Translations under genes and position numbers: made by a program | Source: Streptomyces aquilus | GTDB taxonomy: Bacteria; Actinomycetota; Actinomycetes; Streptomycetales; Streptomycetaceae | DNA length: 64,000 bases | Reading direction: 5' to 3' | Assembly (NCBI RefSeq): GCF_003955715.1 | Contig: NZ_CP034463.1 | Location: forward strand, 310,001-374,000 | Shown: in pieces, positions 1 to 64,000 of the stretch | How positions within the stretch are numbered: the stretch's first letter is position 1 | How the letters are laid out: the number at the start of each line of letters is the position of its first letter | The notes under the pieces: model-generated | The model's database searches: none | Told to the model about the DNA's origin: nothing | The model's input: the letters and a program-made list of their open reading frames with translations, nothing else

Positions 1-242
1 TTGGCGACGGCGACCACCGGATAGTGATCGTGGCGCAGCCTGCGGATGACGTCGTTCCAGCTCGTGGAGTCGGCGAACGCGCCGTGGACGAGGACGACGG
101 TGGGCTTGGGCGCCTCGGTGGCAGGGTCCTTGTCAGCGGCGGCCGACCCGGTCGCGGTGGCGAGCAGCCCGGCGAAGACGCTCGCGGTGGCGAGGGCGGT
201 GAGTGCGGTCCGGGTCCGGCTGGTGCGGACGGTTCGGTTCAT
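1..242 (-). CDS. Secreted alpha/beta hydrolase, N-terminal part (runs off left edge)
   Basis: The ATG is at 242 and the reading frame stays open to the window edge, so only about 80 residues are visible. The N-terminus has arginines followed by a hydrophobic Ala/Leu/Thr stretch ending near GSAAA, which looks like a signal peptide. The mature part starts with VVLVHGAFADSTSWN, the oxyanion-hole region of alpha/beta hydrolases. This segment closely resembles the start of the intact cytoplasmic hydrolase at 39418-40137, so this is an exported paralogue. The nucleophile elbow lies outside the window and the substrate cannot be inferred. No ECF41-type element is visible upstream. Confidence 0.8.
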   Translation of the reverse strand, partial: MNRTVRTSRTRTALTALATASVFAGLLATATGSAAADKDPATEAPKPTVVLVHGAFADSTSWNDVIRRLRHDHYPVVAVA

Positions 243-307
243 GTCGATGGCCTTTCGGGCGGAATCGGTGGTGGGTACCCCGCCCGTCTCCCGAGCGGGG
301 CACGGAT

Positions 308-400
308 GGGAGGCGGGCGGGAGCCCGTCGGTGGGGGCGAGTCGGTCGGTGGGGGCGAGTCGGTCGGTGGGAGGCGGGCGGGAGCCCGTCGGTGGGGGCG
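308..400. repeat. Imperfect GC-rich repeats upstream of the secreted hydrolase
   Basis: A 32-base unit at 308-339 recurs at 369-400. The bases between contain further copies of its GTCGGTGGGGGCGAG part. The block lies between the hydrolase start and the 3' end of the cytochrome b gene and has no credible reading frame. It looks like local slippage duplication. Confidence 0.75.
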
Positions 401-417
401 GAGGTCGGCTGGGGGGA

Positions 418-2049
418 TCAGGGCCGGTGCCGGGCGGTGAGTTCCTCGTGCTCGGGCGGCGAGGGCTTGGGGATCTGGGTGCCTGGGCCGTAGAGGGCGC
501 GGCTGAGCGCGACGCGCAGGTGCCGGGTGGCGGACCGGGTCCAGGTCGGCGCGGGCTCGTCCGGGTCCGGGTCGGGCGCAAGCTCCAGCGGTCGGTACTG
601 CTCGTGGGCGGTGAGGGTGTGCAGCCGGGCCGGGTCGAGGGGCTCGTGGACCTCGACGTACTCGCCGTGCGGCAGGCGCTTGATGACGCCGGTCTCGCGG
701 CCGTGCAGCACCATGTCGCGGTCGCGTCGCTGCAGGCCGAGCGCGAGGCGCTTGGTGATGACGAAGGCCAGGACCGGGGCGACGAACAGGCCGACACGCA
801 CGGCCCAGGTCACGGAGTTGACGGAGACGTGCAGCCAGATGGCGATGACGTCGTTGGCGGCCCCGACGAGCGCCACCGCGTAGACGCTGAGCCAGGCCAC
901 GCCCAGGGCGGTCCGTACGGGACGGTTGCGAGGGCGGTCGAGGAGGTGGTGGTCGCGGTCGTCGTCCGTGACCCAGGCCTCCAGGAACGGGTAGGCGCCC
1001 ATCGCGAGGAAGAGGACCAGGCCCGCCAGCAGCGGCAGGAGGTTGTCCAGGGCCAGGGTGTGGCCCCACAGGTCGATCTCCCAGCCCGGCATGACGCGCA
1101 GCAGGCCGTCCGCGACGCCCATGTACCAGTCCGGCTGGGATCCGGCGGACACCTGGTCCGGGCGGAAGGGGCCGTAGTTCCACACGGGGTTGATCTGGGC
1201 CACGGCCGCCATGAAGAAGATCACGCCGGACACGAAGCAGAAGTAGCCGGCGGACTTCACGGCACGGACCGCGAACGGGAGGCCGACGACGTTGTTCTCG
1301 CTCCGGCCGGGGCCGGGGTACTGGGTGGGCCGGTGGCGCAGGGCCAGTACCGCGTAACCGACGAGCACCGCGATCATCAGCGCGGGGATGACCAGCGTGT
1401 GCAGGGTGTTGAAGCGGGCGATCAGGTCCTCGCCGGGGAACTCGCCGCCGAAGAGGAAGAACGACAGGTAGGTGCCGACGACCGGGATCGACAACAGTGT
1501 GCCGTTGACCACTTGCAAGCCGGTTCCGGACAGCAGGTCGTCGGGCAGGTCGTAGCCGGTCAGGCCGGCGAACATGGCCAGGACGAGCAGCAGGAACCCC
1601 AGCACCCAGTTCAGCTCGCGCGGCTTACGGAACGCTCCCGTGAAGAAGACCCGCAGCAGGTGCGCGAAGACCGCGGCGACGAAGACCAGTGCCGCCCAGT
1701 GGTGCGCCTGGCGGATGAGCAGGCCGCCGCGGACGTCGAAGGAGAGGTGCAGGGTCGAGTCGAAGGCCCGGGACACCAACTGTCCCCGCAGCGGTGCATA
1801 TCCGCCCTGGTAGACGACGAGATCGGTGGAGGGGTGGAAGTAGAGGCTGAGGTAGACGCCTGTGATCAGCAGGACGACGAAACTGTAGAGCGCGATCTCG
1901 CCGAGCATGAACGACCAGTGGTCCGGGAAGACCAGGCGCCGGGCGGAGCGGGCCGTCGCGCGCAGGCCCGTCCGGCTCGCCACCCACGTGGCGAGCCGCT
2001 CTCCACCGCGCTCTCGCTGCGGTCCGGCCGGCCGGCTGTCGTTGCCCAT
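418..2049 (-). CDS. qcrB: Cytochrome b subunit, QcrB-type, stand-alone copy
   Basis: The 543-residue product matches QcrB of the actinobacterial menaquinol:cytochrome c reductase in length and layout. It has several transmembrane helices, an RQAHHWAAL histidine pair with a second histidine set (AHLLRVF, FNTLHTLV) for two b-haems, a quinol-site-like PDWYMG segment and the long hydrophilic C-terminus of the Streptomyces protein. I chose ATG 2049 (MGNDSR) because GGTGA lies just upstream and the promoter at 2113-2139 would fall inside a longer reading frame. The neighbours are not qcrC, qcrA or cta genes, so this is probably a second copy used under stress that swaps into, or acts apart from, the housekeeping bc complex. 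Confidence 0.88.
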   Translation of the reverse strand: MGNDSRPAGPQRERGGERLATWVASRTGLRATARSARRLVFPDHWSFMLGEIALYSFVVLLITGVYLSLYFHPSTDLVVYQGGYAPLRGQLVSRAFDSTLHLSFDVRGGLLIRQAHHWAALVFVAAVFAHLLRVFFTGAFRKPRELNWVLGFLLLVLAMFAGLTGYDLPDDLLSGTGLQVVNGTLLSIPVVGTYLSFFLFGGEFPGEDLIARFNTLHTLVIPALMIAVLVGYAVLALRHRPTQYPGPGRSENNVVGLPFAVRAVKSAGYFCFVSGVIFFMAAVAQINPVWNYGPFRPDQVSAGSQPDWYMGVADGLLRVMPGWEIDLWGHTLALDNLLPLLAGLVLFLAMGAYPFLEAWVTDDDRDHHLLDRPRNRPVRTALGVAWLSVYAVALVGAANDVIAIWLHVSVNSVTWAVRVGLFVAPVLAFVITKRLALGLQRRDRDMVLHGRETGVIKRLPHGEYVEVHEPLDPARLHTLTAHEQYRPLELAPDPDPDEPAPTWTRSATRHLRVALSRALYGPGTQIPKPSPPEHEELTARHRP

Positions 2050-2112
2050 CTCGTCACCATTCGTCGCGCGGCACACTGTTCGGGTGCATTCATCAACTGC
2101 TGTCCCAATCAA

Positions 2113-2139
2113 GACCGGTGAGGACGCAACGGTGTGACA
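2113..2139 (-). promoter_or_regulatory. ECF41-type promoter for the cytochrome b gene
   Basis: On the minus strand TGTCACA (2139-2133) is followed after exactly 17 bases by GTC (2115-2113, context CGGTC). The start codon is about 65 bases downstream. The element sits in the short gap behind the dehydrogenase gene, so the cytochrome gene can be transcribed independently. Confidence 0.8.
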
Positions 2140-2155
2140 CTCGGGCGGTCGGGTG

Positions 2156-3094
2156 TCAGCGTGTGACGACGTTCTCCAGTTCCCTGCCCGCGGCGAACCG
2201 GGCCAGCTGCCGTCGCACGAGCGCTTCGAGACGGGGCCAGAAGTCGGGGGTGAAAGCGCCGACGTGCGGGGTTACCAGGACACCGGGCGCGGTCCAGAGC
2301 GGGTGGCCCGGCGGGAGCGGTTCGGGGTCGGTCACGTCCAGGGCGGCCCGCAGCCGTCCGCCGTCCACCTCCTTCAGCAGGGCGTCGGTGTCGACGACCG
2401 CGCCCCGGGACACGTTGACGAGCAGGGCGCCGTCCTTGACGCGGGACAGCAGCGCGGCATCGAAGAGCCCGCGGGTCGCCCCGGTCAACGGGGTGCACAG
2501 CACGATCACATCGGCGTCCGGGACAAGCCCGGGCAGCAGCGACACGGAGCGCACCGGCCCCTGGGGCGTGTCCCTGTCCGCGCGCCCGACGCGGGTGACG
2601 GCGCAGCCGAAGGGCGTCAGGAGCTCCTCCAGGGCGGAGCCGACGGCGCCGTGACCGACGATGAGCACGGACCGTTCGCGCAGGGTGGAGAAGGTCCGCG
2701 GATCCCAGTCCTCCCGGTCCTGGGCGCGGAGCGACTCCGGTATGCCGCGCAGGCTGGCGAGGATCAGTGTCAAGGCCAGCTCGGCCGTGTCGGCAGCCGC
2801 CACCCCCTTCGCGTTGCACAGGGTCACGTCACGCGGCAGCCGGTCCAGCACCGCCCGCAGTTCGTCGGTACCGGCGCTGAGCGCCTGCACCGCCCGCAGC
2901 CGGGTCATCCGGGCCAGCGGCCGGGCGATGACGCCGATGTCCTTGGTCAGTGGGGGTACGTAGAACTCGACTTCCGCCGGGTCCGTGGGAAAGGCCGAAC
3001 GGCCGTCCCAGCGGGCGTAGTCGAGGCCCGGGGGCAGATCGGCAAGGCGGCCGAACTGTGCGGGCAGCCATACCTGGGGGGATCGCACGGTCAT
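2156..3094 (-). CDS. D-2-hydroxyacid dehydrogenase family oxidoreductase
   Basis: The 312-residue protein has the NAD-binding motif VGHGAVGSALEELL and the catalytic arrangement of the family: Arg in NVSRGAVVDTDAL, an acidic residue in DVTDPEPLPPGHPLW and His in TPHVGAF. It should interconvert a 2-keto acid and a D-2-hydroxy acid with NAD(P)H; the substrate is not identifiable. ATG 3094 (MTVRSP) is preferred because a longer frame from 3181 would start upstream of the predicted transcript start. A GGAG lies 11 bases upstream. It has its own ECF41-type promoter, arranged back to back with that of the methyltransferase. Confidence 0.85.
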   Translation of the reverse strand: MTVRSPQVWLPAQFGRLADLPPGLDYARWDGRSAFPTDPAEVEFYVPPLTKDIGVIARPLARMTRLRAVQALSAGTDELRAVLDRLPRDVTLCNAKGVAAADTAELALTLILASLRGIPESLRAQDREDWDPRTFSTLRERSVLIVGHGAVGSALEELLTPFGCAVTRVGRADRDTPQGPVRSVSLLPGLVPDADVIVLCTPLTGATRGLFDAALLSRVKDGALLVNVSRGAVVDTDALLKEVDGGRLRAALDVTDPEPLPPGHPLWTAPGVLVTPHVGAFTPDFWPRLEALVRRQLARFAAGRELENVVTR

Positions 3095-3182
3095 GACGAC
3101 GAACTCCGCTCTCACGACGTTTTCCGGGGCTCTGGTCCGGTCTCGGAACGTCCCGAAAGGTCGCGGACGGAGCCGGACCATT

Positions 3183-3209
3183 GACTGCGCACCGTGCGCT
3201 CCTGTGACA
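3183..3209 (-). promoter_or_regulatory. ECF41-type promoter for the hydroxyacid dehydrogenase
   Basis: Minus-strand TGTCACA (3209-3203), 17 bases, GTC (3185-3183, context AGTCAAT). It is one half of a divergent pair; the plus-strand element begins 31 bases away. Confidence 0.8.
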
Positions 3210-3239
3210 ACGGTCCGCCCTGTGGTCGCCTGTCCTCGC

Positions 3240-3266
3240 TGTCACACGCTCTGCCCATACGTTGTC
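3240..3266 (+). promoter_or_regulatory. ECF41-type promoter for the methyltransferase
   Basis: TGTCACA at 3240-3246, 17 bases, GTC at 3264-3266 (context TTGTCATG). The -10 lies only about 10 bases before the likely start codon, so the transcript may have almost no leader. Confidence 0.78.
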
Positions 3267-3275
3267 ATGTCGGGC

Positions 3276-4040
3276 ATGCACACTATTCTCAGTGGACCGT
3301 CCGGTCTCCGACCCGAACACGACTCCTACGCGGTCACCGCGGAGTTCTACGACATCTTGCAGGCCGACGAGGACGAGGCGCGGGTCCGGCGGCTCTACTC
3401 ACGCCAGATCGCCGACGCCCGCACCGGTGTGCTGGACGTCGGGGCCGGTACCGGGCGGGTGACGATGCTGGCCCTCGCTGACTCCGGGGCCGACGTGCAC
3501 GCCGTCGAACCGGCCCGGGCCATGCGCACGTCGCTGCTGACCCGGCTCGCCGCCCTGTCCTGCGAGCAGCGGGACCGGGTCACCGTGCACCCGCACCCCC
3601 TGGACGAGACGGCGCTGGACGCGGTCGCGGATGTGGCCGTCTGCCACAACATGGTGGGCTGCCTGCCACCCGGGATACGCGAGAAGTTGTGGCCCGCGCT
3701 CGGCAGGGCCCTCACCCCCGGCGGCTCGCTGTTCGTGCAGTTGCCGCCGGCCCGGCTCCCGGCCCGCACCGTCGTGCGCCGGCTCGCGGACAAGCGGGTC
3801 GGCGAGCACATCTACGGCGGGCGCATGACGATGTCGGCCGCCGGTTACCGCATCCGGACCCGCGCCGACTACTGGGTCAGGGACGCCGAGGACGTGCTGC
3901 GGGAACACACCGAGACGTTCTGGATGTGGCCCGCGACGCGCGCCCGGCTGACCGACGAACTGGCCGCGCACGGGTTCGCCCCGCTTCCGGGGTACGAGGA
4001 GTCGGAGCTGCTGGCCGTGACACTGAACGTCCGCCGGTGA
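3276..4040 (+). CDS. Class I SAM-dependent methyltransferase
   Basis: The 254-residue product carries the SAM-binding motif I (VLDVGAGTGRVTM) after an AEFYDILQADEDEAR lead-in typical of actinobacterial small-molecule methyltransferases. Later come an acidic motif II region (DVHAVEPA) and a C-terminal REHTETFWMWP segment. ATG 3276 is chosen because it follows the promoter -10; ATG 3267 is an in-frame alternative almost touching it. The substrate is unknown. A decayed second copy with its own promoter lies at 57448-57903 on the minus strand, so the gene has been duplicated within this region. Confidence 0.82.
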   Translation: MHTILSGPSGLRPEHDSYAVTAEFYDILQADEDEARVRRLYSRQIADARTGVLDVGAGTGRVTMLALADSGADVHAVEPARAMRTSLLTRLAALSCEQRDRVTVHPHPLDETALDAVADVAVCHNMVGCLPPGIREKLWPALGRALTPGGSLFVQLPPARLPARTVVRRLADKRVGEHIYGGRMTMSAAGYRIRTRADYWVRDAEDVLREHTETFWMWPATRARLTDELAAHGFAPLPGYEESELLAVTLNVRR

Positions 4041-4160
4041 AGCGCCGCACCGCAAGGGCCCCTCGGTGCCGCACGGTCACCACCGGGCCCGTCGCGCTCG
4101 GCCATCCGAGCGCTTCAGCCGGTGCGCGCGACCAGCTTCGCCGAGCGCACCGCGCGGGTG

Positions 4161-4538
4161 ACGCGGACCGCCAACCGACGGCTGCTGGACGCGTTCCTCA
4201 CCGCCGCCCGCACGGGCGATCTGCCGGTCCTGGAGGAGATCCCCGGCCGTCGGCGTCGTCAGCTACTCGGACGGCGGCGGCATCCGCAGTGGGTCCCGGA
4301 TCCCCGTGGTCGGGCGGTCCCACGTCTTGCGCTACCTCGTGACCTTCGCCCCGTCCTTCTGGCCGGAGACGGACAGCCGGTGAGTCGAGGCGAACGGGCT
4401 GGTGGCGGTGCTGATCTCCTCCGGGGCGCAGCCCATCTCCTGCTCCGCCTCGACGTCCGGGAGGGAGACGCCGAGCGGGTCATGGGGGTCATGAACCCGA
4501 CCGCACCGGCCCCGTACGTGGCTTCGTCGCGGAACTGA
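4161..4538 (+). pseudogene. Remnant of an ECF41 sigma factor (C-terminal domain only)
   Basis: Pieces in different frames line up with the C-terminal half of the intact ECF41 factor at 32037-32933. RRLLDAFLTAARTGDLPVLEE is in one frame. VVSYSDGGGIRSGSRIP through FAPSFWPET is in a second. VEANGLVAVLI and VMGVMNPTAP are fragments further on. The sigma regions are absent. The mixture of frameshifts and missing 5' half marks a decayed duplicate; the SnoaL-like DGGG motif is still legible. Confidence 0.8.
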
Positions 4539-4571
4539 CCGGCTGCGGCGTCCGCCTCACCTTCAGACCAT

Positions 4572-4598
4572 CGTCACAGGAACAGCCGGTTCCCGGTC
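4572..4598 (+). promoter_or_regulatory. ECF41-type promoter for ohr
   Basis: CGTCACA at 4572-4578, 17 bases, GTC at 4596-4598 (context CGGTCAT). It is a one-base variant of the -35 and sits 64 bases before the ohr start. Confidence 0.72.
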
Positions 4599-4661
4599 AT
4601 CCAGTAGTCCGGCCCGTACCGCACGGCGGACGCCTCACCACGACGCCCCCGGAGCCATGCA

Positions 4662-5159
4662 GTGACCGATCCGATCCAACTGCCCGACCTGTCCACCGGA
4701 AAGGACTTCACCGGGGACACGTTCTCGCCCCTCTACACGACGACGGTGACCGTCGACGGCGGTGCGGTCGCGCACGGGCGGGCCTCCGGCCGGGCCCGGT
4801 CGTCCGACGGCGCCCTGGACCTGGAGCTGCGGATGCCCGCGGAACTGGGCGGCCCCGGTACGGGGACCAATCCAGAGCAACTGTTCGCGGCCGGTTTCGC
4901 GGCCTGCTTCCACGGCGCGCTGAGCCTCCTGGCGCGGCAGGAAGCGCTCGATCCCGCCGCCGTCTCCGTCCTGGCGACCGTGGCGTTCGGACGTGATCCC
5001 GAGGACGGCGGCTATCTGCTCCACGTCGACCTGGTGGTGCGGTGGCCCGGCGTGCCGCGCGAGACGGCCACCCGCCTGATGAAGCGGGCCGACGCGCTGT
5101 GTCCGTACGCACGCATGGCCTGGCGGGGCACGCCGACCACCATCACCCTCGCCCCCTGA
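4662..5159 (+). CDS. ohr: Organic hydroperoxide resistance protein (Ohr/OsmC family)
   Basis: The 165-residue product has the two Ohr redox cysteines: Cys82 in FAACFHGAL (peroxidatic) and Cys147 in ALCPYARMA (resolving). It should reduce organic hydroperoxides with dihydrolipoyl thiols as electron donor. The start is GTG 4662 with GGAG 8 bases upstream. No OhrR-type repressor is adjacent; the ECF41-type promoter is the visible control. It converges with the ferredoxin gene 4 bases downstream. Confidence 0.88.
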   Translation: MTDPIQLPDLSTGKDFTGDTFSPLYTTTVTVDGGAVAHGRASGRARSSDGALDLELRMPAELGGPGTGTNPEQLFAAGFAACFHGALSLLARQEALDPAAVSVLATVAFGRDPEDGGYLLHVDLVVRWPGVPRETATRLMKRADALCPYARMAWRGTPTTITLAP

Positions 5160-5163
5160 CCGG

Positions 5164-5550
5164 TCAGAGCGGGAACCACGGGTCGACGTCGGCGGCCTCC
5201 TCGCCGCGGACGGCGAACCCGGCGATCTCCTTCTTGCGCACGTGCTGCGGCGGCAGTGCCGCGACCACGGGATGGTCTCCCTGCGCTGGGCGCGGTCCAC
5301 GCCGCTGTGCCGACCCCGCCTCGAAGAACTCCTCGTTGACGGCCCGGTAGTGCGCCCAGTGTCGCGGCAGCTCGTCCTCCGGGAAGATGGCCTCCACCGG
5401 GCACACGGGCTCGCACGCGTGGCAGTCCACGCATTCGTAGGGGTGGATGTACAGCGTGCGCACGCCCTCGTAGATGCAGTCCACAGGGCATTCGGCCAGG
5501 CACGCCCGGTCCTTGATGTCGACACAGGGCTGCGCGATGACGTAGGTCAC
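5164..5550 (-). CDS. fdxA: 7Fe-type ferredoxin, FdxA-like
   Basis: The 128-residue protein has eight cysteines in the ferredoxin pattern (9, 17, 21, 25, 40, 43, 46, 50), including CPVDCIYEG and CVDCHACEPVCPVEAI, typical of the 3Fe-4S/4Fe-4S FdxA class. GTG 5550 is the start, with GGAGAGGAG upstream and a leader of about 30 bases from the predicted transcript start. It is a likely electron carrier for the reductases of the same regulon. A truncated relative with a matching promoter is at 33009-33137. Confidence 0.87.
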   Translation of the reverse strand: MTYVIAQPCVDIKDRACLAECPVDCIYEGVRTLYIHPYECVDCHACEPVCPVEAIFPEDELPRHWAHYRAVNEEFFEAGSAQRRGPRPAQGDHPVVAALPPQHVRKKEIAGFAVRGEEAADVDPWFPL

Positions 5551-5586
5551 CCCTTGCTCCTCTCCGGGCTTCCGGCTCACTCAAGT

Positions 5587-5613
5587 GACCGACGACACGG
5601 CAAAGGTGTGACA
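5587..5613 (-). promoter_or_regulatory. ECF41-type promoter for the ferredoxin
   Basis: Minus-strand TGTCACA (5613-5607), 17 bases, GTC (5589-5587, context CGGTCACTTGAG). It is back to back with the weaker element at 5648-5674. Confidence 0.8.
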
Positions 5614-5647
5614 CCTGCATACGGACGGTCCCTCGCGCCGGTACCCC

Positions 5648-5674
5648 TGTCACAAATCGTCGACCAGGCGGCTC
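5648..5674 (+). promoter_or_regulatory. Degenerate ECF41-type promoter for the cupin
   Basis: TGTCACA at 5648-5654 is perfect, but 17 bases on the sequence reads CTC, not GTC (context GGCTCACTTGA). The bases after it resemble the -10 context of the divergent ferredoxin promoter. It is placed correctly for the cupin gene, so it is probably a weak relative. Confidence 0.5.
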
Positions 5675-5733
5675 ACTTGACCATGACTCACCCACGGCCA
5701 CAGAAGTGAGCGGGCCCATGACCGAACAACATC

Positions 5734-6228
5734 TTGTCAGAGGGCCGCTTGCCCCAGGCCGCTGTTCGCCCTCACGTTCCGAAGGGCATCATCACGCGTA
5801 CTTCAGCACGCGTCGCGGTCGCCGGTGCCTGCTTCATGGGGCTCTCGCTCGCCCCGACGACCGCCCAGGCCACCCCCGGCGGCCCCGGGGGCAGCGGCCG
5901 GGTCCTGGCCCAGCGGACCGTCGGCGACACCGACTACATCCTCCGCGAGATCACCATCCCGCCCGGCCAGGCGACCGGGTGGCACTACCACGACGGCACC
6001 TTGTACGCCTTCGTCAAGCAGGGCACGCTCAGCCACTTCGACGCCTCCTGCACCTTCGACGGTGTGTACGAGAAGGGCAGCTTCCTCAAGGAGCCGTCGG
6101 GCGCGGACCACGTGCACATCGGCGAGAACCCGGGGGCCACGGACATCGTCCTGGAGGTCCTCCACGTCCTGCCGCACGGCGCACCCTTCTCCCAGGAAGC
6201 GCCGTCCCCGGGCTGCGAACTGCCGTGA
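5734..6228 (+). CDS. Secreted cupin-domain protein
   Basis: The 164-residue product has an N-terminal basic and hydrophobic segment ending at TTAQA, a likely signal peptide, followed by a single cupin barrel with GWHYHDGTLYAF and a later ADHVHIGEN metal-binding histidine set. TTG 5734 is the only start codon between an upstream stop and the signal peptide, and no good ribosome site precedes it, so the start is uncertain; a frameshift near 5790 from an ATG at 5718 cannot be excluded. Function beyond small-ligand or metal binding outside the cytoplasm is unknown. Confidence 0.68.
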   Translation: MSEGRLPQAAVRPHVPKGIITRTSARVAVAGACFMGLSLAPTTAQATPGGPGGSGRVLAQRTVGDTDYILREITIPPGQATGWHYHDGTLYAFVKQGTLSHFDASCTFDGVYEKGSFLKEPSGADHVHIGENPGATDIVLEVLHVLPHGAPFSQEAPSPGCELP

Positions 6229-6248
6229 CACGGCGGCCGTTCGGCAGC

Positions 6249-6275
6249 TGTCACAGCTCCCGCCGCTGCCCGGTC
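6249..6275 (+). promoter_or_regulatory. ECF41-type promoter for the short coiled-coil protein
   Basis: TGTCACA at 6249-6255, 17 bases, GTC at 6273-6275 (context CGGTCAATG). The leader to the start codon at 6432 is about 150 bases. Confidence 0.8.
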
Positions 6276-6431
6276 AATGCGGTACCGACGGCTCGTGGCG
6301 GTCCATGCCCGGGCTCCGCGGCGACCAAGGAGGAGCATGGCAGGGACATTCGTCAGTCGCGCCCGGGCGACCGCCGGCCCCCCGGAGCCCGTCCACCGGA
6401 CTTCCGAAGCAGGTCGAGGAGGGACGCGAGG

Positions 6432-6674
6432 ATGACGCGAGACGCCGACCGTCCGACCGATCCCGCCGCCGTCACCGTCTCGCTCGCAGCGGAGGCCGCC
6501 GTCCTGGAGGGACGGCTCGGGGTGATCCTGGAGGCGATCGACGAGGTGGACGCCCGGATCCGCGCGGTGTCCGAGAAGATCAGCCGGCTGCCCGCGGCCG
6601 GCGACCACGTGGCGTCGCCGGTGAACGAAGCGCATGCCACGGGGCTCACTCCGTCCCCGACCCGCCGTCTCTGA
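6432..6674 (+). CDS. Short coiled-coil protein of unknown function
   Basis: This 80-residue protein begins MTRDADRPTDPAAV and has a heptad-patterned helix (roughly residues 15-52, LAAEAAVLEGRLG to VSEKISRL) predicted to form a coiled coil. GAGGAGGG lies 9-14 bases before the ATG. It is a paralogue of the 78-residue product at 24957-25193 (shared DPA.V..SL.AEA..LEGRL pattern and the same promoter type). The longer winged-helix protein at 61764 has a comparable coiled N-terminus. It could be a partner or antagonist of that protein, but I do not recognise a known family. Confidence 0.68.
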   Translation: MTRDADRPTDPAAVTVSLAAEAAVLEGRLGVILEAIDEVDARIRAVSEKISRLPAAGDHVASPVNEAHATGLTPSPTRRL

Positions 6675-7050
6675 CGGCCCGATCAACGGTGTGTTCTGCG
6701 TGGGACCGCCCACTCTGTTCTCGGCCGACGGAACCGCTGCCCGGCACGTTCGCCGATATCCCCCGGTGCCGTGCCGAGTGGCGGGTCGGGGCATCGAGCC
6801 GTCCCGCCAGGACACAGGGTTGGAGACGAGAGGAACCCTCGGGCCGGCACTCGACACGCCTCGGGCCCTCATGCCCGGCGCCGGCCCGGCGGCCACCCCA
6901 TCACCGCAGGCCCCCGCCCTCGTGCGCGTCCCGTCGCCGACGAAGCCGGAGGCCGACCGCGCGTCGGGGCACCGCCGAGGGCGCCGCAGAACCCCCGGCC
7001 ACGGCAGGCGGGAGTGACAAGGCCGGCGAAGACGTGCCTCCGTACGGCAA

Positions 7051-7248
7051 GTGCACGGAGCTGATCTCCTGCCGTACTTCGCGCAGTCCGGGGACACCGA
7101 GACCCGCGCCCGCGACGTCGCGTCGGCGCTGGGACGCGACATCGGCAGCGGCAGCATCAACGCCGTCCGCGGCTCGCTCGACCGCCTCGTGGGCACCTCG
7201 CGCGTCCAGCGGGCCGGCCGCGAACTGTACTGCGCCGTCACGCCGTGA
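7051..7248 (+). pseudogene. Winged-helix domain remnant (relative of the 61764 protein)
   Basis: The open frame from GTG 7051 encodes LLPYFAQSGDTETRARDVA then a GSINAVR..LDRLVGTSRV..AGR core. This is nearly the same as the C-terminal domain of the intact protein at 61764-62312. A TELI fragment matching that protein's TEQI lies just upstream in another frame, indicating a frameshift, and the linker region before it is scrambled. It overlaps the 3' end of the convergent ndh gene by 11 bases. It could still be translated as a short DNA-binding peptide, but decay is more likely. Confidence 0.6.
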
Positions 7249-8596
7249 GCCGGTCTCCGGGCTGTGCGGGCTCCTCTCCCCGGCGCGGTTCGCCGCGCGA
7301 GACGAATGCCTCCCGCGGGTGCTGCACCGACGCCAGCGACACGATGTCGCGGCCGTAGAGAAGGGCCGTGGCCCATACCGCGAACACACGCGTTTTGCGT
7401 TCCCAGCTCGGTATGGCCAGAACGTGGTAGCCACGGTGCATCAGCCAGGCCGGGAACCCCTTGATGACCAGGCCCCGGTACTGGAAGATGCCGCGGCCGA
7501 GCCCGAGTGTGGCCACCACACCGAGACTGCGGTGCACGTAGTCCTTGGCCGGACGGCCGCGCAGCGACGCCAGGATGTTCTTCGCCAGCCGTTTGCCCTG
7601 GCGGACGGCGTGCTGGGCGTTGGGCACGGTGTGCGCGCCCGGCCTCCCGGCCGCGAGATCGGGCACCGAGGCGTCGTCTCCCGCCGCCCAGACGTCGGGC
7701 ACCACCTCGGTGTCCGTGGTGACGCGCAGGTCCGCCCGTACGGTGAGCAGGCCCCGCTCGTCGACGGGCAGGTCACTGTGGTTGTGCACGATCGGGTTGG
7801 CGGCGTTGCCGGCCGTCCACACCAGCAGGCCCGAGTCGTACTCGGTGCCGTCCGACAGCCGCACCCGGCCGTCCTCGGCGGACACCAGCTGGGTGTTCAG
7901 GTGCACCCGCGCCCCCCGTTTCTCCAGTGAACGCACCACCCAGGCGCCCGGCCGGTCCGTGACCTCGGGCAGGATGCGGTCCCGTGCCTCGACCAGGTGG
8001 AAGGCCGGTTCGTCCGCGCCGATCTCCGGGTACTGCTTGAGCAACGCGGTTGCCAGGGCCAGCAGTTCACCAAATCCCTCCACTCCGGAGAATCCGCCAC
8101 CGACGACGGTGACGGTGAGCAGTTTGCTGCGTTCGGGCCCGCGCGGCAGACCGGCCGCACGGTCGAAGGAGGTGAGGAGGCGGTCGCGGATCGCCACCGC
8201 CTCCTCGACATGCTTGAGTCCGTACGCCTGATCGCTCAGGCCCGGGATCGGGAAGGTCCGGGTGACCGCCCCCGCCGTCACCACCAGGACGTCGTAGTGC
8301 AGGTCGAGGGACGGCCCGGACTCCGGACGGACCGTGACCGTGCGCGCGCTGTGCCGGATCTCCGTCACCGAGCCCGCCACCAGACGTGTGCGGCGCAAGT
8401 GACGGCGGAGCGAGACCGCCGCGTGACGGGCCTCCACCGAACCGGCCACGACCTCGGGCAGGAAGGGCTGGTACGTCATGTACGGGCGGGGGTCGACAAC
8501 GGTGACGCGCGCCTCGCCCGGCCGCAGCCTCTTCTCCAGACCCCACGCGGTGCAGAAGCCCGCGTACCCGCCGCCCACGATCAAGATCTCACGCAC
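7238..8596 (-). CDS. ndh: Type II NADH dehydrogenase (NDH-2)
   Basis: The 452-residue flavoprotein has an N-terminal FAD site (LIVGGGYAGFCTAWGLEKR), a second NADH-binding dinucleotide motif (VVGGGFSGVEGFGEL), WTAGN and the FAD-contacting VWAAGDDASVPD. The C-terminal part carries the amphipathic membrane-anchoring region of NDH-2. It oxidises NADH and reduces menaquinone without pumping protons. The start is GTG 8596 behind AGGA. With the cytochrome b copy it suggests respiratory re-routing within the regulon. Confidence 0.88.
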   Translation of the reverse strand: MREILIVGGGYAGFCTAWGLEKRLRPGEARVTVVDPRPYMTYQPFLPEVVAGSVEARHAAVSLRRHLRRTRLVAGSVTEIRHSARTVTVRPESGPSLDLHYDVLVVTAGAVTRTFPIPGLSDQAYGLKHVEEAVAIRDRLLTSFDRAAGLPRGPERSKLLTVTVVGGGFSGVEGFGELLALATALLKQYPEIGADEPAFHLVEARDRILPEVTDRPGAWVVRSLEKRGARVHLNTQLVSAEDGRVRLSDGTEYDSGLLVWTAGNAANPIVHNHSDLPVDERGLLTVRADLRVTTDTEVVPDVWAAGDDASVPDLAAGRPGAHTVPNAQHAVRQGKRLAKNILASLRGRPAKDYVHRSLGVVATLGLGRGIFQYRGLVIKGFPAWLMHRGYHVLAIPSWERKTRVFAVWATALLYGRDIVSLASVQHPREAFVSRGEPRRGEEPAQPGDRLTA

Positions 8597-8630
8597 GGTG
8601 TCCTCAGTTCCTCTCGGTGCTCACCCTCTA

Positions 8631-8657
8631 GACCGGTCGACGACAGCCGGTGTGACA
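8631..8657 (-). promoter_or_regulatory. ECF41-type promoter for ndh
   Basis: Minus-strand TGTCACA (8657-8651), 17 bases, GTC (8633-8631, context CGGTCTAGAG). The leader to GTG 8596 is about 30 bases. Confidence 0.8.
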
Positions 8658-8795
8658 CGGTGGTCGGATGACGGGCCAAGGCCCAACGCTCCCCATGCGC
8701 GTACCTCTGCACCCACATGTCGGTGCGGTCAATCATGCGAGCACGGATGAGTACCAGCGGTGACTCACACCGAAAGACATCAGTTCGGAGTCGGC

Positions 8796-9482
8796 ATGCT
8801 GTCCGAACCGTCCGCGCTGATCGTCCGCACCACGTTCCCCGCCGTGGGTGCCTCCCTCGGTAGCATCACGGAGCTGTTCTACCGCCGCATGTTCGAGGAA
8901 CAGCCGGAGCTGCTGGGCGACTTGTTCAACCGGGCGAACCAGGCCAGCGGCACCCAGCGCGAAGCGCTCGCCGGTGCCGTCGCTGTCTTCGCGACCGCGC
9001 TCGTGGAACACCCGACAAGCGCCCCGACGCCGTGCTGGTCCGCATCGCGAGCAAGCACGCCTCGCTCGGCATCACCTCGGACCAGTACACGCTGGTCGCC
9101 CGTCACCTCCTCGGGGCCGTGGCCGAGGTCCTCGGCGAAGCCGTGACCCCGGAGGTGGCCGAGCGCCACGAGGAGACGCCGGACGCGGTCTCCCTCGTCC
9201 TGCGTCGCGCCGACGGGGCGCCGACCGTTCCGTTCGTCCCGCCAGTACGTCAGCGTTCGGGTCGAACTGCCCGACGGAGCCCACCAGATACGGCAGTACG
9301 GCCTCTCCTCGGGGGGCCTGGCCGGCATCGCCCGTCTCTCCCCCGCGCCCGACGCCACGGCGTTCCCTGTGCGGCCCGTGGCCTTCATGAAGGCCGTCCG
9401 CTCCGACCTCCTGGCCCACGGGCTGAGTCACCAGTCCGTCCACTACGAGGTGTTCGGCCCCGACCTCTGGCTCAGCAAGTAG
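8796..9482 (+). pseudogene. hmp: Decayed flavohaemoglobin (hmp) gene
   Basis: From ATG 8796 the frame encodes the globin start (SEPSALIVRTTFPAVG, FYRRMFEEQPELL, FNRANQASGTQREAL). The frame shifts near 9010 to continue RIASKHASLGITSDQY and HLLGAVAEVLGEA. Another shift near 9240 gives the FAD-domain piece QYVSVRVELPDGAHQIRQY, and the end FMKAVRSDLLAHGL to FGPDLWLSK resembles the tail of the NAD domain. Most of the FAD and NAD domains is missing. An intact enzyme would detoxify nitric oxide; this copy cannot. No ECF41-type element is present upstream. Confidence 0.85.
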
Positions 9483-9521
9483 TCACCCGCCGTGTGGCGG
9501 ACACCGGAAAGAACCCCACCA

Positions 9522-10270
9522 GTGAGCGAGAAGATGTGCTCGCGGCCGCAGCCGGATGCCGCGCACGGACCTCAGGGAACACCCAGGCCACAGCAGCGCC
9601 CGGCTGCGGCGCCGTCGGGGCAAGGCCCCGCCGGGGCGCTGCGCGCCGACGCGGAACGCAATCGCCAACGCATCCTGCGGCGGCTCGCCGGCTTCTGTCC
9701 CGTGAGGGGCTCGGCGTCCCGATGACCGCCATCGCACGCGAGGCCGGCGTCGGCAACACCACGCTGTTCCGCCGGTTCGGCATGAGGGAGCAGCTCATCG
9801 ACGCCGCTTTCACGGACCGTGTGGAGACCCACCACAGCCTGGTGGCGGCCTGCTCCGACGATCCGGACACGTGGCAGGGCTTCGCCGACTACGTCCGCGG
9901 TCTGTCCGCCCTGCGGGCCGCGGATCCGACCTTCGTGGAGGTCCTGACCATGACCTTTCCCGGTGGCGTCGTCGAGACTCGACGCGCCGAAGCGGCCCGC
10001 GGTGCGCTCAGGACCATCTCCCGGGCCAGGGAGGCCGGTTATCTGCGCCAGAACTTCGACGACCGCGACCTCACGCTGATACTGCCGGCCAACTCGGGGA
10101 CCCTGCGCGCGAGCGGCGCCACGGCCCCCAAGGCCTCACACCGCCTGGTGGCGCAACTGCTGCGTGCCTACGCCACCGCCGACGCTCCGGTCGAACCGGT
10201 GCCGGAGGCTCCGCAGCGCACGGAGCTCTATCACACCATGATCGGGGTCATCCGGTCCCGGACCGCCTGA
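9522..10270 (+). pseudogene. TetR-family regulator disrupted by a frameshift
   Basis: The frame around 9522-9680 encodes an arginine-rich start and the TetR helix-1 piece RADAERNRQRIL. At about 9678-9685 (a CTGCGGCGGC run) homology moves to another frame: AARRLLSREGLGVPMTAIAREAGVGNTTLFRRFG, the recognition helix, then a C-terminal ligand domain ending VIRSRTA. Joined, the two pieces give a normal TetR of about 210 residues. A sequencing error in a GC run is possible; otherwise it is a recent pseudogene. A starter at 9722 would lack helix 1. Confidence 0.72.
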
Positions 10271-10406
10271 CGGACCGAGGTGGCCGCCCCCGCTGCGAGG
10301 ACGGTGAGCCGTCCCGCCGCGGGGGCCGTCGTACCCGACCGTCGTCGTCCTCATACGCAAGAACCGAGTGTGACACGATGCATGACGATGCGTTGATACT
10401 GTGCAC

Positions 10407-10433
10407 TCGACTATACGCACAGCGTATAGTCGA
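10407..10433. promoter_or_regulatory. Perfect palindrome, probable repressor operator
   Basis: Two 12-base arms (10407-10418 and 10422-10433, core CGACTATACGC) are perfect inverted repeats around ACA. It is AT-rich compared with its surroundings and lies 90 bases upstream of the FtsX-type permease. The broken TetR gene next door is the obvious candidate for its regulator. Confidence 0.72.
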
Positions 10434-10522
10434 CCCGGCAACGCAGACGGCGCTCACGCCCTGCCGCTGCCCATCCCTGCGCCCCGAGACGGCGCCCTGC
10501 CCGCAATACATTCAAGGGGAAC

Positions 10523-12868
10523 ATGGTGAGCCCACCTGTACGTCGGCGCCTCGGAGGTCTCCGCGCGCTCGCCTTCGGCGCTCGACTCGCGCTCTTCGGT
10601 GGGCGCAACAGCGCAATCCGCACGTCATTGACCGCTGTCGGAGTAGGGCTGGGGGTGGCCATGCTGCTGTTCGCCGCATCGGTGCCGACCGTCAGAAACC
10701 ACCGGGACCAGCGGATCCATCAGCGCATCGATGTCAACCTCAGCGACCGCGCCATCACACGCTCGGATCACACTGTTCTTGTCAGGGACATCGACACCGT
10801 GTTCCGCGGCGAGAAGATCCGAGGGCGCATGGTGCAGCCGGAGGGGCCCGCGGCACCGCTGCCGCCCGGAGTCCTGCGCTACCCGCGCCCCGGAGAGATG
10901 GTGGTGTCTCCCGCACTGCACAAACTGCTGAACGCACCTGGAAACGGACTGCTGCGCGAGCGCCTCGCCCATCCCATCGCGGGTGAGATCGGCGATGCAG
11001 GTCTGCTCGCCCCGGGCGAGCACGTCTTCTATCTGGTCGCGAACCACATGGCCCCCGATGCGGGCCCAACGCGACGGCTCGACCACTTCGGCAAGACCTA
11101 CCCGAGGAAGCCCCTTCCCCCCGAACTCCTCCTCCTCTGCATCGCCGGAATCGTCGTACTGCTCGTGCCCGTGGGTGCCTTCATCGCCGCGGCCGTACGG
11201 TTCGGCGGTGAGCGACGGGACCGGCGGCTGGCCGCCCTGCGCTTGGTCGGCGCGAACCGCGGGATGACCGCCACCATCGCCGCAGGCGAGGTCGCGCTCA
11301 GCACACTGGCAGGTACAGCTCTGGGTGTGGTCCTTTTTATGACGGGGCGTCAGTTCGCGGGAACGGTGGAGCTACAGGGGCTCGGTGTCTTCCCCCAAGA
11401 TCTCACGCCTCAGCCCCTGCTGGCGGCGCTCGTGGTCGTCGCCGTACTCTCGCTCTCCCTCGGCATCACTCAACTGTCGATGCACAAGGTGGCCGTAGAG
11501 CCCCTGGGAGTCGTCCGGAAGTCCGGCAGCACCTCGCGCCGCCTGTGGTGGCGTATCGCACTTCCTCTGCTCGGACTGATTCTGCTGCGCCTCTCCGTGC
11601 GCAGCCCTGCGGACCTGCACGGCACCTCCGGGGTCGTCCTGCTGCTCATCGGCATGCTCTCGCTGCTCGTCGGAGTCACCGCGGTGCTGCCCTGGGCCGT
11701 GGAACGCCTCACCCGGTTGCTCGGCGGCTTCGGCCCGCTGCCTTGGCAACTAGCCGTGCGCGGCTTGCAGTTGAACGGCGAGGCCACCAGCCGCTCGGTC
11801 AACGGGATCGCGGTGGCGGTGGCAGGAGCCGTGGCGCTCCAGACCCTCCTCACCGGACTGGCCCACAACCCGGTGGACAGCACCGCCCGGGGGGCATACG
11901 GCCCCTCCGCCTCCACACGCGTCGCTGTCGCCCGCCTGGACGACGGCGGGACGCGAGGGGCGGCCTACGCCCCCGTGCTCGCCACGACTCCTGGCGTGCA
12001 ACGGGCCGTTGAGTTCAGGGAGTTGTCGATGAGCCCCCTGAACGGTGGTTTTCCTCAGACCGTCCTCATCGCCGACTGCGCTCATTTGCGCCTGCTGGCA
12101 CAGTTGCCTTCCTGTTCCGACGGGGACGCGTTTCTCACCGCTCCTCCGGGCACGGACACCAGGCACGACCTGACCACATGGGCGGCCGGCATGAAACTGC
12201 GCATGGACATGTACGGTCCCCGCTGGACTGTCCCGCACATCGCCGCAACCGTCCGTGCGACCCCCGCCTATCCGGCGGCGGTTTCCTCTGAACGGACCCT
12301 GCTGGCCACCCCCGAGGCGGCCGGGCACACCGCCATCGCACACGCCGTCAGCACGGTCGGCCTCACCTATGCGACCGGGTTCGAAGACGTGGAGGATCAC
12401 ATCCGCACCGCAGCAGCACGGCTGGACCCGGCCTTCAGCGTCGAATTTCCTGGAAAGTCGCAGGGCAACCCTGCCCTCGACGGCGTCAGGCGGGCTTTGC
12501 TGGCGGGGGTGACCGCCGTACTGGTACTGATCGCGGCGAGCATGCTGCTCGGTGCGCTCGAACAGGTTCGCGAGCGCGCACGAGTGCTGTCCGTACTCGT
12601 CGCGTTCGGCACGCCCCGTCGTACGCTCGCCACATCCGTCTTCTTGCAGTCCGTACTGCCCGTCGGACTTGGTTTGCTCGTGGCGGAGTCGATCGGGACG
12701 GCCCTCGGCAGCTCGCTGCTCGATCTCGTCGGAATACCTGCGCCACGCAACTGGAGCACCCTGCTGGCCATCGCCGGCATCGGGGCGACTGTCTCGCTGG
12801 GTGTCACCCTGTTGACCCTGCCGGCGTTGTGGCGTTCGACGCGACCGCAGGGACTGCGTCACGAGTGA
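10523..12868 (+). CDS. FtsX-type ABC transporter permease
   Basis: The 781-residue membrane protein has an N-terminal helix, a large extracellular region, and a first FtsX block (LAALRLVGANRGMTATIAAGEVALSTLAGTALGVV). Further helices follow, then a second FtsX block near the C-terminus (VRERARVLSVLVAFGTPRRTL). This two-block layout is that of MacB/LolC-like permeases in antimicrobial-peptide or lipoprotein transport. An ATPase partner is normally encoded beside it, but none is here, so it depends on a distant ATPase or has lost it. The ATG at 10523 follows AAGGGGAAC. Codon use is slightly less GC-biased than in its neighbours. Expression is probably set by the palindrome at 10407. Confidence 0.82.
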   Translation: MVSPPVRRRLGGLRALAFGARLALFGGRNSAIRTSLTAVGVGLGVAMLLFAASVPTVRNHRDQRIHQRIDVNLSDRAITRSDHTVLVRDIDTVFRGEKIRGRMVQPEGPAAPLPPGVLRYPRPGEMVVSPALHKLLNAPGNGLLRERLAHPIAGEIGDAGLLAPGEHVFYLVANHMAPDAGPTRRLDHFGKTYPRKPLPPELLLLCIAGIVVLLVPVGAFIAAAVRFGGERRDRRLAALRLVGANRGMTATIAAGEVALSTLAGTALGVVLFMTGRQFAGTVELQGLGVFPQDLTPQPLLAALVVVAVLSLSLGITQLSMHKVAVEPLGVVRKSGSTSRRLWWRIALPLLGLILLRLSVRSPADLHGTSGVVLLLIGMLSLLVGVTAVLPWAVERLTRLLGGFGPLPWQLAVRGLQLNGEATSRSVNGIAVAVAGAVALQTLLTGLAHNPVDSTARGAYGPSASTRVAVARLDDGGTRGAAYAPVLATTPGVQRAVEFRELSMSPLNGGFPQTVLIADCAHLRLLAQLPSCSDGDAFLTAPPGTDTRHDLTTWAAGMKLRMDMYGPRWTVPHIAATVRATPAYPAAVSSERTLLATPEAAGHTAIAHAVSTVGLTYATGFEDVEDHIRTAAARLDPAFSVEFPGKSQGNPALDGVRRALLAGVTAVLVLIAASMLLGALEQVRERARVLSVLVAFGTPRRTLATSVFLQSVLPVGLGLLVAESIGTALGSSLLDLVGIPAPRNWSTLLAIAGIGATVSLGVTLLTLPALWRSTRPQGLRHE

Positions 12869-13107
12869 CATGGCGGAGACCTGGCCCCGGACCGGTGGAC
12901 AGTGAGGGCATCGGGGCACGGTCATCGCCCCGTTCCGCCGTCGCGGGCTCGGTGGCACGACAGAAAGCGCAGTACGCCACGGATCAGGCCGCCCAAGACA
13001 GGTCCCCGTCCGCGTCGCCAATCGGATCACCGGCTCCGCGACGACCGCACTGTCGGCCCCACGGTCCGCCGTTGCCAACACGGCACGGCGGCCGTGCCGG
13101 TACGGCC

Positions 13108-13893
13108 TCAGATCAGTTCAAGCCCGCCGTCGACCGTGATCACCTGGCCGGTCGCATGGCGTCCGGCGGGCTCGGCCAGCCGCAGGACCCAGTGGGCCAC
13201 CTCTTCCGTCCTGGCGATGTGGTGCGTCGGAATGCGCTCACGCTCGTAGGCGTATACGTCGTTGGCTGCTTCAGGGCTGAGACCGGCGTGCAACATGACA
13301 TCCGTCTGGGTCGGGCCCGGAGCGACCGAGTTGACCCGGATGCCTTCGCCGGCGAGTTCCAGCGCCCAGCTGCGTGTCATCTGCTCGATGGCCGCCTTCG
13401 TGGCCGCGTAGTGCGCACCACCGGCCATCGGACGATGCCCGTACGTACTGGACAGGTTGATGATCGTGCCGGAAGTCTCCCGCAGGTGGGGCAGGGCGGC
13501 GTGGGCAAGCAGGCTGGGCGCCACGACATTGAGTTCGAGAAGGCGGAGAACGACCTCTTTGTCGGTCTCGGCCAGGGGCATGACCGCTGTCGCTCCAGCG
13601 TTGTTGATCAAGTAGTCGAGGCGACCCCACTTTTGGACAGCGGTGCTGACGATCTCAGCGGGTGCCCCATCCTGGCAGACATCGATCGCCAAAACCTCGA
13701 TGTTCCCGTTGGCGGCTGCTATCTCCTTCAACGGCTCTTCACGGCGGCCCACTCCGAGCACATGTACCCCGGCTTCCGCGAACGTGAGGGCAATGGCACG
13801 TCCGATGCCCGAGCCCGCCCCGGTGACGATCGCAACGTGCTTGCGGCTCTGCGCGGACGGGTCGGCGTCAGCGTCGTAAAACATCTTGGCCAT
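13108..13893 (-). CDS. Short-chain dehydrogenase with an ilvC-like N-terminus
   Basis: This is a 261-residue classical SDR with the cofactor motif TGAGSGIGRA, the NNAGA motif, the catalytic Ser (LSSTYGH) and YAATK. Before the Rossmann fold it has an unusual start, MAKMFYDADADPS, which matches the first residues of the ketol-acid reductoisomerase in this window ([13 protein letters not shown]). The ribosome-site region and an upstream 25-base motif are also shared with that gene. The ordinary SDR domain begins near residue 18. Substrate unknown. The ATG 13893 has GAAGGAA upstream. Confidence 0.87.
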   Translation of the reverse strand: MAKMFYDADADPSAQSRKHVAIVTGAGSGIGRAIALTFAEAGVHVLGVGRREEPLKEIAAANGNIEVLAIDVCQDGAPAEIVSTAVQKWGRLDYLINNAGATAVMPLAETDKEVVLRLLELNVVAPSLLAHAALPHLRETSGTIINLSSTYGHRPMAGGAHYAATKAAIEQMTRSWALELAGEGIRVNSVAPGPTQTDVMLHAGLSPEAANDVYAYERERIPTHHIARTEEVAHWVLRLAEPAGRHATGQVITVDGGLELI

Positions 13894-13958
13894 GGTGATT
13901 CCTTCACTCGTGGTCTTGCAAAACGGTGGGTGACCACCCGCCGTCAAGAAGCCGTAAC

Positions 13959-13983
13959 AACATTACCGCATCACATGTTGTCA
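13959..13983 (-). promoter_or_regulatory. Operator-like motif shared with ilvC, upstream of the SDR
   Basis: The plus strand reads AACATTACCGCATC then ACATGTTGTCA. It agrees at 19 of 25 bases with 27135-27159 upstream of ilvC. Both lie about 70 bases before the start codon and have AACA...TGTT arms. A further ACAACGATGTTGT palindrome lies just beyond (about 14000-14012). A common regulator is inferred. Confidence 0.6.
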
Positions 13984-14227
13984 TCCATTTGCGCCACACA
14001 ACGATGTTGTCGGTCACACCTGACAAAGCCCCACCAGGGCCGCGGGGACTCGTTCCGGAACAGTGTGATAGTGAATGTCGTTCGTGTAGTCTCACAGGTC
14101 ACTGCGGTGGCTCAGCAGGAGCCGCACGGTGACGGCCGTCCGTGAGTGGCTGGGGAAGGTAGCCGTTCGCCGACGCATCCAGGTCGACGCACACTGTGAT
14201 GTGCAGAACCACGAGGCGAGGAAGACA
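13984..14227. other. Intergenic region between SDR and GNAT genes
   Basis: Apart from the ACAACGATGTTGT palindrome near 14000-14012 I see no reading frame or ECF41-type element here. The region must hold the promoter of the GNAT gene, which I cannot place. Confidence 0.5.
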
Positions 14228-15067
14228 GTGGCAATGGTGAATCCGGCGAGCCCGACCAGCGCGTCGGACGACGGGACACGAAGCACCGCGGCCTCCGGGG
14301 AACCCGGCGCCATGGCATCGGTGTTCGCCAACTTCCGTCAGTACCTCATGGGATGGGGTACGCACAGCCCTGCGGGCAACACCGTCGACCAGTTCCGCAG
14401 CGGGCTTGCCACCCCGCAGTTCAACGGCGTCGTACGCGTAGGGTCGGTGTCTGCGGACGAGGCGGACGTGACGGCCGTCCGCGAGGAGTTCGCGAGCGTT
14501 CCCTGGTGGTGGTGGGTGGGACCCGACAGCCCCGAGGACACCGCCGACGTCCTGCGGCGCCACGGTGGACGAGAGCTCGCGGCCCTGCCCGTGATGGTGC
14601 TCCCGCTCGACGAACCGGCGGCCCCGGGCACGGTCCCCGACACCGCTCGCACCGGTTTGCGGGTGGAGCCGGTCCGGGACGGTCAACGGCTCGCCGAGTT
14701 GGTCCGGACTTACCGGGCGTCGATGGGGGTCGAGCCCGGTCTGGAGGCCGAGATGGTGCGCATCGAGTCGCGGCGCGAGGACAACGCCGACATCGTCCGA
14801 CTGGCCGCCGTGCTGGAGGGCCGAGTGGTCGGGACGACCGTGGTGATCACCGCCCACGGGGTGGCCGGGATCTTCCTAGTCCACGTGAGCGAAGCACATC
14901 GCCGACGGGGCGTCGGTGCGGCCCTGACGACCGCCGCGCTCCAGGTGGGACGGGAGCGCGGGATGCGCCGCGCCGCGCTGGTCGCCAGCCCCGCGGGCGA
15001 ACCGCTGTACCGGCGTTTCGGCTTCACGACAACATCCGAGTACCGGCTGTTCGCCTTCCCCGCCTGA
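14228..15067 (+). CDS. GNAT-family acetyltransferase
   Basis: The 279-residue product has a variable N-terminal half, rich in Trp around VPWWWWVGPDSPED, and a C-terminal GNAT fold. The acetyl-CoA loop reads HRRRGVGAALTTAALQVGRERG, followed by LYRRFGF, the usual final strand motif. It should transfer an acetyl group from acetyl-CoA to an unknown amine. GTG 14228 is chosen for the GAGGAAG just upstream; ATG 14311 is a shorter alternative. It stands alone. Confidence 0.8.
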   Translation: MAMVNPASPTSASDDGTRSTAASGEPGAMASVFANFRQYLMGWGTHSPAGNTVDQFRSGLATPQFNGVVRVGSVSADEADVTAVREEFASVPWWWWVGPDSPEDTADVLRRHGGRELAALPVMVLPLDEPAAPGTVPDTARTGLRVEPVRDGQRLAELVRTYRASMGVEPGLEAEMVRIESRREDNADIVRLAAVLEGRVVGTTVVITAHGVAGIFLVHVSEAHRRRGVGAALTTAALQVGRERGMRRAALVASPAGEPLYRRFGFTTTSEYRLFAFPA

Positions 15068-15339
15068 GCCGCAGCCCGGCCCGGGACGCGGGGCAAGCGC
15101 CGCCCCTCCGACCTCCGCGCCGACGCTGCCGTGCCTTTGCCCGGACGGCGGGCCCGCACCGGGACTTCGGCTGCCGGGACGACCGGTCGGGTTGGCGAGT
15201 TCACCGCGCTCGCCTCCCCCGACGAAGTCGTCTCGCGCGATGGCCCCGGCCCGTACTGTGGCGTGGGTCTGGTCGACGGTGCGCCGTCCCCCGTAGGCGC
15301 CCGGTCCCCCGCGGATTCGTGATGTCTGTCGACTGCAAC

Positions 15340-18120
15340 TCACCGTGCCCGTGCGCTGTCGAGGACGTCCGGCAGGGCTCGGCGGGAACTGATGCCGAGT
15401 TTCACGTAGACCTTCCGCAGGTGCCATTCCACGGTATGGGGGCTGATGAACAGCTCCGCGCCGATGCGCGCGTTCGTCATGCCGTCGGCGGCGAGAGCTG
15501 CGACCTGAGACTCCTGGGGGGTGAGAGCGTTCGCCGGTGTGGTCTCCCGCGCGGTCACCTGCTCGCCGGTGGCGATCAGCTCACGGCGGGCCCGTTCGGC
15601 GAACGCGTGCGCCGGCATCGCGTCGAACATGTCGTGGGCCGTGCGCAGATGCTCGCGGGCCTGCGCGCGGCGCTGTGCGCGCCGCAGCCACTCGCCGTAG
15701 AGCAGGTGGGTACGTGCCACCTCCACGACGACGCCGCCGCGGCCGAACTCCTCGATCGCCGTGCGGTACAGGCGGTCGGCCGCCTCGCCGTCGGCCAGCA
15801 GGGCCTCACTGCGAGCGCTCGCGCCTCGCGCCCATCCGGAGTCGGCGGCGCGGGTGAGTTCGGTCAGGCGGGCCAACGAGGCGCGGGCCTGGTCGAGTTC
15901 ACCGCACCGCGTCGCGGCCTCCACATGTTCGATCAAGGACAGACCGGTGAAGTTGAACCCGTCGTGTTCGATACCGGTGCGGGCGGCCTCCATCGCCTCT
16001 TCGTAGCGGGCCAGTCCGTTGAAGAGCACCCCCTGGATGTAGCCCATGGCACCGAGCAGGGACACCTCGCCCCGCTGCACGGCGCGCTCTCTGGCCTCTT
16101 CGATGATGCCAGCGGCGACGTCCGCCTCACCCCGCCACGCGGCCAGGACGAGCGTGGCGTACTTGTGCGGGGCGTGGCCGGTCGCGGTGGCGATCGCGTC
16201 GGCCTCGTCGATCATCCGGTCGGCCTCGGCGAAGTCGCCGTAGTGGATGTGCACCCCGCCCGCGTAGATCAGAGCCGGCGGCAGGGTGCCGAGTGCTCCG
16301 ATGTCGCGGGCCAGGCGCACCGCGCGAGTCGAGAGTGTGTCCCAGGCGTGCAGGTCCCAGGCCCAGTGGATGAACGACTCGAGCGCGACCGGGGCCAGCA
16401 GCAGCCACCGTACGGTCGCCTCCCGCGTGCGCAGCTCTTCGTGCTCGAGCAGGTCGAGTGCCTCACGCAGGCCCGGGACGGCCGTCTCGGGGCCGTCCGC
16501 GAGCAGGGCCGCAACACCGTCCAGGAGAGCGTCGGCGGCCTTGGAGCCCGAAGAAGGCGCCCCGGACGCGCGAGCCGCGATCGCCGCGGCGCGCGCGCCG
16601 GTCGGACCGTGGACCCGGCCGGCGAAGATGGTGGCGCTGATCGCCTCCAGGTACGTCTCCCGCGCCAGGGGAGATCCCGCCGCGGTGAACTGTGCGGCCG
16701 CGTTCAGAAGGAGTGGTGCCGCCTCGTCGCTGCGGCTGCGGGCGAACAGGATTCTGGCCCGCAGCCGGGCCAGGCGGGCCCGGTCCAGGACGCTGAGGGG
16801 ATACAGGTCGGCCACCGCCGCCAGTTCCGTGGCCCGTTCGGGCGCGGCGGCCGAGAAGTGCGCCTCGGCCGCCGCAAGGGCCCGGCGCCCTCGCGGCCAG
16901 GGGTCGGGCGTCACCTCCACCGCGCGTTCCAGCAGCACCGCCTCGGCCGCGATGCCGCCGCGCTGCCGGGCGCGGTCGGCGGCCTGTTCCAGTCCTGCGG
17001 CGACCTCCTCGTCCGGCCCGTCGGCCGCCTGCGCGGCGTGCCAGGCGCGCCGGTCAGGGTCCCGGAGGGGGTCCGTGGCCTCGGCCAGGGCCCGGTGCAC
17101 CGCACGCCGTTCCTCCGGCTCGGCTCCGTGGTAGACCGCCGAACGCACCAGCGGGTGCCGGAACCGTACGGGCTCGCCGAACTCGATCAGGCCGGCCGCC
17201 TTGGCCGGTGCGGCGTCCGGAGTGATGCCGAGGGATGCGGCCGCGCGGATCAACAGGCGCACGTCGCCTACCGGTTCCGCCGCGGCGATCAGCAGCAGGG
17301 TGCGGGTCGCGGCCGGCAGCGCACCGAGCCGCCCGGCGAAGTCCCGCTCGACACGGCTGGCCACCGGTCCCTGGACGACCGGGGCACTCGACGCATCGAC
17401 GCCGTAGGCCAGTTCGGCGGCGCTGCGGCCGCGGGAGAACTCCAGCAGCGCCAGCGGGTTGCCGTGCGTCTCGGCCACGAACCGGTCCCGGACCCGCTCC
17501 TCCAGCCGTCCCCCCACAGCGCTCTCCAGGAGCTCTCCGGCCGCGGCGGCGTCAAGGCCACTGAGTTGCAGCGCGGGCAGGCCCGCGAGCGCGGACTGCC
17601 CCTCGGGGTCACGGACCGCGAACGCCATGGCGACCGGCTCCGCGAGCAGTCGCCGGGCGACGAACTCAAGTGTCTGCAACGACACTTGGTCCAGCCACTG
17701 GGCGTCGTCGACCAACACCAGCACCGGACGGGTCTCCGAGGCGCGGGTGAGCAGGGTCAGCACGGCGAGGCCGACCAGGAAGCGGTCGGGCGGATCGCCG
17801 ACCGCCGTCCCGAACGCCACGCGCAGCGCGTCACGTTGGGGTTGCGGCAGTTCCTCGACACCGTCCAGGAACGGCGCGCACACCTGGTGAAGGCTCGCGT
17901 AGGGCAGTTCCATGTCGGCCTCGACTCCGCGTGCCCAGGTCACCTGCACCCGGGACGCCTGCGTGGCCACGTACTCCAGCAACACCGACTTGCCGATGCC
18001 CGCCTCGCCTCGGACTACCAGGGCACGGGAACCGCCGTCCCGCAGGCCGGCCAGCAGGTCGTCGAGCGCCGCGCACTCACGCTGCCGGCCGACCAGATCG
18101 GGAAGCGGGCTGGCGATCAT
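15340..18120 (-). CDS. Large ATP-binding LuxR-family (LAL) regulator
   Basis: The 926-residue protein has the LAL layout. An N-terminal AAA/STAND ATPase carries Walker A GEAGIGKS (residues 38-45) and Walker B VLVLVDDAQWLD. A long helical TPR-like sensor region follows. A C-terminal LuxR helix-turn-helix begins LTPQESQVAALAADGMTNARIG and ends HTVEWHLRKVYVKLGISSR. Such proteins are ATP-dependent activators of secondary metabolism or sugar genes. It closely resembles the second LAL at 49088-51853. No ECF41-type element precedes it. Confidence 0.9.
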   Translation of the reverse strand: MIASPLPDLVGRQRECAALDDLLAGLRDGGSRALVVRGEAGIGKSVLLEYVATQASRVQVTWARGVEADMELPYASLHQVCAPFLDGVEELPQPQRDALRVAFGTAVGDPPDRFLVGLAVLTLLTRASETRPVLVLVDDAQWLDQVSLQTLEFVARRLLAEPVAMAFAVRDPEGQSALAGLPALQLSGLDAAAAGELLESAVGGRLEERVRDRFVAETHGNPLALLEFSRGRSAAELAYGVDASSAPVVQGPVASRVERDFAGRLGALPAATRTLLLIAAAEPVGDVRLLIRAAASLGITPDAAPAKAAGLIEFGEPVRFRHPLVRSAVYHGAEPEERRAVHRALAEATDPLRDPDRRAWHAAQAADGPDEEVAAGLEQAADRARQRGGIAAEAVLLERAVEVTPDPWPRGRRALAAAEAHFSAAAPERATELAAVADLYPLSVLDRARLARLRARILFARSRSDEAAPLLLNAAAQFTAAGSPLARETYLEAISATIFAGRVHGPTGARAAAIAARASGAPSSGSKAADALLDGVAALLADGPETAVPGLREALDLLEHEELRTREATVRWLLLAPVALESFIHWAWDLHAWDTLSTRAVRLARDIGALGTLPPALIYAGGVHIHYGDFAEADRMIDEADAIATATGHAPHKYATLVLAAWRGEADVAAGIIEEARERAVQRGEVSLLGAMGYIQGVLFNGLARYEEAMEAARTGIEHDGFNFTGLSLIEHVEAATRCGELDQARASLARLTELTRAADSGWARGASARSEALLADGEAADRLYRTAIEEFGRGGVVVEVARTHLLYGEWLRRAQRRAQAREHLRTAHDMFDAMPAHAFAERARRELIATGEQVTARETTPANALTPQESQVAALAADGMTNARIGAELFISPHTVEWHLRKVYVKLGISSRRALPDVLDSARAR

Positions 18121-18264
18121 GCGACTCGGCTCCTCGGCGGGATCCGGGGGAACAGAGCTCCCACAGCGGTGTTCGGAAGAATCCTTGCCACGATACTTGC
18201 GAACCCTCCCCCTCAGCGCGGACGGGCGCTGTGACTACTTCCACGCCTGAAAGCACGCTGAGGC

Positions 18265-18291
18265 TGTCACAAATCCGGGGTCTGTCCGGTC
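18265..18291 (+). promoter_or_regulatory. ECF41-type promoter before the decayed flavoprotein
   Basis: TGTCACA at 18265-18271, 17 bases, GTC at 18289-18291 (context CGGTCGATC). The promoter is intact although its gene is broken. Confidence 0.78.
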
Positions 18292-18336
18292 GATCCGAAC
18301 CGATGATCCTGTCCGTTCGCTGTCGCAGGAGGACCC

Positions 18337-19515
18337 GTGTCTTCTCCAGGACACCAGCTCACCACGTCCGTCCTCGTGGTGGGAAGGCGCGGAGGCGCTG
18401 GGCGCGATCCGCTCGGCGGCCGGGACGGCGTCGCGGGCCGGCACATCGACGGAGTCGAGCGCCGCGGCGGGCGCCCCTTACACACCGGCAGCACGTCCAC
18501 CGCACAGCTCACCGGCCCGGACCTGCACCAGGCCCTTCAGGTGCGCGGACGGCAACTCGCGATCCGCGTCCTGCCGCACGTGTACGTCACCCGGCTGCTG
18601 GTCGACGACGGAACGGTGTTCGGCGCCTACGGATTCGGCCTCGTCGACGGCTCGCGCTACCTCGTGCACGCCAACGCGGTGATCCTCGCCACCGGCGGGC
18701 ACACCCGCATCTGGCGGCACACGTCCTCGCACCGCCACGAGAACACCGGCGCCTCCCTCCGGCTCGCCGCCGAGGCCGGTGCCCGGTTACGCGACCCCGA
18801 CCTGGTGCAGTTCCATCCGTTCGGGCTCGTCTGGCTGGACCTGTCCCACCTGCCTGGTGACACGGTCCTGGCGCGGCTGCCGCAACTGCACAGGGCGCTG
18901 CTGGAACTGCAGACGCTCGACATCACGGGCGACCCCGTCGAGGTCGTCCCGATCGCCCACGTCTCCCTGAGCGGCATCCGGGTCAAGGCCGAGGACCACA
19001 GCACCGACGTGGACGGGCTCTTCGCGGTCGGGGAAGCGGTCGGCGGCCCGCACAGGCGAGAGGACCCTCCCGTAGAACTCCTCGCCCACGGGCGAATCGC
19101 CGGGCGCGCCGCGGTGGAATACTCCGCCACACTCACCGGTCCACGCCACTCACCGGCCGCGACTCGCGCCGCGGAAGCCGACGTGCTCCGCCTGGTGGCC
19201 GCCGACAGCGACTGCAACGCCCGCGCTCTGCAGCGCACGCTGCGGCGCCTGGCGGCTTCTCGGACCTGGCGCACGCCTACGACCTCAGATCCGCCGTGCT
19301 CGCCGCCCGGGCGACCCTCCAGTGCGCTCGGGAGCGGCTCGGGTCCCGGGGCTACCATCACCGGTCGGACCGCCTCGGCGCCGCGCCCGCGCTGCCGGAC
19401 GCCATGGTGTGGTCCGCGACGAACGGTGTGCGCCGCACACCGTTGTGGCCCGCCCCGACCGGGATCACCGAGCCGTGGCGCGACGCGTCCGACGATGCCG
19501 GACCCGCCGTCTTAG
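18337..19515 (+). pseudogene. Decayed fumarate reductase/succinate dehydrogenase-type flavoprotein
   Basis: The open frame matches the intact flavoprotein at 33357-35087 over the middle FAD domain (VTRLLVDDGTVFGAYGFGL, LATGGHTRIWR, LVQFHP). The N-terminal FAD-binding segment is reduced to a few scrambled residues. The capping domain between LVQFHP and LDLSHLPGDT is deleted. The RLGGNSLIELL motif is corrupted to PPVELLAHG. Near 19253 the remaining homology (GFSDLAHAYDLRSAVLAARATL) moves to another frame. Catalytic residues are lost, so it cannot work as an oxidoreductase. Confidence 0.87.
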
Positions 19516-19554
19516 GGCCGATCGACCGCGGCGCGAATTCTTTGCGCGCCGCCC

Positions 19555-19581
19555 TGTCACAGATACCGGGGCCGCCTGGTC
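19555..19581 (+). promoter_or_regulatory. ECF41-type promoter of the NmrA/AhpD-like operon
   Basis: TGTCACA at 19555-19561, 17 bases, GTC at 19579-19581 (context TGGTCAGG). The downstream gene pair is the classical ECF41 target type. Confidence 0.83.
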
Positions 19582-19670
19582 AGGAGGGTACGAGCCCTCG
19601 CGGCCGGTGCCGTGGACGAGGTCGCCGCAGACCCATCGGGCACCGTGCGAGATCAGTGAAGGGAAAGTCC

Positions 19671-20414
19671 ATGAAAGTCGTAGTGATCGGCGGAACCGGA
19701 CTCATCGGTTCCAAGGTCGTCTCCAAGCTCAACGAACACGGTCACGAGGCGGTGGCAGCCTCCCCGAACACCGGAGTCAACACGGTCACCGGCGAAGGCC
19801 TGGCCGACGTCCTGAAGGGCGCCTCCGTCGTCGTCGACGTCTCCAACTCCCCCTCCTTCGACGACGACGCGGTGATGGAGTTCTTCCGCGCCTCCACCAC
19901 CAACCTGCTCGCCGCCGAGGCCGCCGCCGGCGTCACGCACCACGTGGCTCTGTCCGTCGTGGGCACCGACCGCCTCCAGCAGTCCGGCTACTTCCAGGCC
20001 AAGCAGGTACAGGAGGACATGATCCGGGACTCCGGAGTGCCGTTCTCGATCGTCCACGCCACGCAGTTCTTCGAGTTCGCCAAAACCCTCGCGGACTCGG
20101 CGACCAGCGGTGACACGGTGTCCGTCGCCCCCATCAAGATCCAGCCCATCTTCTCGGGCGACGTGGCCGCGGCCGTCGGCCGCACGGCGGTCGGCACTCC
20201 GGTCAACGGAATCGTCGAGGTCGCCGGCCCCGACACCTTCACCCTGGAGGACTTCATCCGCCAGGGCCTCGCGGCCCACAACGACCCCCGCACGGTCGTG
20301 ACGGACCCGAAGGGTCTCTACTGGGGCGCCGCCCTCAAGGAGTCCGACCTGCTGCCCGGCCCCGACGCACAGCTCGGCGAGACGCACTTCGCCGACTGGA
20401 GCAGCAAGCAGTAA
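19671..20414 (+). CDS. NmrA-like NAD(P)-binding protein (epimerase/oxidoreductase type)
   Basis: The 247-residue Rossmann protein starts MKVVVIGGTGLIGSKVV with a GxxGxxG motif and lacks the Tyr-x-x-x-Lys pair, placing it with atypical SDRs of the NmrA/SDR_a type. The DVSNSPSFDDDAV and VHATQFFEF segments are typical of actinobacterial members. AAGGGAAAG precedes the ATG. It forms an operon with the AhpD-like gene 85 bases downstream. Two decayed relatives, each behind an ECF41-type promoter, are at 35171-35227 and 44253-44790. A role in redox sensing or reduction of small molecules is likely. Confidence 0.86.
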   Translation: MKVVVIGGTGLIGSKVVSKLNEHGHEAVAASPNTGVNTVTGEGLADVLKGASVVVDVSNSPSFDDDAVMEFFRASTTNLLAAEAAAGVTHHVALSVVGTDRLQQSGYFQAKQVQEDMIRDSGVPFSIVHATQFFEFAKTLADSATSGDTVSVAPIKIQPIFSGDVAAAVGRTAVGTPVNGIVEVAGPDTFTLEDFIRQGLAAHNDPRTVVTDPKGLYWGAALKESDLLPGPDAQLGETHFADWSSKQ

Positions 20415-20499
20415 ACGGCGAGCACGGAGCCCACGGCCCCGAAATCGCAGCAGCATCACGTCAGTTCACCGCCCATCACGCAACTCTCAGGATCCCTAC

Positions 20500-20970
20500 A
20501 TGGACGCGCGCATCAACTACTTCGGCAACGCTCTCGCGGGCAAGGTCATGAAGCACCTCAACTCGGCCGGGGCCGCTGTGCACTCGGCGCTGCCCGTCGC
20601 CACCCAGGAACTGGTGAAGATCCGGGCCAGCCAGATCAACGGCTGCGGGTTCTGCACCGACATGCACACCAAGGACGCCGTCGCCGCGGGTGAGGACCAG
20701 CAGCGGCTGCACCTGGTCGCCGCCTGGCGCGAGGCCACCGTCTTCACCGACGCCGAGCGCGCGGCCCTGGAGATCACCGAGCGGGGCACCCGCATCGCCG
20801 ACGCGGCGGGCGGGGTGTCGGACGAGGCCTGGGCCAACGCCGCCAAGCACTACGACGAGGACCAGCTCGCCGCGCTGATCTCGCTGATCGCGATCATCAA
20901 CGCCTACAACCGCATCAACGTCATCAACCAGCAGCCCGCCGGCGGCTACAAGCCGGGCATGTTCGGCTGA
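20500..20970 (+). CDS. AhpD-like carboxymuconolactone decarboxylase family protein
   Basis: The 156-residue protein has the CMD/AhpD thiol centre INGCGFCTDMHTK (Cys49, Cys52, His56), typical of alkylhydroperoxidase-like disulphide reductases. Together with the gene before it, it forms the oxidoreductase plus CMD pair that ECF41 factors are known to control. The start ATG 20500 has only a weak purine-rich site (CTCAGGATCC). It is expected to use its CxxC thiols in peroxide or thiol metabolism. Confidence 0.9.
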   Translation: MDARINYFGNALAGKVMKHLNSAGAAVHSALPVATQELVKIRASQINGCGFCTDMHTKDAVAAGEDQQRLHLVAAWREATVFTDAERAALEITERGTRIADAAGGVSDEAWANAAKHYDEDQLAALISLIAIINAYNRINVINQQPAGGYKPGMFG

Positions 20971-21273
20971 CCCGCCCGCTCCGGCCCCGCTGGACGCCAC
21001 CGTCCGTCTCCCGCTCGCCCCGGCCCACCGAGCGGGAGACGGGCCCCCGGACACCCCCGCGTCCACACGACGCCGCACCACGAACCGCCGCACCCGGGCC
21101 CCATGCGAAGGCCCACCCGCGAGCCACCGCTCCCCGGGTCGTACGCGACGCGCCACCCGGCACCCCCACCCACCCAGCGCACCTGTGCTTCCACGAGACG
21201 ACCGACCCGCCGCACCCGCCGCCCGGCACGAACACACCGGCCGCCTCCTGGCCCACTGTCCCAAGGAGACGAC

Positions 21274-22806
21274 ATGCACCCCTCCCCCGCCCCGGGCGCC
21301 CCGGCCTTCCTGCGCATCGCCAGCGCCCGTGGTCGATGGACCCTTCTGGCCACCGTGCTCGGCTCCAGCGTGGTGCTGCTCGGCTCGACCGTCACCAACG
21401 TCGCGCTGCCGCACATCGGCGACGACTTCGACGCCGACCTCGCCGCACTCCAGTGGACCGTGAACGCCTACATGCTGACCCTGGCGGGACTCATCCTGCT
21501 GGGCGGCTCCCTGGGCGACCGCTTCGGCCGACGCCGGATCTTCGTCCTGGGCATCATCTGGTTCGCCGCGGCGTCCCTGCTGTGCGGGCTGGCTCCCAAC
21601 ACGACCACGCTGATAGCCGCCCGCGCTCTCCAGGGCGTCGGCGGAGCGCTGCTCACCCCCGGATCCCTGGCGATCATCGAAGCCTCCTTCCACCCGGACG
21701 ATCGGCCGCGCGCCATCGGCCTGTGGTCCGGTTTCGGCGGCATCGGGGCGGCACTCGGGCCGTTTCTCGGCGGATGGCTCGTCGACGGCCCCGGCTGGCG
21801 CTGGACCTTCCTGCTGACGATCCCCCCAGCGCTGCTCTGCGTGCCCCTGGCACTGCGCCACGTCCCGGAATCCGTCGGCAGGCCTCAGCAGCCCACCGTC
21901 GCCTCCGGTGCCCACACACCGTCCCGGCGGGGCTTCGACCTCGCCGGTGCGGCGCTGGGCGCGCTGACACTCGCTCTGGCGACCTACGCGCTGACCGAAG
22001 CCCGTTCGGGCGGGCCCATCGCCCTCGCCGCGGCCGTCGGCAGCATGGCGGCCGGGGCCGCGTTCGTGCTGGTCGAGCGGCGCAGCAGCGACCCGATGAT
22101 GCCCCTGTCGATCTTCTCGTCGCGACCCTTCACGGCCATCAACCTGATCACCCTGTGCGTTTACGCCGGGCTGGGCGGGTTCTTCTTCCTGACCGCCCTG
22201 CAACTGCAGATCGTCGCCGGCTACTCGGCGCTGGCGGCGGGTGCCGCCATGTTGCCGAGCACGGTGCTGATGCTGCTGTTCTCCGCCCGCTCCGGGACGC
22301 TCGCCCAGCGCCTGGGACCGCGCATCCCGCTCACGGTCGGCCCCGTGGTGTGCGGGGCGGGCATGCTGATGACGGCGCGGGTGGGTACGCACGCCTCCTA
22401 TTTCGCCGACGTTCTGCCCGCCCTGCTGGTGATGGGCACGGGCATGGTCATCATGGTCGCTCCGCTGAGCGTGACGCTGCTGGCCTCGGTCGAGGCCGCC
22501 GACGCGGGCCTGGCCAGCGGGATCAACAACGCGGCCGCACGCGCGGCCGGGCTGGTCGCCGTGGCCGCGCTGCCGCTGTTGGTCGGCATGAGCCCGGACG
22601 CCTACCGCTCCCCCGGCTCCTTCGACACGGCGTTCAACCGGGCCATGCCCCTGTGCGCGGGCCTGCTGGCCATCGGCGCGGCGATGGCCTTCGCTCTGCT
22701 GCGCGACACCGCCGACCCCTCGGGCACACGGCACGGCCGGGCGCACGGCTGGCTGATGGAGCCGCCGCTGGTGTCGCGCTTCGCCCATCACCGGGCTCTC
22801 GACTAG
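21274..22806 (+). CDS. MFS drug exporter, DHA2 (14-helix) type
   Basis: The 510-residue membrane protein starts with a DHA2/EmrB-like sequence: GSTVTNVALPHIG, LQWTVNAYMLTLAGLILLGGSLGDRFGRRR (motif A) and GVGGALLTPGSLAII. Length and hydrophobic pattern suit 14 helices. It should export drugs or metabolites by proton antiport. AAGGAGACGAC precedes ATG 21274. No ECF41-type element is found upstream; read-through from the AhpD-like gene 300 bases away is possible. The stop codon lies inside a 36-base tandem duplication. Confidence 0.9.
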   Translation: MHPSPAPGAPAFLRIASARGRWTLLATVLGSSVVLLGSTVTNVALPHIGDDFDADLAALQWTVNAYMLTLAGLILLGGSLGDRFGRRRIFVLGIIWFAAASLLCGLAPNTTTLIAARALQGVGGALLTPGSLAIIEASFHPDDRPRAIGLWSGFGGIGAALGPFLGGWLVDGPGWRWTFLLTIPPALLCVPLALRHVPESVGRPQQPTVASGAHTPSRRGFDLAGAALGALTLALATYALTEARSGGPIALAAAVGSMAAGAAFVLVERRSSDPMMPLSIFSSRPFTAINLITLCVYAGLGGFFFLTALQLQIVAGYSALAAGAAMLPSTVLMLLFSARSGTLAQRLGPRIPLTVGPVVCGAGMLMTARVGTHASYFADVLPALLVMGTGMVIMVAPLSVTLLASVEAADAGLASGINNAAARAAGLVAVAALPLLVGMSPDAYRSPGSFDTAFNRAMPLCAGLLAIGAAMAFALLRDTADPSGTRHGRAHGWLMEPPLVSRFAHHRALD

Positions 22807-22869
22807 AACGCGAGCCGGCGCCAGGGCCCCACCCTCGACTAGAACGCGAGCCGGCGCCAGGGCCCCACC
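22798..22869. repeat. 36-base tandem duplication spanning the MFS stop codon
   Basis: The 36 bases at 22798-22833, which include the last codons and TAG of the exporter gene, are repeated exactly at 22834-22869. It is a recent direct duplication with no effect on the reading frame. Confidence 0.9.
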
Positions 22870-22921
22870 GAGGTGCGGGCCGGGTCGAGCGCCGAGATCC
22901 CCCGGCCGGGGCACATGGACC

Positions 22922-22957
22922 AGCCGGTTCCCGCCCCCTCCCCGGCGGGAACCGGCT
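22922..22957. terminator. Bidirectional terminator-like hairpin
   Basis: A 14-base-pair perfect stem (22922-22935 with 22944-22957, AGCCGGTTCCCGCC) has an 8-base C-rich loop. It lies between the convergent exporter and phosphatase genes. No U-tract is present, as is common in Streptomyces. Confidence 0.7.
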
Positions 22958-22997
22958 TCGTCCGTGGACCGGGCCGGCCCTGCGGAACGACGGAACA

Positions 22998-24236
22998 TCA
23001 AGCCCCTCCCCCGTCGTCGCAGGACAGATGAAGTACCGCCACGTCGTCCCGCAGCCCCCCGAACGGGGCGGCCAGCAGCGACACGCCGCGTACCAGGGCG
23101 TCGACGAACGTCTGCGCCTCCAGATGCGCGAGCCGACCGGCCAGCCTCAGCAGGCCGTCCTCCCCGAGCCGTCCGCCGGCCGTACGGCCTTCGTAGAGGC
23201 CGTCGGTGAAGAGCACGACGCCGTCCCCGTCCGGCATCGCCATCTCGCTCTCACACCAGTCGCCTTGCCCGGGAAAGAGTCCCAGCGGGAGACCCGGCGG
23301 CGGCTCCACCCATCGGACCTCTCCCCGATGCCGGTGCAAAAACCCCGGGTGGCCGGCGGTGACCGTCCGCAGGGTGCGGCGGTGGGGCGACAGGACCAGG
23401 GACACCACGGTCGCGTAGGTCTCCTCCTGCGCTCGCTCCTCGGTCAGGATGCGTTCGAGCAGACGGAGTTGTTCCAGCTGGCTCTGCCCGCACAGCACGG
23501 CCGTGCGCCATGCCAGGCGCAGGTGGACACCGAGGGCGGCCGCGGCGGCGCCGTGTCCGGACACATCGCCCATGACCACGTGTGCGCTGCCGTCGTCGCC
23601 GCGCACCACATCGCAGAAGTCACCGCCCAGCAACGTGTGCGCACGGCCCGGCGCATAGTGGAAGGCGGTCGTGAAGCCGTCTGCCCGCAGCGTCAGGTCG
23701 GGCAACAGACCCCGTTCCAGCACGGCCTTGTCCCGGGCGATCTCCTCGCCGGCCACGGTGCGCCCCGCGACGGCACGTTGCAGGGCGACCCAGATCTTCC
23801 GGCAGAACTCGTCGGGAGCGCTGCGGCGGTGATCGGCCCGGCCCTGCACCGAGCCGGCGACGGCGCGAACGACGTGGGACGCATGCGTGCCCTCGAGAAC
23901 GAGCACGGCCGCGTCGGGGGCGTGGCGGCGTACCCGGGTGACGACGTCGGCCAAGCTCTGGCCGGCCGGTGTGCTGCCCAACAGAACGCACAGCGGGCCG
24001 TGGGCGGCGGAGGCGCGGCATCCTTCCTCGACGCTCGGGTGCCAGACCAGCGCATCGGCCAGCCGATCCGGGAGCAGCCGCCGGACATGGGCAGCATCGT
24101 GTTCGTCCTGGGACAGCAGAAGTACTTTGAGGTCGCGGCAGAAGGAGAAATCCCCACGGGGACGGGTCTCATGAGCCCGATGTCCTCCACAGCGATCGGC
24201 GGCTGGAACGTCCGGCCGCGGAATGGGGATGCTCAT
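22998..24236 (-). CDS. PP2C-type (SpoIIE/RsbU-like) serine phosphatase with degenerate receiver domain
   Basis: Of the 412 residues, the first 130 resemble a response-regulator receiver (LKVLLLSQDEHDAAHVRRLL, AAVLVLEG) without a clear phospho-acceptor aspartate pattern. The rest is a SpoIIE/PP2C phosphatase with metal motifs LLGGDFCDVVRGDDG, VMGDVSGHGAAAAAL, LFTDGLYEGR and LRDDVAVLHL. Such enzymes dephosphorylate anti-anti-sigma factors to free SigB-type sigma factors. ATG 24236 is chosen (GAAAG upstream); ATG 24344 near the transcript start is an alternative. The ECF41-type promoter suggests a link from ECF41 signalling to partner-switching control. Confidence 0.83.
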   Translation of the reverse strand: MSIPIPRPDVPAADRCGGHRAHETRPRGDFSFCRDLKVLLLSQDEHDAAHVRRLLPDRLADALVWHPSVEEGCRASAAHGPLCVLLGSTPAGQSLADVVTRVRRHAPDAAVLVLEGTHASHVVRAVAGSVQGRADHRRSAPDEFCRKIWVALQRAVAGRTVAGEEIARDKAVLERGLLPDLTLRADGFTTAFHYAPGRAHTLLGGDFCDVVRGDDGSAHVVMGDVSGHGAAAAALGVHLRLAWRTAVLCGQSQLEQLRLLERILTEERAQEETYATVVSLVLSPHRRTLRTVTAGHPGFLHRHRGEVRWVEPPPGLPLGLFPGQGDWCESEMAMPDGDGVVLFTDGLYEGRTAGGRLGEDGLLRLAGRLAHLEAQTFVDALVRGVSLLAAPFGGLRDDVAVLHLSCDDGGGA

Positions 24237-24346
24237 GTGTGGTCTTTCGTGCGCGAGAGGCGATGGCGGCTCCACGCACGAGTGTCGGCGGCTCGCGGAA
24301 CGCGCACCCTTTTTTCTCCTGCCTGGCCCGATCTGTTCGCTCATGA

Positions 24347-24373
24347 GACAGGGACGCACACGTATCTGTGACA
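24347..24373 (-). promoter_or_regulatory. ECF41-type promoter for the PP2C phosphatase
   Basis: Minus-strand TGTCACA (24373-24367), 17 bases, GTC (24349-24347, context CTGTCTCATGAG). It is divergent from the element at 24441. Confidence 0.78.
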
Positions 24374-24440
24374 CCAAGATCCTCATCCGTGAGCCGCGCC
24401 ACGGCAGTTGAGGGGGGACAGCCGCAGTAGGCCGACTCGC

Positions 24441-24467
24441 TGTCACGAACCGGGGTGCTGTCCAGTC
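24441..24467 (+). promoter_or_regulatory. ECF41-type promoter (one-base variant) for the 85-residue protein
   Basis: TGTCACG at 24441-24447, 17 bases, GTC at 24465-24467 (context CAGTCAATGA). The -35 differs at its last base only. Confidence 0.7.
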
Positions 24468-24549
24468 AATGAAGAAAGGGCGGAACTCCCTGCGGAGCCC
24501 CACCCGCTTTTGCCGCCATCCCGCCGGCGGAGAACGGAGATGACACCTC

Positions 24550-24807
24550 ATGTTCAGCACACCCAGAGACTCCCGCACCTGGTTGATCGGGCTGCCGTGC
24601 CGGTCGGACGGCTCCCGGATCGTCTGGCTGTACTACGTCGTCGGCGAGGCGCCGGACAGCGCCGAAGCCCTGTGCGCGGCGGTGCGGCGGGCCAACAGCG
24701 CCCCCGAGCGGGACGCCCGCGGCCACCTGCCCGTGGAACCCGATCGTGCCGAGGTGCAGCGCATACGACAGCACATCCTGGGCGACTTCGTCCTGGAAGC
24801 CTGCTGA
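24550..24807 (+). CDS. Small protein of unknown function (85 residues)
   Basis: The product has a TWLIGLPCRSDG..IVWLYYVVGEAPDS core that looks like a small alpha/beta fold, and ends QHILGDFVLEAC with a C-terminal cysteine. I recognise no family. GGAG lies 11 bases before ATG 24550. Codon bias is that of a real gene, and the fitting promoter supports expression with the rest of the regulon. Confidence 0.65.
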   Translation: MFSTPRDSRTWLIGLPCRSDGSRIVWLYYVVGEAPDSAEALCAAVRRANSAPERDARGHLPVEPDRAEVQRIRQHILGDFVLEAC

Positions 24808-24887
24808 ACCCAAGGACGTATCAGCCGCGGCCCCGCCCCGGGCCACAACCCCACCACCCGCCCCGTCGCGGGGACGACGCCTCCGGT

Positions 24888-24914
24888 TGTCACAAGCGCG
24901 CCCCCTGTCCGGTC
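24888..24914 (+). promoter_or_regulatory. ECF41-type promoter for the second coiled-coil protein
   Basis: TGTCACA at 24888-24894, 17 bases, GTC at 24912-24914 (context CGGTCAGTACGG). The start codon is 43 bases downstream. Confidence 0.8.
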
Positions 24915-24956
24915 AGTACGGGAACTGGTGTCCGACACGATCCGAGGAGGACCGGA

Positions 24957-25193
24957 ATGATGTCCCAAGGCGTTGATCCTCAGGCTGACCCCGCCACCGT
25001 CGCGGCGTCGCTCACGGCCGAGGCGACCGCTCTCGAAGGGCGGCTGCGCCAGCTCCGTGAGGCCGTGCACGTCGTGAACACACGTATCGCGTCGATCGCC
25101 GAGTCCCTCCAGACCCTGCACGGCATCGCGACGACACACGGCGGAGGTGGGCGCCGCTCCGGATCCCCGGACGACGCCCACCCTCGCGGTTGA
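24957..25193 (+). CDS. Short coiled-coil protein, paralogue of the 6432 product
   Basis: The 78-residue product has the same plan as 6432-6674: a short N-terminus, DPATVAASLTAEATALEGRL, one long heptad-patterned helix to about residue 55, then a Gly/Ser/His-rich tail. GAGGAGG lies shortly before tandem ATGs at 24957 and 24960. Two promoters of the same type driving two such paralogues in one region suggests a defined role, perhaps oligomerisation with a partner. Not a recognised family. Confidence 0.7.
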   Translation: MMSQGVDPQADPATVAASLTAEATALEGRLRQLREAVHVVNTRIASIAESLQTLHGIATTHGGGGRRSGSPDDAHPRG

Positions 25194-25209
25194 CCCCCTC
25201 ACGAGCCAC

Positions 25210-26019
25210 TCAGCCCCGCGCCGGTACCTCCTGAAGCACCCATTCGTTGCCGTCCGGGTCGCTGAACTCGGCGTAGGAGTGATAGTCACGACGCTGCGGG
25301 TCGGGTCCCTCGACCCGCTTCTCATCGGTGCTGCGGTGGAACACACCACTCGTGTCATGGAAGATTCCGCCGGTCACCACGCCCCTCGCCGCAAGTTCCC
25401 GGCAGGCCCGCTCGATGTCCGAGACGACGAGGTGCAGGCCCCGCACCGAACCCGGGGCGGCCGTGGTGACTCCGGTCCCGAACAGGATCGAACACGCCGA
25501 TCCTGGAGGCGTCATGTGCACCACGCGATAGGAGACGTCGATGGCATGGTCGGCATCCAGTCGGAACCCGACGGCCTCGTAGAACGACTTCGCCCGGTCG
25601 ACGTCCGAGACGGGCAGCACCAGGACGGCCAGCTTGAGCTGCATGGCGTCGGCGCTCTCTCCGGCGGGCAGCTCGGCTGACGCGCCCGCGCCCTCAGCAC
25701 CGCTGTCGGCCCGCGCGGCGTCCACCACCTCCTCGCTCTCCACCCGGTACCGGTGGATCCCGGTTCGCGAACCGTTGGCCACGACCGTCCAGCCCTCGAC
25801 CACGCGCCACTGCGCGTCGGTGCCCTGCAAGTACGTCCCGTCCGGCGCGGTGGCGGCCCGCAGTTCGGCATCCAGGGCCGCGTGCCGTTCGTGCGGCACG
25901 TGGAGTTCCAGAGCGAAGCGGCGCAGCGACCGCGTGCCGTGCGCGGCTTCCGCCACGGGCAGTGGTACGGCGGCTATCTCGCGGAGCCCGCCCAGCAGGG
26001 TGACATGCAGCATCGTCAT
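25210..26019 (-). CDS. VOC/glyoxalase-fold protein with N-terminal extension
   Basis: The 269-residue product has an N-terminal region of about 110 residues that I do not recognise (starting MTMLHVTLLGG). A VOC domain follows from about residue 125: KLAVLVLPVSDVDRAKSFYEAVGF, GLHLVVSDIERACRELAARGV, and a C-terminal FSDPDGNEWVLQEV metal-site motif. VOC proteins bind a metal and act on small molecules or antibiotics. It follows ilvC by 39 bases and is probably co-transcribed with it. Confidence 0.78.
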   Translation of the reverse strand: MTMLHVTLLGGLREIAAVPLPVAEAAHGTRSLRRFALELHVPHERHAALDAELRAATAPDGTYLQGTDAQWRVVEGWTVVANGSRTGIHRYRVESEEVVDAARADSGAEGAGASAELPAGESADAMQLKLAVLVLPVSDVDRAKSFYEAVGFRLDADHAIDVSYRVVHMTPPGSACSILFGTGVTTAAPGSVRGLHLVVSDIERACRELAARGVVTGGIFHDTSGVFHRSTDEKRVEGPDPQRRDYHSYAEFSDPDGNEWVLQEVPARG

Positions 26020-26058
26020 GAGTCCGTCACCGGTTCCCTTCCGTGCCGGGCCGCGCGA

Positions 26059-27159
<1,101 letters not shown>

Positions 27160-27180
27160 CACGTCTTGCACTGTGCAGGT

Positions 27181-27804
27181 TCAGCAAGTAGGCGACGCGT
27201 CCTCGAAGGAATGTCGGAGAACCCGCTGAACTTCAGCTTCAGAAGCCCAGGAGTGTACCGAAGAACCCGACACACGGTGTCTTCCTGCACCGCGTTGCCA
27301 CCACGCACGCCGCGTCGGCGAGCTGGCGAGGGCGAGGCCGATGTCCTGCGTCCGGGCCCGGACCGTCGTCGCACTGCCCGTATCCGGGACCGTGCGCAGC
27401 GGAACGCCGGAGTGGTGCAGCACCGCAGCCGTCCGGGCGTCGTCGGGGTGGATGACACCGTAGACCTCACGTACGCCCAACACGACGGCGAACCGGCCGA
27501 GTTCCTTCAAGAGCCGGGTGCCCAGCCCCCTGTTCTGCCAGGTGTCCTCCACCAGGAGCGCGGCCTCGGCGTCACCCTCGTCCGGCAGCAGATGCCCTAT
27601 CGCCACGAGCCGCTCTCGCGGGTCCTGCACCGCCAGGTGCACCGACTGGGGTCGGGACAGCAGCGGCCCCAGGTAGGTGTCGGGGTCGCCCATGGCCCGG
27701 TGATAGCGGTGCCACCGGGCGGCGGCGGAGCACCGGCGGTGCAGAGCGGCCACACGGGGCTCGTCGTCCTGGTCGACGCGCACGATCCGCAGTCCCTGTC
27801 GCAT
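27181..27804 (-). CDS. GNAT-family acetyltransferase
   Basis: The 207-residue product contains one GNAT fold with the acetyl-CoA loop VEDTWQNRGLGTRLLKELGRFA and the downstream GVIHPDDARTAAVLHHSGV. ATG 27804 (MRQGLRIV) has GGGAGAGGG directly upstream. The C-terminal 50 residues are low in similarity to the family and may be an extension. It has its own ECF41-type promoter. Confidence 0.8.
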   Translation of the reverse strand: MRQGLRIVRVDQDDEPRVAALHRRCSAAARWHRYHRAMGDPDTYLGPLLSRPQSVHLAVQDPRERLVAIGHLLPDEGDAEAALLVEDTWQNRGLGTRLLKELGRFAVVLGVREVYGVIHPDDARTAAVLHHSGVPLRTVPDTGSATTVRARTQDIGLALASSPTRRAWWQRGAGRHRVSGSSVHSWASEAEVQRVLRHSFEDASPTC

Positions 27805-27855
27805 GTCCCTCTCCCTCGACCCGGGCACAGCCGGTCGGCTGCCGCCCAGTCATCA

Positions 27856-27882
27856 GACCGGGTGACACGGGCCGTTGTGACG
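27856..27882 (-). promoter_or_regulatory. ECF41-type promoter for the GNAT gene
   Basis: Minus-strand CGTCACA (27882-27876), 17 bases, GTC (27858-27856, context CGGTCTGATG). It is divergent from the element at 27923, with 40 bases between the -35 motifs. Confidence 0.72.
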
Positions 27883-27922
27883 GTGTGCCGTTGCCAGGGG
27901 TGCAGCCGCGTTTCCGCGGGGC

Positions 27923-27949
27923 TGTCACAGACGCCTGCACCCCTCGGTC
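27923..27949 (+). promoter_or_regulatory. ECF41-type promoter of the LuxE/LuxC-like operon
   Basis: TGTCACA at 27923-27929, 17 bases, GTC at 27947-27949 (context CGGTCTTC). The start codon is 92 bases downstream. Confidence 0.8.
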
Positions 27950-28040
27950 TTCTCTGCGAGAGCGGGTCGGGCCCGCGGGACCGCCCGGGACGCGCGGTTC
28001 TCACGCGTCCGCCCTCAGCGACTTCGAGAAAGGCGGTTCC

Positions 28041-29141
28041 ATGCCGATCGGCTCATTGACCGTTCTGGATGCCGGCCCCTTCGACGGGGTGGACCCCGAC
28101 GAGCACGTCAGGGCGGCCATGCAGTGGCACTTCACTCCCGAGACGGGGTCCCGGTACTGGCTGGAACGGGTCGACCGGCTCGGTTTCGACCCCTGCCGCG
28201 ACGTCAAGGGCGTGGCCGACCTGGCGCTCTTTCCCGATCTGACGGACGAGCTGCGCGATGTGCGGGTGACCGATCTCGTCCCCCGCGGTTACGGTTCGCA
28301 GGCCCGGCCGCTGCACGTGTTCGAGAGCGGCGGCACGACCGGGGCGCCGAAGCGGGTCGTGCAGATGGACGACTGGGCGCGGCACGGCAGCGAACAGGTG
28401 GCCCGCCGGCTCCGGGACCACGGACTGCCCGTCGGCGCACTGTGGCTGACCGTGGCGCCGACCGGCCCGCACCTCGTGGGTGAAGTGCTGCAACGGGCCG
28501 CGGCAAGTCTCGGCAGCCCCGGGCTGGGAGTCGACATGGACCCCCGCTGGGTCAAGAAGCTGGTCGCCGCGGGCCGTCGCGACGAGGTCGACGCCTACAC
28601 CGACCATCTCGTGGACCAGTGCCGGCGCATCCTGCTCGGCCAGGACATCGGTGTCATAGCCGCCACCACCCCGATGCTGGAGCGCTTCGCCCGGGACAGC
28701 GACCTCGTGGAGGTCATCAACGGCAGCGCCCAGGCGATCATCTGGGGCGGCACCCACATGGATCCCGACACCCGGGACCTGTTGCAGACCGAGGTGTTTC
28801 CCGACGTGCCGGTGATCGGCATGTACGGCAACACCATGATGCTCACCGCGCTTCTGGAGCGGGTCGGTCTCGCGGCGTCGGAGCCGTGTGTGTTCGACCC
28901 GGTCTCGCCGTACGTCTTCCTGAGCGTCGTGGATCCCGACACCGGACAACCGGTAGCGGAGGGCGAGCGGGGCCAGGTGGTGGTGAGCCACGTCAGCAAG
29001 TCCATGCTGATCCCCAACAACAGGGAGCGGGACACCGCGTTGCGGGTCCGCCCGGCCGAGGGCCACGCCGGGGACGCCGTCGCCGACGTCGCGCCGGTTC
29101 CCGCGGTCGCGGGTGAGACCGTCATCGAGGGTGTCTACTGA
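28041..29141 (+). CDS. LuxE/EhpF-like acyl-adenylate ligase
   Basis: The 366-residue protein belongs to the LuxE/PaaK-like adenylate-forming group: FESGGTTGAPKRVVQMDDW is the ATP-binding loop, and VIGMYGNTMM matches the second adenylate motif. It is shorter than a full acyl-CoA ligase because it lacks the C-terminal lid. It should activate a carboxylic acid for reduction by the next gene's product; known pairs are LuxE with LuxC and EhpF with EhpG (phenazine griseoluteate). GAGAAAGGCGG precedes the ATG. Its stop overlaps the next ATG (TGATG). Confidence 0.8.
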   Translation: MPIGSLTVLDAGPFDGVDPDEHVRAAMQWHFTPETGSRYWLERVDRLGFDPCRDVKGVADLALFPDLTDELRDVRVTDLVPRGYGSQARPLHVFESGGTTGAPKRVVQMDDWARHGSEQVARRLRDHGLPVGALWLTVAPTGPHLVGEVLQRAAASLGSPGLGVDMDPRWVKKLVAAGRRDEVDAYTDHLVDQCRRILLGQDIGVIAATTPMLERFARDSDLVEVINGSAQAIIWGGTHMDPDTRDLLQTEVFPDVPVIGMYGNTMMLTALLERVGLAASEPCVFDPVSPYVFLSVVDPDTGQPVAEGERGQVVVSHVSKSMLIPNNRERDTALRVRPAEGHAGDAVADVAPVPAVAGETVIEGVY

Positions 29142-30535
29142 TGGCCCCCGTCTCGACCACCGAGCCGTTGCATCTCGACGCCCTGGGCCCGCGGGGCGCC
29201 TACCGCACACGTGTGCCGAGCACGGTGACCGATGTGTCCGGTGCCCCGATCGCACGGCTGAGTCTGGTGCCCCCGCTGTACGTGGCTCGCGCGATCGGTG
29301 CCCTGCGCCAGGCGCCGCCGATCGCCGCGGCCGACCTGGACACCGTGTTCGCCACCGCCGGAGAGGCCTTCGCCGCGGGCACCGTGGGCGGCCTGAGCGT
29401 CCGGGAGTACGAACGTCTCGTCAGCCGGACCTCGGGCACGCCGCTCGCCGTGGTGCGCGCCGCGACCCGGGGCACGGCGCGCTTCGTACGGCACGCCGCC
29501 TCGTCCGCCGACCGTGGCAGGCCGCGCGGCGCCGCCAGCGACCTCAGCGACCCCGTCCTGCACGAGACGCACACGGTGTGGGCGCGTCAGGGCGACGTGT
29601 TCGCCGTCAACGCCTCCGGCAACCACCCCGGCGTACACCGCGGATGGCTGGAGGCGCTGGCGCTGGGTTACCGCGTCGCCGTGCGCCCGTCCCGGCGCGA
29701 GCCCTTCACTGCCCACCGGCTGGTCGCGGCACTGCGTCAGGCGGGAATCCGGGACGACCAGCTCATGCTGCTGCCCACCGACCACGCGGCTGCCGGCACG
29801 CTCGTCCACGGCGCGGACCGGGCCGTCGTCTACGGCGGCGACGACGTGGTGACCAAGTACGCGCACGACACGAAGGTCCTGCCGCAGGGGCCGGGACGGT
29901 CGAAGATACTCATCACCGCGGACACCGACTGGCGTGACCATCTGGACGCCCTCGTCGCGTCCGTCGCCGACGAGGGCGGCACCGCGTGCGTCAACGCCAC
30001 CGCCATCCTCGTCGAGGGCGACCCCGCCCCGCTCGCCGAAGCCCTCGCGGCCCGTCTGACCGTCCTGCCCAGCCTTCCCCCGCAGGACGAAAGGGCCCGT
30101 CTGCCGGTGTGCCCGCAGCAACGAGCCCGAGCCCTCAGCGCGTATCTGAAAACCGTCGCGGCCGGGACGCGCGCCTGGCTCGGCGGCGACGGGATCGCCG
30201 ACGACCTCGGAGACGGCAGCGCCGTACTGCGCCCCGCCGTGCACCAGACCGCGAGTGCCCGAGCCCCTCAACTGCGCACCGAACTGCCCTTCCCCTGCGT
30301 GTGGATCGCTCCCTGGACCCGGGCGGACGGCATGGCGCCGCTGCGCGACACGCTCGTGCTGTCGGCGCTGACCAGGGACCGCGGCCTGTGGGAGTCGCTG
30401 ATCGCGGAACCCAGCATCGCCAACGTGTACTTCGGCGATCAACCGACCCACTGGATGGCGCCGGGTGTCCCCCACGACAGCTATCTCTCCGACTTCCTGA
30501 TGCGGAGCAAGGCGGTGTACGAGGGACCGTCCTGA
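29141..30535 (+). CDS. LuxC-like acyl reductase / aldehyde dehydrogenase family protein
   Basis: The 464-residue protein has an aldehyde-dehydrogenase fold with VNASGNHPGVHRGWLEALALGYRVAVRPSRREP (nucleotide-binding region) and the catalytic cysteine in EGGTACVNATAILVEG. This arrangement is that of LuxC/EhpG acyl reductases, which release the aldehyde from the activated acyl group with NADPH. It is translationally coupled to the ligase by a one-base overlap. The pair should convert one carboxylic acid to an aldehyde; the acid cannot be named. Confidence 0.8.
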   Translation: MAPVSTTEPLHLDALGPRGAYRTRVPSTVTDVSGAPIARLSLVPPLYVARAIGALRQAPPIAAADLDTVFATAGEAFAAGTVGGLSVREYERLVSRTSGTPLAVVRAATRGTARFVRHAASSADRGRPRGAASDLSDPVLHETHTVWARQGDVFAVNASGNHPGVHRGWLEALALGYRVAVRPSRREPFTAHRLVAALRQAGIRDDQLMLLPTDHAAAGTLVHGADRAVVYGGDDVVTKYAHDTKVLPQGPGRSKILITADTDWRDHLDALVASVADEGGTACVNATAILVEGDPAPLAEALAARLTVLPSLPPQDERARLPVCPQQRARALSAYLKTVAAGTRAWLGGDGIADDLGDGSAVLRPAVHQTASARAPQLRTELPFPCVWIAPWTRADGMAPLRDTLVLSALTRDRGLWESLIAEPSIANVYFGDQPTHWMAPGVPHDSYLSDFLMRSKAVYEGPS

Positions 30536-30646
30536 ACGGCGCGCGCCTGCCGTGAGAGCGTCGCCCGCCCCCTCGGTCGGGCGACGACCGTCGTCCCGGC
30601 CGTCCGGCGGCGTGCCCGGGTGCGCGCCCGTCTCTTCGTCCCGCGC

Positions 30647-31258
30647 TCAGTGGGGCAGGACCAGCATCACGGCCGTCCCGAGCGCCATCGCCCCTTCGCT
30701 CACATGCCGTGACGGCGCCGCCGCCGCGGCACGGCGCGCCGCGCTCACGGCCGAGCGCAGCGAGGGCATGGGGCGGGTCAGCGACCACAGCGCGTACGCC
30801 AGCAGACAGGACGCCAGCGACAGCGTGATCGCGGAGCCGGCGAGAGGGACACCGGCTCCCAGAGCGCAGTGCGCAGCCGACCCGCGGTGTGCGTGCGCCG
30901 GTCCGGTCCCGGTGTGCGGCACGCGCAGCATCCAGGCCATCGCGGCCATAGCGGCCGCGTGCGGTAACCGGTGGGTCATCGCCGCCGTCCCCTCGGCCTC
31001 CCGGCGGCGTCCGACTGGCAGGACGAACCACACCGCGCCGGCGGTGAAGACACCGCCGGCGACGGCAGCGGGCCCCGCGCGGACGTCGGTCCAGGGCATC
31101 GCCGCCATGGACACGGCCATGGCGGCGGCCAGCAGCCGGTCCACCCGGACACCGAACCCGGTCCTGGGTGACCCGACGCCCCGTGCCAACCCGTGCAGGA
31201 GCACCGCCACGAACAGCAGCGTCAGCAGGCAGTGCACCAGGACGACGGGGGTGCCCAT
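30647..31258 (-). CDS. DUF5134 integral membrane protein
   Basis: The 203-residue product consists of about six hydrophobic segments with a histidine cluster (HTGTGPAHAHRGSAAH) in a loop, typical of the actinobacterial DUF5134 membrane family of unknown function. GTG/ATG choices exist; ATG 31258 (MGTPVVLVH) begins at the first membrane helix. It lies 22 bases behind the cupin gene and is probably read from the same ECF41-type promoter. The His-rich loop suggests metal contact. Confidence 0.75.
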   Translation of the reverse strand: MGTPVVLVHCLLTLLFVAVLLHGLARGVGSPRTGFGVRVDRLLAAAMAVSMAAMPWTDVRAGPAAVAGGVFTAGAVWFVLPVGRRREAEGTAAMTHRLPHAAAMAAMAWMLRVPHTGTGPAHAHRGSAAHCALGAGVPLAGSAITLSLASCLLAYALWSLTRPMPSLRSAVSAARRAAAAAPSRHVSEGAMALGTAVMLVLPH

Positions 31259-31280
31259 GCCGGGTCCGTGCCGTGCCCGC

Positions 31281-31748
31281 TCAGGCAGTGGGGCGCGGTG
31301 CCCGCAGGTGGGCGCGCTCCGCCAGTTCCTTCTCGTCGACCAGTTCCAGCATGGGCTTGCCCGGAGCACACATCATGGTCACCACGAACCGGGTCCGCGC
31401 GTCGGAGAGCGCGTTGCCGTCCTGGTAGTGGATGGCGTCGCCGCCGGGCTCCCAGAACGTGCCACCCGCCTCCACCACGCGCTCGGGCTCGCCCTCGAGC
31501 TCGAAACGGACCGCGCCCTCGACGACGTAGCCGAAAGCGGGGCCGGAGTGCCGGTGCGGGGGCGTGCCCGGGTCGCCCGGCTCCCACTCAACGAGAATGG
31601 TCATCGCCGACGCCCCCTCCGGGACAGTGAACGGTGCGGCGTCCTGGAGCACCGTCGCCGCCGTCATCCAGCCGGCGGTCCCCTCTTGGTCGCCGTGCCC
31701 GTGGTGGCCGTGGGCGGAGTGGTCGTGTCCTGCCATGTTGTCCGACAC
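31281..31748 (-). CDS. Small cupin-domain protein with His-rich N-terminus
   Basis: The 155-residue product starts VSDNMAGHDHSAHGHHGHGD, a strongly histidine-rich metal-binding stretch. A single cupin follows: EWEPGDPGTPPHRHSGPAFGYVVEGA (motif 1) and GGTFWEPGGDAIHYQDGN (motif 2). GTG 31748 is chosen for the GGAAGG 9 bases upstream; ATG 31736 is the alternative. It may bind or buffer a transition metal such as copper or nickel; its exact role is unknown. Confidence 0.82.
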   Translation of the reverse strand: MSDNMAGHDHSAHGHHGHGDQEGTAGWMTAATVLQDAAPFTVPEGASAMTILVEWEPGDPGTPPHRHSGPAFGYVVEGAVRFELEGEPERVVEAGGTFWEPGGDAIHYQDGNALSDARTRFVVTMMCAPGKPMLELVDEKELAERAHLRAPRPTA

Positions 31749-31791
31749 TGTGTTGCACCTTCCGTAGACGTGAACATCGTTCGTCACTGGT

Positions 31792-31818
31792 GACCGGGAA
31801 CCATGCGCATGTGTGACA
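31792..31818 (-). promoter_or_regulatory. ECF41-type promoter of the cupin/DUF5134 operon
   Basis: Minus-strand TGTCACA (31818-31812), 17 bases, GTC (31794-31792, context CGGTCACC). The leader to GTG 31748 is about 38 bases. Confidence 0.8.
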
Positions 31819-32036
31819 ACCAACCTCCTCCCACAGTCCTTTCACCCCCTCGACCGAGTCATCCGGAGCGTGGGGCGGGCGTGGAACCGGGGGGCAAATC
31901 CGGCGGATCGGACGCGACCATTGCCACCGTGTGACCGGGGATCGCGAAAGAGATAGCGTGAGCAGATGCGGCCCGCAGCGCGTACCCTCCCCCCTCGCGC
32001 GTAGCATGCAGGGCGCAAAGCCAGAAGGGACGACCC

Positions 32037-32933
32037 ATGCGCGCCGGCGCTCACCCCGACACTTTCGACCGCGGTCTCGATGACTTCCTCTCGGCCAGAC
32101 CCCGGTTGTTCGGCATCGCGTACCGCATCCTCGGCAGTGCCGCCGAAGCCGAGGACATCGTCCAGGACGCCTGGCTGCGATGGCAGAACTCCGATCGCGC
32201 GCAGATCCATGAACCGGCCGCCTTCCTGACCACGGTCACCACCCGGCTCGCGATCAACCTGGCCCAGTCCGCGCGGGTACGCCGGGAGTCCTACGTCGGG
32301 CCCTGGCTCCCCGAGCCGGTCGACACCACCCAAGACCCCCACCTGGGGGCCGAACACGCCGAGGCCGTCGAGATGGCGGTGCTGCTGCTGATGGAGAAGC
32401 TCAACCCGATCGAACGCGCCGCCTACGTGTTGCGGGAGGCGTTCGACTACCCCTACCAGCGGGTCGCCGACATCCTGGAGACCAGCGACGCGAACGCCCG
32501 GCAGCTGGTCAGCCGGGCGCGCAAGCACCTGGGCGCCGAGCGCAAGGAGCGCGTCAGCCCCGCGGCCCACCGGCGTCTGCTCGAAGGCTTCCTCTCCGCC
32601 GCGCGCACGGGTGATCTCGCCACCCTGGAGGACCTGCTGACCTCGGACGTCGTCAGCTACTCGGACGGTGGCGGCATCCGCGGCGCGTCCAGGATCCCCG
32701 TCATCGGCCGCGATCACGTCTCCCGCTACCTGGCCGCCTTCGCCCCGCGGTTCTGGCCGAATGCCGAGACCCGGTTCGTCGAGGCCAACGGCCGCCCCGC
32801 CGTCCTCGTCGCACGGGACAACGCCCCGGTGGCCCTGTTGTGCGTGGACGCGTCCGACGCCGGCATCGAACGCATCATGTGGGTGATGAACCCGGTCAAG
32901 CTCAACCCCTACGCGCTGTCCCTGGGGGCCTGA
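32037..32933 (+). CDS. ECF41-group sigma factor with full SnoaL-like domain
   Basis: The 298-residue protein has sigma region 2 (LFGIAYRILGSAAEAEDIVQDAWLRWQ), region 4 (LNPIERAAYVLREAFDYPYQRVADIL, then NARQLVSRARKHLG), and a C-terminal SnoaL-like domain. This last domain carries both ECF41 signature motifs, DGGGIRGA and the near-terminal MNPVKL. In studied ECF41 factors this fused domain replaces the anti-sigma factor and both motifs control activity. I see no TGTCACA element upstream, so this factor may be made constitutively and be the primary sensor. AGAAGGGACGACCC precedes ATG 32037. Confidence 0.9.
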   Translation: MRAGAHPDTFDRGLDDFLSARPRLFGIAYRILGSAAEAEDIVQDAWLRWQNSDRAQIHEPAAFLTTVTTRLAINLAQSARVRRESYVGPWLPEPVDTTQDPHLGAEHAEAVEMAVLLLMEKLNPIERAAYVLREAFDYPYQRVADILETSDANARQLVSRARKHLGAERKERVSPAAHRRLLEGFLSAARTGDLATLEDLLTSDVVSYSDGGGIRGASRIPVIGRDHVSRYLAAFAPRFWPNAETRFVEANGRPAVLVARDNAPVALLCVDASDAGIERIMWVMNPVKLNPYALSLGA

Positions 32934-33008
32934 ACTGTCCCCGGGGCCCGACTCGCACCCCTGCACGCCGTCCCGGGGTGCCTGACCCGCCCGTCCGGTG
33001 CCCTCCGC

Positions 33009-33137
33009 TCAGTCGACGCACTCCCAGGGGTTGGTGTACCGCGTCCGCTCGCCCTCGTAGATGCAGTCGACCGGGTACCCGATCACACCCGCCCGGTCCT
33101 TGGCGTCGACACACGACTCCGCGATGACGTCGGTCAT
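33009..33137 (-). pseudogene. Truncated ferredoxin with an intact ECF41-type promoter
   Basis: ATG 33137 opens a 42-codon frame, MTDVIAESCVDAKDRAG to NPWECVD, matching the start of the ferredoxin at 5164-5550. Cysteines 17 and 21 of that protein are Gly and Tyr here. The codon after ECVD is TGA where the relative has TGC, so the last four cysteines are lost. It can bind no cluster of the normal kind. The sequence has not drifted further, which suggests recent decay. Confidence 0.82.
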
Positions 33138-33213
33138 CGCCCCACCTCCCCTTCGCCAGCCGGCGGTTGCGGACCGCACGGCCTACGTGCACCCGGCGGC
33201 CGGTGTGCGGTAT

Positions 33214-33240
33214 GACCGCCCCTGCCGCCAAGATGTGACA
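33214..33240 (-). promoter_or_regulatory. ECF41-type promoter of the ferredoxin remnant
   Basis: Minus-strand TGTCACA (33240-33234), 17 bases, GTC (33216-33214, context CGGTCATACC). It is paired divergently with the element at 33295. Confidence 0.8.
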
Positions 33241-33247
33241 CCGACAG

Positions 33248-33289
<42 letters not shown>

Positions 33290-33294
33290 AACGG

Positions 33295-33321
33295 TGTCAC
33301 AAACCCTCACTCCACCTGGTC
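33295..33321 (+). promoter_or_regulatory. ECF41-type promoter of the intact flavoprotein
   Basis: TGTCACA at 33295-33301, 17 bases, GTC at 33319-33321 (context TGGTCGTAG). The start codon is 35 bases downstream. Confidence 0.8.
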
Positions 33322-33356
33322 GTAGCTGGTGACCACCCCGAGCGATGGGAGCAATC

Positions 33357-35087
33357 GTGGTTGCCACCGAACAACGTCTTTCCACCACAGTGCTGGTGAT
33401 CGGCACCGGCGGAGCGGGACTGCGCGCGGCCATCGAGCTGGCCGAGGCCGGCGTCGATGTCCTCGCCGTCGGCAAGCGCCCCAAGGAGGACACCCACACC
33501 TCTCTCGCCGCCGGCGGGATCAATGCGGCCCTGGCCACGATGGACCCCGAGGACACCTGGCAGCAGCACGCCGCCGACACCCTCAAGGAGAGCTACCTCC
33601 TCGGCGACCCCCGCACCGCCGAGATCGTCACCCGTGGGGCCGCCCTCGGCATCGACGACCTGGAGCGCTACGGCATGGCCTTCGCCCGGGAGGAGGACGG
33701 CCGGATCTCCCAGCGCTTCTTCGGCGCCCACAAGTTCCGCCGCACCGCCTTCGCGGGCGACTACACGGGCCTGGAGATCCAGCGCACGCTCATCCGGCGC
33801 GCGAACCAGCTGGACATACCGGTGCTCGACAACGTCTACATCACCCGCCTGCTGGTCCACGACGGTGCCGTCTTCGGCGCCTACGGCTTCGGCCTCGGCG
33901 ACGGCAGGCGCTACCTCGTGCACGCGGACGCCGTCATCCTCGCGGCCGGCGGCCACACCCGGATCTGGCGGCGCACCTCCTCGCGGCGCGACGAGAACAC
34001 CGGCGACTCCTTCCGGCTCGCCGCGGAGGCCGGAGCCCGGCTGCGCGACCCGGAACTCGTCCAGTTCCACCCGTCGGGCATCATCGAGCCGGAGAACGCG
34101 GCCGGGACCCTGGTGAGCGAGGCGGCCCGCGGCGAGGGCGGCATCCTGCGCAACGCGCTCGGCGAGCGGTACATGAACCGCTACGACCCCGTACGCATGG
34201 AACTGTCCACCCGCGACCGGGTGGCCCTCGCCTCCTACACCGAGATCAAGGAAGGTCGCGGGACGTCCAACGGCGGGGTGTGGCTCGATGTCTCCCACCT
34301 GCCTCGGCAGACCATCATGAACCGGCTCCCCCGCGTCTACCAGACACTGCTGGACCTCCAGATGCTGGACATCACCCGCGATCCCATCGAGGTCGCGCCC
34401 ACGGCGCACTACTCGATGGGCGGTGTGTGGGTCCGCCCCGAGGACCACAGCACGGACGTGCGCGGCCTGTACGCCATCGGTGAGGCCTCCAGCGGACTGC
34501 ACGGCGCCAACCGGCTCGGCGGCAACAGCCTCATCGAGCTGCTGGTGTACGGCCGTATCACCGGGCAGGCGGCCGCCGCCTACTCGGAGTCCCTGACCGC
34601 GCAGCCGCGCTCGGCCGCCGCGGTGGCGCAGGCGCGGGCGGAGGTCGACGACCTGCTCGCCGCGGACGGCCCGGAGAACGTGCGCGCCCTGCAACGGGCC
34701 ATCCGCAACACCATGACCGAGCACGCGGGCGTGGTCCGTGACGAGGAGGGGCTGCGCACCGGGCTGGCGGAGCTGGACGCCATCGAGAAGCGCATGGAGA
34801 ACGTCGGCGTCCATCCGGACATCGCGGGCTTCCAGGACCTCGCCCACGCCTTCGACCTCAAGTCGTCGGCCCTGGCGGCGAGGGCCACCCTGGAAGCGGC
34901 GCTGGAGCGGCGCGAGACGCGCGGATGCCACAACCGCAGCGACTACCCCGACATGGACCCCGCGCTGCAGGTGAACCTCGTCTGGTCCCCGACCGAGGGC
35001 ATCACCCGTGAGCCCATCAGTCCTGTCCCCGACGAGATCGCGGCCCTGATGCAGGACGTCTCGACGGACGGAAAGCTCGTCGAATAG
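33357..35087 (+). CDS. Fumarate reductase/succinate dehydrogenase-type flavoprotein
   Basis: The 576-residue protein has the FAD-binding start TTVLVIGTGGAGLRAAIELAEAG, SLAAGGINAAL, the catalytic-site HPSG and RGEGGILRNALGERYMNRY, HYSMGGV and the closing GANRLGGNSLIELLVYGRITG. It is of the SdhA/FrdA/aspartate oxidase superfamily. GTG 33357 is preferred (GGGAG upstream); ATG 33345 is possible. No SdhB, SdhC or NadA/NadC genes are adjacent, so its electron partner may be a ferredoxin of this regulon. A broken copy lies at 18337-19515. Confidence 0.87.
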   Translation: MVATEQRLSTTVLVIGTGGAGLRAAIELAEAGVDVLAVGKRPKEDTHTSLAAGGINAALATMDPEDTWQQHAADTLKESYLLGDPRTAEIVTRGAALGIDDLERYGMAFAREEDGRISQRFFGAHKFRRTAFAGDYTGLEIQRTLIRRANQLDIPVLDNVYITRLLVHDGAVFGAYGFGLGDGRRYLVHADAVILAAGGHTRIWRRTSSRRDENTGDSFRLAAEAGARLRDPELVQFHPSGIIEPENAAGTLVSEAARGEGGILRNALGERYMNRYDPVRMELSTRDRVALASYTEIKEGRGTSNGGVWLDVSHLPRQTIMNRLPRVYQTLLDLQMLDITRDPIEVAPTAHYSMGGVWVRPEDHSTDVRGLYAIGEASSGLHGANRLGGNSLIELLVYGRITGQAAAAYSESLTAQPRSAAAVAQARAEVDDLLAADGPENVRALQRAIRNTMTEHAGVVRDEEGLRTGLAELDAIEKRMENVGVHPDIAGFQDLAHAFDLKSSALAARATLEAALERRETRGCHNRSDYPDMDPALQVNLVWSPTEGITREPISPVPDEIAALMQDVSTDGKLVE

Positions 35088-35129
35088 GAATCCTCCTGCC
35101 CGGGAGAAGATTTCCGGAAGGGGGAAAGG

Positions 35130-35156
35130 TGTCACAGCTCCGATCAATTCCCGGTC
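35130..35156 (+). promoter_or_regulatory. ECF41-type promoter before a deleted NmrA-like gene
   Basis: TGTCACA at 35130-35136, 17 bases, GTC at 35154-35156 (context CGGTCACAC). Only a fragment of coding sequence follows before a terminator. Confidence 0.78.
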
Positions 35157-35170
35157 ACACCCCGTGCGGG

Positions 35171-35227
35171 CAGCAGCTGGAGGACGTGGCCGTCGTGATC
35201 GACGTCTCCAACTCGCCCTCCTTCTGG
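35171..35227 (+). pseudogene. Short NmrA-like gene remnant
   Basis: The bases encode QLEDVAVVIDVSNSPSF, matching VLKGASVVVDVSNSPSF of the intact gene at 19671-20414. The DVSNSPSF match is exact. Everything before and after has been deleted, and a strong terminator follows at once. The promoter, gene core and terminator now form a unit that would make a short RNA of about 100 bases. Confidence 0.78.
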
Positions 35228-35270
35228 GCCTGTCGTTCCACGCACCGTGGAACGACAGGCCTATTTTTTG
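35227..35270. terminator. Strong intrinsic terminator
   Basis: A perfect 16-base-pair stem (35227-35242 with 35246-35261) has a CAC loop and is followed by TATTTTTTG. This is a textbook intrinsic terminator and unusually clear for a Streptomyces. Confidence 0.93.
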
Positions 35271-35343
35271 TACGGCGCCGTAGACCAGCCGGCGCGCAGG
35301 CCCGATTCCGCTTCCACGCCGATGAGAAAAGCTCCAAAACCAC

Positions 35344-35370
35344 TGTCACAGCGTCCTTGGTCCCTCGGTC
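35344..35370 (+). promoter_or_regulatory. ECF41-type promoter of an ECF41 gene (autoregulation)
   Basis: TGTCACA at 35344-35350, 17 bases, GTC at 35368-35370 (context CGGTCGTTG). It lies 88 bases before the start of the sigma factor at 35459. Confidence 0.82.
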
Positions 35371-35458
35371 GTTGAGGGGGAGACGATCGCCGGGTCTGTG
35401 AGCGCCTCGTGGCCGCGTTCCGACAACCCGGGCCCCGCAGGAATGGAGTCAGAGGGAC

Positions 35459-36463
35459 ATGTATCCAGAGGCATCCCCCACAGAGGCACCCCCCGCGGAC
35501 AGGAACCTCGCCGAGGCCGTCACCACCTTCGTGGAACTGCGGCCCCGGCTCTTCGGTATCGCCTACCGCATCCTGGGCAGCGCGACGGAAGCCGAGGACG
35601 TCGTGCAGGAGGCGTGGCTGCGCTGGCAGCGGACCGACCGTTCGGCAGTGGTCAGCCCCGCGGCGTTCCTGTCGAGCACCACGACGAGGCTGGCCATCAA
35701 CGTGGCGCAGTCCGCCCGCGTGCGCCGCGAGACCTACATCGGGCCCTGGCTGCCCGAACCCATCGACACCAGCATCGACCCGGTGGCCGGCGCCGAACGC
35801 GCCGAGGCCCTGGAACTCGCCCTGCTCCTCGTCCTGCAGAAGCTCACACCCACCGAGCGGGCCGCCTACGTGCTCAGGGAGGCCTTCGAGTACGGCTACT
35901 CGGAGATCGCGGCGATCCTGCGCCTCACCCCGGTCAACGCCAGGAAGATCGTGAGCAGGGCGCGCAAGCACCTCACCGACGACGAGCGGGACAGTGTCGA
36001 CGTCCAGGAGCACCGCAGGCTGCTCGACGCCTTCGTCGCGGCCGCCCAGGAAGGCGACGTGGCCTCGCTGGAAGCGCTCCTGACGCCCGACGCGGTCAGT
36101 CTGTCCGACGGCAACGGGCTGCGCGGCGCGGCCCGTGTGCCCGTGGTCGGTCGTGCCCGGGTGGCGAACCTGTCGACCGCCTCGTCACGCTTCTGGCCGA
36201 CGGTCGAGATCGCACCCGTGCAGGCCAACGGGCGCGCCGGGGTTCTGCTGTACCGGGACGGTCGGCCCGCCACCTTCATGACCGTCGCCGCCACACGGCG
36301 GGGGATCCACCAGGTTCTGTGGGTGTTCACCCCCGACAAGATCGCCGCCTTCCTCGGATCACGTGCCGACCGCGCCACCTCGCCCGCGCGTCCCGGGGAC
36401 GCCGGGGCACCTGAGCTCACCCGGGAAGGGAACGGTTCCAGCTACGCAGCTTGTCGGGGTTGA
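35459..36463 (+). CDS. ECF41-group sigma factor with divergent C-terminal motifs
   Basis: The 334-residue protein shares the plan of the 32037 factor: region 2 LFGIAYRILGSATEAEDVVQEAWLRWQ, region 4 LTPTERAAYVLREAFEYGYSEIAAIL, then a SnoaL-like domain. The regulatory motifs differ: DGNGLRGA in place of DGGG, and FTPDKI in place of NPDKL. About 40 further residues extend past the usual end and overlap the convergent gene at 36417 by 47 bases. In ECF41 factors these motifs hold the sigma factor in its controlled state, so altered activity is likely. It has its own promoter element. AGAGGGAC precedes ATG 35459. Confidence 0.88.
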   Translation: MYPEASPTEAPPADRNLAEAVTTFVELRPRLFGIAYRILGSATEAEDVVQEAWLRWQRTDRSAVVSPAAFLSSTTTRLAINVAQSARVRRETYIGPWLPEPIDTSIDPVAGAERAEALELALLLVLQKLTPTERAAYVLREAFEYGYSEIAAILRLTPVNARKIVSRARKHLTDDERDSVDVQEHRRLLDAFVAAAQEGDVASLEALLTPDAVSLSDGNGLRGAARVPVVGRARVANLSTASSRFWPTVEIAPVQANGRAGVLLYRDGRPATFMTVAATRRGIHQVLWVFTPDKIAAFLGSRADRATSPARPGDAGAPELTREGNGSSYAACRG

Positions 36464-37139
36464 GAACCGCCCAGACCTGAAGGACCAGCGAGTCCGCGAT
36501 GTCGAGGGTCAGCACCGCGGCGACCTGGTCGTCGCACCGGGCGACGAGGCCGGTGCGCCCGTTGACCGATCCGGTGCACAGGGTCACGCGCCGCTGTCCG
36601 GCCAGCAGGACCAACAGGCTGCGGGCGACCTGCTCGTCGCCGCGAACAGGCCGCGTCAGCGCCCGGATCTTGCCGCCGCTGTCGAAGAAGGCCGTCGCGT
36701 CGGGGGCCAGCAGCGACCGCAGGCGGGGGCGGTCCTGATCGCTGCACGCCCGCCGCACGGCAACGGTGATCTCATGCTCGCGACGCGCCGACACGGGCCG
36801 CGCACGCCGCGCGCCCACACTCCACCGGGCCCGCTCGTCCGGTTCCACGTCCTCGCCGTACGACGCCCGCAGGGACTGGATCTCCCGCTGCTCCCCGCCG
36901 GGCCGGACCGGCGCCGGCCGCGTCAGACACGCCTCGTCCACGACCTTGGTGAGCCAGACGCGGGGGGACGGCATTCGGACCCGCTCCGGATCGGTGAGGC
37001 GGTACCACCGCCGGTAAGCCTCGTCGACGACGCGTTCGGCCGCGACGCGGCTGCCGAGCACACGGCAGGCGACGTCCAGCAGGTGCCGCCGTTCGTCGAG
37101 CGACTCGGCGAGCGGTACCGCACCAACGGCATGATCCAT
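36417..37139 (-). CDS. ECF-type sigma factor lacking region 4, fused to a SnoaL-like domain
   Basis: The 240-residue product has a sigma-2-like start (DERRHLLDVACRVLGSRVAAERVVDEAYRRWYRL, PRVWLTKVVDEA) related to that of the factor at 60579. The region 4 helix-turn-helix expected at 90-150 is replaced by a short Arg-rich linker. The SnoaL-like domain is complete: FFDSGGKIRALTRPVRG, GSVNGRTGLVAR and WAVLNPDKLRSWNR. It could bind core polymerase but should not recognise a -35 alone, so it may act as a competitor or antagonist. No TGTCACA element; a palindrome precedes it. Confidence 0.82.
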   Translation of the reverse strand: MDHAVGAVPLAESLDERRHLLDVACRVLGSRVAAERVVDEAYRRWYRLTDPERVRMPSPRVWLTKVVDEACLTRPAPVRPGGEQREIQSLRASYGEDVEPDERARWSVGARRARPVSARREHEITVAVRRACSDQDRPRLRSLLAPDATAFFDSGGKIRALTRPVRGDEQVARSLLVLLAGQRRVTLCTGSVNGRTGLVARCDDQVAAVLTLDIADSLVLQVWAVLNPDKLRSWNRSLPG

Positions 37140-37181
37140 GCAGCGACCCCCACAGACAGAAGCTGCGGCATGTTTTCACAA

Positions 37182-37196
37182 CACACCGATGGTGTG
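37182..37196. promoter_or_regulatory. Palindrome upstream of the region-4-less sigma factor
   Basis: CACACC-GAT-GGTGTG is a perfect inverted repeat, 43 bases before the start at 37139 and just behind the TetR gene. It may be an operator. Confidence 0.5.
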
Positions 37197-37206
37197 CCAC
37201 TTAGTG

Positions 37207-37863
37207 TCAATCCCCCGTCGGCGCAGAGACGCCCGACGGGTCCGTCATCCGCAGCCGGGCGGGCGGCGGATGGGGCAGGGTCGCGCGGTCACGGGCCCGC
37301 AGTCCGTCGAACGCGATCTCCAGGAAGCGTTCCCACGCCCGCGGTTCACGGTCCAGCAGCGGCTGGGCGGTCTGGTGGATGCCACCGAGGAGCAGCACGA
37401 TGTCGGTTCCGGTGATGTCACCGCGGACGGCTCCCTGTTCCCTGGCCCGGGCGGTGAGGTCCTCGACCGTGTCGCAGAGCCGGTCGATCGCCTCGCGTAC
37501 GTCCGCGTGCTGGAGCGAGGGCCGGCCGATGACGTCACAGAACGCGCGGTCGGCGGCGAGCAGGCCGATTCCGTGTGCCATGAAGTCCTTCAGCGCACGG
37601 CCGGCGTCGTCGGCGCGCAGGAGCCGGTCCGCCGCCTCGAGCAGCCGGTCGAGCAGCTGCATCATGATCGCCGCGAGAAGGTCGTCCTTCGTCGGGAAGT
37701 GCCGGAACACCGTGCCCTTGGCGACGCCGGCCCGCTGAGCGATCGTGTGCATCGACACATCCACCCCGCATTCGGCGAAGGCCTCGGTGGCCGCGCGCAG
37801 CAGCAGTCGCCGATTGCGCACGCTGTCGGCCCTGGCCTGCACCGCCGGTGTTCTCCCGGTCAT
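37207..37863 (-). CDS. TetR-family repressor
   Basis: The 218-residue protein has a TetR DNA-binding domain (NRRLLLRAATEAFAECGVDVSMHTIAQRAGVAKGTVFRHFPTKDDLLAAI) and a helical ligand domain ending AWERFLEIAFDGLRA. It is divergent from the SDR gene at 38036, and the palindrome at 37891-37928 between them is the expected operator. It probably represses the SDR and itself until a small ligand binds. Confidence 0.92.
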   Translation of the reverse strand: MTGRTPAVQARADSVRNRRLLLRAATEAFAECGVDVSMHTIAQRAGVAKGTVFRHFPTKDDLLAAIMMQLLDRLLEAADRLLRADDAGRALKDFMAHGIGLLAADRAFCDVIGRPSLQHADVREAIDRLCDTVEDLTARAREQGAVRGDITGTDIVLLLGGIHQTAQPLLDREPRAWERFLEIAFDGLRARDRATLPHPPPARLRMTDPSGVSAPTGD

Positions 37864-37890
37864 GACGCCTCCCTCTGCGTGTCACAACAT

Positions 37891-37928
37891 TAACACTGAA
37901 CATGACTCGTGGGTCATGTTCAGTGTTA
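37891..37928. promoter_or_regulatory. Perfect 16-bp-arm palindrome, TetR operator
   Basis: Arms 37891-37906 (TAACACTGAACATGAC) and 37913-37928 are exact inverted repeats with a 6-base centre. It sits between the divergent TetR and SDR genes, the classic operator position. Confidence 0.88.
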
Positions 37929-38035
37929 CGCTGGCACGACATGACCCCTCGGTCACCTTACCGGGCCGCCGTGTCCTGTCCTCGCACACAATCACGGCCT
38001 GCCCGTCCCACCCCGCCACCTCTTTCGGAGATGAC

Positions 38036-38773
38036 ATGAGTTCCGTTCTCGACCCCAAGATCGCCCTCGTCACCGGCGCCTCGTCCGGCATCGGCAGGGC
38101 GACCGCACTGGCGTTGTCCAAGGCGGGGGCCACCGTCGCCGTCGGCGGCCGCAGGACCGACCGGCTCGAAGCGCTGGCGCAGGAAGCGCCCGGGGAGATC
38201 CTCGTCCTGGACATGGACGTCAGCGACCCCGAGTCGGTACGCAAGGCCGTCGACCGGACCGTCGAACGCTTCGGCACCCTCGACATCGTCGTGAACAACG
38301 CCGGCGTCATGCTCACCGGCCCCGTCCTGGACGCGGACCTCGCAGAATGGACCCGCATGGTGGAGACCAACCTGCTGGGCTCCCTGTACACGGTGCACGC
38401 CGCGCTGCCCCACCTGCTGCGCTCTCGCGGCGCGGTGGTCCAGATCTCCTCCACCTCGGGCCGTATCTCCTCGGCCGGCGCCGCCGTCTACTCCGCCACC
38501 AAGTTCGGCGTCACCGCCTTCGCCGAAGCGCTGCGCCAGGAGGTGACCGAGCAGGGAGTCCGTGTCGTCCTCGTGGAACCGGGCTTCGTCTCGACCGAGT
38601 TGGCCGACCACATCGCCGACCCGAACCATCGTGCCGCGGTCAAGGCCATGGCCGAGTCGATGCGGACCCTTCAGCCGGAGGACATCGCGGCCGCGGTGGT
38701 CTACGCCGTCACACAGCCCGACCACGTAGCGGTCAACGAGATCCTCGTACGCCCCACCGACCAGTCCCGCTGA
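38036..38773 (+). CDS. Short-chain dehydrogenase/reductase
   Basis: This 245-residue classical SDR has TGASSGIGRATALALSKAG, NNAGVM, the catalytic Ser in ISSTSGRISSAG, and YSATKFGVTAFAEAL. The ADH-short pattern SSTS...YSATK suits the clavulanate-dehydrogenase-like group. GGAG lies 7 bases before ATG 38036. The TetR repressor at 37207 and the intervening palindrome probably control it. Substrate unknown. Confidence 0.88.
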   Translation: MSSVLDPKIALVTGASSGIGRATALALSKAGATVAVGGRRTDRLEALAQEAPGEILVLDMDVSDPESVRKAVDRTVERFGTLDIVVNNAGVMLTGPVLDADLAEWTRMVETNLLGSLYTVHAALPHLLRSRGAVVQISSTSGRISSAGAAVYSATKFGVTAFAEALRQEVTEQGVRVVLVEPGFVSTELADHIADPNHRAAVKAMAESMRTLQPEDIAAAVVYAVTQPDHVAVNEILVRPTDQSR

Positions 38774-38839
38774 TCGCCCGTGCCCGGCGGCAACCGCCGC
38801 CCCGCACCCCCGCTTCCAGCCGGGCACGGGCACGGCGGC

Positions 38840-38866
38840 CGTCACAGACGGCCGCCCCTCACGGTC
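38840..38866 (+). promoter_or_regulatory. ECF41-type promoter for the OsmC gene
   Basis: CGTCACA at 38840-38846, 17 bases, GTC at 38864-38866 (context CGGTCTGAG). The start codon is 56 bases downstream. Confidence 0.7.
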
Positions 38867-38922
38867 TGAGCTTCGGGAGGCACAGGTCGTGCCTCTGCCC
38901 GTACCTCGGCTGAGAGGCAAGC

Positions 38923-39327
38923 ATGAACACGCGCATCGTTACCGTGGCCGAAGGAAAGCAGCTCGCGCGCTCCGTGGCGATCGGTACCCACAGCCTGACA
39001 GCCGACGAGCCGGAGCCCGTAGGCACCGACACCGGCCCCACCCCGGGCGAACTCCTCCTGGCCGCGCTCGGAGCGTGCACGTCCATGGCGGTGCGGGCCT
39101 ACGCGCAGCGCCACGAGTGGCCGCTGGACCGGGTGGACGTCGCGGTCCGCTTCGGCGCACAGGGGCAGGTGGTCAAGAACATCGGGCTCGTCGGGGAGTT
39201 GACCCCCGCGCAGCGGGACCAGCTCCTCGCGGTCGCGGGTCGCTGTCCCGTTCACCGGCTGCTGACCAAGGACGTCACGATCATCACGGTGCCCACGCTG
39301 CTCGCGGAGCCCGCGCCGCTGCCGTGA
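38923..39327 (+). CDS. OsmC-family peroxiredoxin-like protein
   Basis: The 134-residue protein belongs to the OsmC/YhfA group with Cys52 in LGACTSMAVRAYA and Cys108 in AGRCPVHRLL. OsmC proteins reduce organic and inorganic peroxides with these two cysteines. It is distinct from the Ohr at 4662, so the regulon holds both subfamilies. It ends ahead of a terminator hairpin at 39346. Confidence 0.87.
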   Translation: MNTRIVTVAEGKQLARSVAIGTHSLTADEPEPVGTDTGPTPGELLLAALGACTSMAVRAYAQRHEWPLDRVDVAVRFGAQGQVVKNIGLVGELTPAQRDQLLAVAGRCPVHRLLTKDVTIITVPTLLAEPAPLP

Positions 39328-39345
39328 CGTCAGGCCCACACAAGA

Positions 39346-39393
39346 ACGCGGGGTGCGGGGGCCGGCCGTGAAGCCGGACCCCGCACCCCGCGT
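39346..39393. terminator. Terminator hairpin between OsmC and hydrolase genes
   Basis: A 15-base-pair GC stem (39346-39360 with 39379-39393, core GCGGGGTGCGGGG) lies between two convergent genes and can serve both. No U-tract. Confidence 0.7.
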
Positions 39394-39417
39394 CCGTATG
39401 GCGCGGGCCTGCGGCGC

Positions 39418-40137
39418 TCAGGCGGTCGCCTGCGCCGCCTCGTTGATCAGTCGGGCCACGTCACCGGGGCGCGAGACGCTGACCGCGTGGGAGGCGGAGA
39501 CCTTCATGACGGTCGCCCCGGCCCGCTCGGCCATGTAGGTCTGCGCCTGCGGGGGGATGTTCCGGTCCCCGTCCGCCACCAGCACCCAGGAGGGAATGTC
39601 CCGCCACGCCGGCGCGGACGCGCCCTCCGCCAGTGCGGCTTCGGCTACCGGTCGCTGCGTCGCGGCCATGACGGCCGTGGTCTCCTCGGGGACGTCGGCG
39701 GCGAACTGCTCGTGGAACTTGGCCTGTTCGATGTACAGGTCCGTGACCTGGCTGCCGTCGGACAGCTTCACCGGCACGGGCCGGAGCGTGTCGCCGAGGG
39801 TGCTGCCGGGGAACTTGCCCGACAGGGTGACGGCGCTCTCGCCCTCCTCGGGCAGGAACGCCGCGACGAAGACGAGCGCCTTGACCTCGGGCAGCCCCTT
39901 GGCCGCGTTGCTGATGACGGACCCGCCGTAGGAATGGCCGACGAGGACGACGGGGCCCTCGACGGACTGCACGATCTGCCGGACGTACGCGGCGTCGCCG
40001 GTCAGTCCGCGCAGCGGATTGGCGACGGCGATCACCGGATAGTCGTGCGCAAGGAGCTTGTCGACGACGCCGTTCCAACTGGAGGCGTCGGCGAACGCGC
40101 CGTGTACGAGGACGATGGTGGGCTTGTGTGCACTCAT
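39418..40137 (-). CDS. Alpha/beta hydrolase (EstC/salicylate-esterase-like)
   Basis: The 239-residue hydrolase has the oxyanion segment LVHGAFADASSWNGV, the nucleophile elbow GHSYGG and the late catalytic region ADGDRNIPP...SHAVSV. It is of the small plant-esterase-like group found widely in Streptomyces. It lies 49 bases behind the esterase gene and is probably in its operon. A secreted relative is at the left edge (1-242), and a decayed copy at 54902-55356. Confidence 0.87.
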   Translation of the reverse strand: MSAHKPTIVLVHGAFADASSWNGVVDKLLAHDYPVIAVANPLRGLTGDAAYVRQIVQSVEGPVVLVGHSYGGSVISNAAKGLPEVKALVFVAAFLPEEGESAVTLSGKFPGSTLGDTLRPVPVKLSDGSQVTDLYIEQAKFHEQFAADVPEETTAVMAATQRPVAEAALAEGASAPAWRDIPSWVLVADGDRNIPPQAQTYMAERAGATVMKVSASHAVSVSRPGDVARLINEAAQATA

Positions 40138-40186
40138 GGAGGATGGCCTTCCGACGTGCCGGGGGAATGTGGTCGGGTGTGCGGTG

Positions 40187-41137
40187 TCAGTCGGTTCCGA
40201 GGGCCTTGCGCAGCACGTGGATGGCCTGCTCGACCGCGGCGGTCGACGCCTGGGTGCCGCGGACGGGGTTCAGCATCATGAAGTCGTGCAGGGAGGCGTT
40301 GTAGCGGATGCTGGTCGTCGGCACACCGGCCTGGACGAGCTTGCGGGCGTAGGCCTCGCCCTCGTCACGCAGCACGTCGTTCTCGTCGACGACGACGAGC
40401 GCCGGCGGCAGGTCCCGGAGGTCTTCCAGCGTTGCCCGCAGCGGCGAGGCGGTGATCTGGGCGCGCTCGGCGGGGTCTGTGGTGTAGGCGTTCCAGAACC
40501 ACTCCATGGCCTTGGCCGTCAGATGCGGACCGTGCGCGAAGGTCCGGTAGCTCTCGGTGTCCTGGGCCGCGTCGGTGACGGGGTAGTACAGCGACTGGTG
40601 CACGAAGGCCACGTCGCCCCGCTGCTTGGCCATGTGGGTCAGGGCGGCGGTCATGTTGCCGCCGACCGAGTCGCCGGCGACGGCGAGGCGGGAGGCGTCG
40701 AGCCCTTCGCCGGCGCCCTCGGTGACGATCCACCGGGCGGTCGCGTAGGCCTGCTCGATGGCGACCGGGTACTTGGCCTCCGGGGAGCGGTCGTACTCGA
40801 CGAAGACCAGGGCGGCGTTCACCCCGACGGTCAGCTCGCGCACGAGCCGGTCGTGCGTGTCGGCGTTGCCGAGGATCCAGCCGCCGCCGTGCACGTAGAG
40901 GATGACGGGCAGGGGGCCGGTGCTGCCGACGGGCTTGAGGATGCGTACCCGCACGTCGCCGACCGACGCCGGAACAGTGATCCACTTCTCGTCCACGTCG
41001 GGCTTCTCGATGGGCTGCGCCTGCACGTCGTCGAGCAGCTTGCGCGCGCCCTCGACCCCGAGCTCGTACAGCAGCGGCGGCTTGGCGGTCGCGTCGGCGA
41101 AGTCCTGCGCGGCGGGCTCGAGAACGATGTCGTTCAT
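40187..41137 (-). CDS. Hormone-sensitive-lipase-type esterase
   Basis: The 316-residue product has the HSL oxyanion motif YVHGGGWILG, the nucleophile GDSVGGN, the acid in VVDENDVLRDEGE and the histidine in YNASLHDFMM. It should hydrolyse short acyl esters. It leads a two-gene operon with the hydrolase at 39418 from an ECF41-type promoter. ATG 41137 is followed by MNDIVLEP and preceded by AGAAGGAACAC. Confidence 0.9.
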   Translation of the reverse strand: MNDIVLEPAAQDFADATAKPPLLYELGVEGARKLLDDVQAQPIEKPDVDEKWITVPASVGDVRVRILKPVGSTGPLPVILYVHGGGWILGNADTHDRLVRELTVGVNAALVFVEYDRSPEAKYPVAIEQAYATARWIVTEGAGEGLDASRLAVAGDSVGGNMTAALTHMAKQRGDVAFVHQSLYYPVTDAAQDTESYRTFAHGPHLTAKAMEWFWNAYTTDPAERAQITASPLRATLEDLRDLPPALVVVDENDVLRDEGEAYARKLVQAGVPTTSIRYNASLHDFMMLNPVRGTQASTAAVEQAIHVLRKALGTD

Positions 41138-41183
41138 GATGTGTTCCTTCTCTGGCGACTAAGGAGGACTTTTCACACCATGG

Positions 41184-41210
41184 GACCGGGCCCGGAGCAG
41201 GTGTGTGACA
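41184..41210 (-). promoter_or_regulatory. ECF41-type promoter of the esterase/hydrolase operon
   Basis: Minus-strand TGTCACA (41210-41204), 17 bases, GTC (41186-41184, context CGGTCCCATGG). The promoter begins directly behind the DUF427 terminator. Confidence 0.8.
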
Positions 41211-41212
41211 CC

Positions 41213-41247
41213 AAAAGGTCCCGGGCCGTCGAACACGGCCCGGGACC
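41213..41247 (-). terminator. Intrinsic terminator of the DUF427 gene
   Basis: The stem 41217-41229 with 41235-41247 (GGTCCCGGGCCGT) has 13 perfect pairs and a 5-base loop. On the minus strand it is followed by TTTTGG, then within 3 bases by the next promoter's -35. It insulates the two transcription units. Confidence 0.85.
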
Positions 41248-41264
41248 GGACCCCGGAACGGGGG

Positions 41265-42050
41265 CTAGGAACGGGGTGTGCCGGGCTTCGGCAGCGGTTC
41301 ACCGTCCACGAAGAGGTCGACGTGCTCGTTGTAGAAGGCCGTCAGGCCCGCGATGCGGTTGGCATGGATGGTCGGGAAGTCGTACGCCCAGGCGATGTCC
41401 TCGTGGACGGCTGTGGGGCCGTCGAACGACCAGTAGCCGCTCGTCGTTCCCTTGTACGGGCAGCGGGTCACCGTGTCGGTCCGCCGCAGTCGGGTCCAGT
41501 CGACGTGCGCGCGGTCGAGGTAGTAGCGCGTCGGCAGGCCGGTCTCGAAGAGTTTGACGCACGCCGGCGCCTCCGCCAGGACCACGCCCTCCAGCTCCAC
41601 GCGCACGCTGCTCGAGGAACGCACGGCGTCCACCCGCGAGTACGGGCTCCTGGGGTGGACGAAGACGGGTTCGTCCTCCTCGAACCAGTAGTCGATGGCC
41701 GGCCACTCGAAACGCACCGTGCCCTGGAGCGGTGCCGGGGCGTCCTTCCCCCACACCCAGGCGGCACCAGGGCGCGAGTCCCCGCCCACGGACAGCGTGT
41801 GCCGGTGCGCCGTGCCCGCACCGTGCTCCTCGGCGACGCCTTCGTCGTCGAGGACGCCGTCGACAAGGTCCCGCACCGGGATGCTGAACTGCGGATACGC
41901 CTGCCATTCCCAGACGTACAGGGCGCGCCGCGTGTCGAAGACGGTGCGACCGCCGATCACGCCCCTGATACGGCGGGGCACCGGCTCCACGTGCCCGACG
42001 GGCACGAGGAAGCTGGGATGCAGAACACTTTCGGTTTCCATGATCATCAC
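41265..42050 (-). CDS. DUF427 domain protein
   Basis: The 261-residue protein has two DUF427 repeats: GGRTVFDTRRALYVWEWQAYPQFSIPVRDL, and VRSSSSVRVELEGVVLAEAP followed by LPTRYYLDRAHVDW and CPYKGTTSGYWS. DUF427 is a small beta-fold family of unknown function seen near redox and glutathione-like genes. MIMETES gives two possible ATG starts (42050, 42044). I find no ECF41-type element on its strand. Confidence 0.82.
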   Translation of the reverse strand: MMIMETESVLHPSFLVPVGHVEPVPRRIRGVIGGRTVFDTRRALYVWEWQAYPQFSIPVRDLVDGVLDDEGVAEEHGAGTAHRHTLSVGGDSRPGAAWVWGKDAPAPLQGTVRFEWPAIDYWFEEDEPVFVHPRSPYSRVDAVRSSSSVRVELEGVVLAEAPACVKLFETGLPTRYYLDRAHVDWTRLRRTDTVTRCPYKGTTSGYWSFDGPTAVHEDIAWAYDFPTIHANRIAGLTAFYNEHVDLFVDGEPLPKPGTPRS

Positions 42051-42192
42051 CTAGGTCGGTCGGATGTTCCGCGCCCGTTCGGACCGGACACGGAGGGGGT
42101 GGTCACCCAGGACGCTCGCGCCCTCGGGCCGTCACGGACCGCGGGGTCCGTCCGGCGTTGGCGCGTACAGCGCTGAGCAGGGCTTGTTTCGC

Positions 42193-42219
42193 TGTCACAG
42201 CGGGTGGCGGAGGCCGGTC
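42193..42219 (+). promoter_or_regulatory. ECF41-type promoter for the epoxide-hydrolase-like gene
   Basis: TGTCACA at 42193-42199, 17 bases, GTC at 42217-42219 (context CGGTCTGTG). The leader to 42464 would be about 240 bases. Confidence 0.7.
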
Positions 42220-42463
42220 TGTGCGGGGAGACAGTCCCCCTGGGTGAGGAGATCACGCGTGCACACGCGTAGCCATGATGACGCCAACACTCTTGACACT
42301 AGCAAGACAACCTTCTCATGCACACTGTGCACACTGTGTCCGAGGGCCGGCCCCGGCGACGACGGGCCCGGTAAGGCGCCCGGCCACGACACCCGGTACC
42401 CAAGCCGCGCCCGGCCGGAACCGCGGCTTCCCTCCCCCACCGCTCCTTCGTCGGAGGATTGGC
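42220..42463. other. Long leader region with a TTGACA and a CACACTGTG direct repeat
   Basis: The region has a TTGACA at 42293-42298 flanked by CTTG and CAAG arms, then CACACTGTG repeated directly twice near 42320-42340. No reading frame is credible. A second, housekeeping-type promoter or operator is possible, but its -10 is unclear. Confidence 0.45.
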
Positions 42464-43411
42464 ATGTCAACCCTGCCCCTGCTCGCCCCGCTGCGACGCG
42501 TCACGACCGACGTGCTCGAAGTCGCCTACTACGAAACGGGCTCCCCCGACGGTGACACCGTCGTCCTTCTCCACGGTTTCCCCTACGACATCCACAGTTA
42601 CGTGGATGTGGCCCCCCTGCTGGCCGAAGGCGGATTCCGTGTCATCGTCCCCCACCTGCGAGGGCACGGCCCCACCAGATTCCTGTCAGACTCTCTTCCC
42701 CGTTCCGGCCAGCAGGCTGCCCTGGGGGCCGACGTCATCGCGCTCCTGGACGCCCTCGGCATCGAGCGGGCCTACCTCGCCGGCTACGACTGGGGCGGTC
42801 GCGCGGCCACGGTCGCTGCGGCACTGTGGCCCGAACGAGTCCTCGGCCTGGTCTGCGTCAACGGCTACCTGATCCAGGACATCGGCGCCGCCATGAACCC
42901 CATCTCCCCCGAACTGGAAGCGGGTTTCTGGTACTTCTACTACTTCCTCACCGAGCGCGGCCGCACCGGACTGGCAGCCGATCCGCGGGGCGTCGCCAGG
43001 GTCATCTGGAAACGCAACTCCCCGGTGTGGGCCTTCGGCGAAGCCGAACTGGAGCGGGCCGCCGAGGCCTTCACCAATCCGGACTACGTCGATGTCGTCA
43101 TCCACTCCTACCGGCACCGGCTCGGCCTGGCACCGGGCGCGGACGCCTACGCCGATCTGGAAGCCCGGCTCGCCGGCCTTCCTCCGATCACCGTCCCCAC
43201 GGTCACCCTGGACGGCACCGCCGACGGCAACTTCCCGGCGACCGACGGGTCATCGACCGCTCACCACTTCATCGGCCCCCGCCTGCACCTTCAGGTCGCG
43301 GACGCCGGCCACAACATGCCGCAGGAACGCCCCGAGGCATTCGCCGCGGCGGTACGGGACGTACGGGCCCTGCGACGGGGACACCCCCGCCACGACTGCC
43401 TCACCGGCTGA
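42464..43411 (+). CDS. Alpha/beta hydrolase, epoxide-hydrolase/haloacetate-dehalogenase-like
   Basis: The 315-residue product has FLHGFPYDIHSYV-type oxyanion (VVLLHGFPYD), the nucleophile region AGYDWGGRAA, where aspartate replaces serine as in epoxide hydrolases and dehalogenases, and the histidine in DAGHNMPQERPE. GGAGG lies 7 bases before ATG 42464. The hydrolase cap has a Tyr pair (WYFYYFL) that may activate an epoxide. The substrate is unknown. Confidence 0.85.
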   Translation: MSTLPLLAPLRRVTTDVLEVAYYETGSPDGDTVVLLHGFPYDIHSYVDVAPLLAEGGFRVIVPHLRGHGPTRFLSDSLPRSGQQAALGADVIALLDALGIERAYLAGYDWGGRAATVAAALWPERVLGLVCVNGYLIQDIGAAMNPISPELEAGFWYFYYFLTERGRTGLAADPRGVARVIWKRNSPVWAFGEAELERAAEAFTNPDYVDVVIHSYRHRLGLAPGADAYADLEARLAGLPPITVPTVTLDGTADGNFPATDGSSTAHHFIGPRLHLQVADAGHNMPQERPEAFAAAVRDVRALRRGHPRHDCLTG

Positions 43412-43450
43412 CACCCGATCGCGTGGCACACCGGCCCGGCGCCGCGCCGA

Positions 43451-43477
43451 CGTCACATCGGACCGTGTCCACCGGTC
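43451..43477 (+). promoter_or_regulatory. ECF41-type promoter for the cupin at 43532
   Basis: CGTCACA at 43451-43457, 17 bases, GTC at 43475-43477 (context CGGTCACATCG). The start codon is 54 bases downstream. Confidence 0.72.
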
Positions 43478-43531
43478 ACATCGAGTGCGGGCGGGCACGG
43501 CCGCCTGACCGCCCCAGGAAAGGAAAGCACC

Positions 43532-44026
43532 ATGTCGTACCCCTACCCGGAACAGAAGTACTTCGGAGACGACGGCGAGGTCAGCGCCGTGTTCCGGCCC
43601 GCCGACACCCCACCCGACCTCGGCGAGAGCGGGCCGGGCAAGGACGCCACCCACTATCTGGCCACCACCGCCACCACCCGCGGCGAGTTCGGGCTGTACC
43701 GGGTGGAGATGAGGCCGCGGGCCGGCGGCCCCAAGACGCACTTCCACAAGCGGATCTCGGAGTCGTTCTACATCCTGGACGGCACCGTGCGCATCTTCGA
43801 CGGTGTGCGCTGGGTGGATGCCCGCAAGGGCGACTTCGTGCACGTGCCGCAGGGCGGGCTGCACGCCTTCCGCAACGACTCCGACGCACCGGCGGACATG
43901 CTCCTGCTGTTCACACCGGGCGCGCCGCGCGAGGAGTACTTCGAGCAGGTGTCGACGCTGGCGCACGCCTCGGAGGAGGAGCGCTCCGCGTTCTTCGACC
44001 GGCACGACTCCTACTTCGTGGAGTAG
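43532..44026 (+). CDS. Cupin-domain protein
   Basis: The 164-residue single-cupin protein has motif 1 RPRAGGPKTHFHKRISESFYILDGTV and motif 2 GDFVHVPQGGLHAFRNDSD, both with intact metal histidines. It is similar to actinobacterial cupins annotated as quercetin-dioxygenase-like, though the exact activity is unknown. AGGAAAG precedes ATG 43532. It is the third cupin in the regulon and unlike the other two in sequence. Confidence 0.85.
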   Translation: MSYPYPEQKYFGDDGEVSAVFRPADTPPDLGESGPGKDATHYLATTATTRGEFGLYRVEMRPRAGGPKTHFHKRISESFYILDGTVRIFDGVRWVDARKGDFVHVPQGGLHAFRNDSDAPADMLLLFTPGAPREEYFEQVSTLAHASEEERSAFFDRHDSYFVE

Positions 44027-44126
44027 GTCCGCGCCTTCGGTGTCCCGCGGTGCCCGCGTCCTCCCCGCGGTCGTGGTCGCGGGACACCCGCCGTCGGGAC
44101 GCCCCGGGTTCGGGTATCGGGCAGCT

Positions 44127-44153
44127 TGTCACAACAACACCTTTCGTCCCGTC
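44127..44153 (+). promoter_or_regulatory. ECF41-type promoter before the decayed NmrA-like gene
   Basis: TGTCACA at 44127-44133, 17 bases, GTC at 44151-44153 (context CCGTCAACAAGG). Confidence 0.75.
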
Positions 44154-44252
44154 AACAAGGCAGGGCGCGCGGGCGCATCCGACCTCGCGGCCGCCCTCTC
44201 GGCACGTCTGGCCGTCACGCCCGGCCGTCCCGCCCCCGGCAAAGGAGACCGA

Positions 44253-44790
44253 ATGAAAGTCGTCGTTGCAGGCGCCACGGGACGGATCGGCTCGAGAACG
44301 GTCACCCGCCCGCAGGACCACGAGGCGCAGGTGGTGCCTCGCTCCCGCGCCCTGGGCGTCGACGCCGGTGACGCACACGCACCGCGCCGGGCGCTGCGCG
44401 GTGCGCAGATCCTGGTGGACGCCACCGACGCGCCCTCGCGACAGCAGGACGTCAGCACGGCGTTCTTCGCCGGCACCACCCGCGGCCTCCTGACGGCCGC
44501 CAGGACGGCGGGCGTCGAGCACCACGTGGCCCTGTCCGCCGTGGGCGCCGGCCGCGCCGGACAGGGCCACGGAACACCTCCGGGACAAGGCCGTACAGGA
44601 GACCTGGTCCGGCGCTCCGCACTGCCCTACTCCCTGGCGCGCACCACCCCGTTCTTCGAGTCGCCCTGGAGGCCGCCGGCCCCGGGGAGCGACCGTTCGA
44701 GGACCGCGCCGTCGACGTGCTCGCCGCCCAAGTCCACGTGACTCCCGTGATCGGCGACGCACGCACAGCGTGCTTCGGTGTCCTGATCGG
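44253..44790 (+). pseudogene. Decayed NmrA-like NAD(P)-binding gene
   Basis: From ATG 44253 the frame reads MKVVVAGATGRIGSRTV and keeps DVSTAFFAGTTRGLLTAARTAGVEHHVALSAVGAG. It then shifts: the alternative frame carries EHLRDKAVQE, the first frame returns for LPYSLARTTPFFES, and the rest (DRAVDVLAAQVHVTPVIGDARTA) is in another frame. It matches 19671-20414 throughout, with at least three frame changes. The N-terminal NAD motif survives, but the enzyme cannot be made. Confidence 0.82.
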
Positions 44791-44952
44791 CCAGCGGACC
44801 CTGCTGCCCGGACCGGACGCCCATCCGGGCCGTCACACGACGGCCCAGCGGCTTGAAGACCGCCGATCCACCCGCGCCGCACCGTCCGACGGCCCGCGGC
44901 ATCCACCACCCCCTCCTGTCTCCCCCGCCCCATGCCTTGAGGAAGGCCGCCC

Positions 44953-47637
44953 ATGAGTGACCCCCGGCCCACCGCGTCCCCGTCGAGCAGCGAGCTCGAC
45001 CAGCTTCCCGACCGTGACCGCGAGGAGACCGCCGAGTGGCAGGCCTCACTCGACGCCGTCATACGCAATGCCGGTCCCGATCGGGCGGTGTACCTGATCC
45101 GGCGTGTGCACGAGTACGCGGCCCGCGCCGGACTGTCCGTGCCGGGGCTGCTCACCACGGACTACGTCAACACCGTCCCGGCGGCCGCGCAGCCGCGGTT
45201 CGACGGTGACATCGCCATGGAAACCAGGATCACCGCCCTGAACCGGTGGAACGCCGCGGCCATGGTCACCCGCGGCTCCCGGCTCGGCCTGGGCGGACAC
45301 ATCTCCACCTACGCGTCGGCGGCCTGGCTCTACGAGATCGGCTTCAACCACTTCTTCCGCGGCAAGGAACTGGACGGCTCGGGCGACCAGTTGTTCCTCC
45401 AGGGGCACGCCTCGCCCGGCATCTACGCCCGGGTGTTCCTCGAAGGCCGCCTGAGCGAGCAGCAGTTGGACGGCTTCCGGCGCGAGGCCGGCGGTCACGG
45501 CCTGCCGTCCTACCCGCACCCCCGGCGCTTGCCGTGGCTGTGGGAGTTCCCGACCGTCTCCATGGGGCTCGGCCCGCTCGGTGCCGTCTACCAGGCCCGC
45601 TTCAACCGCTATCTGCACGCGCGCGGCATCAAGGACACCTCCGCCTCCCGCGTGTGGGCGTTCCTCGGCGACGGGGAAACGGACGAGCCGGAGTCGCTGG
45701 CCGCCCTGACACTCGCCTCCCGCGAGGGCCTGGACAACCTCACCTTCGTGATCAACTGCAACCTGCAACGCCTCGACGGACCGGTGCGGTCCAACTCCAA
45801 GATCGTGCAGGAGCTGGAGGCCCGGTTCCGCGGGGCAGGTTGGAACGTGGTCAAGACCCTGTGGGGCGAGGCCTGGGACCCCCTGCTGGCCCAGGACACG
45901 ACCGGCGACCTGGTGCGCCGCCTGGGCGATGAGCCCGACGCCCAGATGCAGACCCTCGCCGCGCGGGACGCCGCCTACATACGCAAGAACTTCTTCGTCG
46001 GAGACGCCCTGTCCACACTCTCCGCCACATTGAGCGACGCGCAGGTGGTGGAGCTCTTCGAGAACTCCCGCGGCGGGCACGAGCCGTTGAAGGTGTACGC
46101 CGCCTACCGGGCCGCCGTCGAACACCGGGGGGCACCGACAGTGATCCTCGCCCAGACGGTCAAGGGGCACACCCTCGGGTCGGCGTTCGAGTCCCGCAAC
46201 GCCAACCACCAGATGAAGAAGCTGACCATGGCGCAGTTCCGCGAGCTGCGCGACACACTCGACCTGCCCATCCCCGACAGCGCCCTCGCCGGTGACGTCG
46301 TCCCCTTCTGGCACCCGGGGGAGAACTCGCCCGAGGTGCGGTACCTGCGCGAGCGGCGCGCCGCCCTGGGCGGTCCCGCCCCCGCGCGCCGGGTGATCGC
46401 CAAGCCGCTGCCGGAGCCCACCCCGCAGCCGTTCGAGGCGCTGCTCAAGGGCTTCGGCCACCAGGAGGTCGCCACCACCATGGCGTTGGTCCGTCTGGTG
46501 AAGGACCTGATGCGGGACGGCCGCACCGGCGCCCGCTGGGTGCCGATCATCCCCGACGAGGCGCGCACCTTCGGTATGGAGTCGATGTTCCCCACGGCCG
46601 GCATCTACTCGCCGCTGGGCCAGACCTACGACCCCGTCGACGCCGACCAACTGCTGCACTACAGGGAGAGCGAGACCGGGCAGCTCCTCATCGAAGGCAT
46701 CACCGAAGCCGGTTCCATGGCCGAGTTCACCGCCGCCGCGACCTCGTACGCCACCCACGGCGAGCCGATGATCCCGTTCTACATCTTCTACGCCATGTTC
46801 GGCTTCCAGCGCACCGGCGACCAGTTCTGGGCCCTCGCCGACCAGATGGGCCGCGGGTTCGTCGTCGGCGGCACCGCCGGACGCACCACCATGACCGGCG
46901 AAGGTCTCCAGCACGGCGACGGCCACTCGCACCTGCTGGCCGCCACCAACCCGGCGGCCGTCAGCTACGACCCGGCCTTCGCCTACGAGATCGCGATCAT
47001 CATCCGCGACGGCCTTCGCCGGATGTACGGCGAGCAGCCCGAGAACGTCTTCTACTACCTCACGGTCTACAACGAGCCGAAGCCCCAGCCGCCCATGCCC
47101 GCGCTGCCCGGCATCGAGGAAGGCATCGTCCGCGGCCTGTACCCGTTCCGCCCCGGCGACCCCGCCGTGTCCGGCCCCCGGCTACAGCTCCTGGCCTCCG
47201 GCACCGCCGTCCACTGGGCACTGCGCGCGCAGGAACTCCTCGCCTCCGAGTGGAACGTGCGCGCCGACGTCTGGTCGGTGACGTCCTGGACGGAGCTGCG
47301 CCGGGACGCGATGGACGCCGACACCGCCCGCACGCGCGGCGAGACACGTGCGCCCTTCGTGACCGAGTCGCTCGCCGGTGCCCCCGGCCCAGTCCTGGCC
47401 GTCAGCGACTGGATGCGCCAGGTCCCCGACCAGATCGGCCAGTGGATCGAGCAGGACTACTACTCACTGGGCACGGACGGATTCGGCCTGTCCGACACCC
47501 GCGAGGACGTACGGCGCTACTTCCGCGTGGACGCCGAATCGATCACCGTGACGGCCCTGGACCGGCTGGCACGGGCCGGACAAGTGGACCCCGACACCGT
47601 CGACCGCGCCCGCAAGCACTACGGCCTGGACACCTGA
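44953..47637 (+). CDS. aceE: Pyruvate dehydrogenase E1 component (homodimeric AceE type)
   Basis: The 894-residue enzyme has the AceE signature: N-terminal [37 protein letters not shown], the thiamine-diphosphate motif [12 protein letters not shown]...[11 protein letters not shown], and a typical central and C-terminal transketolase-like arrangement. It decarboxylates pyruvate and passes the acetyl group to a lipoyl E2. AGGAAGG precedes ATG 44953. It is followed 17 bases later by an E2 gene, forming an operon. No E3 gene is present. I find no exact ECF41-type element. Confidence 0.94.
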
Positions 47638-47654
47638 AGGAGCCATACGCCGCC

Positions 47655-48893
47655 ATGACGATCTCCGTGACCCTTCCCGCGCTCGGTGAGTCCGTCACCG
47701 AGGGCACCGTGACCCGCTGGCTCAAACAGCCCGGCGAGCACGTCCAGGAGGACGAACCGCTGCTGGAGGTGTCCACCGACAAGGTGGACACCGAGATCCC
47801 CGCTCCCGCCACGGGAGTCCTGCTGACCATCGTCGTCGGCGAGGACGAGACCGTCGAGGTGGGTGCCGAGCTCGCCGTCATCGGGCCGCCCGACGCCGAA
47901 CCGTCGGCGACGACCGTGGCAACCGCCACGCCGGTGACCACGCCGCAGCCCGCCCCTTCACCGAGGCCGGTCTCACAGCCACCCGCCCCACAACCCGAAC
48001 AGCTCCCACCTCCTCCCGCGCCCGCACCGACGCCCGCCCCGCAAACCGCACCTACCGCCGCACCCGCCCCGGCCCCGGTGCCGCACCCCGCGCCCGCCCC
48101 GACGCCTGCACCCGCACCCGCGGTCGCTCCGGCCCCGCACCCGATACCAGCAGCGGCAACGAATCCGCCGCCGGCCGCCCTGCGCGGGCACACCGCAGCC
48201 GTCCCCCGGCTGCGCAAGGCCGTCGGCGACAGCCTCAAGCAGGCGCTGCTGGAGCAGGCACAGCTGACCTCCACTGTCGAGGCCGACGCCACCGGCCTGC
48301 TGCGGCTGTGGCGGCGAACAGCGGACGGCTTCATGGCCCGCGAGGGCTTCGCCCTGACACCGTTGCCGTTCTTCGTCCTGGCCGCCGCCCAGGCACTCAA
48401 GGCACATCCCGTCATCAACGCCAGGATCGACACGGGCGGCGCGACCCTCACGTACTACGACACCGAGAACGTCGGCATCACGGTCGACACCGACCAGGGG
48501 CCGGTGACTCCGGTGGTGCGGGGCGCGGGCGATCTGACCGTCAGCGGCATCGCCCGTGCCGTCCACGACCTCACCGGCCACGCCCTCGCCGGCCGGCTCA
48601 CCCCCGCCGACGTGGCTGGAGCCACCTTCACGGTCTCCGACACCGGAGCGCGCGGCGCCCTCTTCGACACCCTCATCGTCCCGCCGCACCAGGCGGCGGT
48701 TCTGGGCGTGGGAGCCGCGGTCAGACGGCCCGCGGTCGTACAGGACGGCGACGAGGAGTTCATCGGTGTCCGCGAGCTGGTCCATCTCTCGCTCTCCTAC
48801 GACCACCGGCTGGTGGATGGCGCGGACGCCGCCCGCTACCTGGCCACCGTGAAGAAGATCGTCGAGGCCGCGGCGTTCGAGGACATACGCTGA
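47655..48893 (+). CDS. Dihydrolipoyl acyltransferase (E2) without a visible subunit-binding domain
   Basis: The 412-residue E2 has one lipoyl domain with lipoylation Lys43 (EVSTDKVDTEI), a Pro/Ala-rich linker of about 95 residues, and the catalytic acyltransferase domain ending LSYDHRLVDGADAARYL (His384, Asp388). Between linker and catalytic core there is no recognisable peripheral-subunit-binding domain; the sequence goes directly from the linker to VPRLRKAVGDSLKQALLEQAQLTSTV. How it holds E1 and E3 is therefore unclear. Co-transcribed with aceE. Confidence 0.87.
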   Translation: MTISVTLPALGESVTEGTVTRWLKQPGEHVQEDEPLLEVSTDKVDTEIPAPATGVLLTIVVGEDETVEVGAELAVIGPPDAEPSATTVATATPVTTPQPAPSPRPVSQPPAPQPEQLPPPPAPAPTPAPQTAPTAAPAPAPVPHPAPAPTPAPAPAVAPAPHPIPAAATNPPPAALRGHTAAVPRLRKAVGDSLKQALLEQAQLTSTVEADATGLLRLWRRTADGFMAREGFALTPLPFFVLAAAQALKAHPVINARIDTGGATLTYYDTENVGITVDTDQGPVTPVVRGAGDLTVSGIARAVHDLTGHALAGRLTPADVAGATFTVSDTGARGALFDTLIVPPHQAAVLGVGAAVRRPAVVQDGDEEFIGVRELVHLSLSYDHRLVDGADAARYLATVKKIVEAAAFEDIR

Positions 48894-49087
48894 AGCGACG
48901 GCGGTGGCCCGGCTACGCCGGACGCGACCGCCGACGGTCCGGCAGCACACGCCGGCCGGCCCCGCCGCAGCTCCGCCACGGCCCGACCCGAAGCCACTGC
49001 CCTGAGCCTCATCCACGAGGTGACCAGCGGAGCAGATGAGTTGTGTGGCCGAAGACCAGATATATACGCTCGCAGCCGGGGGTGTTC

Positions 49088-51853
49088 ATGAAAGGCAAGA
49101 ATCCAGGCTTCCTGCACGGGCGGCAGAGCGAGCGAGCGGTGCTGGACCGGCAGCTGGCCAAGGTGCGTGACGGCCACAGCGCGGTCCTCGTGCTGCGCGG
49201 CGAGGCCGGTATCGGCAAGTCAGCCCTGCTGGAGTACGTGGCCGGGACCGCCGAGGACTGCACCGTGGTACGCGCGGCGGGGGTGGAGGCCGAGATGGAG
49301 CTGGCCTTCGGAGGTCTGCACCAGCTGTGCGCACCCTTCCTCGATCGCCTCGCGCACCTCCCCGAGCCGCAGCGCACGGCCCTGGAGACCGCCTTCGGGC
49401 TCAGTGCGGGCACCCCCCCGGACCGGTTCCTCGTGGGGCTGGCGGTCCTCAGCCTGCTCGCCGACGTCGCCGAGGAGACGCCGCTGATCTGCCTCGTCGA
49501 CGACGTGCAGTGGCTCGACCGCGTCTCGGCCCAGATCGTCGGGTTCGTCGCCCGGCGCCTGATGGCGGAGCGCGTGGGGTTGATCTTCGCCGTCCGCGAG
49601 GCGGACGGGGAACGCGCCCTGCAAGGACTGCCCGAACTCACCCTCGGGGGGCTGAGCGAGCCCGACGCCCGCGCCCTGCTGACCTCGGTGCTTCCCGGCC
49701 GGTTCGACGAGCCGGTGCGCAGCAGGATTCTCTCCGAAGCACGCGGCAATCCGCTGGCCCTGCTGGAACTGCCCCGGAGCACCTCCGCGGCCGAACTCGC
49801 GGGCGGCTACGCCCCACCGTCGACGGGGCCGCTCATCGGCAGGCTCGAGCACAACTTCAGCCTGCGCGTCGAGGAGCTGCCCCCGCAGACGCGGCGGCTG
49901 CTGCTGTTGGCGGCGGCCGAGCCCGTCGGTGATGTCTCACTGCTCCGCCGCGCCGCCGACATCCTCGGTGTGTCCATGAGCGAGGCCTCCCCCGCGGTGG
50001 CCGCGAATCTGCTGGAAGTGCGCACCCGGGTCCAGTTCCGGCACCCGTTGGTGCGCTCGGCCGTCTACCGCGCGGCAGGACCGACCGAGCGGCGGGAGGT
50101 GCACCGGGCACTGGCCGAGGCCACGGACGCGCGGTCCGACCCCGACCGCCGTGCCTGGCACCTGGCCCGCGCCGCGGCGGAGCCCGACGAGGCCGTGGCG
50201 GACGAACTGACCCGCTCGGCCGACCGCGCGCAGGCGCGTGGCGGCATCGCCGCGTCGGCGGCCTTCCTGGAACGAGCGGCCGAACTGACGCCCGATCCCG
50301 CCCGCCGCCGCAGCAGAGCGCTGGCAGCGGCCCGGGCCAAATACCTCGCCGGAGCGTTCGACGCCGCGCTCGAACTGCTGAACGTGGCCGAGATGGGCGC
50401 GCTCGACGATCTGCAACACGCCCAGGCCAGCCTGCTGCGCGGGCAGATCACCTTCGGATCCCGCAGTGCCGGTGCCACCGTGCCGCTGCTGCTCACGGCG
50501 GCCCGGGAGTTCGAGCCGCTCGACGCCGGCATCGCGCGCGAGACCTACCGGGACGCGTTCTACGCGGCGCTCACCGCGGGCCGCGTGTCCAGCGGCCCCG
50601 GCCTGGAGGAGGTCGCCCGGGCCGCACGCACCGCGCCCCCGACGGCTCACCCCGGACCCACCGACCTCTTCCTCGACGGCCTGGCCATCGCCACCACGGA
50701 CGGCTACGCGGCGGGCGCCCCGATTCTGCGCCACGCGCTGAATACGCTGCGGTGCGGCGGCTTCACCGTGGAACAGTCGCTGGGCTGGCTCCCGTTCGCC
50801 TGCCGCATGGCCCACAACGTGTGGGACTTCGACAGCTGGAGCACCCTGTCGGCCAAGCTCGTCCGTCTGGCAAGGGATTCCGGAACGCTGTCCGTGCTGC
50901 CCTCGGCTCTCCTGCTGCGGCTGGCGAACCGGGTCTTCGCCGGTGATCTGGACGACGCGGACTCCCTCGCCGCCGAAGCGGTGACGATCGGCGAAGCCAC
51001 CGGCAGCCACTTCCTCGCGCACTACGGGGCGTTGGTGATCGAACCCTGGCGCGGCCGCGAGACCGAGACGCTGCGGGCGATCGGGACGATCACCGGCGAC
51101 CGGACCCTCAGCGGCGAGGGAAAGGCCCTCACGGCACCCCAGTGGGCGCTGGCCGTGCTGTACAACGGCCTCGGGCGGTACGAGGAGGCCTGCACCGCCG
51201 CCGCCAAGGGCTGCGAGTACCCGCAGGAGCTGGGGCTCGCCCTTTCCTCCCTGGTCGAGCTGGTGGAGGCGGCGACACGCAGCCGGCAGCGGGACCTCGC
51301 CGTCGAGGCCGCCAACCGCCTCGCAACCATCTGCCAGGCCAGTGGCACCGCCTGGGCGACGGGCACCTCCGCGGCGGCGCGTGCCCTGATCAGTGAGGGA
51401 GACACGGCCGACGCCCTGTACCGGGAGGCGATCGCCCGGCTGGAGAGCACCCCGGTGCGGACGGCGCTCGCCCGCACCCGGCTGCTGTACGGCGAGTGGC
51501 TGAGCCGCGAGAACCGCCGCGCCGAGGCCCGGGAGCAGCTGGCCCGCGCCCACGAGATCCTCGACCGGGCCGGCGCCGAGGCCTTCGCCGAGCGCGCCCG
51601 CCGGGAACTGGAGGCCGCCGGCGAGACCGTGCGCAGGCGCGCCAACGGCACCGACGAGGCGCTCACGCCCCAGGAGGCCCAGATCGCCCGGCTGGCCGGC
51701 GAAGGGCTGACCAACCTCGAGATCGGCGCGCAGCTGTTCCTCAGCCCGCACACCATCGAGTGGCATCTGCGGAAGGTCTTCACGAAGCTCGGGATCCGAT
51801 CCCGCAAACAACTGGGCGCCGTGCTGCCGGGCGGGGCGGCGACCCCCGCCTGA
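49088..51853 (+). CDS. Large ATP-binding LuxR-family (LAL) regulator, second copy
   Basis: The 921-residue protein has Walker A GEAGIGKSALL, Walker B LICLVDDVQWLDR, a long helical repeat region and a C-terminal LuxR domain (LTPQEAQIARLAGEGLTNLEIG...HTIEWHLRKVFTKLGIRSR). It resembles the LAL at 15340-18120 closely in the ATPase and DNA-binding ends. Start ATG 49088 (MKGKNPGF) has only a weak GGGGGTG site. It follows the PDH operon in the same direction and could read pyruvate or another metabolic state. Confidence 0.9.
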   Translation: MKGKNPGFLHGRQSERAVLDRQLAKVRDGHSAVLVLRGEAGIGKSALLEYVAGTAEDCTVVRAAGVEAEMELAFGGLHQLCAPFLDRLAHLPEPQRTALETAFGLSAGTPPDRFLVGLAVLSLLADVAEETPLICLVDDVQWLDRVSAQIVGFVARRLMAERVGLIFAVREADGERALQGLPELTLGGLSEPDARALLTSVLPGRFDEPVRSRILSEARGNPLALLELPRSTSAAELAGGYAPPSTGPLIGRLEHNFSLRVEELPPQTRRLLLLAAAEPVGDVSLLRRAADILGVSMSEASPAVAANLLEVRTRVQFRHPLVRSAVYRAAGPTERREVHRALAEATDARSDPDRRAWHLARAAAEPDEAVADELTRSADRAQARGGIAASAAFLERAAELTPDPARRRSRALAAARAKYLAGAFDAALELLNVAEMGALDDLQHAQASLLRGQITFGSRSAGATVPLLLTAAREFEPLDAGIARETYRDAFYAALTAGRVSSGPGLEEVARAARTAPPTAHPGPTDLFLDGLAIATTDGYAAGAPILRHALNTLRCGGFTVEQSLGWLPFACRMAHNVWDFDSWSTLSAKLVRLARDSGTLSVLPSALLLRLANRVFAGDLDDADSLAAEAVTIGEATGSHFLAHYGALVIEPWRGRETETLRAIGTITGDRTLSGEGKALTAPQWALAVLYNGLGRYEEACTAAAKGCEYPQELGLALSSLVELVEAATRSRQRDLAVEAANRLATICQASGTAWATGTSAAARALISEGDTADALYREAIARLESTPVRTALARTRLLYGEWLSRENRRAEAREQLARAHEILDRAGAEAFAERARRELEAAGETVRRRANGTDEALTPQEAQIARLAGEGLTNLEIGAQLFLSPHTIEWHLRKVFTKLGIRSRKQLGAVLPGGAATPA

Positions 51854-52289
51854 CCCTCCGGGAGCGGCGCCGCATGCCGCGCCGCCCCTCGTCGCCAGCC
51901 CACGCGGGCCGCGGAGACAGCCTCCCCACCACGCAGTGCGCCCACGCACCTCCGCTGACCATGGCCCGTGGCTCCACGCCGTCCATGGCCGGTCCTGTCG
52001 AGGACCGATCCCGTCGCGGTCCGACCCTGGCCAGGGCGCCCGAGGCATGGGGGCCCCAGGAGCGTCCGGGGCCAGGGGGTGACAGGCCCCAAGGTGTCCG
52101 GGGCCAGGGGGTGACGGGCCCCAGGGGCGTGCGAGGCCAGGGGGTGGCGGGCCCAGGCCACGTGTCGGCCACGGTACGACCACGGGGTGCCCCACGGTCC
52201 ATCAGGGGCGCGGCAGTGCCCCTGTCGGCGCGAAGTTGGTGTCGGCGGCGAAGGAAGCCGCCGATCCCCAGCCAGCAGAGGAGCCGATC
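51854..52289. other. Gene-free region holding tandem GC-rich repeats
   Basis: Between the LAL gene and the truncated ECF41 I see no credible coding sequence or ECF41-type element. The only clear structure is the threefold repeat annotated at 52064-52160. Confidence 0.6.
52064..52160. repeat. Three tandem copies of a 32-33-base repeat
   Basis: Copies begin at about 52064, 52096 and 52129, with the core GGGGCCAGGGGGTGAC and G-rich flanks. The third copy is more diverged. Its effect on the downstream promoter is unknown. Confidence 0.8.
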
Positions 52290-53021
52290 GTGGACACATC
52301 TGTGATCGCAACCCGGCAGAGTCCGCAGTCGGTGATGGTGACCATCACTGCCGCGCCCGTCGAACTCAACGACGCGGCCTTCGTGTTCGGCCGCGTCCGG
52401 CCAGGACTGCTCAAGATCGCCAACCGGATCCTCCGAGATCCCGGCGAAGCCGAGGACGTCATCCAGGAGGCGTGGCTGCGCTGGCAGGGCACCGATCGCA
52501 CGGTCGTGGCCGACCCCGGTGCGTTGCTGCGCACGACGACCGTCCGGCTCGCCATCAACGTGCTGCAGTCGGCGCGCAGGCGCCGTGAGTCCAGTGCCAC
52601 CCCCTGGCTGCCGGAGTCCACGGACACCGGGATGACACCGGAGGCCCTGGCCGAACGCCGGGACTCGGTGGAGCATGCCGTTCTGCTGCTTCTGCAGACC
52701 CTCACCCCCAACCAGCGAGCCGCGTACGTGCTGCGCGAGGCGTTCGGCTACTCCTACGACCAGATCGGCGACCTGCTCCACCTGTCCGTGGGGAACGCAC
52801 GGCAGCAGGTCTCCCGCGCGCAGGACAGACTCAACAACCGGCGGCATCGGCAGCACGTGGACGCGGCCACCCATCGGCGGCTCGTTGAGGCGATCTTCAC
52901 CGCCGCCCGCACCGGAGACCTCGACCGCCTGGAGCACGTGCTGACCGGCCAGGACGCGCCGTACTCCGGCGAGGGGACGGCCGCACGCGACGGCGCGCCT
53001 TCCTACCGGGCCACCGCATGA
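52290..53021 (+). CDS. ECF41-group sigma factor with naturally truncated SnoaL-like domain
   Basis: The 243-residue protein has full sigma region 2 (LLKIANRILRDPGEAEDVIQEAWLRWQ) and region 4 (LTPNQRAAYVLREAFGYSYDQIGDLL, then NARQQVSRAQDRL). The SnoaL-like domain begins (RRLVEAIFTAARTGDLDRLEHVL) but ends after about 25 more residues, where the DGGG motif would be (YSGEG); the NPDKL end is absent. In studied ECF41 factors, partial removal of this domain gives a highly active sigma. GTG 52290 is chosen for AGAGGAG upstream. Its stop overlaps the MarR start (ATGA). Confidence 0.85.
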   Translation: MDTSVIATRQSPQSVMVTITAAPVELNDAAFVFGRVRPGLLKIANRILRDPGEAEDVIQEAWLRWQGTDRTVVADPGALLRTTTVRLAINVLQSARRRRESSATPWLPESTDTGMTPEALAERRDSVEHAVLLLLQTLTPNQRAAYVLREAFGYSYDQIGDLLHLSVGNARQQVSRAQDRLNNRRHRQHVDAATHRRLVEAIFTAARTGDLDRLEHVLTGQDAPYSGEGTAARDGAPSYRATA

Positions 53022-53539
53022 CCGCCACGTCGCACGGGGACGTGGTGCGCGAGGTGCGCACCGGCCCTGCCGACGACCGCGGACAGTCCTTCGTGACCGA
53101 CCGGTGGGACACCCTCGACCGCCTCCACCGCCTGGTCCAGGCGACGGTGGAGCGGCGGCTGCGCGAGGAGACGGGGTTCGGGGTGAGCGAAGTGCAGGCC
53201 CTGCGCTACGCGGGGAGCGGCTTCGCCGCGGACGCCGGCCCCGAGTCCATGCGGCTCGGGGAAGTGGCCGACGGGCTCGGTCTGAGTCAGTCCGCCACGA
53301 GCAGGCTGATGGCACGCCTGCGCCGACAGGGCCTGGTCATCTCGAGCGCCGTCGACCACGACCGGCGCGGCGTGCAGATGCTGCTGACCCCGGAGGGGCA
53401 CGCCGCGCTGCGCCGTATCGCGCCTCGCTACGAACAGGTCGTACGGGACGCGGTCCGCGATCTCGGCTCCCAGGACGTGGATCCCCTCCTGTGGCATTTC
53501 CTCACCGGCGAGAACGACGCCCGCACGGTCAACCGCTGA
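53018..53539 (+). CDS. MarR-family regulator
   Basis: The 173-residue protein has a winged helix (RLGEVADGLGLSQSATSRLMARLRRQGLVISSAVDHDRRGVQMLLTPEG) with helical ends for dimerisation. It is translationally coupled to the truncated ECF41 by a 4-base overlap, so the two act in one unit. It may sense phenolic compounds or redox state. Its 3' end overlaps the convergent hydrolase by 11 bases. Confidence 0.9.
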   Translation: MTATSHGDVVREVRTGPADDRGQSFVTDRWDTLDRLHRLVQATVERRLREETGFGVSEVQALRYAGSGFAADAGPESMRLGEVADGLGLSQSATSRLMARLRRQGLVISSAVDHDRRGVQMLLTPEGHAALRRIAPRYEQVVRDAVRDLGSQDVDPLLWHFLTGENDARTVNR

Positions 53540-54455
53540 GGAAGTCGCGTACGGCCGCCGTGAACCGCTCGGGACGCTCGATGTGCCCGAGATGGCCGGT
53601 CTCCTCCAGGACCACCAGCCGGGCGTCGGGAAGGAGCTGGTGCAGCATGTGCGCCCAGCGCGGCCCGCAGATGAAGTCGTCCCCGCCGACCAGCACCAGG
53701 GTCGGGACGGTGAGCCGGGGCAGTTCCCCGCGGACGTCGAACGGGGGCTCCTCCCCCCAGGCCGGTGCGGCGAACATCCGCAGGGACGCCCGCCCCGCGG
53801 CGAACTCCTTCTCGCGGCCCCAGTAGTCGTGGAAGTAGGCGGGCGAGATGAGGCGCAGCACCTTCGTCGCGCCCTCGTCGTCGGACCGGTCGACTCGGGT
53901 GGTGAGACCCGCGACGTAGGTGCCCACTTCCGGCCGCTCGCCGGCGTGCCGCTGGACGAAACTCTCCATGTTGGCCACGGCGGCCCTCCAGAACTCCTCT
54001 CCCGTCATCGGCGAGGTGTCGTACAGGACGAGGGACGCCAGGCGCCCGGGGTGGTCGAGGGCGTAGCGCTGCGCGACGAAGCCGCCGTGGGAGTGGCCCA
54101 GCAGGGCCACCTCGGCGAGGCCCAGGTGCTCGATCACCGCGTGCAGGAAGTGGGTGTAGGTGGCGAGGGTGTAGTCGCGTGGGTCGGCCAGCCGGCCCGA
54201 CTCGCCCGTGCCGACCGGCTCGAGGTAGACGACGGTCATGCCGCGCTCCAGCTCGGACATGCGCAGGTACTCCCAGCCGATGCCCGGCCCTCCGGGATGG
54301 GCGACGCACACCGGGCCGGATCCGGCGACGTGGTAGCGCTGGTCGACGACGGCCGTACCGTGCCGGACGACGAGGGTGTGGGTACCCGGGGAGAGCGGGT
54401 TGCGGGGATCGACGGCTGGGCTGGGAAGGGGCCTCGGGCCCTGTGTGGCGTTCAC
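53529..54455 (-). CDS. Alpha/beta hydrolase, proline-iminopeptidase-like
   Basis: The 308-residue product has GGPGIGWEYLRMSELERGMTVVYLEPVGTGES (oxyanion region) and the nucleophile elbow LLGHSHGGFVAQRYAL. The late LVGGDDFICGP contains the acid and ETGHLGHIERPERF the histidine. This is the layout of proline iminopeptidases and related hydrolases. The promoter region has a TAGTGT...ACACTA inverted repeat near 54505-54529 that could bind the convergent MarR protein. Confidence 0.85.
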   Translation of the reverse strand: MNATQGPRPLPSPAVDPRNPLSPGTHTLVVRHGTAVVDQRYHVAGSGPVCVAHPGGPGIGWEYLRMSELERGMTVVYLEPVGTGESGRLADPRDYTLATYTHFLHAVIEHLGLAEVALLGHSHGGFVAQRYALDHPGRLASLVLYDTSPMTGEEFWRAAVANMESFVQRHAGERPEVGTYVAGLTTRVDRSDDEGATKVLRLISPAYFHDYWGREKEFAAGRASLRMFAAPAWGEEPPFDVRGELPRLTVPTLVLVGGDDFICGPRWAHMLHQLLPDARLVVLEETGHLGHIERPERFTAAVRDFLSG

Positions 54456-54547
54456 AACTCCCCGATGGTGCGGCGGCCCGGAGCCCCACTCAAGACATTG
54501 TGCCTAGTGTCACACTGCATTTCACACTATTGCGCTCCGCCATGGAA

Positions 54548-54574
54548 TGTCACAGAACTCCCCTTCGGGCGGTC
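54548..54574 (+). promoter_or_regulatory. ECF41-type promoter for the WhiB-like gene
   Basis: TGTCACA at 54548-54554, 17 bases, GTC at 54572-54574 (context CGGTCAGATG). The start codon is 42 bases downstream. Another TGTCACA at 54509 lacks the GTC. Confidence 0.8.
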
Positions 54575-54616
54575 AGATGCGTCAGAGGCATCCGCGACGA
54601 GTAAGGAGGCGCTGCC

Positions 54617-54883
54617 ATGAGCTGGCACGAGAGAGCGGGCTGCCGGGAGGTCGACCCCGACCTGTTCTTCCCCATCGGCACCGCGGGTCTGGCGCTTGTC
54701 CAGATCGACGAGGCGAAGGCCGTGTGCGCCCGGTGCCCCGTGCGAGAGCGGTGTCTTCAGTGGGCGCTGGACGTCGGGCAGGTCGAGGGCATCTGGGGCG
54801 GCACGACGGAGAGCGAGCGCCGCGCGACCCGACGACGCTCAGCGCGTAAGGGCGCCGAGCGGATCGGCGTAAAGGCGTCCTGA
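54617..54883 (+). CDS. WhiB-like iron-sulphur regulator (Wbl)
   Basis: The 88-residue protein has the four Wbl cysteines at 9, 37, 40 and 46 (AVCARCPVRERCLQWAL) and the GIWGGTT turn, then a basic C-terminus. Wbl proteins bind a 4Fe-4S cluster, sense oxygen, NO or redox state, and contact the principal sigma factor. AAGGAGGCGCTGCC precedes ATG 54617. Placement behind an ECF41-type promoter makes it a likely second-tier regulator of the response. Confidence 0.93.
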   Translation: MSWHERAGCREVDPDLFFPIGTAGLALVQIDEAKAVCARCPVRERCLQWALDVGQVEGIWGGTTESERRATRRRSARKGAERIGVKAS

Positions 54884-54901
54884 CCCGGACAACTCCGGGG
54901 G

Positions 54902-55356
54902 GTGTTCGCCGCCGCCTTCCTCCCCGAAAGAGGGAAGAGCGTGGTCGGATTGTCGGGTAAGTTCCTCGGCAGCACCCTCGGCGACGCACTGCGCTCCGCG
55001 CCGGTCACCTTGCCGGACGGCTCCCGCGATGCGGACCTGCCGATCGAACCCGAGCGTTCCACCAGCGGTTCGCCGCTGATGTCCCCCGCAACACCACGGA
55101 CCTCATGGCCGTCACGCAGCGGCCCGGTCACGACTGCCGCACTGGCGGACGAGGCCTCCGAGCCCGGCTGGGAGAACATCCCGTCCTGGGCCGTGGTCGC
55201 CACCCAGGCCCGCAACATCCCGGCGCGGGCCCAGATCTTCATGGCACAGCACGCACACGCCCACATCACGCGCGTACGGGCCTCGCACGCCGTGAGCGTC
55301 CCCGCCCCGCCGACGTCGCCGAGGTGATCCAGGCGGCCGCTCGGACCGTGCGCTGA
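54902..55356 (+). pseudogene. Decayed alpha/beta hydrolase
   Basis: The first frame (FAAAFLPERGKSVVGLSGKFLGSTLGDALRSAPVTL) matches FVAAFLPEEGESAVTLSGKFPGSTLGD of 39418-40137. Then AADV...TTDLMAVTQRP, PSWAVVATQARNIPARAQIFMAQHA and RASHAVSVP appear in alternating frames. The final RPADVAEVIQAAARTVR is in a third. The N-terminus with the nucleophile elbow is missing. It lies right behind the Wbl gene. Confidence 0.8.
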
Positions 55357-55400
55357 CCCACCCGTGCCGCGCGTCACGAGGCGCAGGCAGGCTCCGCCCC

Positions 55401-55469
55401 CTGACCCCCGCACACATGGTGGCCCCCTGGACCCTCGGTCCAGGGGGCCACCATGTGTGCGGGGGTCAG
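55401..55469. terminator. Very long perfect hairpin (33-bp stem, 3-base loop)
   Basis: Bases 55401-55433 and 55437-55469 are exact inverted repeats around CTC. The right arm covers the stop codon of the minus-strand gene at 55466. It lies between the decayed hydrolase and that gene and should terminate both strands. Confidence 0.88.
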
Positions 55470-56527
55470 CCGCGGTCTTCCGGAGCGACGTAGTCGAAGG
55501 TCGGGCCCGCGGTCAGGCCCTCGCCGTCGGGCATTGACATCAGGCTCTGTGCCTGCCCTTTGAGCGCGTACATCGTGCCCACCGACACCCCGAGCATCGC
55601 GGGATTGCCGTTGAACGCCTGCTCCAAGAGCTGAAGCAGCTTGCCGTACGCAACGTTGAACGCCTCCTGCGCCGTACGGATCGCGCTGCCCTCCGGATGG
55701 TCCTCCAGCCGCGGGTTGGGACGCATCGGGCGCACCCCGGCGGGGTCGACGGTGAGCGTCTCGCCGGTGGGCCCTGTCTCCGGTGTGTCCCCCGGCTGGT
55801 AGCGCCGGCCCTGTGCGAGCTCCTGGAAGCGGTAGTAGTGCGAGACCGCCTTGGTCTGCGGGTGGAACAGGTCCATGTCCCCGTCCCATACGTCGACGCG
55901 TGCCGCGCCCTCGCCCTGCTCCACGATCTCCTCCAGGGCGGAGAGCGCCGAGGCGAGATCGGTGACCGGACGCAGCCGCCCACCGGTGTGCCCGAAGGGT
56001 CCTGCCGCCACCTGGCGGGCGGGATCACCGGTGAAGACCTTCTCCTCGCCGAGCTCGGCGCACAGGTGTCGCAGGCCCTTCTCGATCGCGTCGTAGAACT
56101 GACCGATCGTCATGTAGGCGTCGCCCTCGGCCGGGTCGCCCGGGTGGGCGGGTTGTTCGAGCCGGAGGAACATGGTGACCGCCTCCTGACCGAACGGCAG
56201 CAGGGACAGCTGCATGGAGGGATCGGCGTGCGGCATGGGCCGCGGATGCGGGGACAGTATCCGCGGGGTGTCGACGCGAGGTCGCCCGCCGACCGCGTTG
56301 AGGAGGTTTGCCACCAGCGCCAGGTGGATCATCTCCTCGACGAACACGCTGCTGACCACTTCGACGGCGTGGGCGTTCCGCTCGGGGTCGAGCGAGTAGA
56401 GGGCTGTGAGGTAGGGCGGCAGCGTGGCGTGTTCCAGCTCGATGGCCCACTGAAGGTGCTCGCGCAGGCCCTCCTGCGTCGTGATCGAGCGGAACCTGGC
56501 CTGGCCGGTGGGGTCTTGTTGATTCAT
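55466..56527 (-). CDS. VioB-like ferritin-fold protein
   Basis: The 353-residue protein has a ferritin-like di-iron pattern: AIELEHATLPPYLTALYSL near the N-terminus and SVFVEEMIHLALVANLLNAVGG, as in the ferritin-like part of VioB, the iminophenyl-pyruvate dimer synthase of violacein formation. A C-terminal helical part follows. It is much shorter than full VioB (about 1000 residues). ATG 56527 has AGGTGAGA upstream. It follows the YceI gene by 120 bases and is probably read from the same promoter. Confidence 0.83.
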   Translation of the reverse strand: MNQQDPTGQARFRSITTQEGLREHLQWAIELEHATLPPYLTALYSLDPERNAHAVEVVSSVFVEEMIHLALVANLLNAVGGRPRVDTPRILSPHPRPMPHADPSMQLSLLPFGQEAVTMFLRLEQPAHPGDPAEGDAYMTIGQFYDAIEKGLRHLCAELGEEKVFTGDPARQVAAGPFGHTGGRLRPVTDLASALSALEEIVEQGEGAARVDVWDGDMDLFHPQTKAVSHYYRFQELAQGRRYQPGDTPETGPTGETLTVDPAGVRPMRPNPRLEDHPEGSAIRTAQEAFNVAYGKLLQLLEQAFNGNPAMLGVSVGTMYALKGQAQSLMSMPDGEGLTAGPTFDYVAPEDRG

Positions 56528-56647
56528 GAGGGTCTCACCTGGGTTTCGTGCGTACGGTTCGGCCGCGGCTGCAGAGCGACCTGTGGTCACCGGCGTCGCT
56601 GCCGGCGGGGACCGCGCGGGGCGGCCGGTGGTGGGGCGCGGGGCCGG

Positions 56648-57220
56648 TCATGCGGCTTCCGTGCGGGAGAGGCGGACGGCGGAGATGTCGAAGCTGAGCC
56701 TGACCTTGTCGCTGATGAGGGCGCCGGCGGTCTCGACGGGCGTGTTCCAGCCGAGCCCCCAGTCGGAGCGGCGCACGAGTGCGGTGCCGGAGAAGCCGAC
56801 ACGGTGGTCTCCGCTCTCGTCCTGCGTGGCCCCGTCGAAGGCGAGGTGGATGTGGAGAGGGAGTTCGACGTCCTTGATTCTGAGGTGGCCCGTCAGACGG
56901 AACTCGCCGTCTCCGCGGTCGGCAAGGCCTGCGGAGCGGAAGAGCATCACCGGATAGGTGGCGGCGTCGAGGAAGTCCGGGCCCGCGAGGTGGGTGTCCC
57001 GCTCAGGGCTGCTGGTGTCGATGCTGCCGGCCTGGACGCTCAAGTAGGCCTCGGAGCGGCTGGGTTGGTACCCGTCCAGCTTGACCAGCCCCTCGAACGC
57101 GCCGAACCGCCCGCGTACGTTCGCGATCATGGCGTGCCGGACGGAGAAGCCGATGGTGCTGTGTGCCGGGTCGATGGTGTAGACACCTGTCAGCGCTGGG
57201 TACGGGACGACGGTCGACAT
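56648..57220 (-). CDS. YceI-family lipid-binding protein
   Basis: The 190-residue lipocalin-like protein starts TGVYTIDPAHSTIGFSVRHAMIANVRGRFGAFEG and ends with GLGWNTPVETAGALISDKVRLSFDI, typical of the YceI family, which binds isoprenoid or polyisoprenoid lipids. No signal peptide is visible. AAGGACC precedes ATG 57220. An ECF41-type promoter drives this gene and probably the VioB-like gene behind it. Confidence 0.92.
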   Translation of the reverse strand: MSTVVPYPALTGVYTIDPAHSTIGFSVRHAMIANVRGRFGAFEGLVKLDGYQPSRSEAYLSVQAGSIDTSSPERDTHLAGPDFLDAATYPVMLFRSAGLADRGDGEFRLTGHLRIKDVELPLHIHLAFDGATQDESGDHRVGFSGTALVRRSDWGLGWNTPVETAGALISDKVRLSFDISAVRLSRTEAA

Positions 57221-57339
57221 AGATCGGTCCTTGCGGTCGCTGGTCACGACGATCAGTCGTTGCGAGCCGTCGCCGTGAGCCTGCCGATGATGGAACGGAC
57301 CGTGGCCGAAGAGGTTCGGGCAAGGTCCGCAGAAGGACA

Positions 57340-57366
57340 GACAGGTGAGGGCCCGCGTGTGTGACA
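57340..57366 (-). promoter_or_regulatory. ECF41-type promoter of the YceI/VioB-like operon
   Basis: Minus-strand TGTCACA (57366-57360), 17 bases, GTC (57342-57340, context CTGTCTGTCC). The leader to ATG 57220 is about 110 bases. Confidence 0.77.
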
Positions 57367-57447
57367 CTGGGGCCGCCGCCCGGACGGCGTTTCGTGTGTC
57401 ACAGCGTGTCGACGCGTCAACGGGCCGTCGTCACGCGCGTCGTACGG

Positions 57448-57903
57448 TCAGCATCGCGGGATCGCCCGCGTCGGGCGGGGGGGGAAGCCGGGCTCGCCCG
57501 GCTCGGCGACGCTGTCGTCCCGCAAAGCCGTCCACAACCAGAACGTCTCAGTGTGCTCGCCCAGGACACCGGTCACGATGAAGGACCGAGGCACGCCAGG
57601 GCGTTGCGGCAGAACGCGACATTCCGCGACACCGCGCAGAGCGGTCTCAGGCAGGGTGCAGGGGTGGACGATGACTCGTCCGCTCATGTCGGCGGGCAGG
57701 GACGTGAGCCGGGTCGTCAAGGCGGCCAAAGTGCCCAGCACATCGACCCGCGCGTTGCCCAGCGCCTCTCCGCACCATTCCCGCACGGTGCGCGGCATCG
57801 GCCTCGCCTTACAGGACGTCGTAGAACTCGGCATCGACGCCGCAAGCCTCTCCGGAGGCACGCTCGTCGGACGTGCGGGCGAACGGGACGACGGCGAGTG
57901 CAT
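57448..57903 (-). pseudogene. Decayed SAM methyltransferase
   Basis: The frame from 57903 contains TRLTSLPADMSGRVIVHPCTLPETALRGVAECRVL and VLGEHTETFWLW, matching LTRLAAL...RVTVHPHPLDETALDAVADVAVCHN and VLREHTETFWMW of the intact enzyme at 3276-4040. AEFYDVL is found in another frame near 57815. The SAM-binding motif VLDVGAGTG is deleted. It is a second copy of that gene. Confidence 0.82.
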
Positions 57904-57912
57904 GCCCCACTT

Positions 57913-57939
57913 GACAGGTCCGGCGCCTCATCTGTGACG
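57913..57939 (-). promoter_or_regulatory. ECF41-type promoter of the decayed methyltransferase
   Basis: Minus-strand CGTCACA (57939-57933), 17 bases, GTC (57915-57913, context CTGTCAAG). As at the intact copy, the -10 nearly touches the start codon region. Confidence 0.72.
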
Positions 57940-58162
57940 GGATGTGGGCCCAGGACCGGTAACACACGCCCCAGCGCAGAATCTCCGCCGGCTCGCCCCC
58001 CTCTCCCCTCCCCCCGTGCTGATCGGCGAACCCCGTAACACTGTGTGCCACTATGGTGCGTGCATCCGGCGCAGCACACGATGCTCGCCGTCCCGGCCCG
58101 CCGCGGCCGCACAGCCTCCCCGGATCCCGGCCGCGGCCCCTATCACGAGGGATGTACCGACC

Positions 58163-58897
58163 ATGCCTGCCATCCTCATCCACGGCGTTCCCGACACCCA
58201 CCGCGTGTGGAACGGCGTACGTCGGCACCTGACCCGCTCCGACGTCGAGGCCTGGGACCTGCCCGGATTCGGCACCCCCCGCCCCCCGGGTTTCGGATCC
58301 AGCAAGGAGGAGTACGTCGACTGGCTCGTCGAGCGCCTCGAGCGCGTCGGCGAGCCCGTGGACCTGGTCGGTCACGACTGGGGCTGCATCCTCACCGCCC
58401 GCGTCGCCTCCGTCCGCCCCGACCTGGTGCGCACCTGGGCCGGCGGCAACGGACCCATCAGTTCCCGCTACGTCTGGCACCCTCTGGCCGAGACCTGGCA
58501 GGACCCCGTCGCCGGCGAGCGGTTCATGGCCGAACTGGAGCCTGAGTCCTTCGCGAAGGACCTGGTGAACGGCTTCGACGCGCCCGCCGAACCGGTGGAG
58601 GAGATGGTCCGGCACGTCGACGGCACGATGAAGGACAGCATTCTGCGGCTGTACCGGTCCGCCGTGACGATGGGGACGGAGTGGGAACCGGCCCTGTCGA
58701 ACGTCACCGCACCCGCACTGGTGTTCTGGGGCGAGCGCGACCCGGCCTGTCAGATCGAGTTCGGCGACGAACTCGGCGCCGCCCTGCGCGCCACCCGCGT
58801 CCTCCATCTCGACTGCAACCACTGGACGGTGCTGGAGCGGCCCGCGGAGGTGGCCGCCGCCCTCGAGGCGCACTGGGCGCAGGGCACCGGACGCTAG
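58163..58897 (+). CDS. Alpha/beta hydrolase
   Basis: The 244-residue product starts MPAILIHGVPDTHRVWNGVRRHL and has the nucleophile region DLVGHDWGCIL, where aspartate stands in the serine position as in epoxide hydrolases and dehalogenases. ALVFWGERDPACQ and HLDCNHWTVLERP provide the rest of the active site. It has GAGGGA upstream, 11 bases before ATG 58163. No ECF41-type element is found on its strand. Confidence 0.82.
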   Translation: MPAILIHGVPDTHRVWNGVRRHLTRSDVEAWDLPGFGTPRPPGFGSSKEEYVDWLVERLERVGEPVDLVGHDWGCILTARVASVRPDLVRTWAGGNGPISSRYVWHPLAETWQDPVAGERFMAELEPESFAKDLVNGFDAPAEPVEEMVRHVDGTMKDSILRLYRSAVTMGTEWEPALSNVTAPALVFWGERDPACQIEFGDELGAALRATRVLHLDCNHWTVLERPAEVAAALEAHWAQGTGR

Positions 58898-59039
58898 CCC
58901 GTCGCGGACGGCGACGAGGGGCACGGGCCGACGGACCTCCTCGGCCACGGTCGTGGAAACCGGACGTCGTCCGCGCCCTCGTCGCGCTGCTCCGCCCCGC
59001 CCTCGCAGGCCCTCGCGCGGCCTCTTCGCCCCGGGCCGG

Positions 59040-59066
59040 TGTCACAACCCGCGGGTTCTCGCGGTC
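59040..59066 (+). promoter_or_regulatory. ECF41-type promoter of the ferredoxin reductase
   Basis: TGTCACA at 59040-59046, 17 bases, GTC at 59064-59066 (context CGGTCTCACC). The start codon is 55 bases downstream. Confidence 0.8.
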
Positions 59067-59121
59067 TCACCGCATGAGGACACACCAGTGTCCGGTGCGC
59101 GCGAACAGAGACGGAATCACC

Positions 59122-60354
59122 ATGTCGCGAGAGAACGGGTTCGTGATCGTCGGGGGCGGCCTCGCCGCGGGCAAGGCCGCCGAGGAACTCCGGCAACAGG
59201 GCTACGACGGTCCGCTCGTCCTCATCGGGGACGAGGCGGAGCGCCCCTACGTCCGACCGCCGCTGTCCAAGGGATACCTGCTCGGCAAGGAGGACCGCGA
59301 GTCCATTTTCGTGCATCCCGAAAACTGGTACCGAAAGCACGACGTCGACCTGCTGACGGGAACGCGCGTCACGGCCGTCGACCCACACTCCCGACAGGTC
59401 GAACTCACCGGCGGACGCCGGATGTCCTACACCAAGCTGCTCCTGGCGACCGGATCGTCGCCCCGCCGGCTGACGGTGCCCGGGGCGGACCTGGACAACG
59501 TGCTGTACCTGCGCCGTGTGGGGGACAGCGAGCGGCTCAAGGCTGCGTTCACCCCCGGGGCCCGGATCGTGATCGTCGGCGGCGGCTGGATCGGCCTGGA
59601 GACCGCCGCGGCGGCCCGGACCGCCGGGGCGCTGGTGACCGTTCTGGAGCACTCCGAGCTGCCGCTGCTGAAGGTGCTCGGCCGGGAGGCGGCCGAGGTC
59701 TTCGCCGACCTGCACCGGGACCACGGAGTCGTCCTGCGGCCCCACGCCGCCGTCGAGCGCGTCACCGGTGACGGCACCCGCGCCGACGGCGTGCAGCTCG
59801 CCGACGGAACCCGACTGCCCGCCGACGCCGTGGTGGTGGGCGTCGGCATCACCCCCAACGTCGAGCTCGCCGAAGCGGCGGGACTGGAGGTGCGCAACGG
59901 CATCGTCACCGACGAGCGTCTGCGCACCTCGGCCCGGGACGTACACGCCGCTGGGGACGTCGCCAACGCCTATCATCCCCGGCTCGGCCGGCATCTACGG
60001 GTGGAGCACTGGGCCAACGCCCTGCACCAGCCCCGCACGGCGGCACTGGCCATGCTCGGCAAGGAGGCCGCGTACAACCGGCTGCCGTACTTCTACACCG
60101 ACCAGTACGACCTCGGGATGGAGTACACGGGTTACACCGAGCCCGGTGGTTACGACCGCGTCGTCTTCCGCGGGAATCCGGCCGAGCGGCGGTTCATCGC
60201 CTTCTGGTTGTCCGGGGACCGGGTCCTGGCGGGCATGAGCGTGAACGTGTGGAAGGTCATCGACTCCGTCCGTGCCCTCGTCGAGTCCGGTGCCTCCGTG
60301 GCGGACGCGGCCCTGTCCGATCCCGAGACGCCCCTCGACAGCCTTCTGCCCTGA
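59122..60354 (+). CDS. FAD-dependent ferredoxin reductase
   Basis: The 410-residue protein has FVIVGGGLAAGKAAEELRQQGYDGPLVLIGDE (FAD), RPPLSKGYLLG, an NAD-binding IVIVGGGWIGLETAAAARTAGALVTVLE, and DVHAAGDVANAYHPRLGRHLRVEHWANALHQ followed by a reductase C-terminal domain. This is the layout of putidaredoxin-reductase-like or rubredoxin-reductase-like enzymes that pass NADH electrons to ferredoxins. It is a natural partner for the FdxA at 5164. ATG 59122 is preceded by AGACGGAATCACC. Confidence 0.9.
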   Translation: MSRENGFVIVGGGLAAGKAAEELRQQGYDGPLVLIGDEAERPYVRPPLSKGYLLGKEDRESIFVHPENWYRKHDVDLLTGTRVTAVDPHSRQVELTGGRRMSYTKLLLATGSSPRRLTVPGADLDNVLYLRRVGDSERLKAAFTPGARIVIVGGGWIGLETAAAARTAGALVTVLEHSELPLLKVLGREAAEVFADLHRDHGVVLRPHAAVERVTGDGTRADGVQLADGTRLPADAVVVGVGITPNVELAEAAGLEVRNGIVTDERLRTSARDVHAAGDVANAYHPRLGRHLRVEHWANALHQPRTAALAMLGKEAAYNRLPYFYTDQYDLGMEYTGYTEPGGYDRVVFRGNPAERRFIAFWLSGDRVLAGMSVNVWKVIDSVRALVESGASVADAALSDPETPLDSLLP

Positions 60355-60426
60355 CGACCGCCGCGAAGGTGACCGTGGCGCCCTCCGACGCAGGAGCGGG
60401 CGCCGCTGCGTACGGCCGGGAAACCG

Positions 60427-60453
60427 TGTCACACGATCTGTCCCTGTCCGGTC
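60427..60453 (+). promoter_or_regulatory. ECF41-type promoter of the ECF sigma factor at 60579
   Basis: TGTCACA at 60427-60433, 17 bases, GTC at 60451-60453 (context CGGTCAGCAC). It places a second sigma gene under the same element type. Confidence 0.8.
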
Positions 60454-60578
60454 AGCACTGCATCGGTACGACCCGCCGGACGACATCGGACTGTCCCTTC
60501 CCGGGAGCCGTGGCGGGCATCGGCCGGAATCAGGGATGGCACCGCCTTGTCGGGTGCTGTGCGAAGGGGTGACGCCGG

Positions 60579-61445
60579 ATGGACCGGGAACAGGACGACG
60601 AGACGGTGCCGATCGCGGAGCTGCTCGACGAGCGACGCCGACTGCTCAACGTGGCCTACTGGATGCTGGGCCGGAGCCAGGACGCCGACGACGCCGTGGC
60701 TGAGACCTACCGGCGCTGGTACGGCCTGCCCGACGACCGCCGGATCCGCATCGCAGAACCCCGGTCCTGGCTGGTGAAGACCGTCGGCGGCATCTGTCTG
60801 GAGCGCTTGGCGCCGGCCGGGCGGTCGCACCCGGGCACGGTCGGCGCGGCACCTCCTCAGGACCTGGAGGAAGAGGTGAGCCAGGCCCTTCTCGAGGCGC
60901 TGGACACGCTGTCACCGGCCGAGCGGGCCGCATTCGTCCTCAACGATGTGTTCAGGGTGGCTCCGGGGACGGTCGCCGCCATCGTCGGACAGACGGAACA
61001 GGAATGCGGCGAACTCGCCGCCCGGGCTCGGCACAGCCTTCGGACCAGGTGGGCACACCCCACGACGCCACAGCAGCACGACCGTGTGGTGCTGGCGGTC
61101 CGACAGGCCTGCGTCGCGGAGAACCCCGCCCGCCTGACGTCCCTCCTGGCACCGGACGCCACGGTGTTCTTCGACGGAGGCGGCAAGGTCAGAACCCTGA
61201 CCCGGCCCGTCCACGGCGCACGGCGCGCCACCCGCAGCCTGCTGACCCTGCTGGCCGGCCGCCCTCGCACCACACTGCACTGCCAGTCCGTCAACGGCCG
61301 CACCGGGATAGTGGTGCGCTACGGCGACGAGGTCGCCGCCGTCATCAGCCTGGACGTCGCGGGCGACCACGTCGTGCAGATCTGGGCGGTCCTCAACCCT
61401 GACAAGCTCCGCCACTGGAACCGGGCGGCCACGCAGGAGAGATGA
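60579..61445 (+). CDS. ECF sigma factor with SnoaL-like domain (divergent ECF41/SigJ-like)
   Basis: The 288-residue protein has region 2 (LLDERRRLLNVAYWMLGRSQDADDAVAETYRRWYGL), region 4 (LSPAERAAFVLNDVFRVAPGTVAAIVGQTEQE) and a complete SnoaL-like domain with FFDGGGKVRTL, NGRTGIVVRYGD and WAVLNPDKLRHWNR. The DGGGK and NPDKL motifs match ECF41, but the sigma regions differ from those at 32037 and 35459, so it may belong to a sister group. GAAGGGGTGA precedes ATG 60579. Its start resembles that of the region-4-less protein at 36417. Confidence 0.86.
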   Translation: MDREQDDETVPIAELLDERRRLLNVAYWMLGRSQDADDAVAETYRRWYGLPDDRRIRIAEPRSWLVKTVGGICLERLAPAGRSHPGTVGAAPPQDLEEEVSQALLEALDTLSPAERAAFVLNDVFRVAPGTVAAIVGQTEQECGELAARARHSLRTRWAHPTTPQQHDRVVLAVRQACVAENPARLTSLLAPDATVFFDGGGKVRTLTRPVHGARRATRSLLTLLAGRPRTTLHCQSVNGRTGIVVRYGDEVAAVISLDVAGDHVVQIWAVLNPDKLRHWNRAATQER

Positions 61446-61763
61446 GGGCAAAGCGCGTGGACCGGGCCCCCGGTCTGCGTGCCACCGGTGCCCCTCTGAC
61501 CGCGGAGCCGGTCTCTCCAGGCAACGACCCGGGCGGTCCGCACCGTGTCCACACCCCTGAGGCGCCGCTCACACAAGGCGGAAGGACAGTGGCAGGCATC
61601 TCATCCGACAGGGGCCTCTCATCACCACGTTGCATCTTCCGGGTTCGGAACTCGTACGCTGTGACATACGATGCACCCACATACATCCCCGGGTCCGAGC
61701 CGAGCGGCACCGCAGCTGACTTCAGCGAGGCGCGGCACGGAGGGTTGAGGACGAGAGGAAGAC
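61446..61763. other. Gene-free region upstream of the winged-helix gene
   Basis: No reading frame has coding character and no exact ECF41-type element is found; a TGTCACA on the minus strand near 61664 lacks the GTC. It must hold the promoter of the 61764 gene, possibly near a TCGTA...TACGA inverted repeat at about 61648-61667. Confidence 0.5.
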
Positions 61764-62312
61764 ATGGTCTCGGCAACGCGCGCAACGCATGAGATTGAGG
61801 TCACTGCGGAGAGCCTCCAGGAGGACCTCGCCCGCCTGGAGATTCAGAAGCGGGCACTGGAGCGGGAACTGGCCGCCGTTGCCGCCCACCTCGACTCCGT
61901 CCAGCGCGCCCTGAGCGCCCTGACGGTCCTCATGGCCGAGCCGTCCGGCGGCCGCGCCGCCGAGCAGCCCGAGCAGGCGAAGGCCGGTACTCCGGCCGCC
62001 ACGCCCGCAAGCCCGGCGCGGAAGCAGTCAGCGCCGCGACAGGCGGGACCCACGCAGAAGGAGAAGCCGACGCCCTCCTCGCGTGCGGAGGCCGACGAAC
62101 CGCGCAGCTACGGCGCACTCACCGAACAGATCCTGGAGTACTTCGCCGGCGTCGGTGACGCGGAGGTCCGCGCGCGCGACGTGGCCGCGGCGCTCGGCCG
62201 GGACACCGACTCCGGGAGCATCAATGCGGTGCGCAGCACGCTCGACCGCCTGGTCGGCACGTCCCGCGTACGCCGGGCCGGCCGCGGTCTCTACCGCGCC
62301 CAGAAGTCCTGA
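61764..62312 (+). CDS. Coiled-coil plus winged-helix protein
   Basis: The 182-residue protein has a long N-terminal coiled coil (LARLEIQKRALERELAAVAAHLDSVQRAL), an Ala/Pro/Lys-rich linker, and a C-terminal winged-helix-like domain (EQILEYFAGVGDAEVRARDVAAALGRDTDSGSINAVRSTLDRLVGTSRVRRAGRGLYRA). It is the intact version of the fragment at 7051-7248. The two short coiled-coil proteins at 6432 and 24957 could pair with it. GAGGAAG precedes ATG 61764. A DNA-binding role is likely. Confidence 0.75.
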   Translation: MVSATRATHEIEVTAESLQEDLARLEIQKRALERELAAVAAHLDSVQRALSALTVLMAEPSGGRAAEQPEQAKAGTPAATPASPARKQSAPRQAGPTQKEKPTPSSRAEADEPRSYGALTEQILEYFAGVGDAEVRARDVAAALGRDTDSGSINAVRSTLDRLVGTSRVRRAGRGLYRAQKS

Positions 62313-62352
62313 CCGGAGTCCTCCCGGCTCCGCGCACACAAAATCACGCAGT

Positions 62353-62398
62353 TGCCTCGGACGCCTGCTCGCGGGGGATCGCACAGGCGCCCGAGGCA
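62353..62398. terminator. Terminator-like hairpin after the winged-helix gene
   Basis: Stem 62353-62367 with 62384-62398 (TGCCTCGG.CGCCTG) has 14 of 15 pairs and a 16-base loop. It lies 41 bases after the stop codon. No U-tract. Confidence 0.6.
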
Positions 62399-62827
62399 CG
62401 CACCCGCAGACGGACGGTCCGCGGGTGGGCGAGCGCTCCCACACCGGCCACTAAGCGTGTCACACGGTGTTGGAGTCGCTGTGAAGAGTGTATAGCACTC
62501 ACATTGTCTTTGAATCCACCGCCCCGCTTCCCGCCCCCCTCCCGGACGCCAGATGCCACGCCCGGCCCCCTCCCCTTCGCGCCGGCTCCTCCCCCGCCTG
62601 AACTCTCCGGCAACTCGCCTAGTTCAAAAGGGCTGTTATGCCCCTTCCATGCAGCTCGGCCACAACACACGTGTGACGAAAACAGCTACTCTTTTCGTGG
62701 CCGCTGCAACAAACACGGCCCTATAGTCATCCGCGCATCGAGTTGTCGCCCGGGCCTTCCCCCACGAACGCGGCCATGCCGCCGGCGCGCCTTGATGCCC
62801 ATGTTTCTTCCTCTGAGGAGCATCACC
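62399..62827. other. Long AT-rich intergenic region upstream of the amidase
   Basis: The stretch 62456-62520 and the region 62630-62730 are clearly poorer in GC than the rest of the window, which marks promoter or RNA-leader DNA. A TATAGT at 62723-62728 could be a -10. The TGTCACA at 62459 has no GTC at the proper spacing. I cannot assign a riboswitch. Confidence 0.5.
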
Positions 62828-64000
62828 TTGCACAGAAGAAAGAAGGCCCTTGGCGTGCCCATCGGCATCGCCGTGAGCCTGCTGGTCGCGGGCTCCCTGC
62901 TCTCCCAGCCCGGCCATGCGCTCGCCGACGACCCCAGCGCGACCGCGGACTCCCGCCAACAGGCGTTGCTGGCCGCCGCCGAGGAGTTCGACATCCCGTC
63001 GAGCGTGCTGCTCGCCCTCTCCCACCAGGAGTCGGCATGGGAGGGCCACGGCGCCCTGCCGAGCACCAACGGCGGTTACGGACCGATGAACCTCACGGAC
63101 GTCACCCCCGCCATGCTGGCGAGCGGTGCCGCGGGCGCAGCGGGCCGGGCCGACCTCGGCTCCCTCGCCGCGGACCCCGCACTGCACACCCTGCGCCAGG
63201 CGGCCGAGCTGACCGGACTGTCCGTCAAGTCCCTGCGCGAGGACGACACCGCGAACATCCGCGGGGGTGCCGCCCTGCTCGCCGCGTACGAGAAGGAGTT
63301 GGTCGGGGCGACCCCCGCGGACCCCTCCCAGTGGTACGGGGCCGTGGCCCGATACAGCCAGGCCAAGCAGAAACAGGCGGCTGCCTCCTTCGCCGACCGC
63401 GTCTTCCGCACGATCCGCAGTGGCGCCTCGGCGACGACCCAGGACGGCCAGCGCGTACACCTGGCCGCCGGCCCGTCCGTCGATCCCGCCCGGGCGCAGA
63501 TCAACTCCCTGCGCCTGAAGGCCGCGTCGGCGGCAGCCGCCACCGAATGCCCCACGACCGTCGAGTGCACCTTCGTCGCCGGATCCCCGGTCGGCCGTCA
63601 GGTCGCCGACCGGCCGGCCAACGGCATCCGCATCGACACCATCGTCATCCACGATCTGGAGTCCACTTACGACGCCGGCGTGGCGGGTCTGGCCAATCCC
63701 ACGAACCCCGCCGCGACCCACTACGTGATGTCCTCGACCGGCGCGGTCACCCAGATGGTGCCCACCAAGGACATCGCCTTCCACGCGGGGAACTACTCGA
63801 CCAACCTGCACTCGATCGGCATCGAGCACGAGGGGTACGCCGCGCACGGCGCCGCCTGGTACACGGAGGCGCAGTACCAGGCCACGGCGGACCTGGTGAA
63901 GTACCTGGCCGGACGTTTCGGCATCCCGCTGGACCGGCAGCACATCGTCGGCCATGACAACGTTGCCGGACCCAACTCCGCCCTGGTCTCCGGCATGCAC
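62828..64000 (+). CDS. Secreted N-acetylmuramoyl-L-alanine amidase (runs off right edge)
   Basis: TTG 62828 (GAGGAG upstream) opens a frame with a signal peptide (RRKKALGVPIGIAVSLLVAGSLL, cut near ALA). A lysozyme-like N-terminal domain follows (FDIPSSVLLALSHQESAWEGHG, NGGYGPMNL). An amidase_2 domain begins at about residue 265: IDTIVIHDLEST, THYVMSSTGAV, HSIGIEHEGYAA and HIVGHDNVAGP, with zinc histidines and the catalytic Glu visible. At least 391 residues; the C-terminus is outside the window. It cuts the peptide from the glycan strand in cell-wall turnover. Confidence 0.9.
   Translation, partial: MHRRKKALGVPIGIAVSLLVAGSLLSQPGHALADDPSATADSRQQALLAAAEEFDIPSSVLLALSHQESAWEGHGALPSTNGGYGPMNLTDVTPAMLASGAAGAAGRADLGSLAADPALHTLRQAAELTGLSVKSLREDDTANIRGGAALLAAYEKELVGATPADPSQWYGAVARYSQAKQKQAAASFADRVFRTIRSGASATTQDGQRVHLAAGPSVDPARAQINSLRLKAASAAAATECPTTVECTFVAGSPVGRQVADRPANGIRIDTIVIHDLESTYDAGVAGLANPTNPAATHYVMSSTGAVTQMVPTKDIAFHAGNYSTNLHSIGIEHEGYAAHGAAWYTEAQYQATADLVKYLAGRFGIPLDRQHIVGHDNVAGPNSALVSGMH

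Follow-up and report, generated by a model that had tools for sequence, protein, structure and literature searches.

A clustered set of ECF41-type promoter-like elements in Streptomyces aquilus and its candidate sigma factors

The window analyzed here is the whole 64,000-nucleotide stretch of Streptomyces aquilus DNA (NZ_CP034463.1, positions 310,001 to 374,000). On its two strands the element TGTCACA-N17-GTC was found in 23 exact copies spread over ~58 kb, accompanied by seven near copies (five CGTCACA, one TGTCACG and one with CTC in the -10) (Table 1). A sequence-only reading of the window had listed the same 30 elements and had read CGGTC in 20 of the 29 that end in GTC; both tallies were reproduced, the second by eye. 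Its estimate of ~0.1 chance occurrence agreed with Markov simulations of order 1 to 3, which gave 0.10-0.13 exact matches with a maximum of 2 (60 runs each). With up to one mismatch allowed, the window contained 34 matches, whereas 100 dinucleotide shuffles averaged 4.69 and never exceeded 10; four of these (27155, 31812, 37880 and 41204) were off-consensus and lie outside the set of 30. Spacer length was strictly 17 for all 23 exact matches, and spacer variants of N14-N16 and N18-N20 gave zero matches in the window. The element was not equally dense elsewhere in this genome: 36 exact copies occur in 10.39 Mb, 13 of them in the 10.3 Mb outside the window, where density is ~285 times lower.

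Table 1 Elements, predicted target genes and ECF41-type sigma genes in the window (exact, TGTCACA-N17-GTC; CGGTC, -10 sequence).
Feature	Position	Strand	Context
Exact element, CGGTC	2113-2139	-	63 bp upstream of 418-2049
Exact element	3183-3209	-	88 bp upstream of 2156-3094
Exact element	3240-3266	+	abuts called start of 3267-4040
CGTCACA element, CGGTC	4572-4598	+	63 bp upstream of 4662-5159
Exact element, CGGTC	5587-5613	-	36 bp upstream of 5164-5550
Element with CTC in -10	5648-5674	+	upstream of 5836-6228
Exact element, CGGTC	6249-6275	+	156 bp upstream of 6432-6674
Exact element, CGGTC	8631-8657	-	34 bp upstream of 7238-8596
Exact element, CGGTC	18265-18291	+	upstream of decayed flavoprotein frame 18337-19515
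Exact element	19555-19581	+	89 bp upstream of 19671-20414
Exact element	24347-24373	-	392 bp upstream of called start, 22998-23954
TGTCACG element	24441-24467	+	82 bp upstream of 24550-24807
Exact element, CGGTC	24888-24914	+	42 bp upstream of 24957-25193
CGTCACA element, CGGTC	27856-27882	-	51 bp upstream of 27181-27804
Exact element, CGGTC	27923-27949	+	91 bp upstream of 28041-29141
Exact element, CGGTC	31792-31818	-	43 bp upstream of 31281-31748
Exact element, CGGTC	33214-33240	-	76 bp upstream of 42-codon frame 33009-33137
Exact element	33295-33321	+	68 bp upstream of 33390-35087
Exact element, CGGTC	35130-35156	+	first of pair upstream of B; 302 bp before 35459
Exact element, CGGTC	35344-35370	+	second of pair; 88 bp upstream of B
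CGTCACA element, CGGTC	38840-38866	+	56 bp upstream of 38923-39327
Exact element, CGGTC	41184-41210	-	46 bp upstream of 40187-41137
Exact element, CGGTC	42193-42219	+	244 bp upstream of 42464-43411
CGTCACA element, CGGTC	43451-43477	+	54 bp upstream of 43532-44026
Exact element	44127-44153	+	99 bp upstream of 44253-44741
Exact element, CGGTC	54548-54574	+	42 bp upstream of 54617-54883
Exact element	57340-57366	-	119 bp upstream of 56648-57220
CGTCACA element	57913-57939	-	upstream of 33-codon frame only, likely gene remnant
Exact element, CGGTC	59040-59066	+	55 bp upstream of 59122-60354
Exact element, CGGTC	60427-60453	+	125 bp upstream of D
Target: QcrB (cytochrome bc1 b subunit), extra copy	418-2049	-	
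Target: 2-hydroxyacid dehydrogenase	2156-3094	-	
Target: methyltransferase	3267-4040	+	
Target: OsmC-like protein	4662-5159	+	
Target: ferredoxin FdxA	5164-5550	-	
Target: cupin	5836-6228	+	score under Pfam cut-off
Target: pyridine nucleotide-disulphide oxidoreductase, NADH-dehydrogenase-like	7238-8596	-	
Target: NmrA/NAD-binding protein	19671-20414	+	
Carboxymuconolactone decarboxylase family protein	20500-20970	+	downstream of 19671-20414
Target: SpoIIE/PP2C phosphatase	22998-23954	-	
Target: GNAT acetyltransferase	27181-27804	-	
Target: AMP-binding enzyme	28041-29141	+	then aldehyde dehydrogenase 29141-30535
Target: cupin	31281-31748	-	
Target: succinate/fumarate-type flavoprotein (SdhA-like)	33390-35087	+	
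Target: OsmC-like protein	38923-39327	+	
Target: alpha/beta hydrolase 3	40187-41137	-	
Target: alpha/beta hydrolase	42464-43411	+	
Target: cupin	43532-44026	+	
Target: NAD-binding protein, shortened	44253-44741	+	
Target: WhiB-like protein	54617-54883	+	
Target: YceI-like protein	56648-57220	-	then ferritin-like 55466-56527
Target: ferredoxin reductase	59122-60354	+	
A: ECF41 sigma factor, 298 aa; WLPEP, DGGG, NPVKL	32037-32933	+	SigX4 353 bits
B: ECF41 sigma factor, 334 aa	35459-36463	+	over SigX4 cut-off
E: sigma-like, region 4 deleted, SnoaL domain retained	36417-37139	-	convergent with B
C: ECF41 sigma factor without SnoaL domain	52290-53021	+	ends near DGGGK position
D: ECF41-like, WLPEP linker lost, DGGGK and NPDKL retained	60579-61445	+	

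Every element had been placed upstream of a gene or decayed gene, and with genes called by a simple codon-usage script this held for most: a same-strand start lies within 250 bp of the element end for 26 of the 29 GTC elements. The exceptions are the elements at 18265, which precedes a decayed frame, 24347 and 35130; that at 57913 has just the short frame in Table 1 behind it. QcrB, KARI and AceE were found as extra copies. The predicted output combines redox functions with spare-copy respiratory and central-carbon enzymes (QcrB, the succinate-type flavoprotein, FdxA, ferredoxin reductase, OsmC, the carboxymuconolactone-decarboxylase family, cupins and hydrolases), and the regulon likely responds when enzymes of these kinds are damaged.

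The four sigma genes named in the sequence-only reading (32037, 35459, 52290 and 60579) are ECF41 or ECF41-like, but they are not equivalent, and a fifth gene that has lost region 4 lies at 36417-37139. Type A contains sigma regions 2 and 4 by Pfam (E 2.4e-12 and 9.5e-13) and matches SigX4 over its full length above the cut-off, which places a SnoaL-like extension at its C-terminus; PF12680 by itself reached only E 0.0012, under the curated cut-off. Its linker reads YVGPWLPEP, and DGGGI and NPVKL stand at the DGGGK and NPDKL positions, where 13 reference proteins also vary. In type C the family match stops at position 200 of 281, leaving the extension missing, and in type E region 4 is deleted in the alignment with only a weak Pfam match to region 2. 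Across island loci the element was found upstream of 0/23 A, 19/23 B, 6/6 D1 and 6/10 D2 genes; it was absent upstream of E genes (0/11), and C and F genes likewise had none.

Type B adjoins a D or E gene in 22 of 23 loci, and for E this neighborhood was seen 12 times (11 called genes plus one from tblastn). L068 and L113 have a B-like gene for which no D/E gene was found. We consider it somewhat unlikely that D2 and E are no more than nonfunctional sigma genes in decay. Region 4 is eroded in D2 and deleted in E, E has no element of its own, and the SnoaL identity of E (0.88) is weak evidence of constraint because the 11 proteins are close relatives. Against decay, D2 is better conserved in SnoaL (identity 0.63) than in its region-4 helix (0.33) and has DGGGK and NPDKL in 10/10, while E has DSGGK in 11/11 and NPDKL in 9/11. 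Moreover, six stand-alone SnoaL proteins belonging to other families fall into one group with D/E (support 0.93), and three such genes in Agromyces overlap an ECF41 gene by 14 bp, which suggests a trans-acting regulator. D1 keeps region 4 (0.73; 47 non-redundant of at least 120 listed relatives), so only D2, E and the stand-alone forms are candidates for a partner role. Exact NPDKL occurs in only 3/13 ECF41 references and is not found in the stand-alone forms, and a lock-and-key argument from this motif is therefore weak.

The size and clustering of the set, which had been thought undescribed, exceed those of the studied one-operon ECF41 systems but are not unique to this genome, as eight or more copies of TGTCACA-N15-CGGTC occur in 28 of the 295 genomes surveyed in the genus (backward-motif control, at most two per strand by our own tally). 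In G118, for example, 23 of 32 exact elements fall inside 74 kb. Among 351 distinct elements from 37 chosen rich loci, 10 lie inside genes, compared with 72% of random positions, and 301 lie no more than 250 bp ahead of a start, compared with 11%. NmrA and SdhA-like genes each carry the element in 21/23 islands, and cupins in 19/23.

The number of elements in a genome tracks a single ECF41 clade, type A. With presence defined as at least 66% identity among eight candidates scored per genome, A was found in 49/295 genomes, comprising 34/40 with at least four elements and 15/255 others (odds ratio 91). Among the same eight candidates, no A reached the threshold in two genomes with at least eight elements (G079, which is 78% complete, and G105) or in four with four or five (G004, G045, G212 and G269). 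Fifteen genomes have A with few or no elements (G230 has 0), as do 8 of 24 named A loci (0-3 elements), so A alone is insufficient for an island.

ECF41 factors are known for a -10 of the CGTC type. Compared with the ECF41 promoter TGTCACA-n16-CGTC, the -35 and spacing are shared, whereas the base before GTC in the window is mostly G. This base is G in 124/144 elements at A-clade loci and in 18/21 at 53-60% identity, and C in 13/16 at distant ECF41 loci (≤49% identity), although these counts are not independent: four similar Stenotrophomonas loci supply 8 of the 13 C cases, and many of the A loci are closely related. No region-2 residue was found that accounts for the switch. A shift from CGTC to CGGTC would insulate the circuit from other ECF41 factors in the cell.

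From these observations we infer that the elements act as promoters and that A reads them; the 58-kb region is thus probably a clustered regulon of one ECF41 clade, with its predicted promoters read by the type A factor at 32037. Such an expanded ECF41-type regulon, as first proposed from the window, is the best reading, and it is strengthened by recurrence, shuffled gene order, varied spacers and the link to one clade. It is unlikely that the elements are read by B, or by A and B alike, with A only a relative and the island a two-sigma regulon. B scores over the same SigX4 family cut-off as A, keeps a YIGPWLPEP linker in 20/23, frequently carries the element itself and could be the main reader; on the other side, it is A that tracks element number (the genus-wide survey covered A), and at the small A loci L086 and L091 the element is present with no B found in 21 kb. 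That clustering is a by-product, with one catabolic island spread together with its promoters or one promoter recently duplicated and most elements unused, is improbable. Decayed genes are present (18337-19515 and 57809-57910) and close relatives (A 94-97% identical) have similar element-rich loci, but 187/347 elements remain distinct after removal of copies with at most four differences, orthologous spacers diverge around an unchanged core (12 families, with pairwise identity averaging 0.47-0.77 and falling as low as 0.13), and gene order is shuffled (10/27 neighbor pairs kept between G000 and G141). That the element is instead the operator for some ordinary transcription factor is hardly credible: large LuxR-type ATPase regulators at 15340 and 49043 do recur in island loci (21 members), but the element is bipartite, asymmetric, spaced by 17 in the window and oriented to the gene, and RACE-mapped ECF41 promoters of B. 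licheniformis and R. sphaeroides have the same -35 and almost the same -10, while the S. meliloti RpoE9 promoter is likewise TGTCACA-N17-GTC.

In the A-read regulon, A would direct RNA polymerase to the elements. Since none of the 23 A genes carries one, control over how much A is present or how active it is would come from beyond the loop, through a signal sensed by the SnoaL-like domain at its C-terminus. The element does precede most B and D genes, so A would raise both; B is a likely second reader or amplifier giving positive feedback, and D is predicted to provide negative feedback. The candidate D2/E partner beside B retains SnoaL but has lost the WLPEP linker and region 4. Its predicted target in trans is the WLPEP linker of A or B, which parallels the proposed cis action of the fused domain. 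The partner gene would lie next to, and in part within, the regulon; the Agromyces counterpart would be the overlapping stand-alone SnoaL gene. We therefore raise, tentatively, the possibility that ECF41, a group described without an anti-sigma factor, evolved one from itself: a SnoaL paralogue without region 4 and WLPEP would regulate an intact sigma factor in trans, SnoaL having been shed by C and B (6/23 loci), and this split together with the switched -10 would have allowed expansion from one operon. If true, the two changes would describe a route from a single operon to a regulon island of 20-30 promoters.

Among known systems, the partner RsfG of SigG1 (ECF56) from Streptomyces tsukubaensis is reported without a conserved Pfam domain, whereas the candidate partner here is a sigma-derived SnoaL protein. 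The M. tuberculosis SigJ structure 5XE7 is the best solved relative of A and D by sequence and of E by fold, but is a full-length sigma factor, while E has no region 4. According to the relevant passages of PMC11538686 on the S. coelicolor SigJ and SCO3450 iModulons, each of these sigma factors controls a single-locus cluster of catabolic genes (SCO1265-1288 and SCO3437-3465); the likeness of SigJ (SCO1276) and SCO3450, as described there, is that of a sigma factor with clustered catabolic targets. The string TGTCA is absent from the main text of that paper, and passages of PMC5882110 and PMC3902916 identify SCO3450 as SigR2, a SigR target. Closest are the ECF41-COE systems Ecf41Bli, Ecf41Rsp and RpoE9, which share regions 2 and 4, the WLPEP linker, the SnoaL-like extension with DGGG, the -35 TGTCACA and the spacing. 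The single-operon rule given in the sequence-only reading is in print for these, in sections of PMC3426412 on B. licheniformis and R. sphaeroides and of PMC6180224 on S. meliloti, each factor controlling one operon. ECF41 RpoE10 of Azospirillum, said in part of PMC12826043 to regulate lateral flagella, may already be an exception. In contrast to a single operon and a CGTC -10, the window has several paralogues within the cluster and ~30 elements over 58 kb, most of them with CGGTC; if read by A, these elements depart from the reported single-COE-operon regularity of ECF41, which is not a criterion of the protein definition.

Within the window, 34 matches to TGTCACA-N17-GTC were found at up to one mismatch, and these included all 30 elements claimed by the sequence-only reading (23 exact, five with CGTCACA, one with TGTCACG and one with CTC). 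The spacing was fixed: all 23 exact matches have N17, and searches with N14-N16 and N18-N20 gave none. The earlier estimate of about 0.1 chance occurrence was borne out by simulations of order 1 to 3, which gave a mean of 0.10-0.13 exact matches and a maximum of 2. Of the 29 GTC elements, 26 ended no more than 250 bp from a called start in the same orientation. In the whole genome (a single contig of 10,393,987 bases), 23 of the 36 exact elements were inside the window. Recent copying of one repeat was ruled out because the element spacers differ, and chance or base composition was ruled out by the counts, spacing and simulations.

Overall, the element cluster is real, recurrent and unusual. 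Among 295 genomes of the genus (S. aquilus included), TGTCACA-N15-CGGTC occurred at least once in 156, at least four times in 40 and at least eight times in 28, while its backward control gave at most two per strand; genome tallies of element number and of sigma factor A were made by hand from tables. Elements also clustered in the other genomes whose positions were listed (e.g., 23 of 32 exact elements within 74 kb in G118). A scan with protein A, an ECF41-like sigma factor of the window, provided 80 named loci (the best 80 of 322). Among these, 24 had A at 66% identity or more. Fifteen of the 24 carry 7-10 exact elements in stretches of 17-21 kb, L085 carries 6 in 14 kb, and the remaining eight carry 0-3 (two of them on 5-6 kb contigs). 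Named loci with A at 60% identity or less had 0-3 exact elements each. The element-rich loci included L083 and L088 from Actinacidiphila. Separately, a 1.5-Mb plasmid of Streptomyces sp. NBC_00841 matched one segment of the window (see table), so that megaplasmids can carry parts of the island.

Placement was assessed in a census of 37 loci picked by the analyst as element-rich (23 islands, window included). Of 351 distinct elements, 10 were located inside genes versus 72% expected at random, and 301 had a gene start at most 250 bp downstream versus 11% at random; with six elements double-counted in 1-kb overlaps of the fetched stretches, the totals are 357 and 304. Target-family recurrence and the spacer and base counts still include these six twice, and the base table (347 elements) leaves out the ten in-gene elements. 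The census omitted A loci with 0-3 elements (L080, L081, L082, L086, L091, L113 and L129) and L074, which shares a contig with L061/L062. Across the 23 islands, the target families were NmrA and SdhA-like (21 each), ECF41 genes (20), cupin (19), a small unnamed family (16), hydrolase (15), OsmC (14), and AMP-binding and FdxA (12). Spacers of orthologous elements differ between islands, and neighbor pairs were partly kept (10 of 27 between S. aquilus and G141; 23 of 31 between S. aquilus and its near relative G084), so the cluster has been kept as a set and not merely as an inherited block.

Genes in the window were called using a codon-usage script and named by Pfam and NCBIfam. Those behind elements encode respiratory and redox proteins (a QcrB-type cytochrome b, FdxA ferredoxin, ferredoxin reductase, and one NADH-dehydrogenase-like and one succinate/fumarate-type flavoprotein), two OsmC proteins, cupins, NmrA-like proteins, alpha/beta hydrolases, a PP2C phosphatase, a WhiB protein, YceI and an AMP-binding/aldehyde-dehydrogenase pair. 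Additional genome copies were found for QcrB (58-60% identity), AceE (59% and 71%) and ketol-acid reductoisomerase (91%, at 7.29 Mb). As these genes have other copies, part of the cluster consists of spares, with the island reductoisomerase likely being one; it and the AceE gene lie within the cluster, yet not immediately downstream of an element. Two large LuxR-type ATPase regulators belong to a family with 21 members across island loci and relatives near A-like sigma genes (L096, L113). A 182-residue protein without a Pfam family falls in a cluster of 18 members from 12 islands, none preceded by an element.

Positions of features in the window and elsewhere in the S. aquilus genome
Feature	Position	Observation
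Sigma A	32037	Above SigX4 family cut-off
Sigma B	35459	Above SigX4 family cut-off
Sigma C	52290	Ends near DGGGK position
Sigma D	60579	DGGGK and NPDKL kept, WLPEP lost
Sigma E	36417-37139, minus strand	Region 4 lost; overlaps end of B
Ketol-acid reductoisomerase	26059-27063	
Succinate/fumarate-type flavoprotein, second frame	18337-19515	Decayed; element in front still intact
LuxR-type ATPase regulator	15340-18120	
LuxR-type ATPase regulator	49043-51853	
182-residue protein	61764-62312	
Segment matched by NBC_00841 plasmid	31500-37500	57% covered at 82% identity
Region of a further QcrB copy	G000:C1:9049993-9052412	QcrB copy has internal TAG stop and lies directly beside ECF41 relative; ECF41-QcrB pairing outside island
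ECF41 relative	9051549-9052412	

The genome contains 13 SigX4-family matches, five of which are in the window. A FastTree tree (fragments under 150 aa left out) separated A, B, C+F and D+E, with some nodes being weak. Type F comprises sigma proteins from L050, L055, L060 and L067 (244-257 residues); all four have lost the WLPEP linker as well as the C-terminal SnoaL domain, as though released from the two halves of the lock. The B protein is 174-243 residues long and lacks SnoaL motifs in 6 of the 23 loci, where sequencing errors are possible.

Sigma factor A was present at ~66% identity or more (best E <= 1e-123, a threshold set after a gap in the scores was seen) in 49 of the 295 genomes. 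It was detected in 34 of the 40 genomes that have four or more elements versus 15 of the other 255 (odds ratio 91); with eight candidates scored per genome, the six below threshold were G004, G045, G079, G105, G212 and G269. Element number in A-bearing genomes forms a graded series from 0 to 20. A comparison of 20 chosen neighborhoods included single elements preceding a CMD-ECF41 pair (L086, L117) or an NmrA gene adjoining the sigma gene (L091), sets of 4-6 with near forms counted (Leifsonia L094, Agromyces L101/L102/L108, Microbacterium L104 and Nocardia L096), and full islands in Streptomyces. At A-clade loci, G preceded GTC in 124 of the 144 exact elements and C in none; G also preceded it in 18 of 21 at loci of 53-60% identity, versus C in 13 of 16 where identity was 49% or lower, with eight of the 13 coming from four similar Stenotrophomonas loci. 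This pattern makes it likely that the -10 switch predates the large islands and arose with the wider clade; a search for region-2 residues explaining it found none at the thresholds used. An element lies within 400 bp upstream of 19/23 B genes, 6/6 D1 and 6/10 D2 genes (both subgroups of D), compared to 0/23 A, 0/3 C, 0/11 E and 0/4 F genes. This suggests that A, whose own gene has no element, would be the circuit input, and that the element-bearing B and D would be outputs feeding back. We infer both the use of the elements as promoters and the identity of the sigma factor reading them.

The gene adjoining B belongs to type D or E in 22 of 23 loci (12 E, 8 D2, 2 D1; the exception is L068), with 21 companions identified by gene call (one with a small frame between) and that of L071 by tblastn. 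No D/E gene was found beside the B-like gene of L113, outside this set. In D2 (n = 10), mean identity was 0.33 for the region-4 helix versus 0.63 for SnoaL, while in E (n = 11, close relatives) region 4 is gone and SnoaL identity is 0.88. An initial proposal that every D protein is a dead sigma factor was withdrawn and holds for D2 and E only, because region 4 and SnoaL are equally conserved in the wider D family (47 non-redundant of 120 listed; 1392 passed the E-value), making its erosion special to D2 and E. Relatives of E with 236-240 residues are present in other Streptomyces. The top match of a model of E (pLDDT 73.7) was SigJ (5XE7), with NTF2-like folds matched as well, at a low whole-chain TM of 0.44. 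Among seven neighborhoods from Microbacteriaceae and kin (L094, L099, L101-L104, L108), five carry a SnoaL gene of 86-123 residues directly behind a full ECF41 gene; in L094 one of 74 residues lies three genes further along, and L099 showed none. Sigma and SnoaL genes overlap by 14 bp in Agromyces L101, L102 and L108, where an element precedes the sigma gene by 51-53 bp. These six stand-alone SnoaL proteins grouped with D/E instead of the SnoaL domain of the neighboring sigma factor (support 0.93). In the accessible parts of published work, the ECF41 SnoaL domain is reported to hold the sigma factor via NPDKL and the WLPEP linker (PMC7730460, PMC8999054), and deletion of the distal part of this domain increased activity roughly 20-fold in one species and 120-fold in another (PMC3426412). 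A putative trans-acting SnoaL protein is therefore a natural reading, and D2, E and the stand-alone SnoaL proteins are candidate regulators of ECF41 in trans; we infer the partner's role as well as the inducing signal.

In S. coelicolor, clustered catabolic genes are under the control of SigJ and SCO3450 according to the available part of a transcriptome study (PMC11538686); neither the identity of these loci with the island nor a link to ECF41 was established. A protein filed as S. violaceoruber is type A and 98% identical to that of G118, with no locus number found. Among open-licence papers, judged by title and abstract start, neither an ECF41 regulon island nor a separate SnoaL partner of ECF41 was found. 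From the portions consulted, ECF41 factors control a single operon without an anti-sigma factor (PMC3426412, PMC6180224), the three with described targets have one operon each, RpoE10 of Azospirillum is reported to be an ECF41 factor for lateral flagella (cited via PMC12826043), and the inducing condition was not known in the founding study. Here, some 20-30 elements are gathered in one place for one clade, in roughly a tenth of the genomes of the genus, and the intermediate cluster sizes of other actinobacteria provide a graded series for sigma-regulon growth and gene clustering. The many elements offer a large reporter set for finding the ECF41 signal, and D2, E and the stand-alone SnoaL proteins offer a concrete candidate trans-acting regulator for a group thought to have none.
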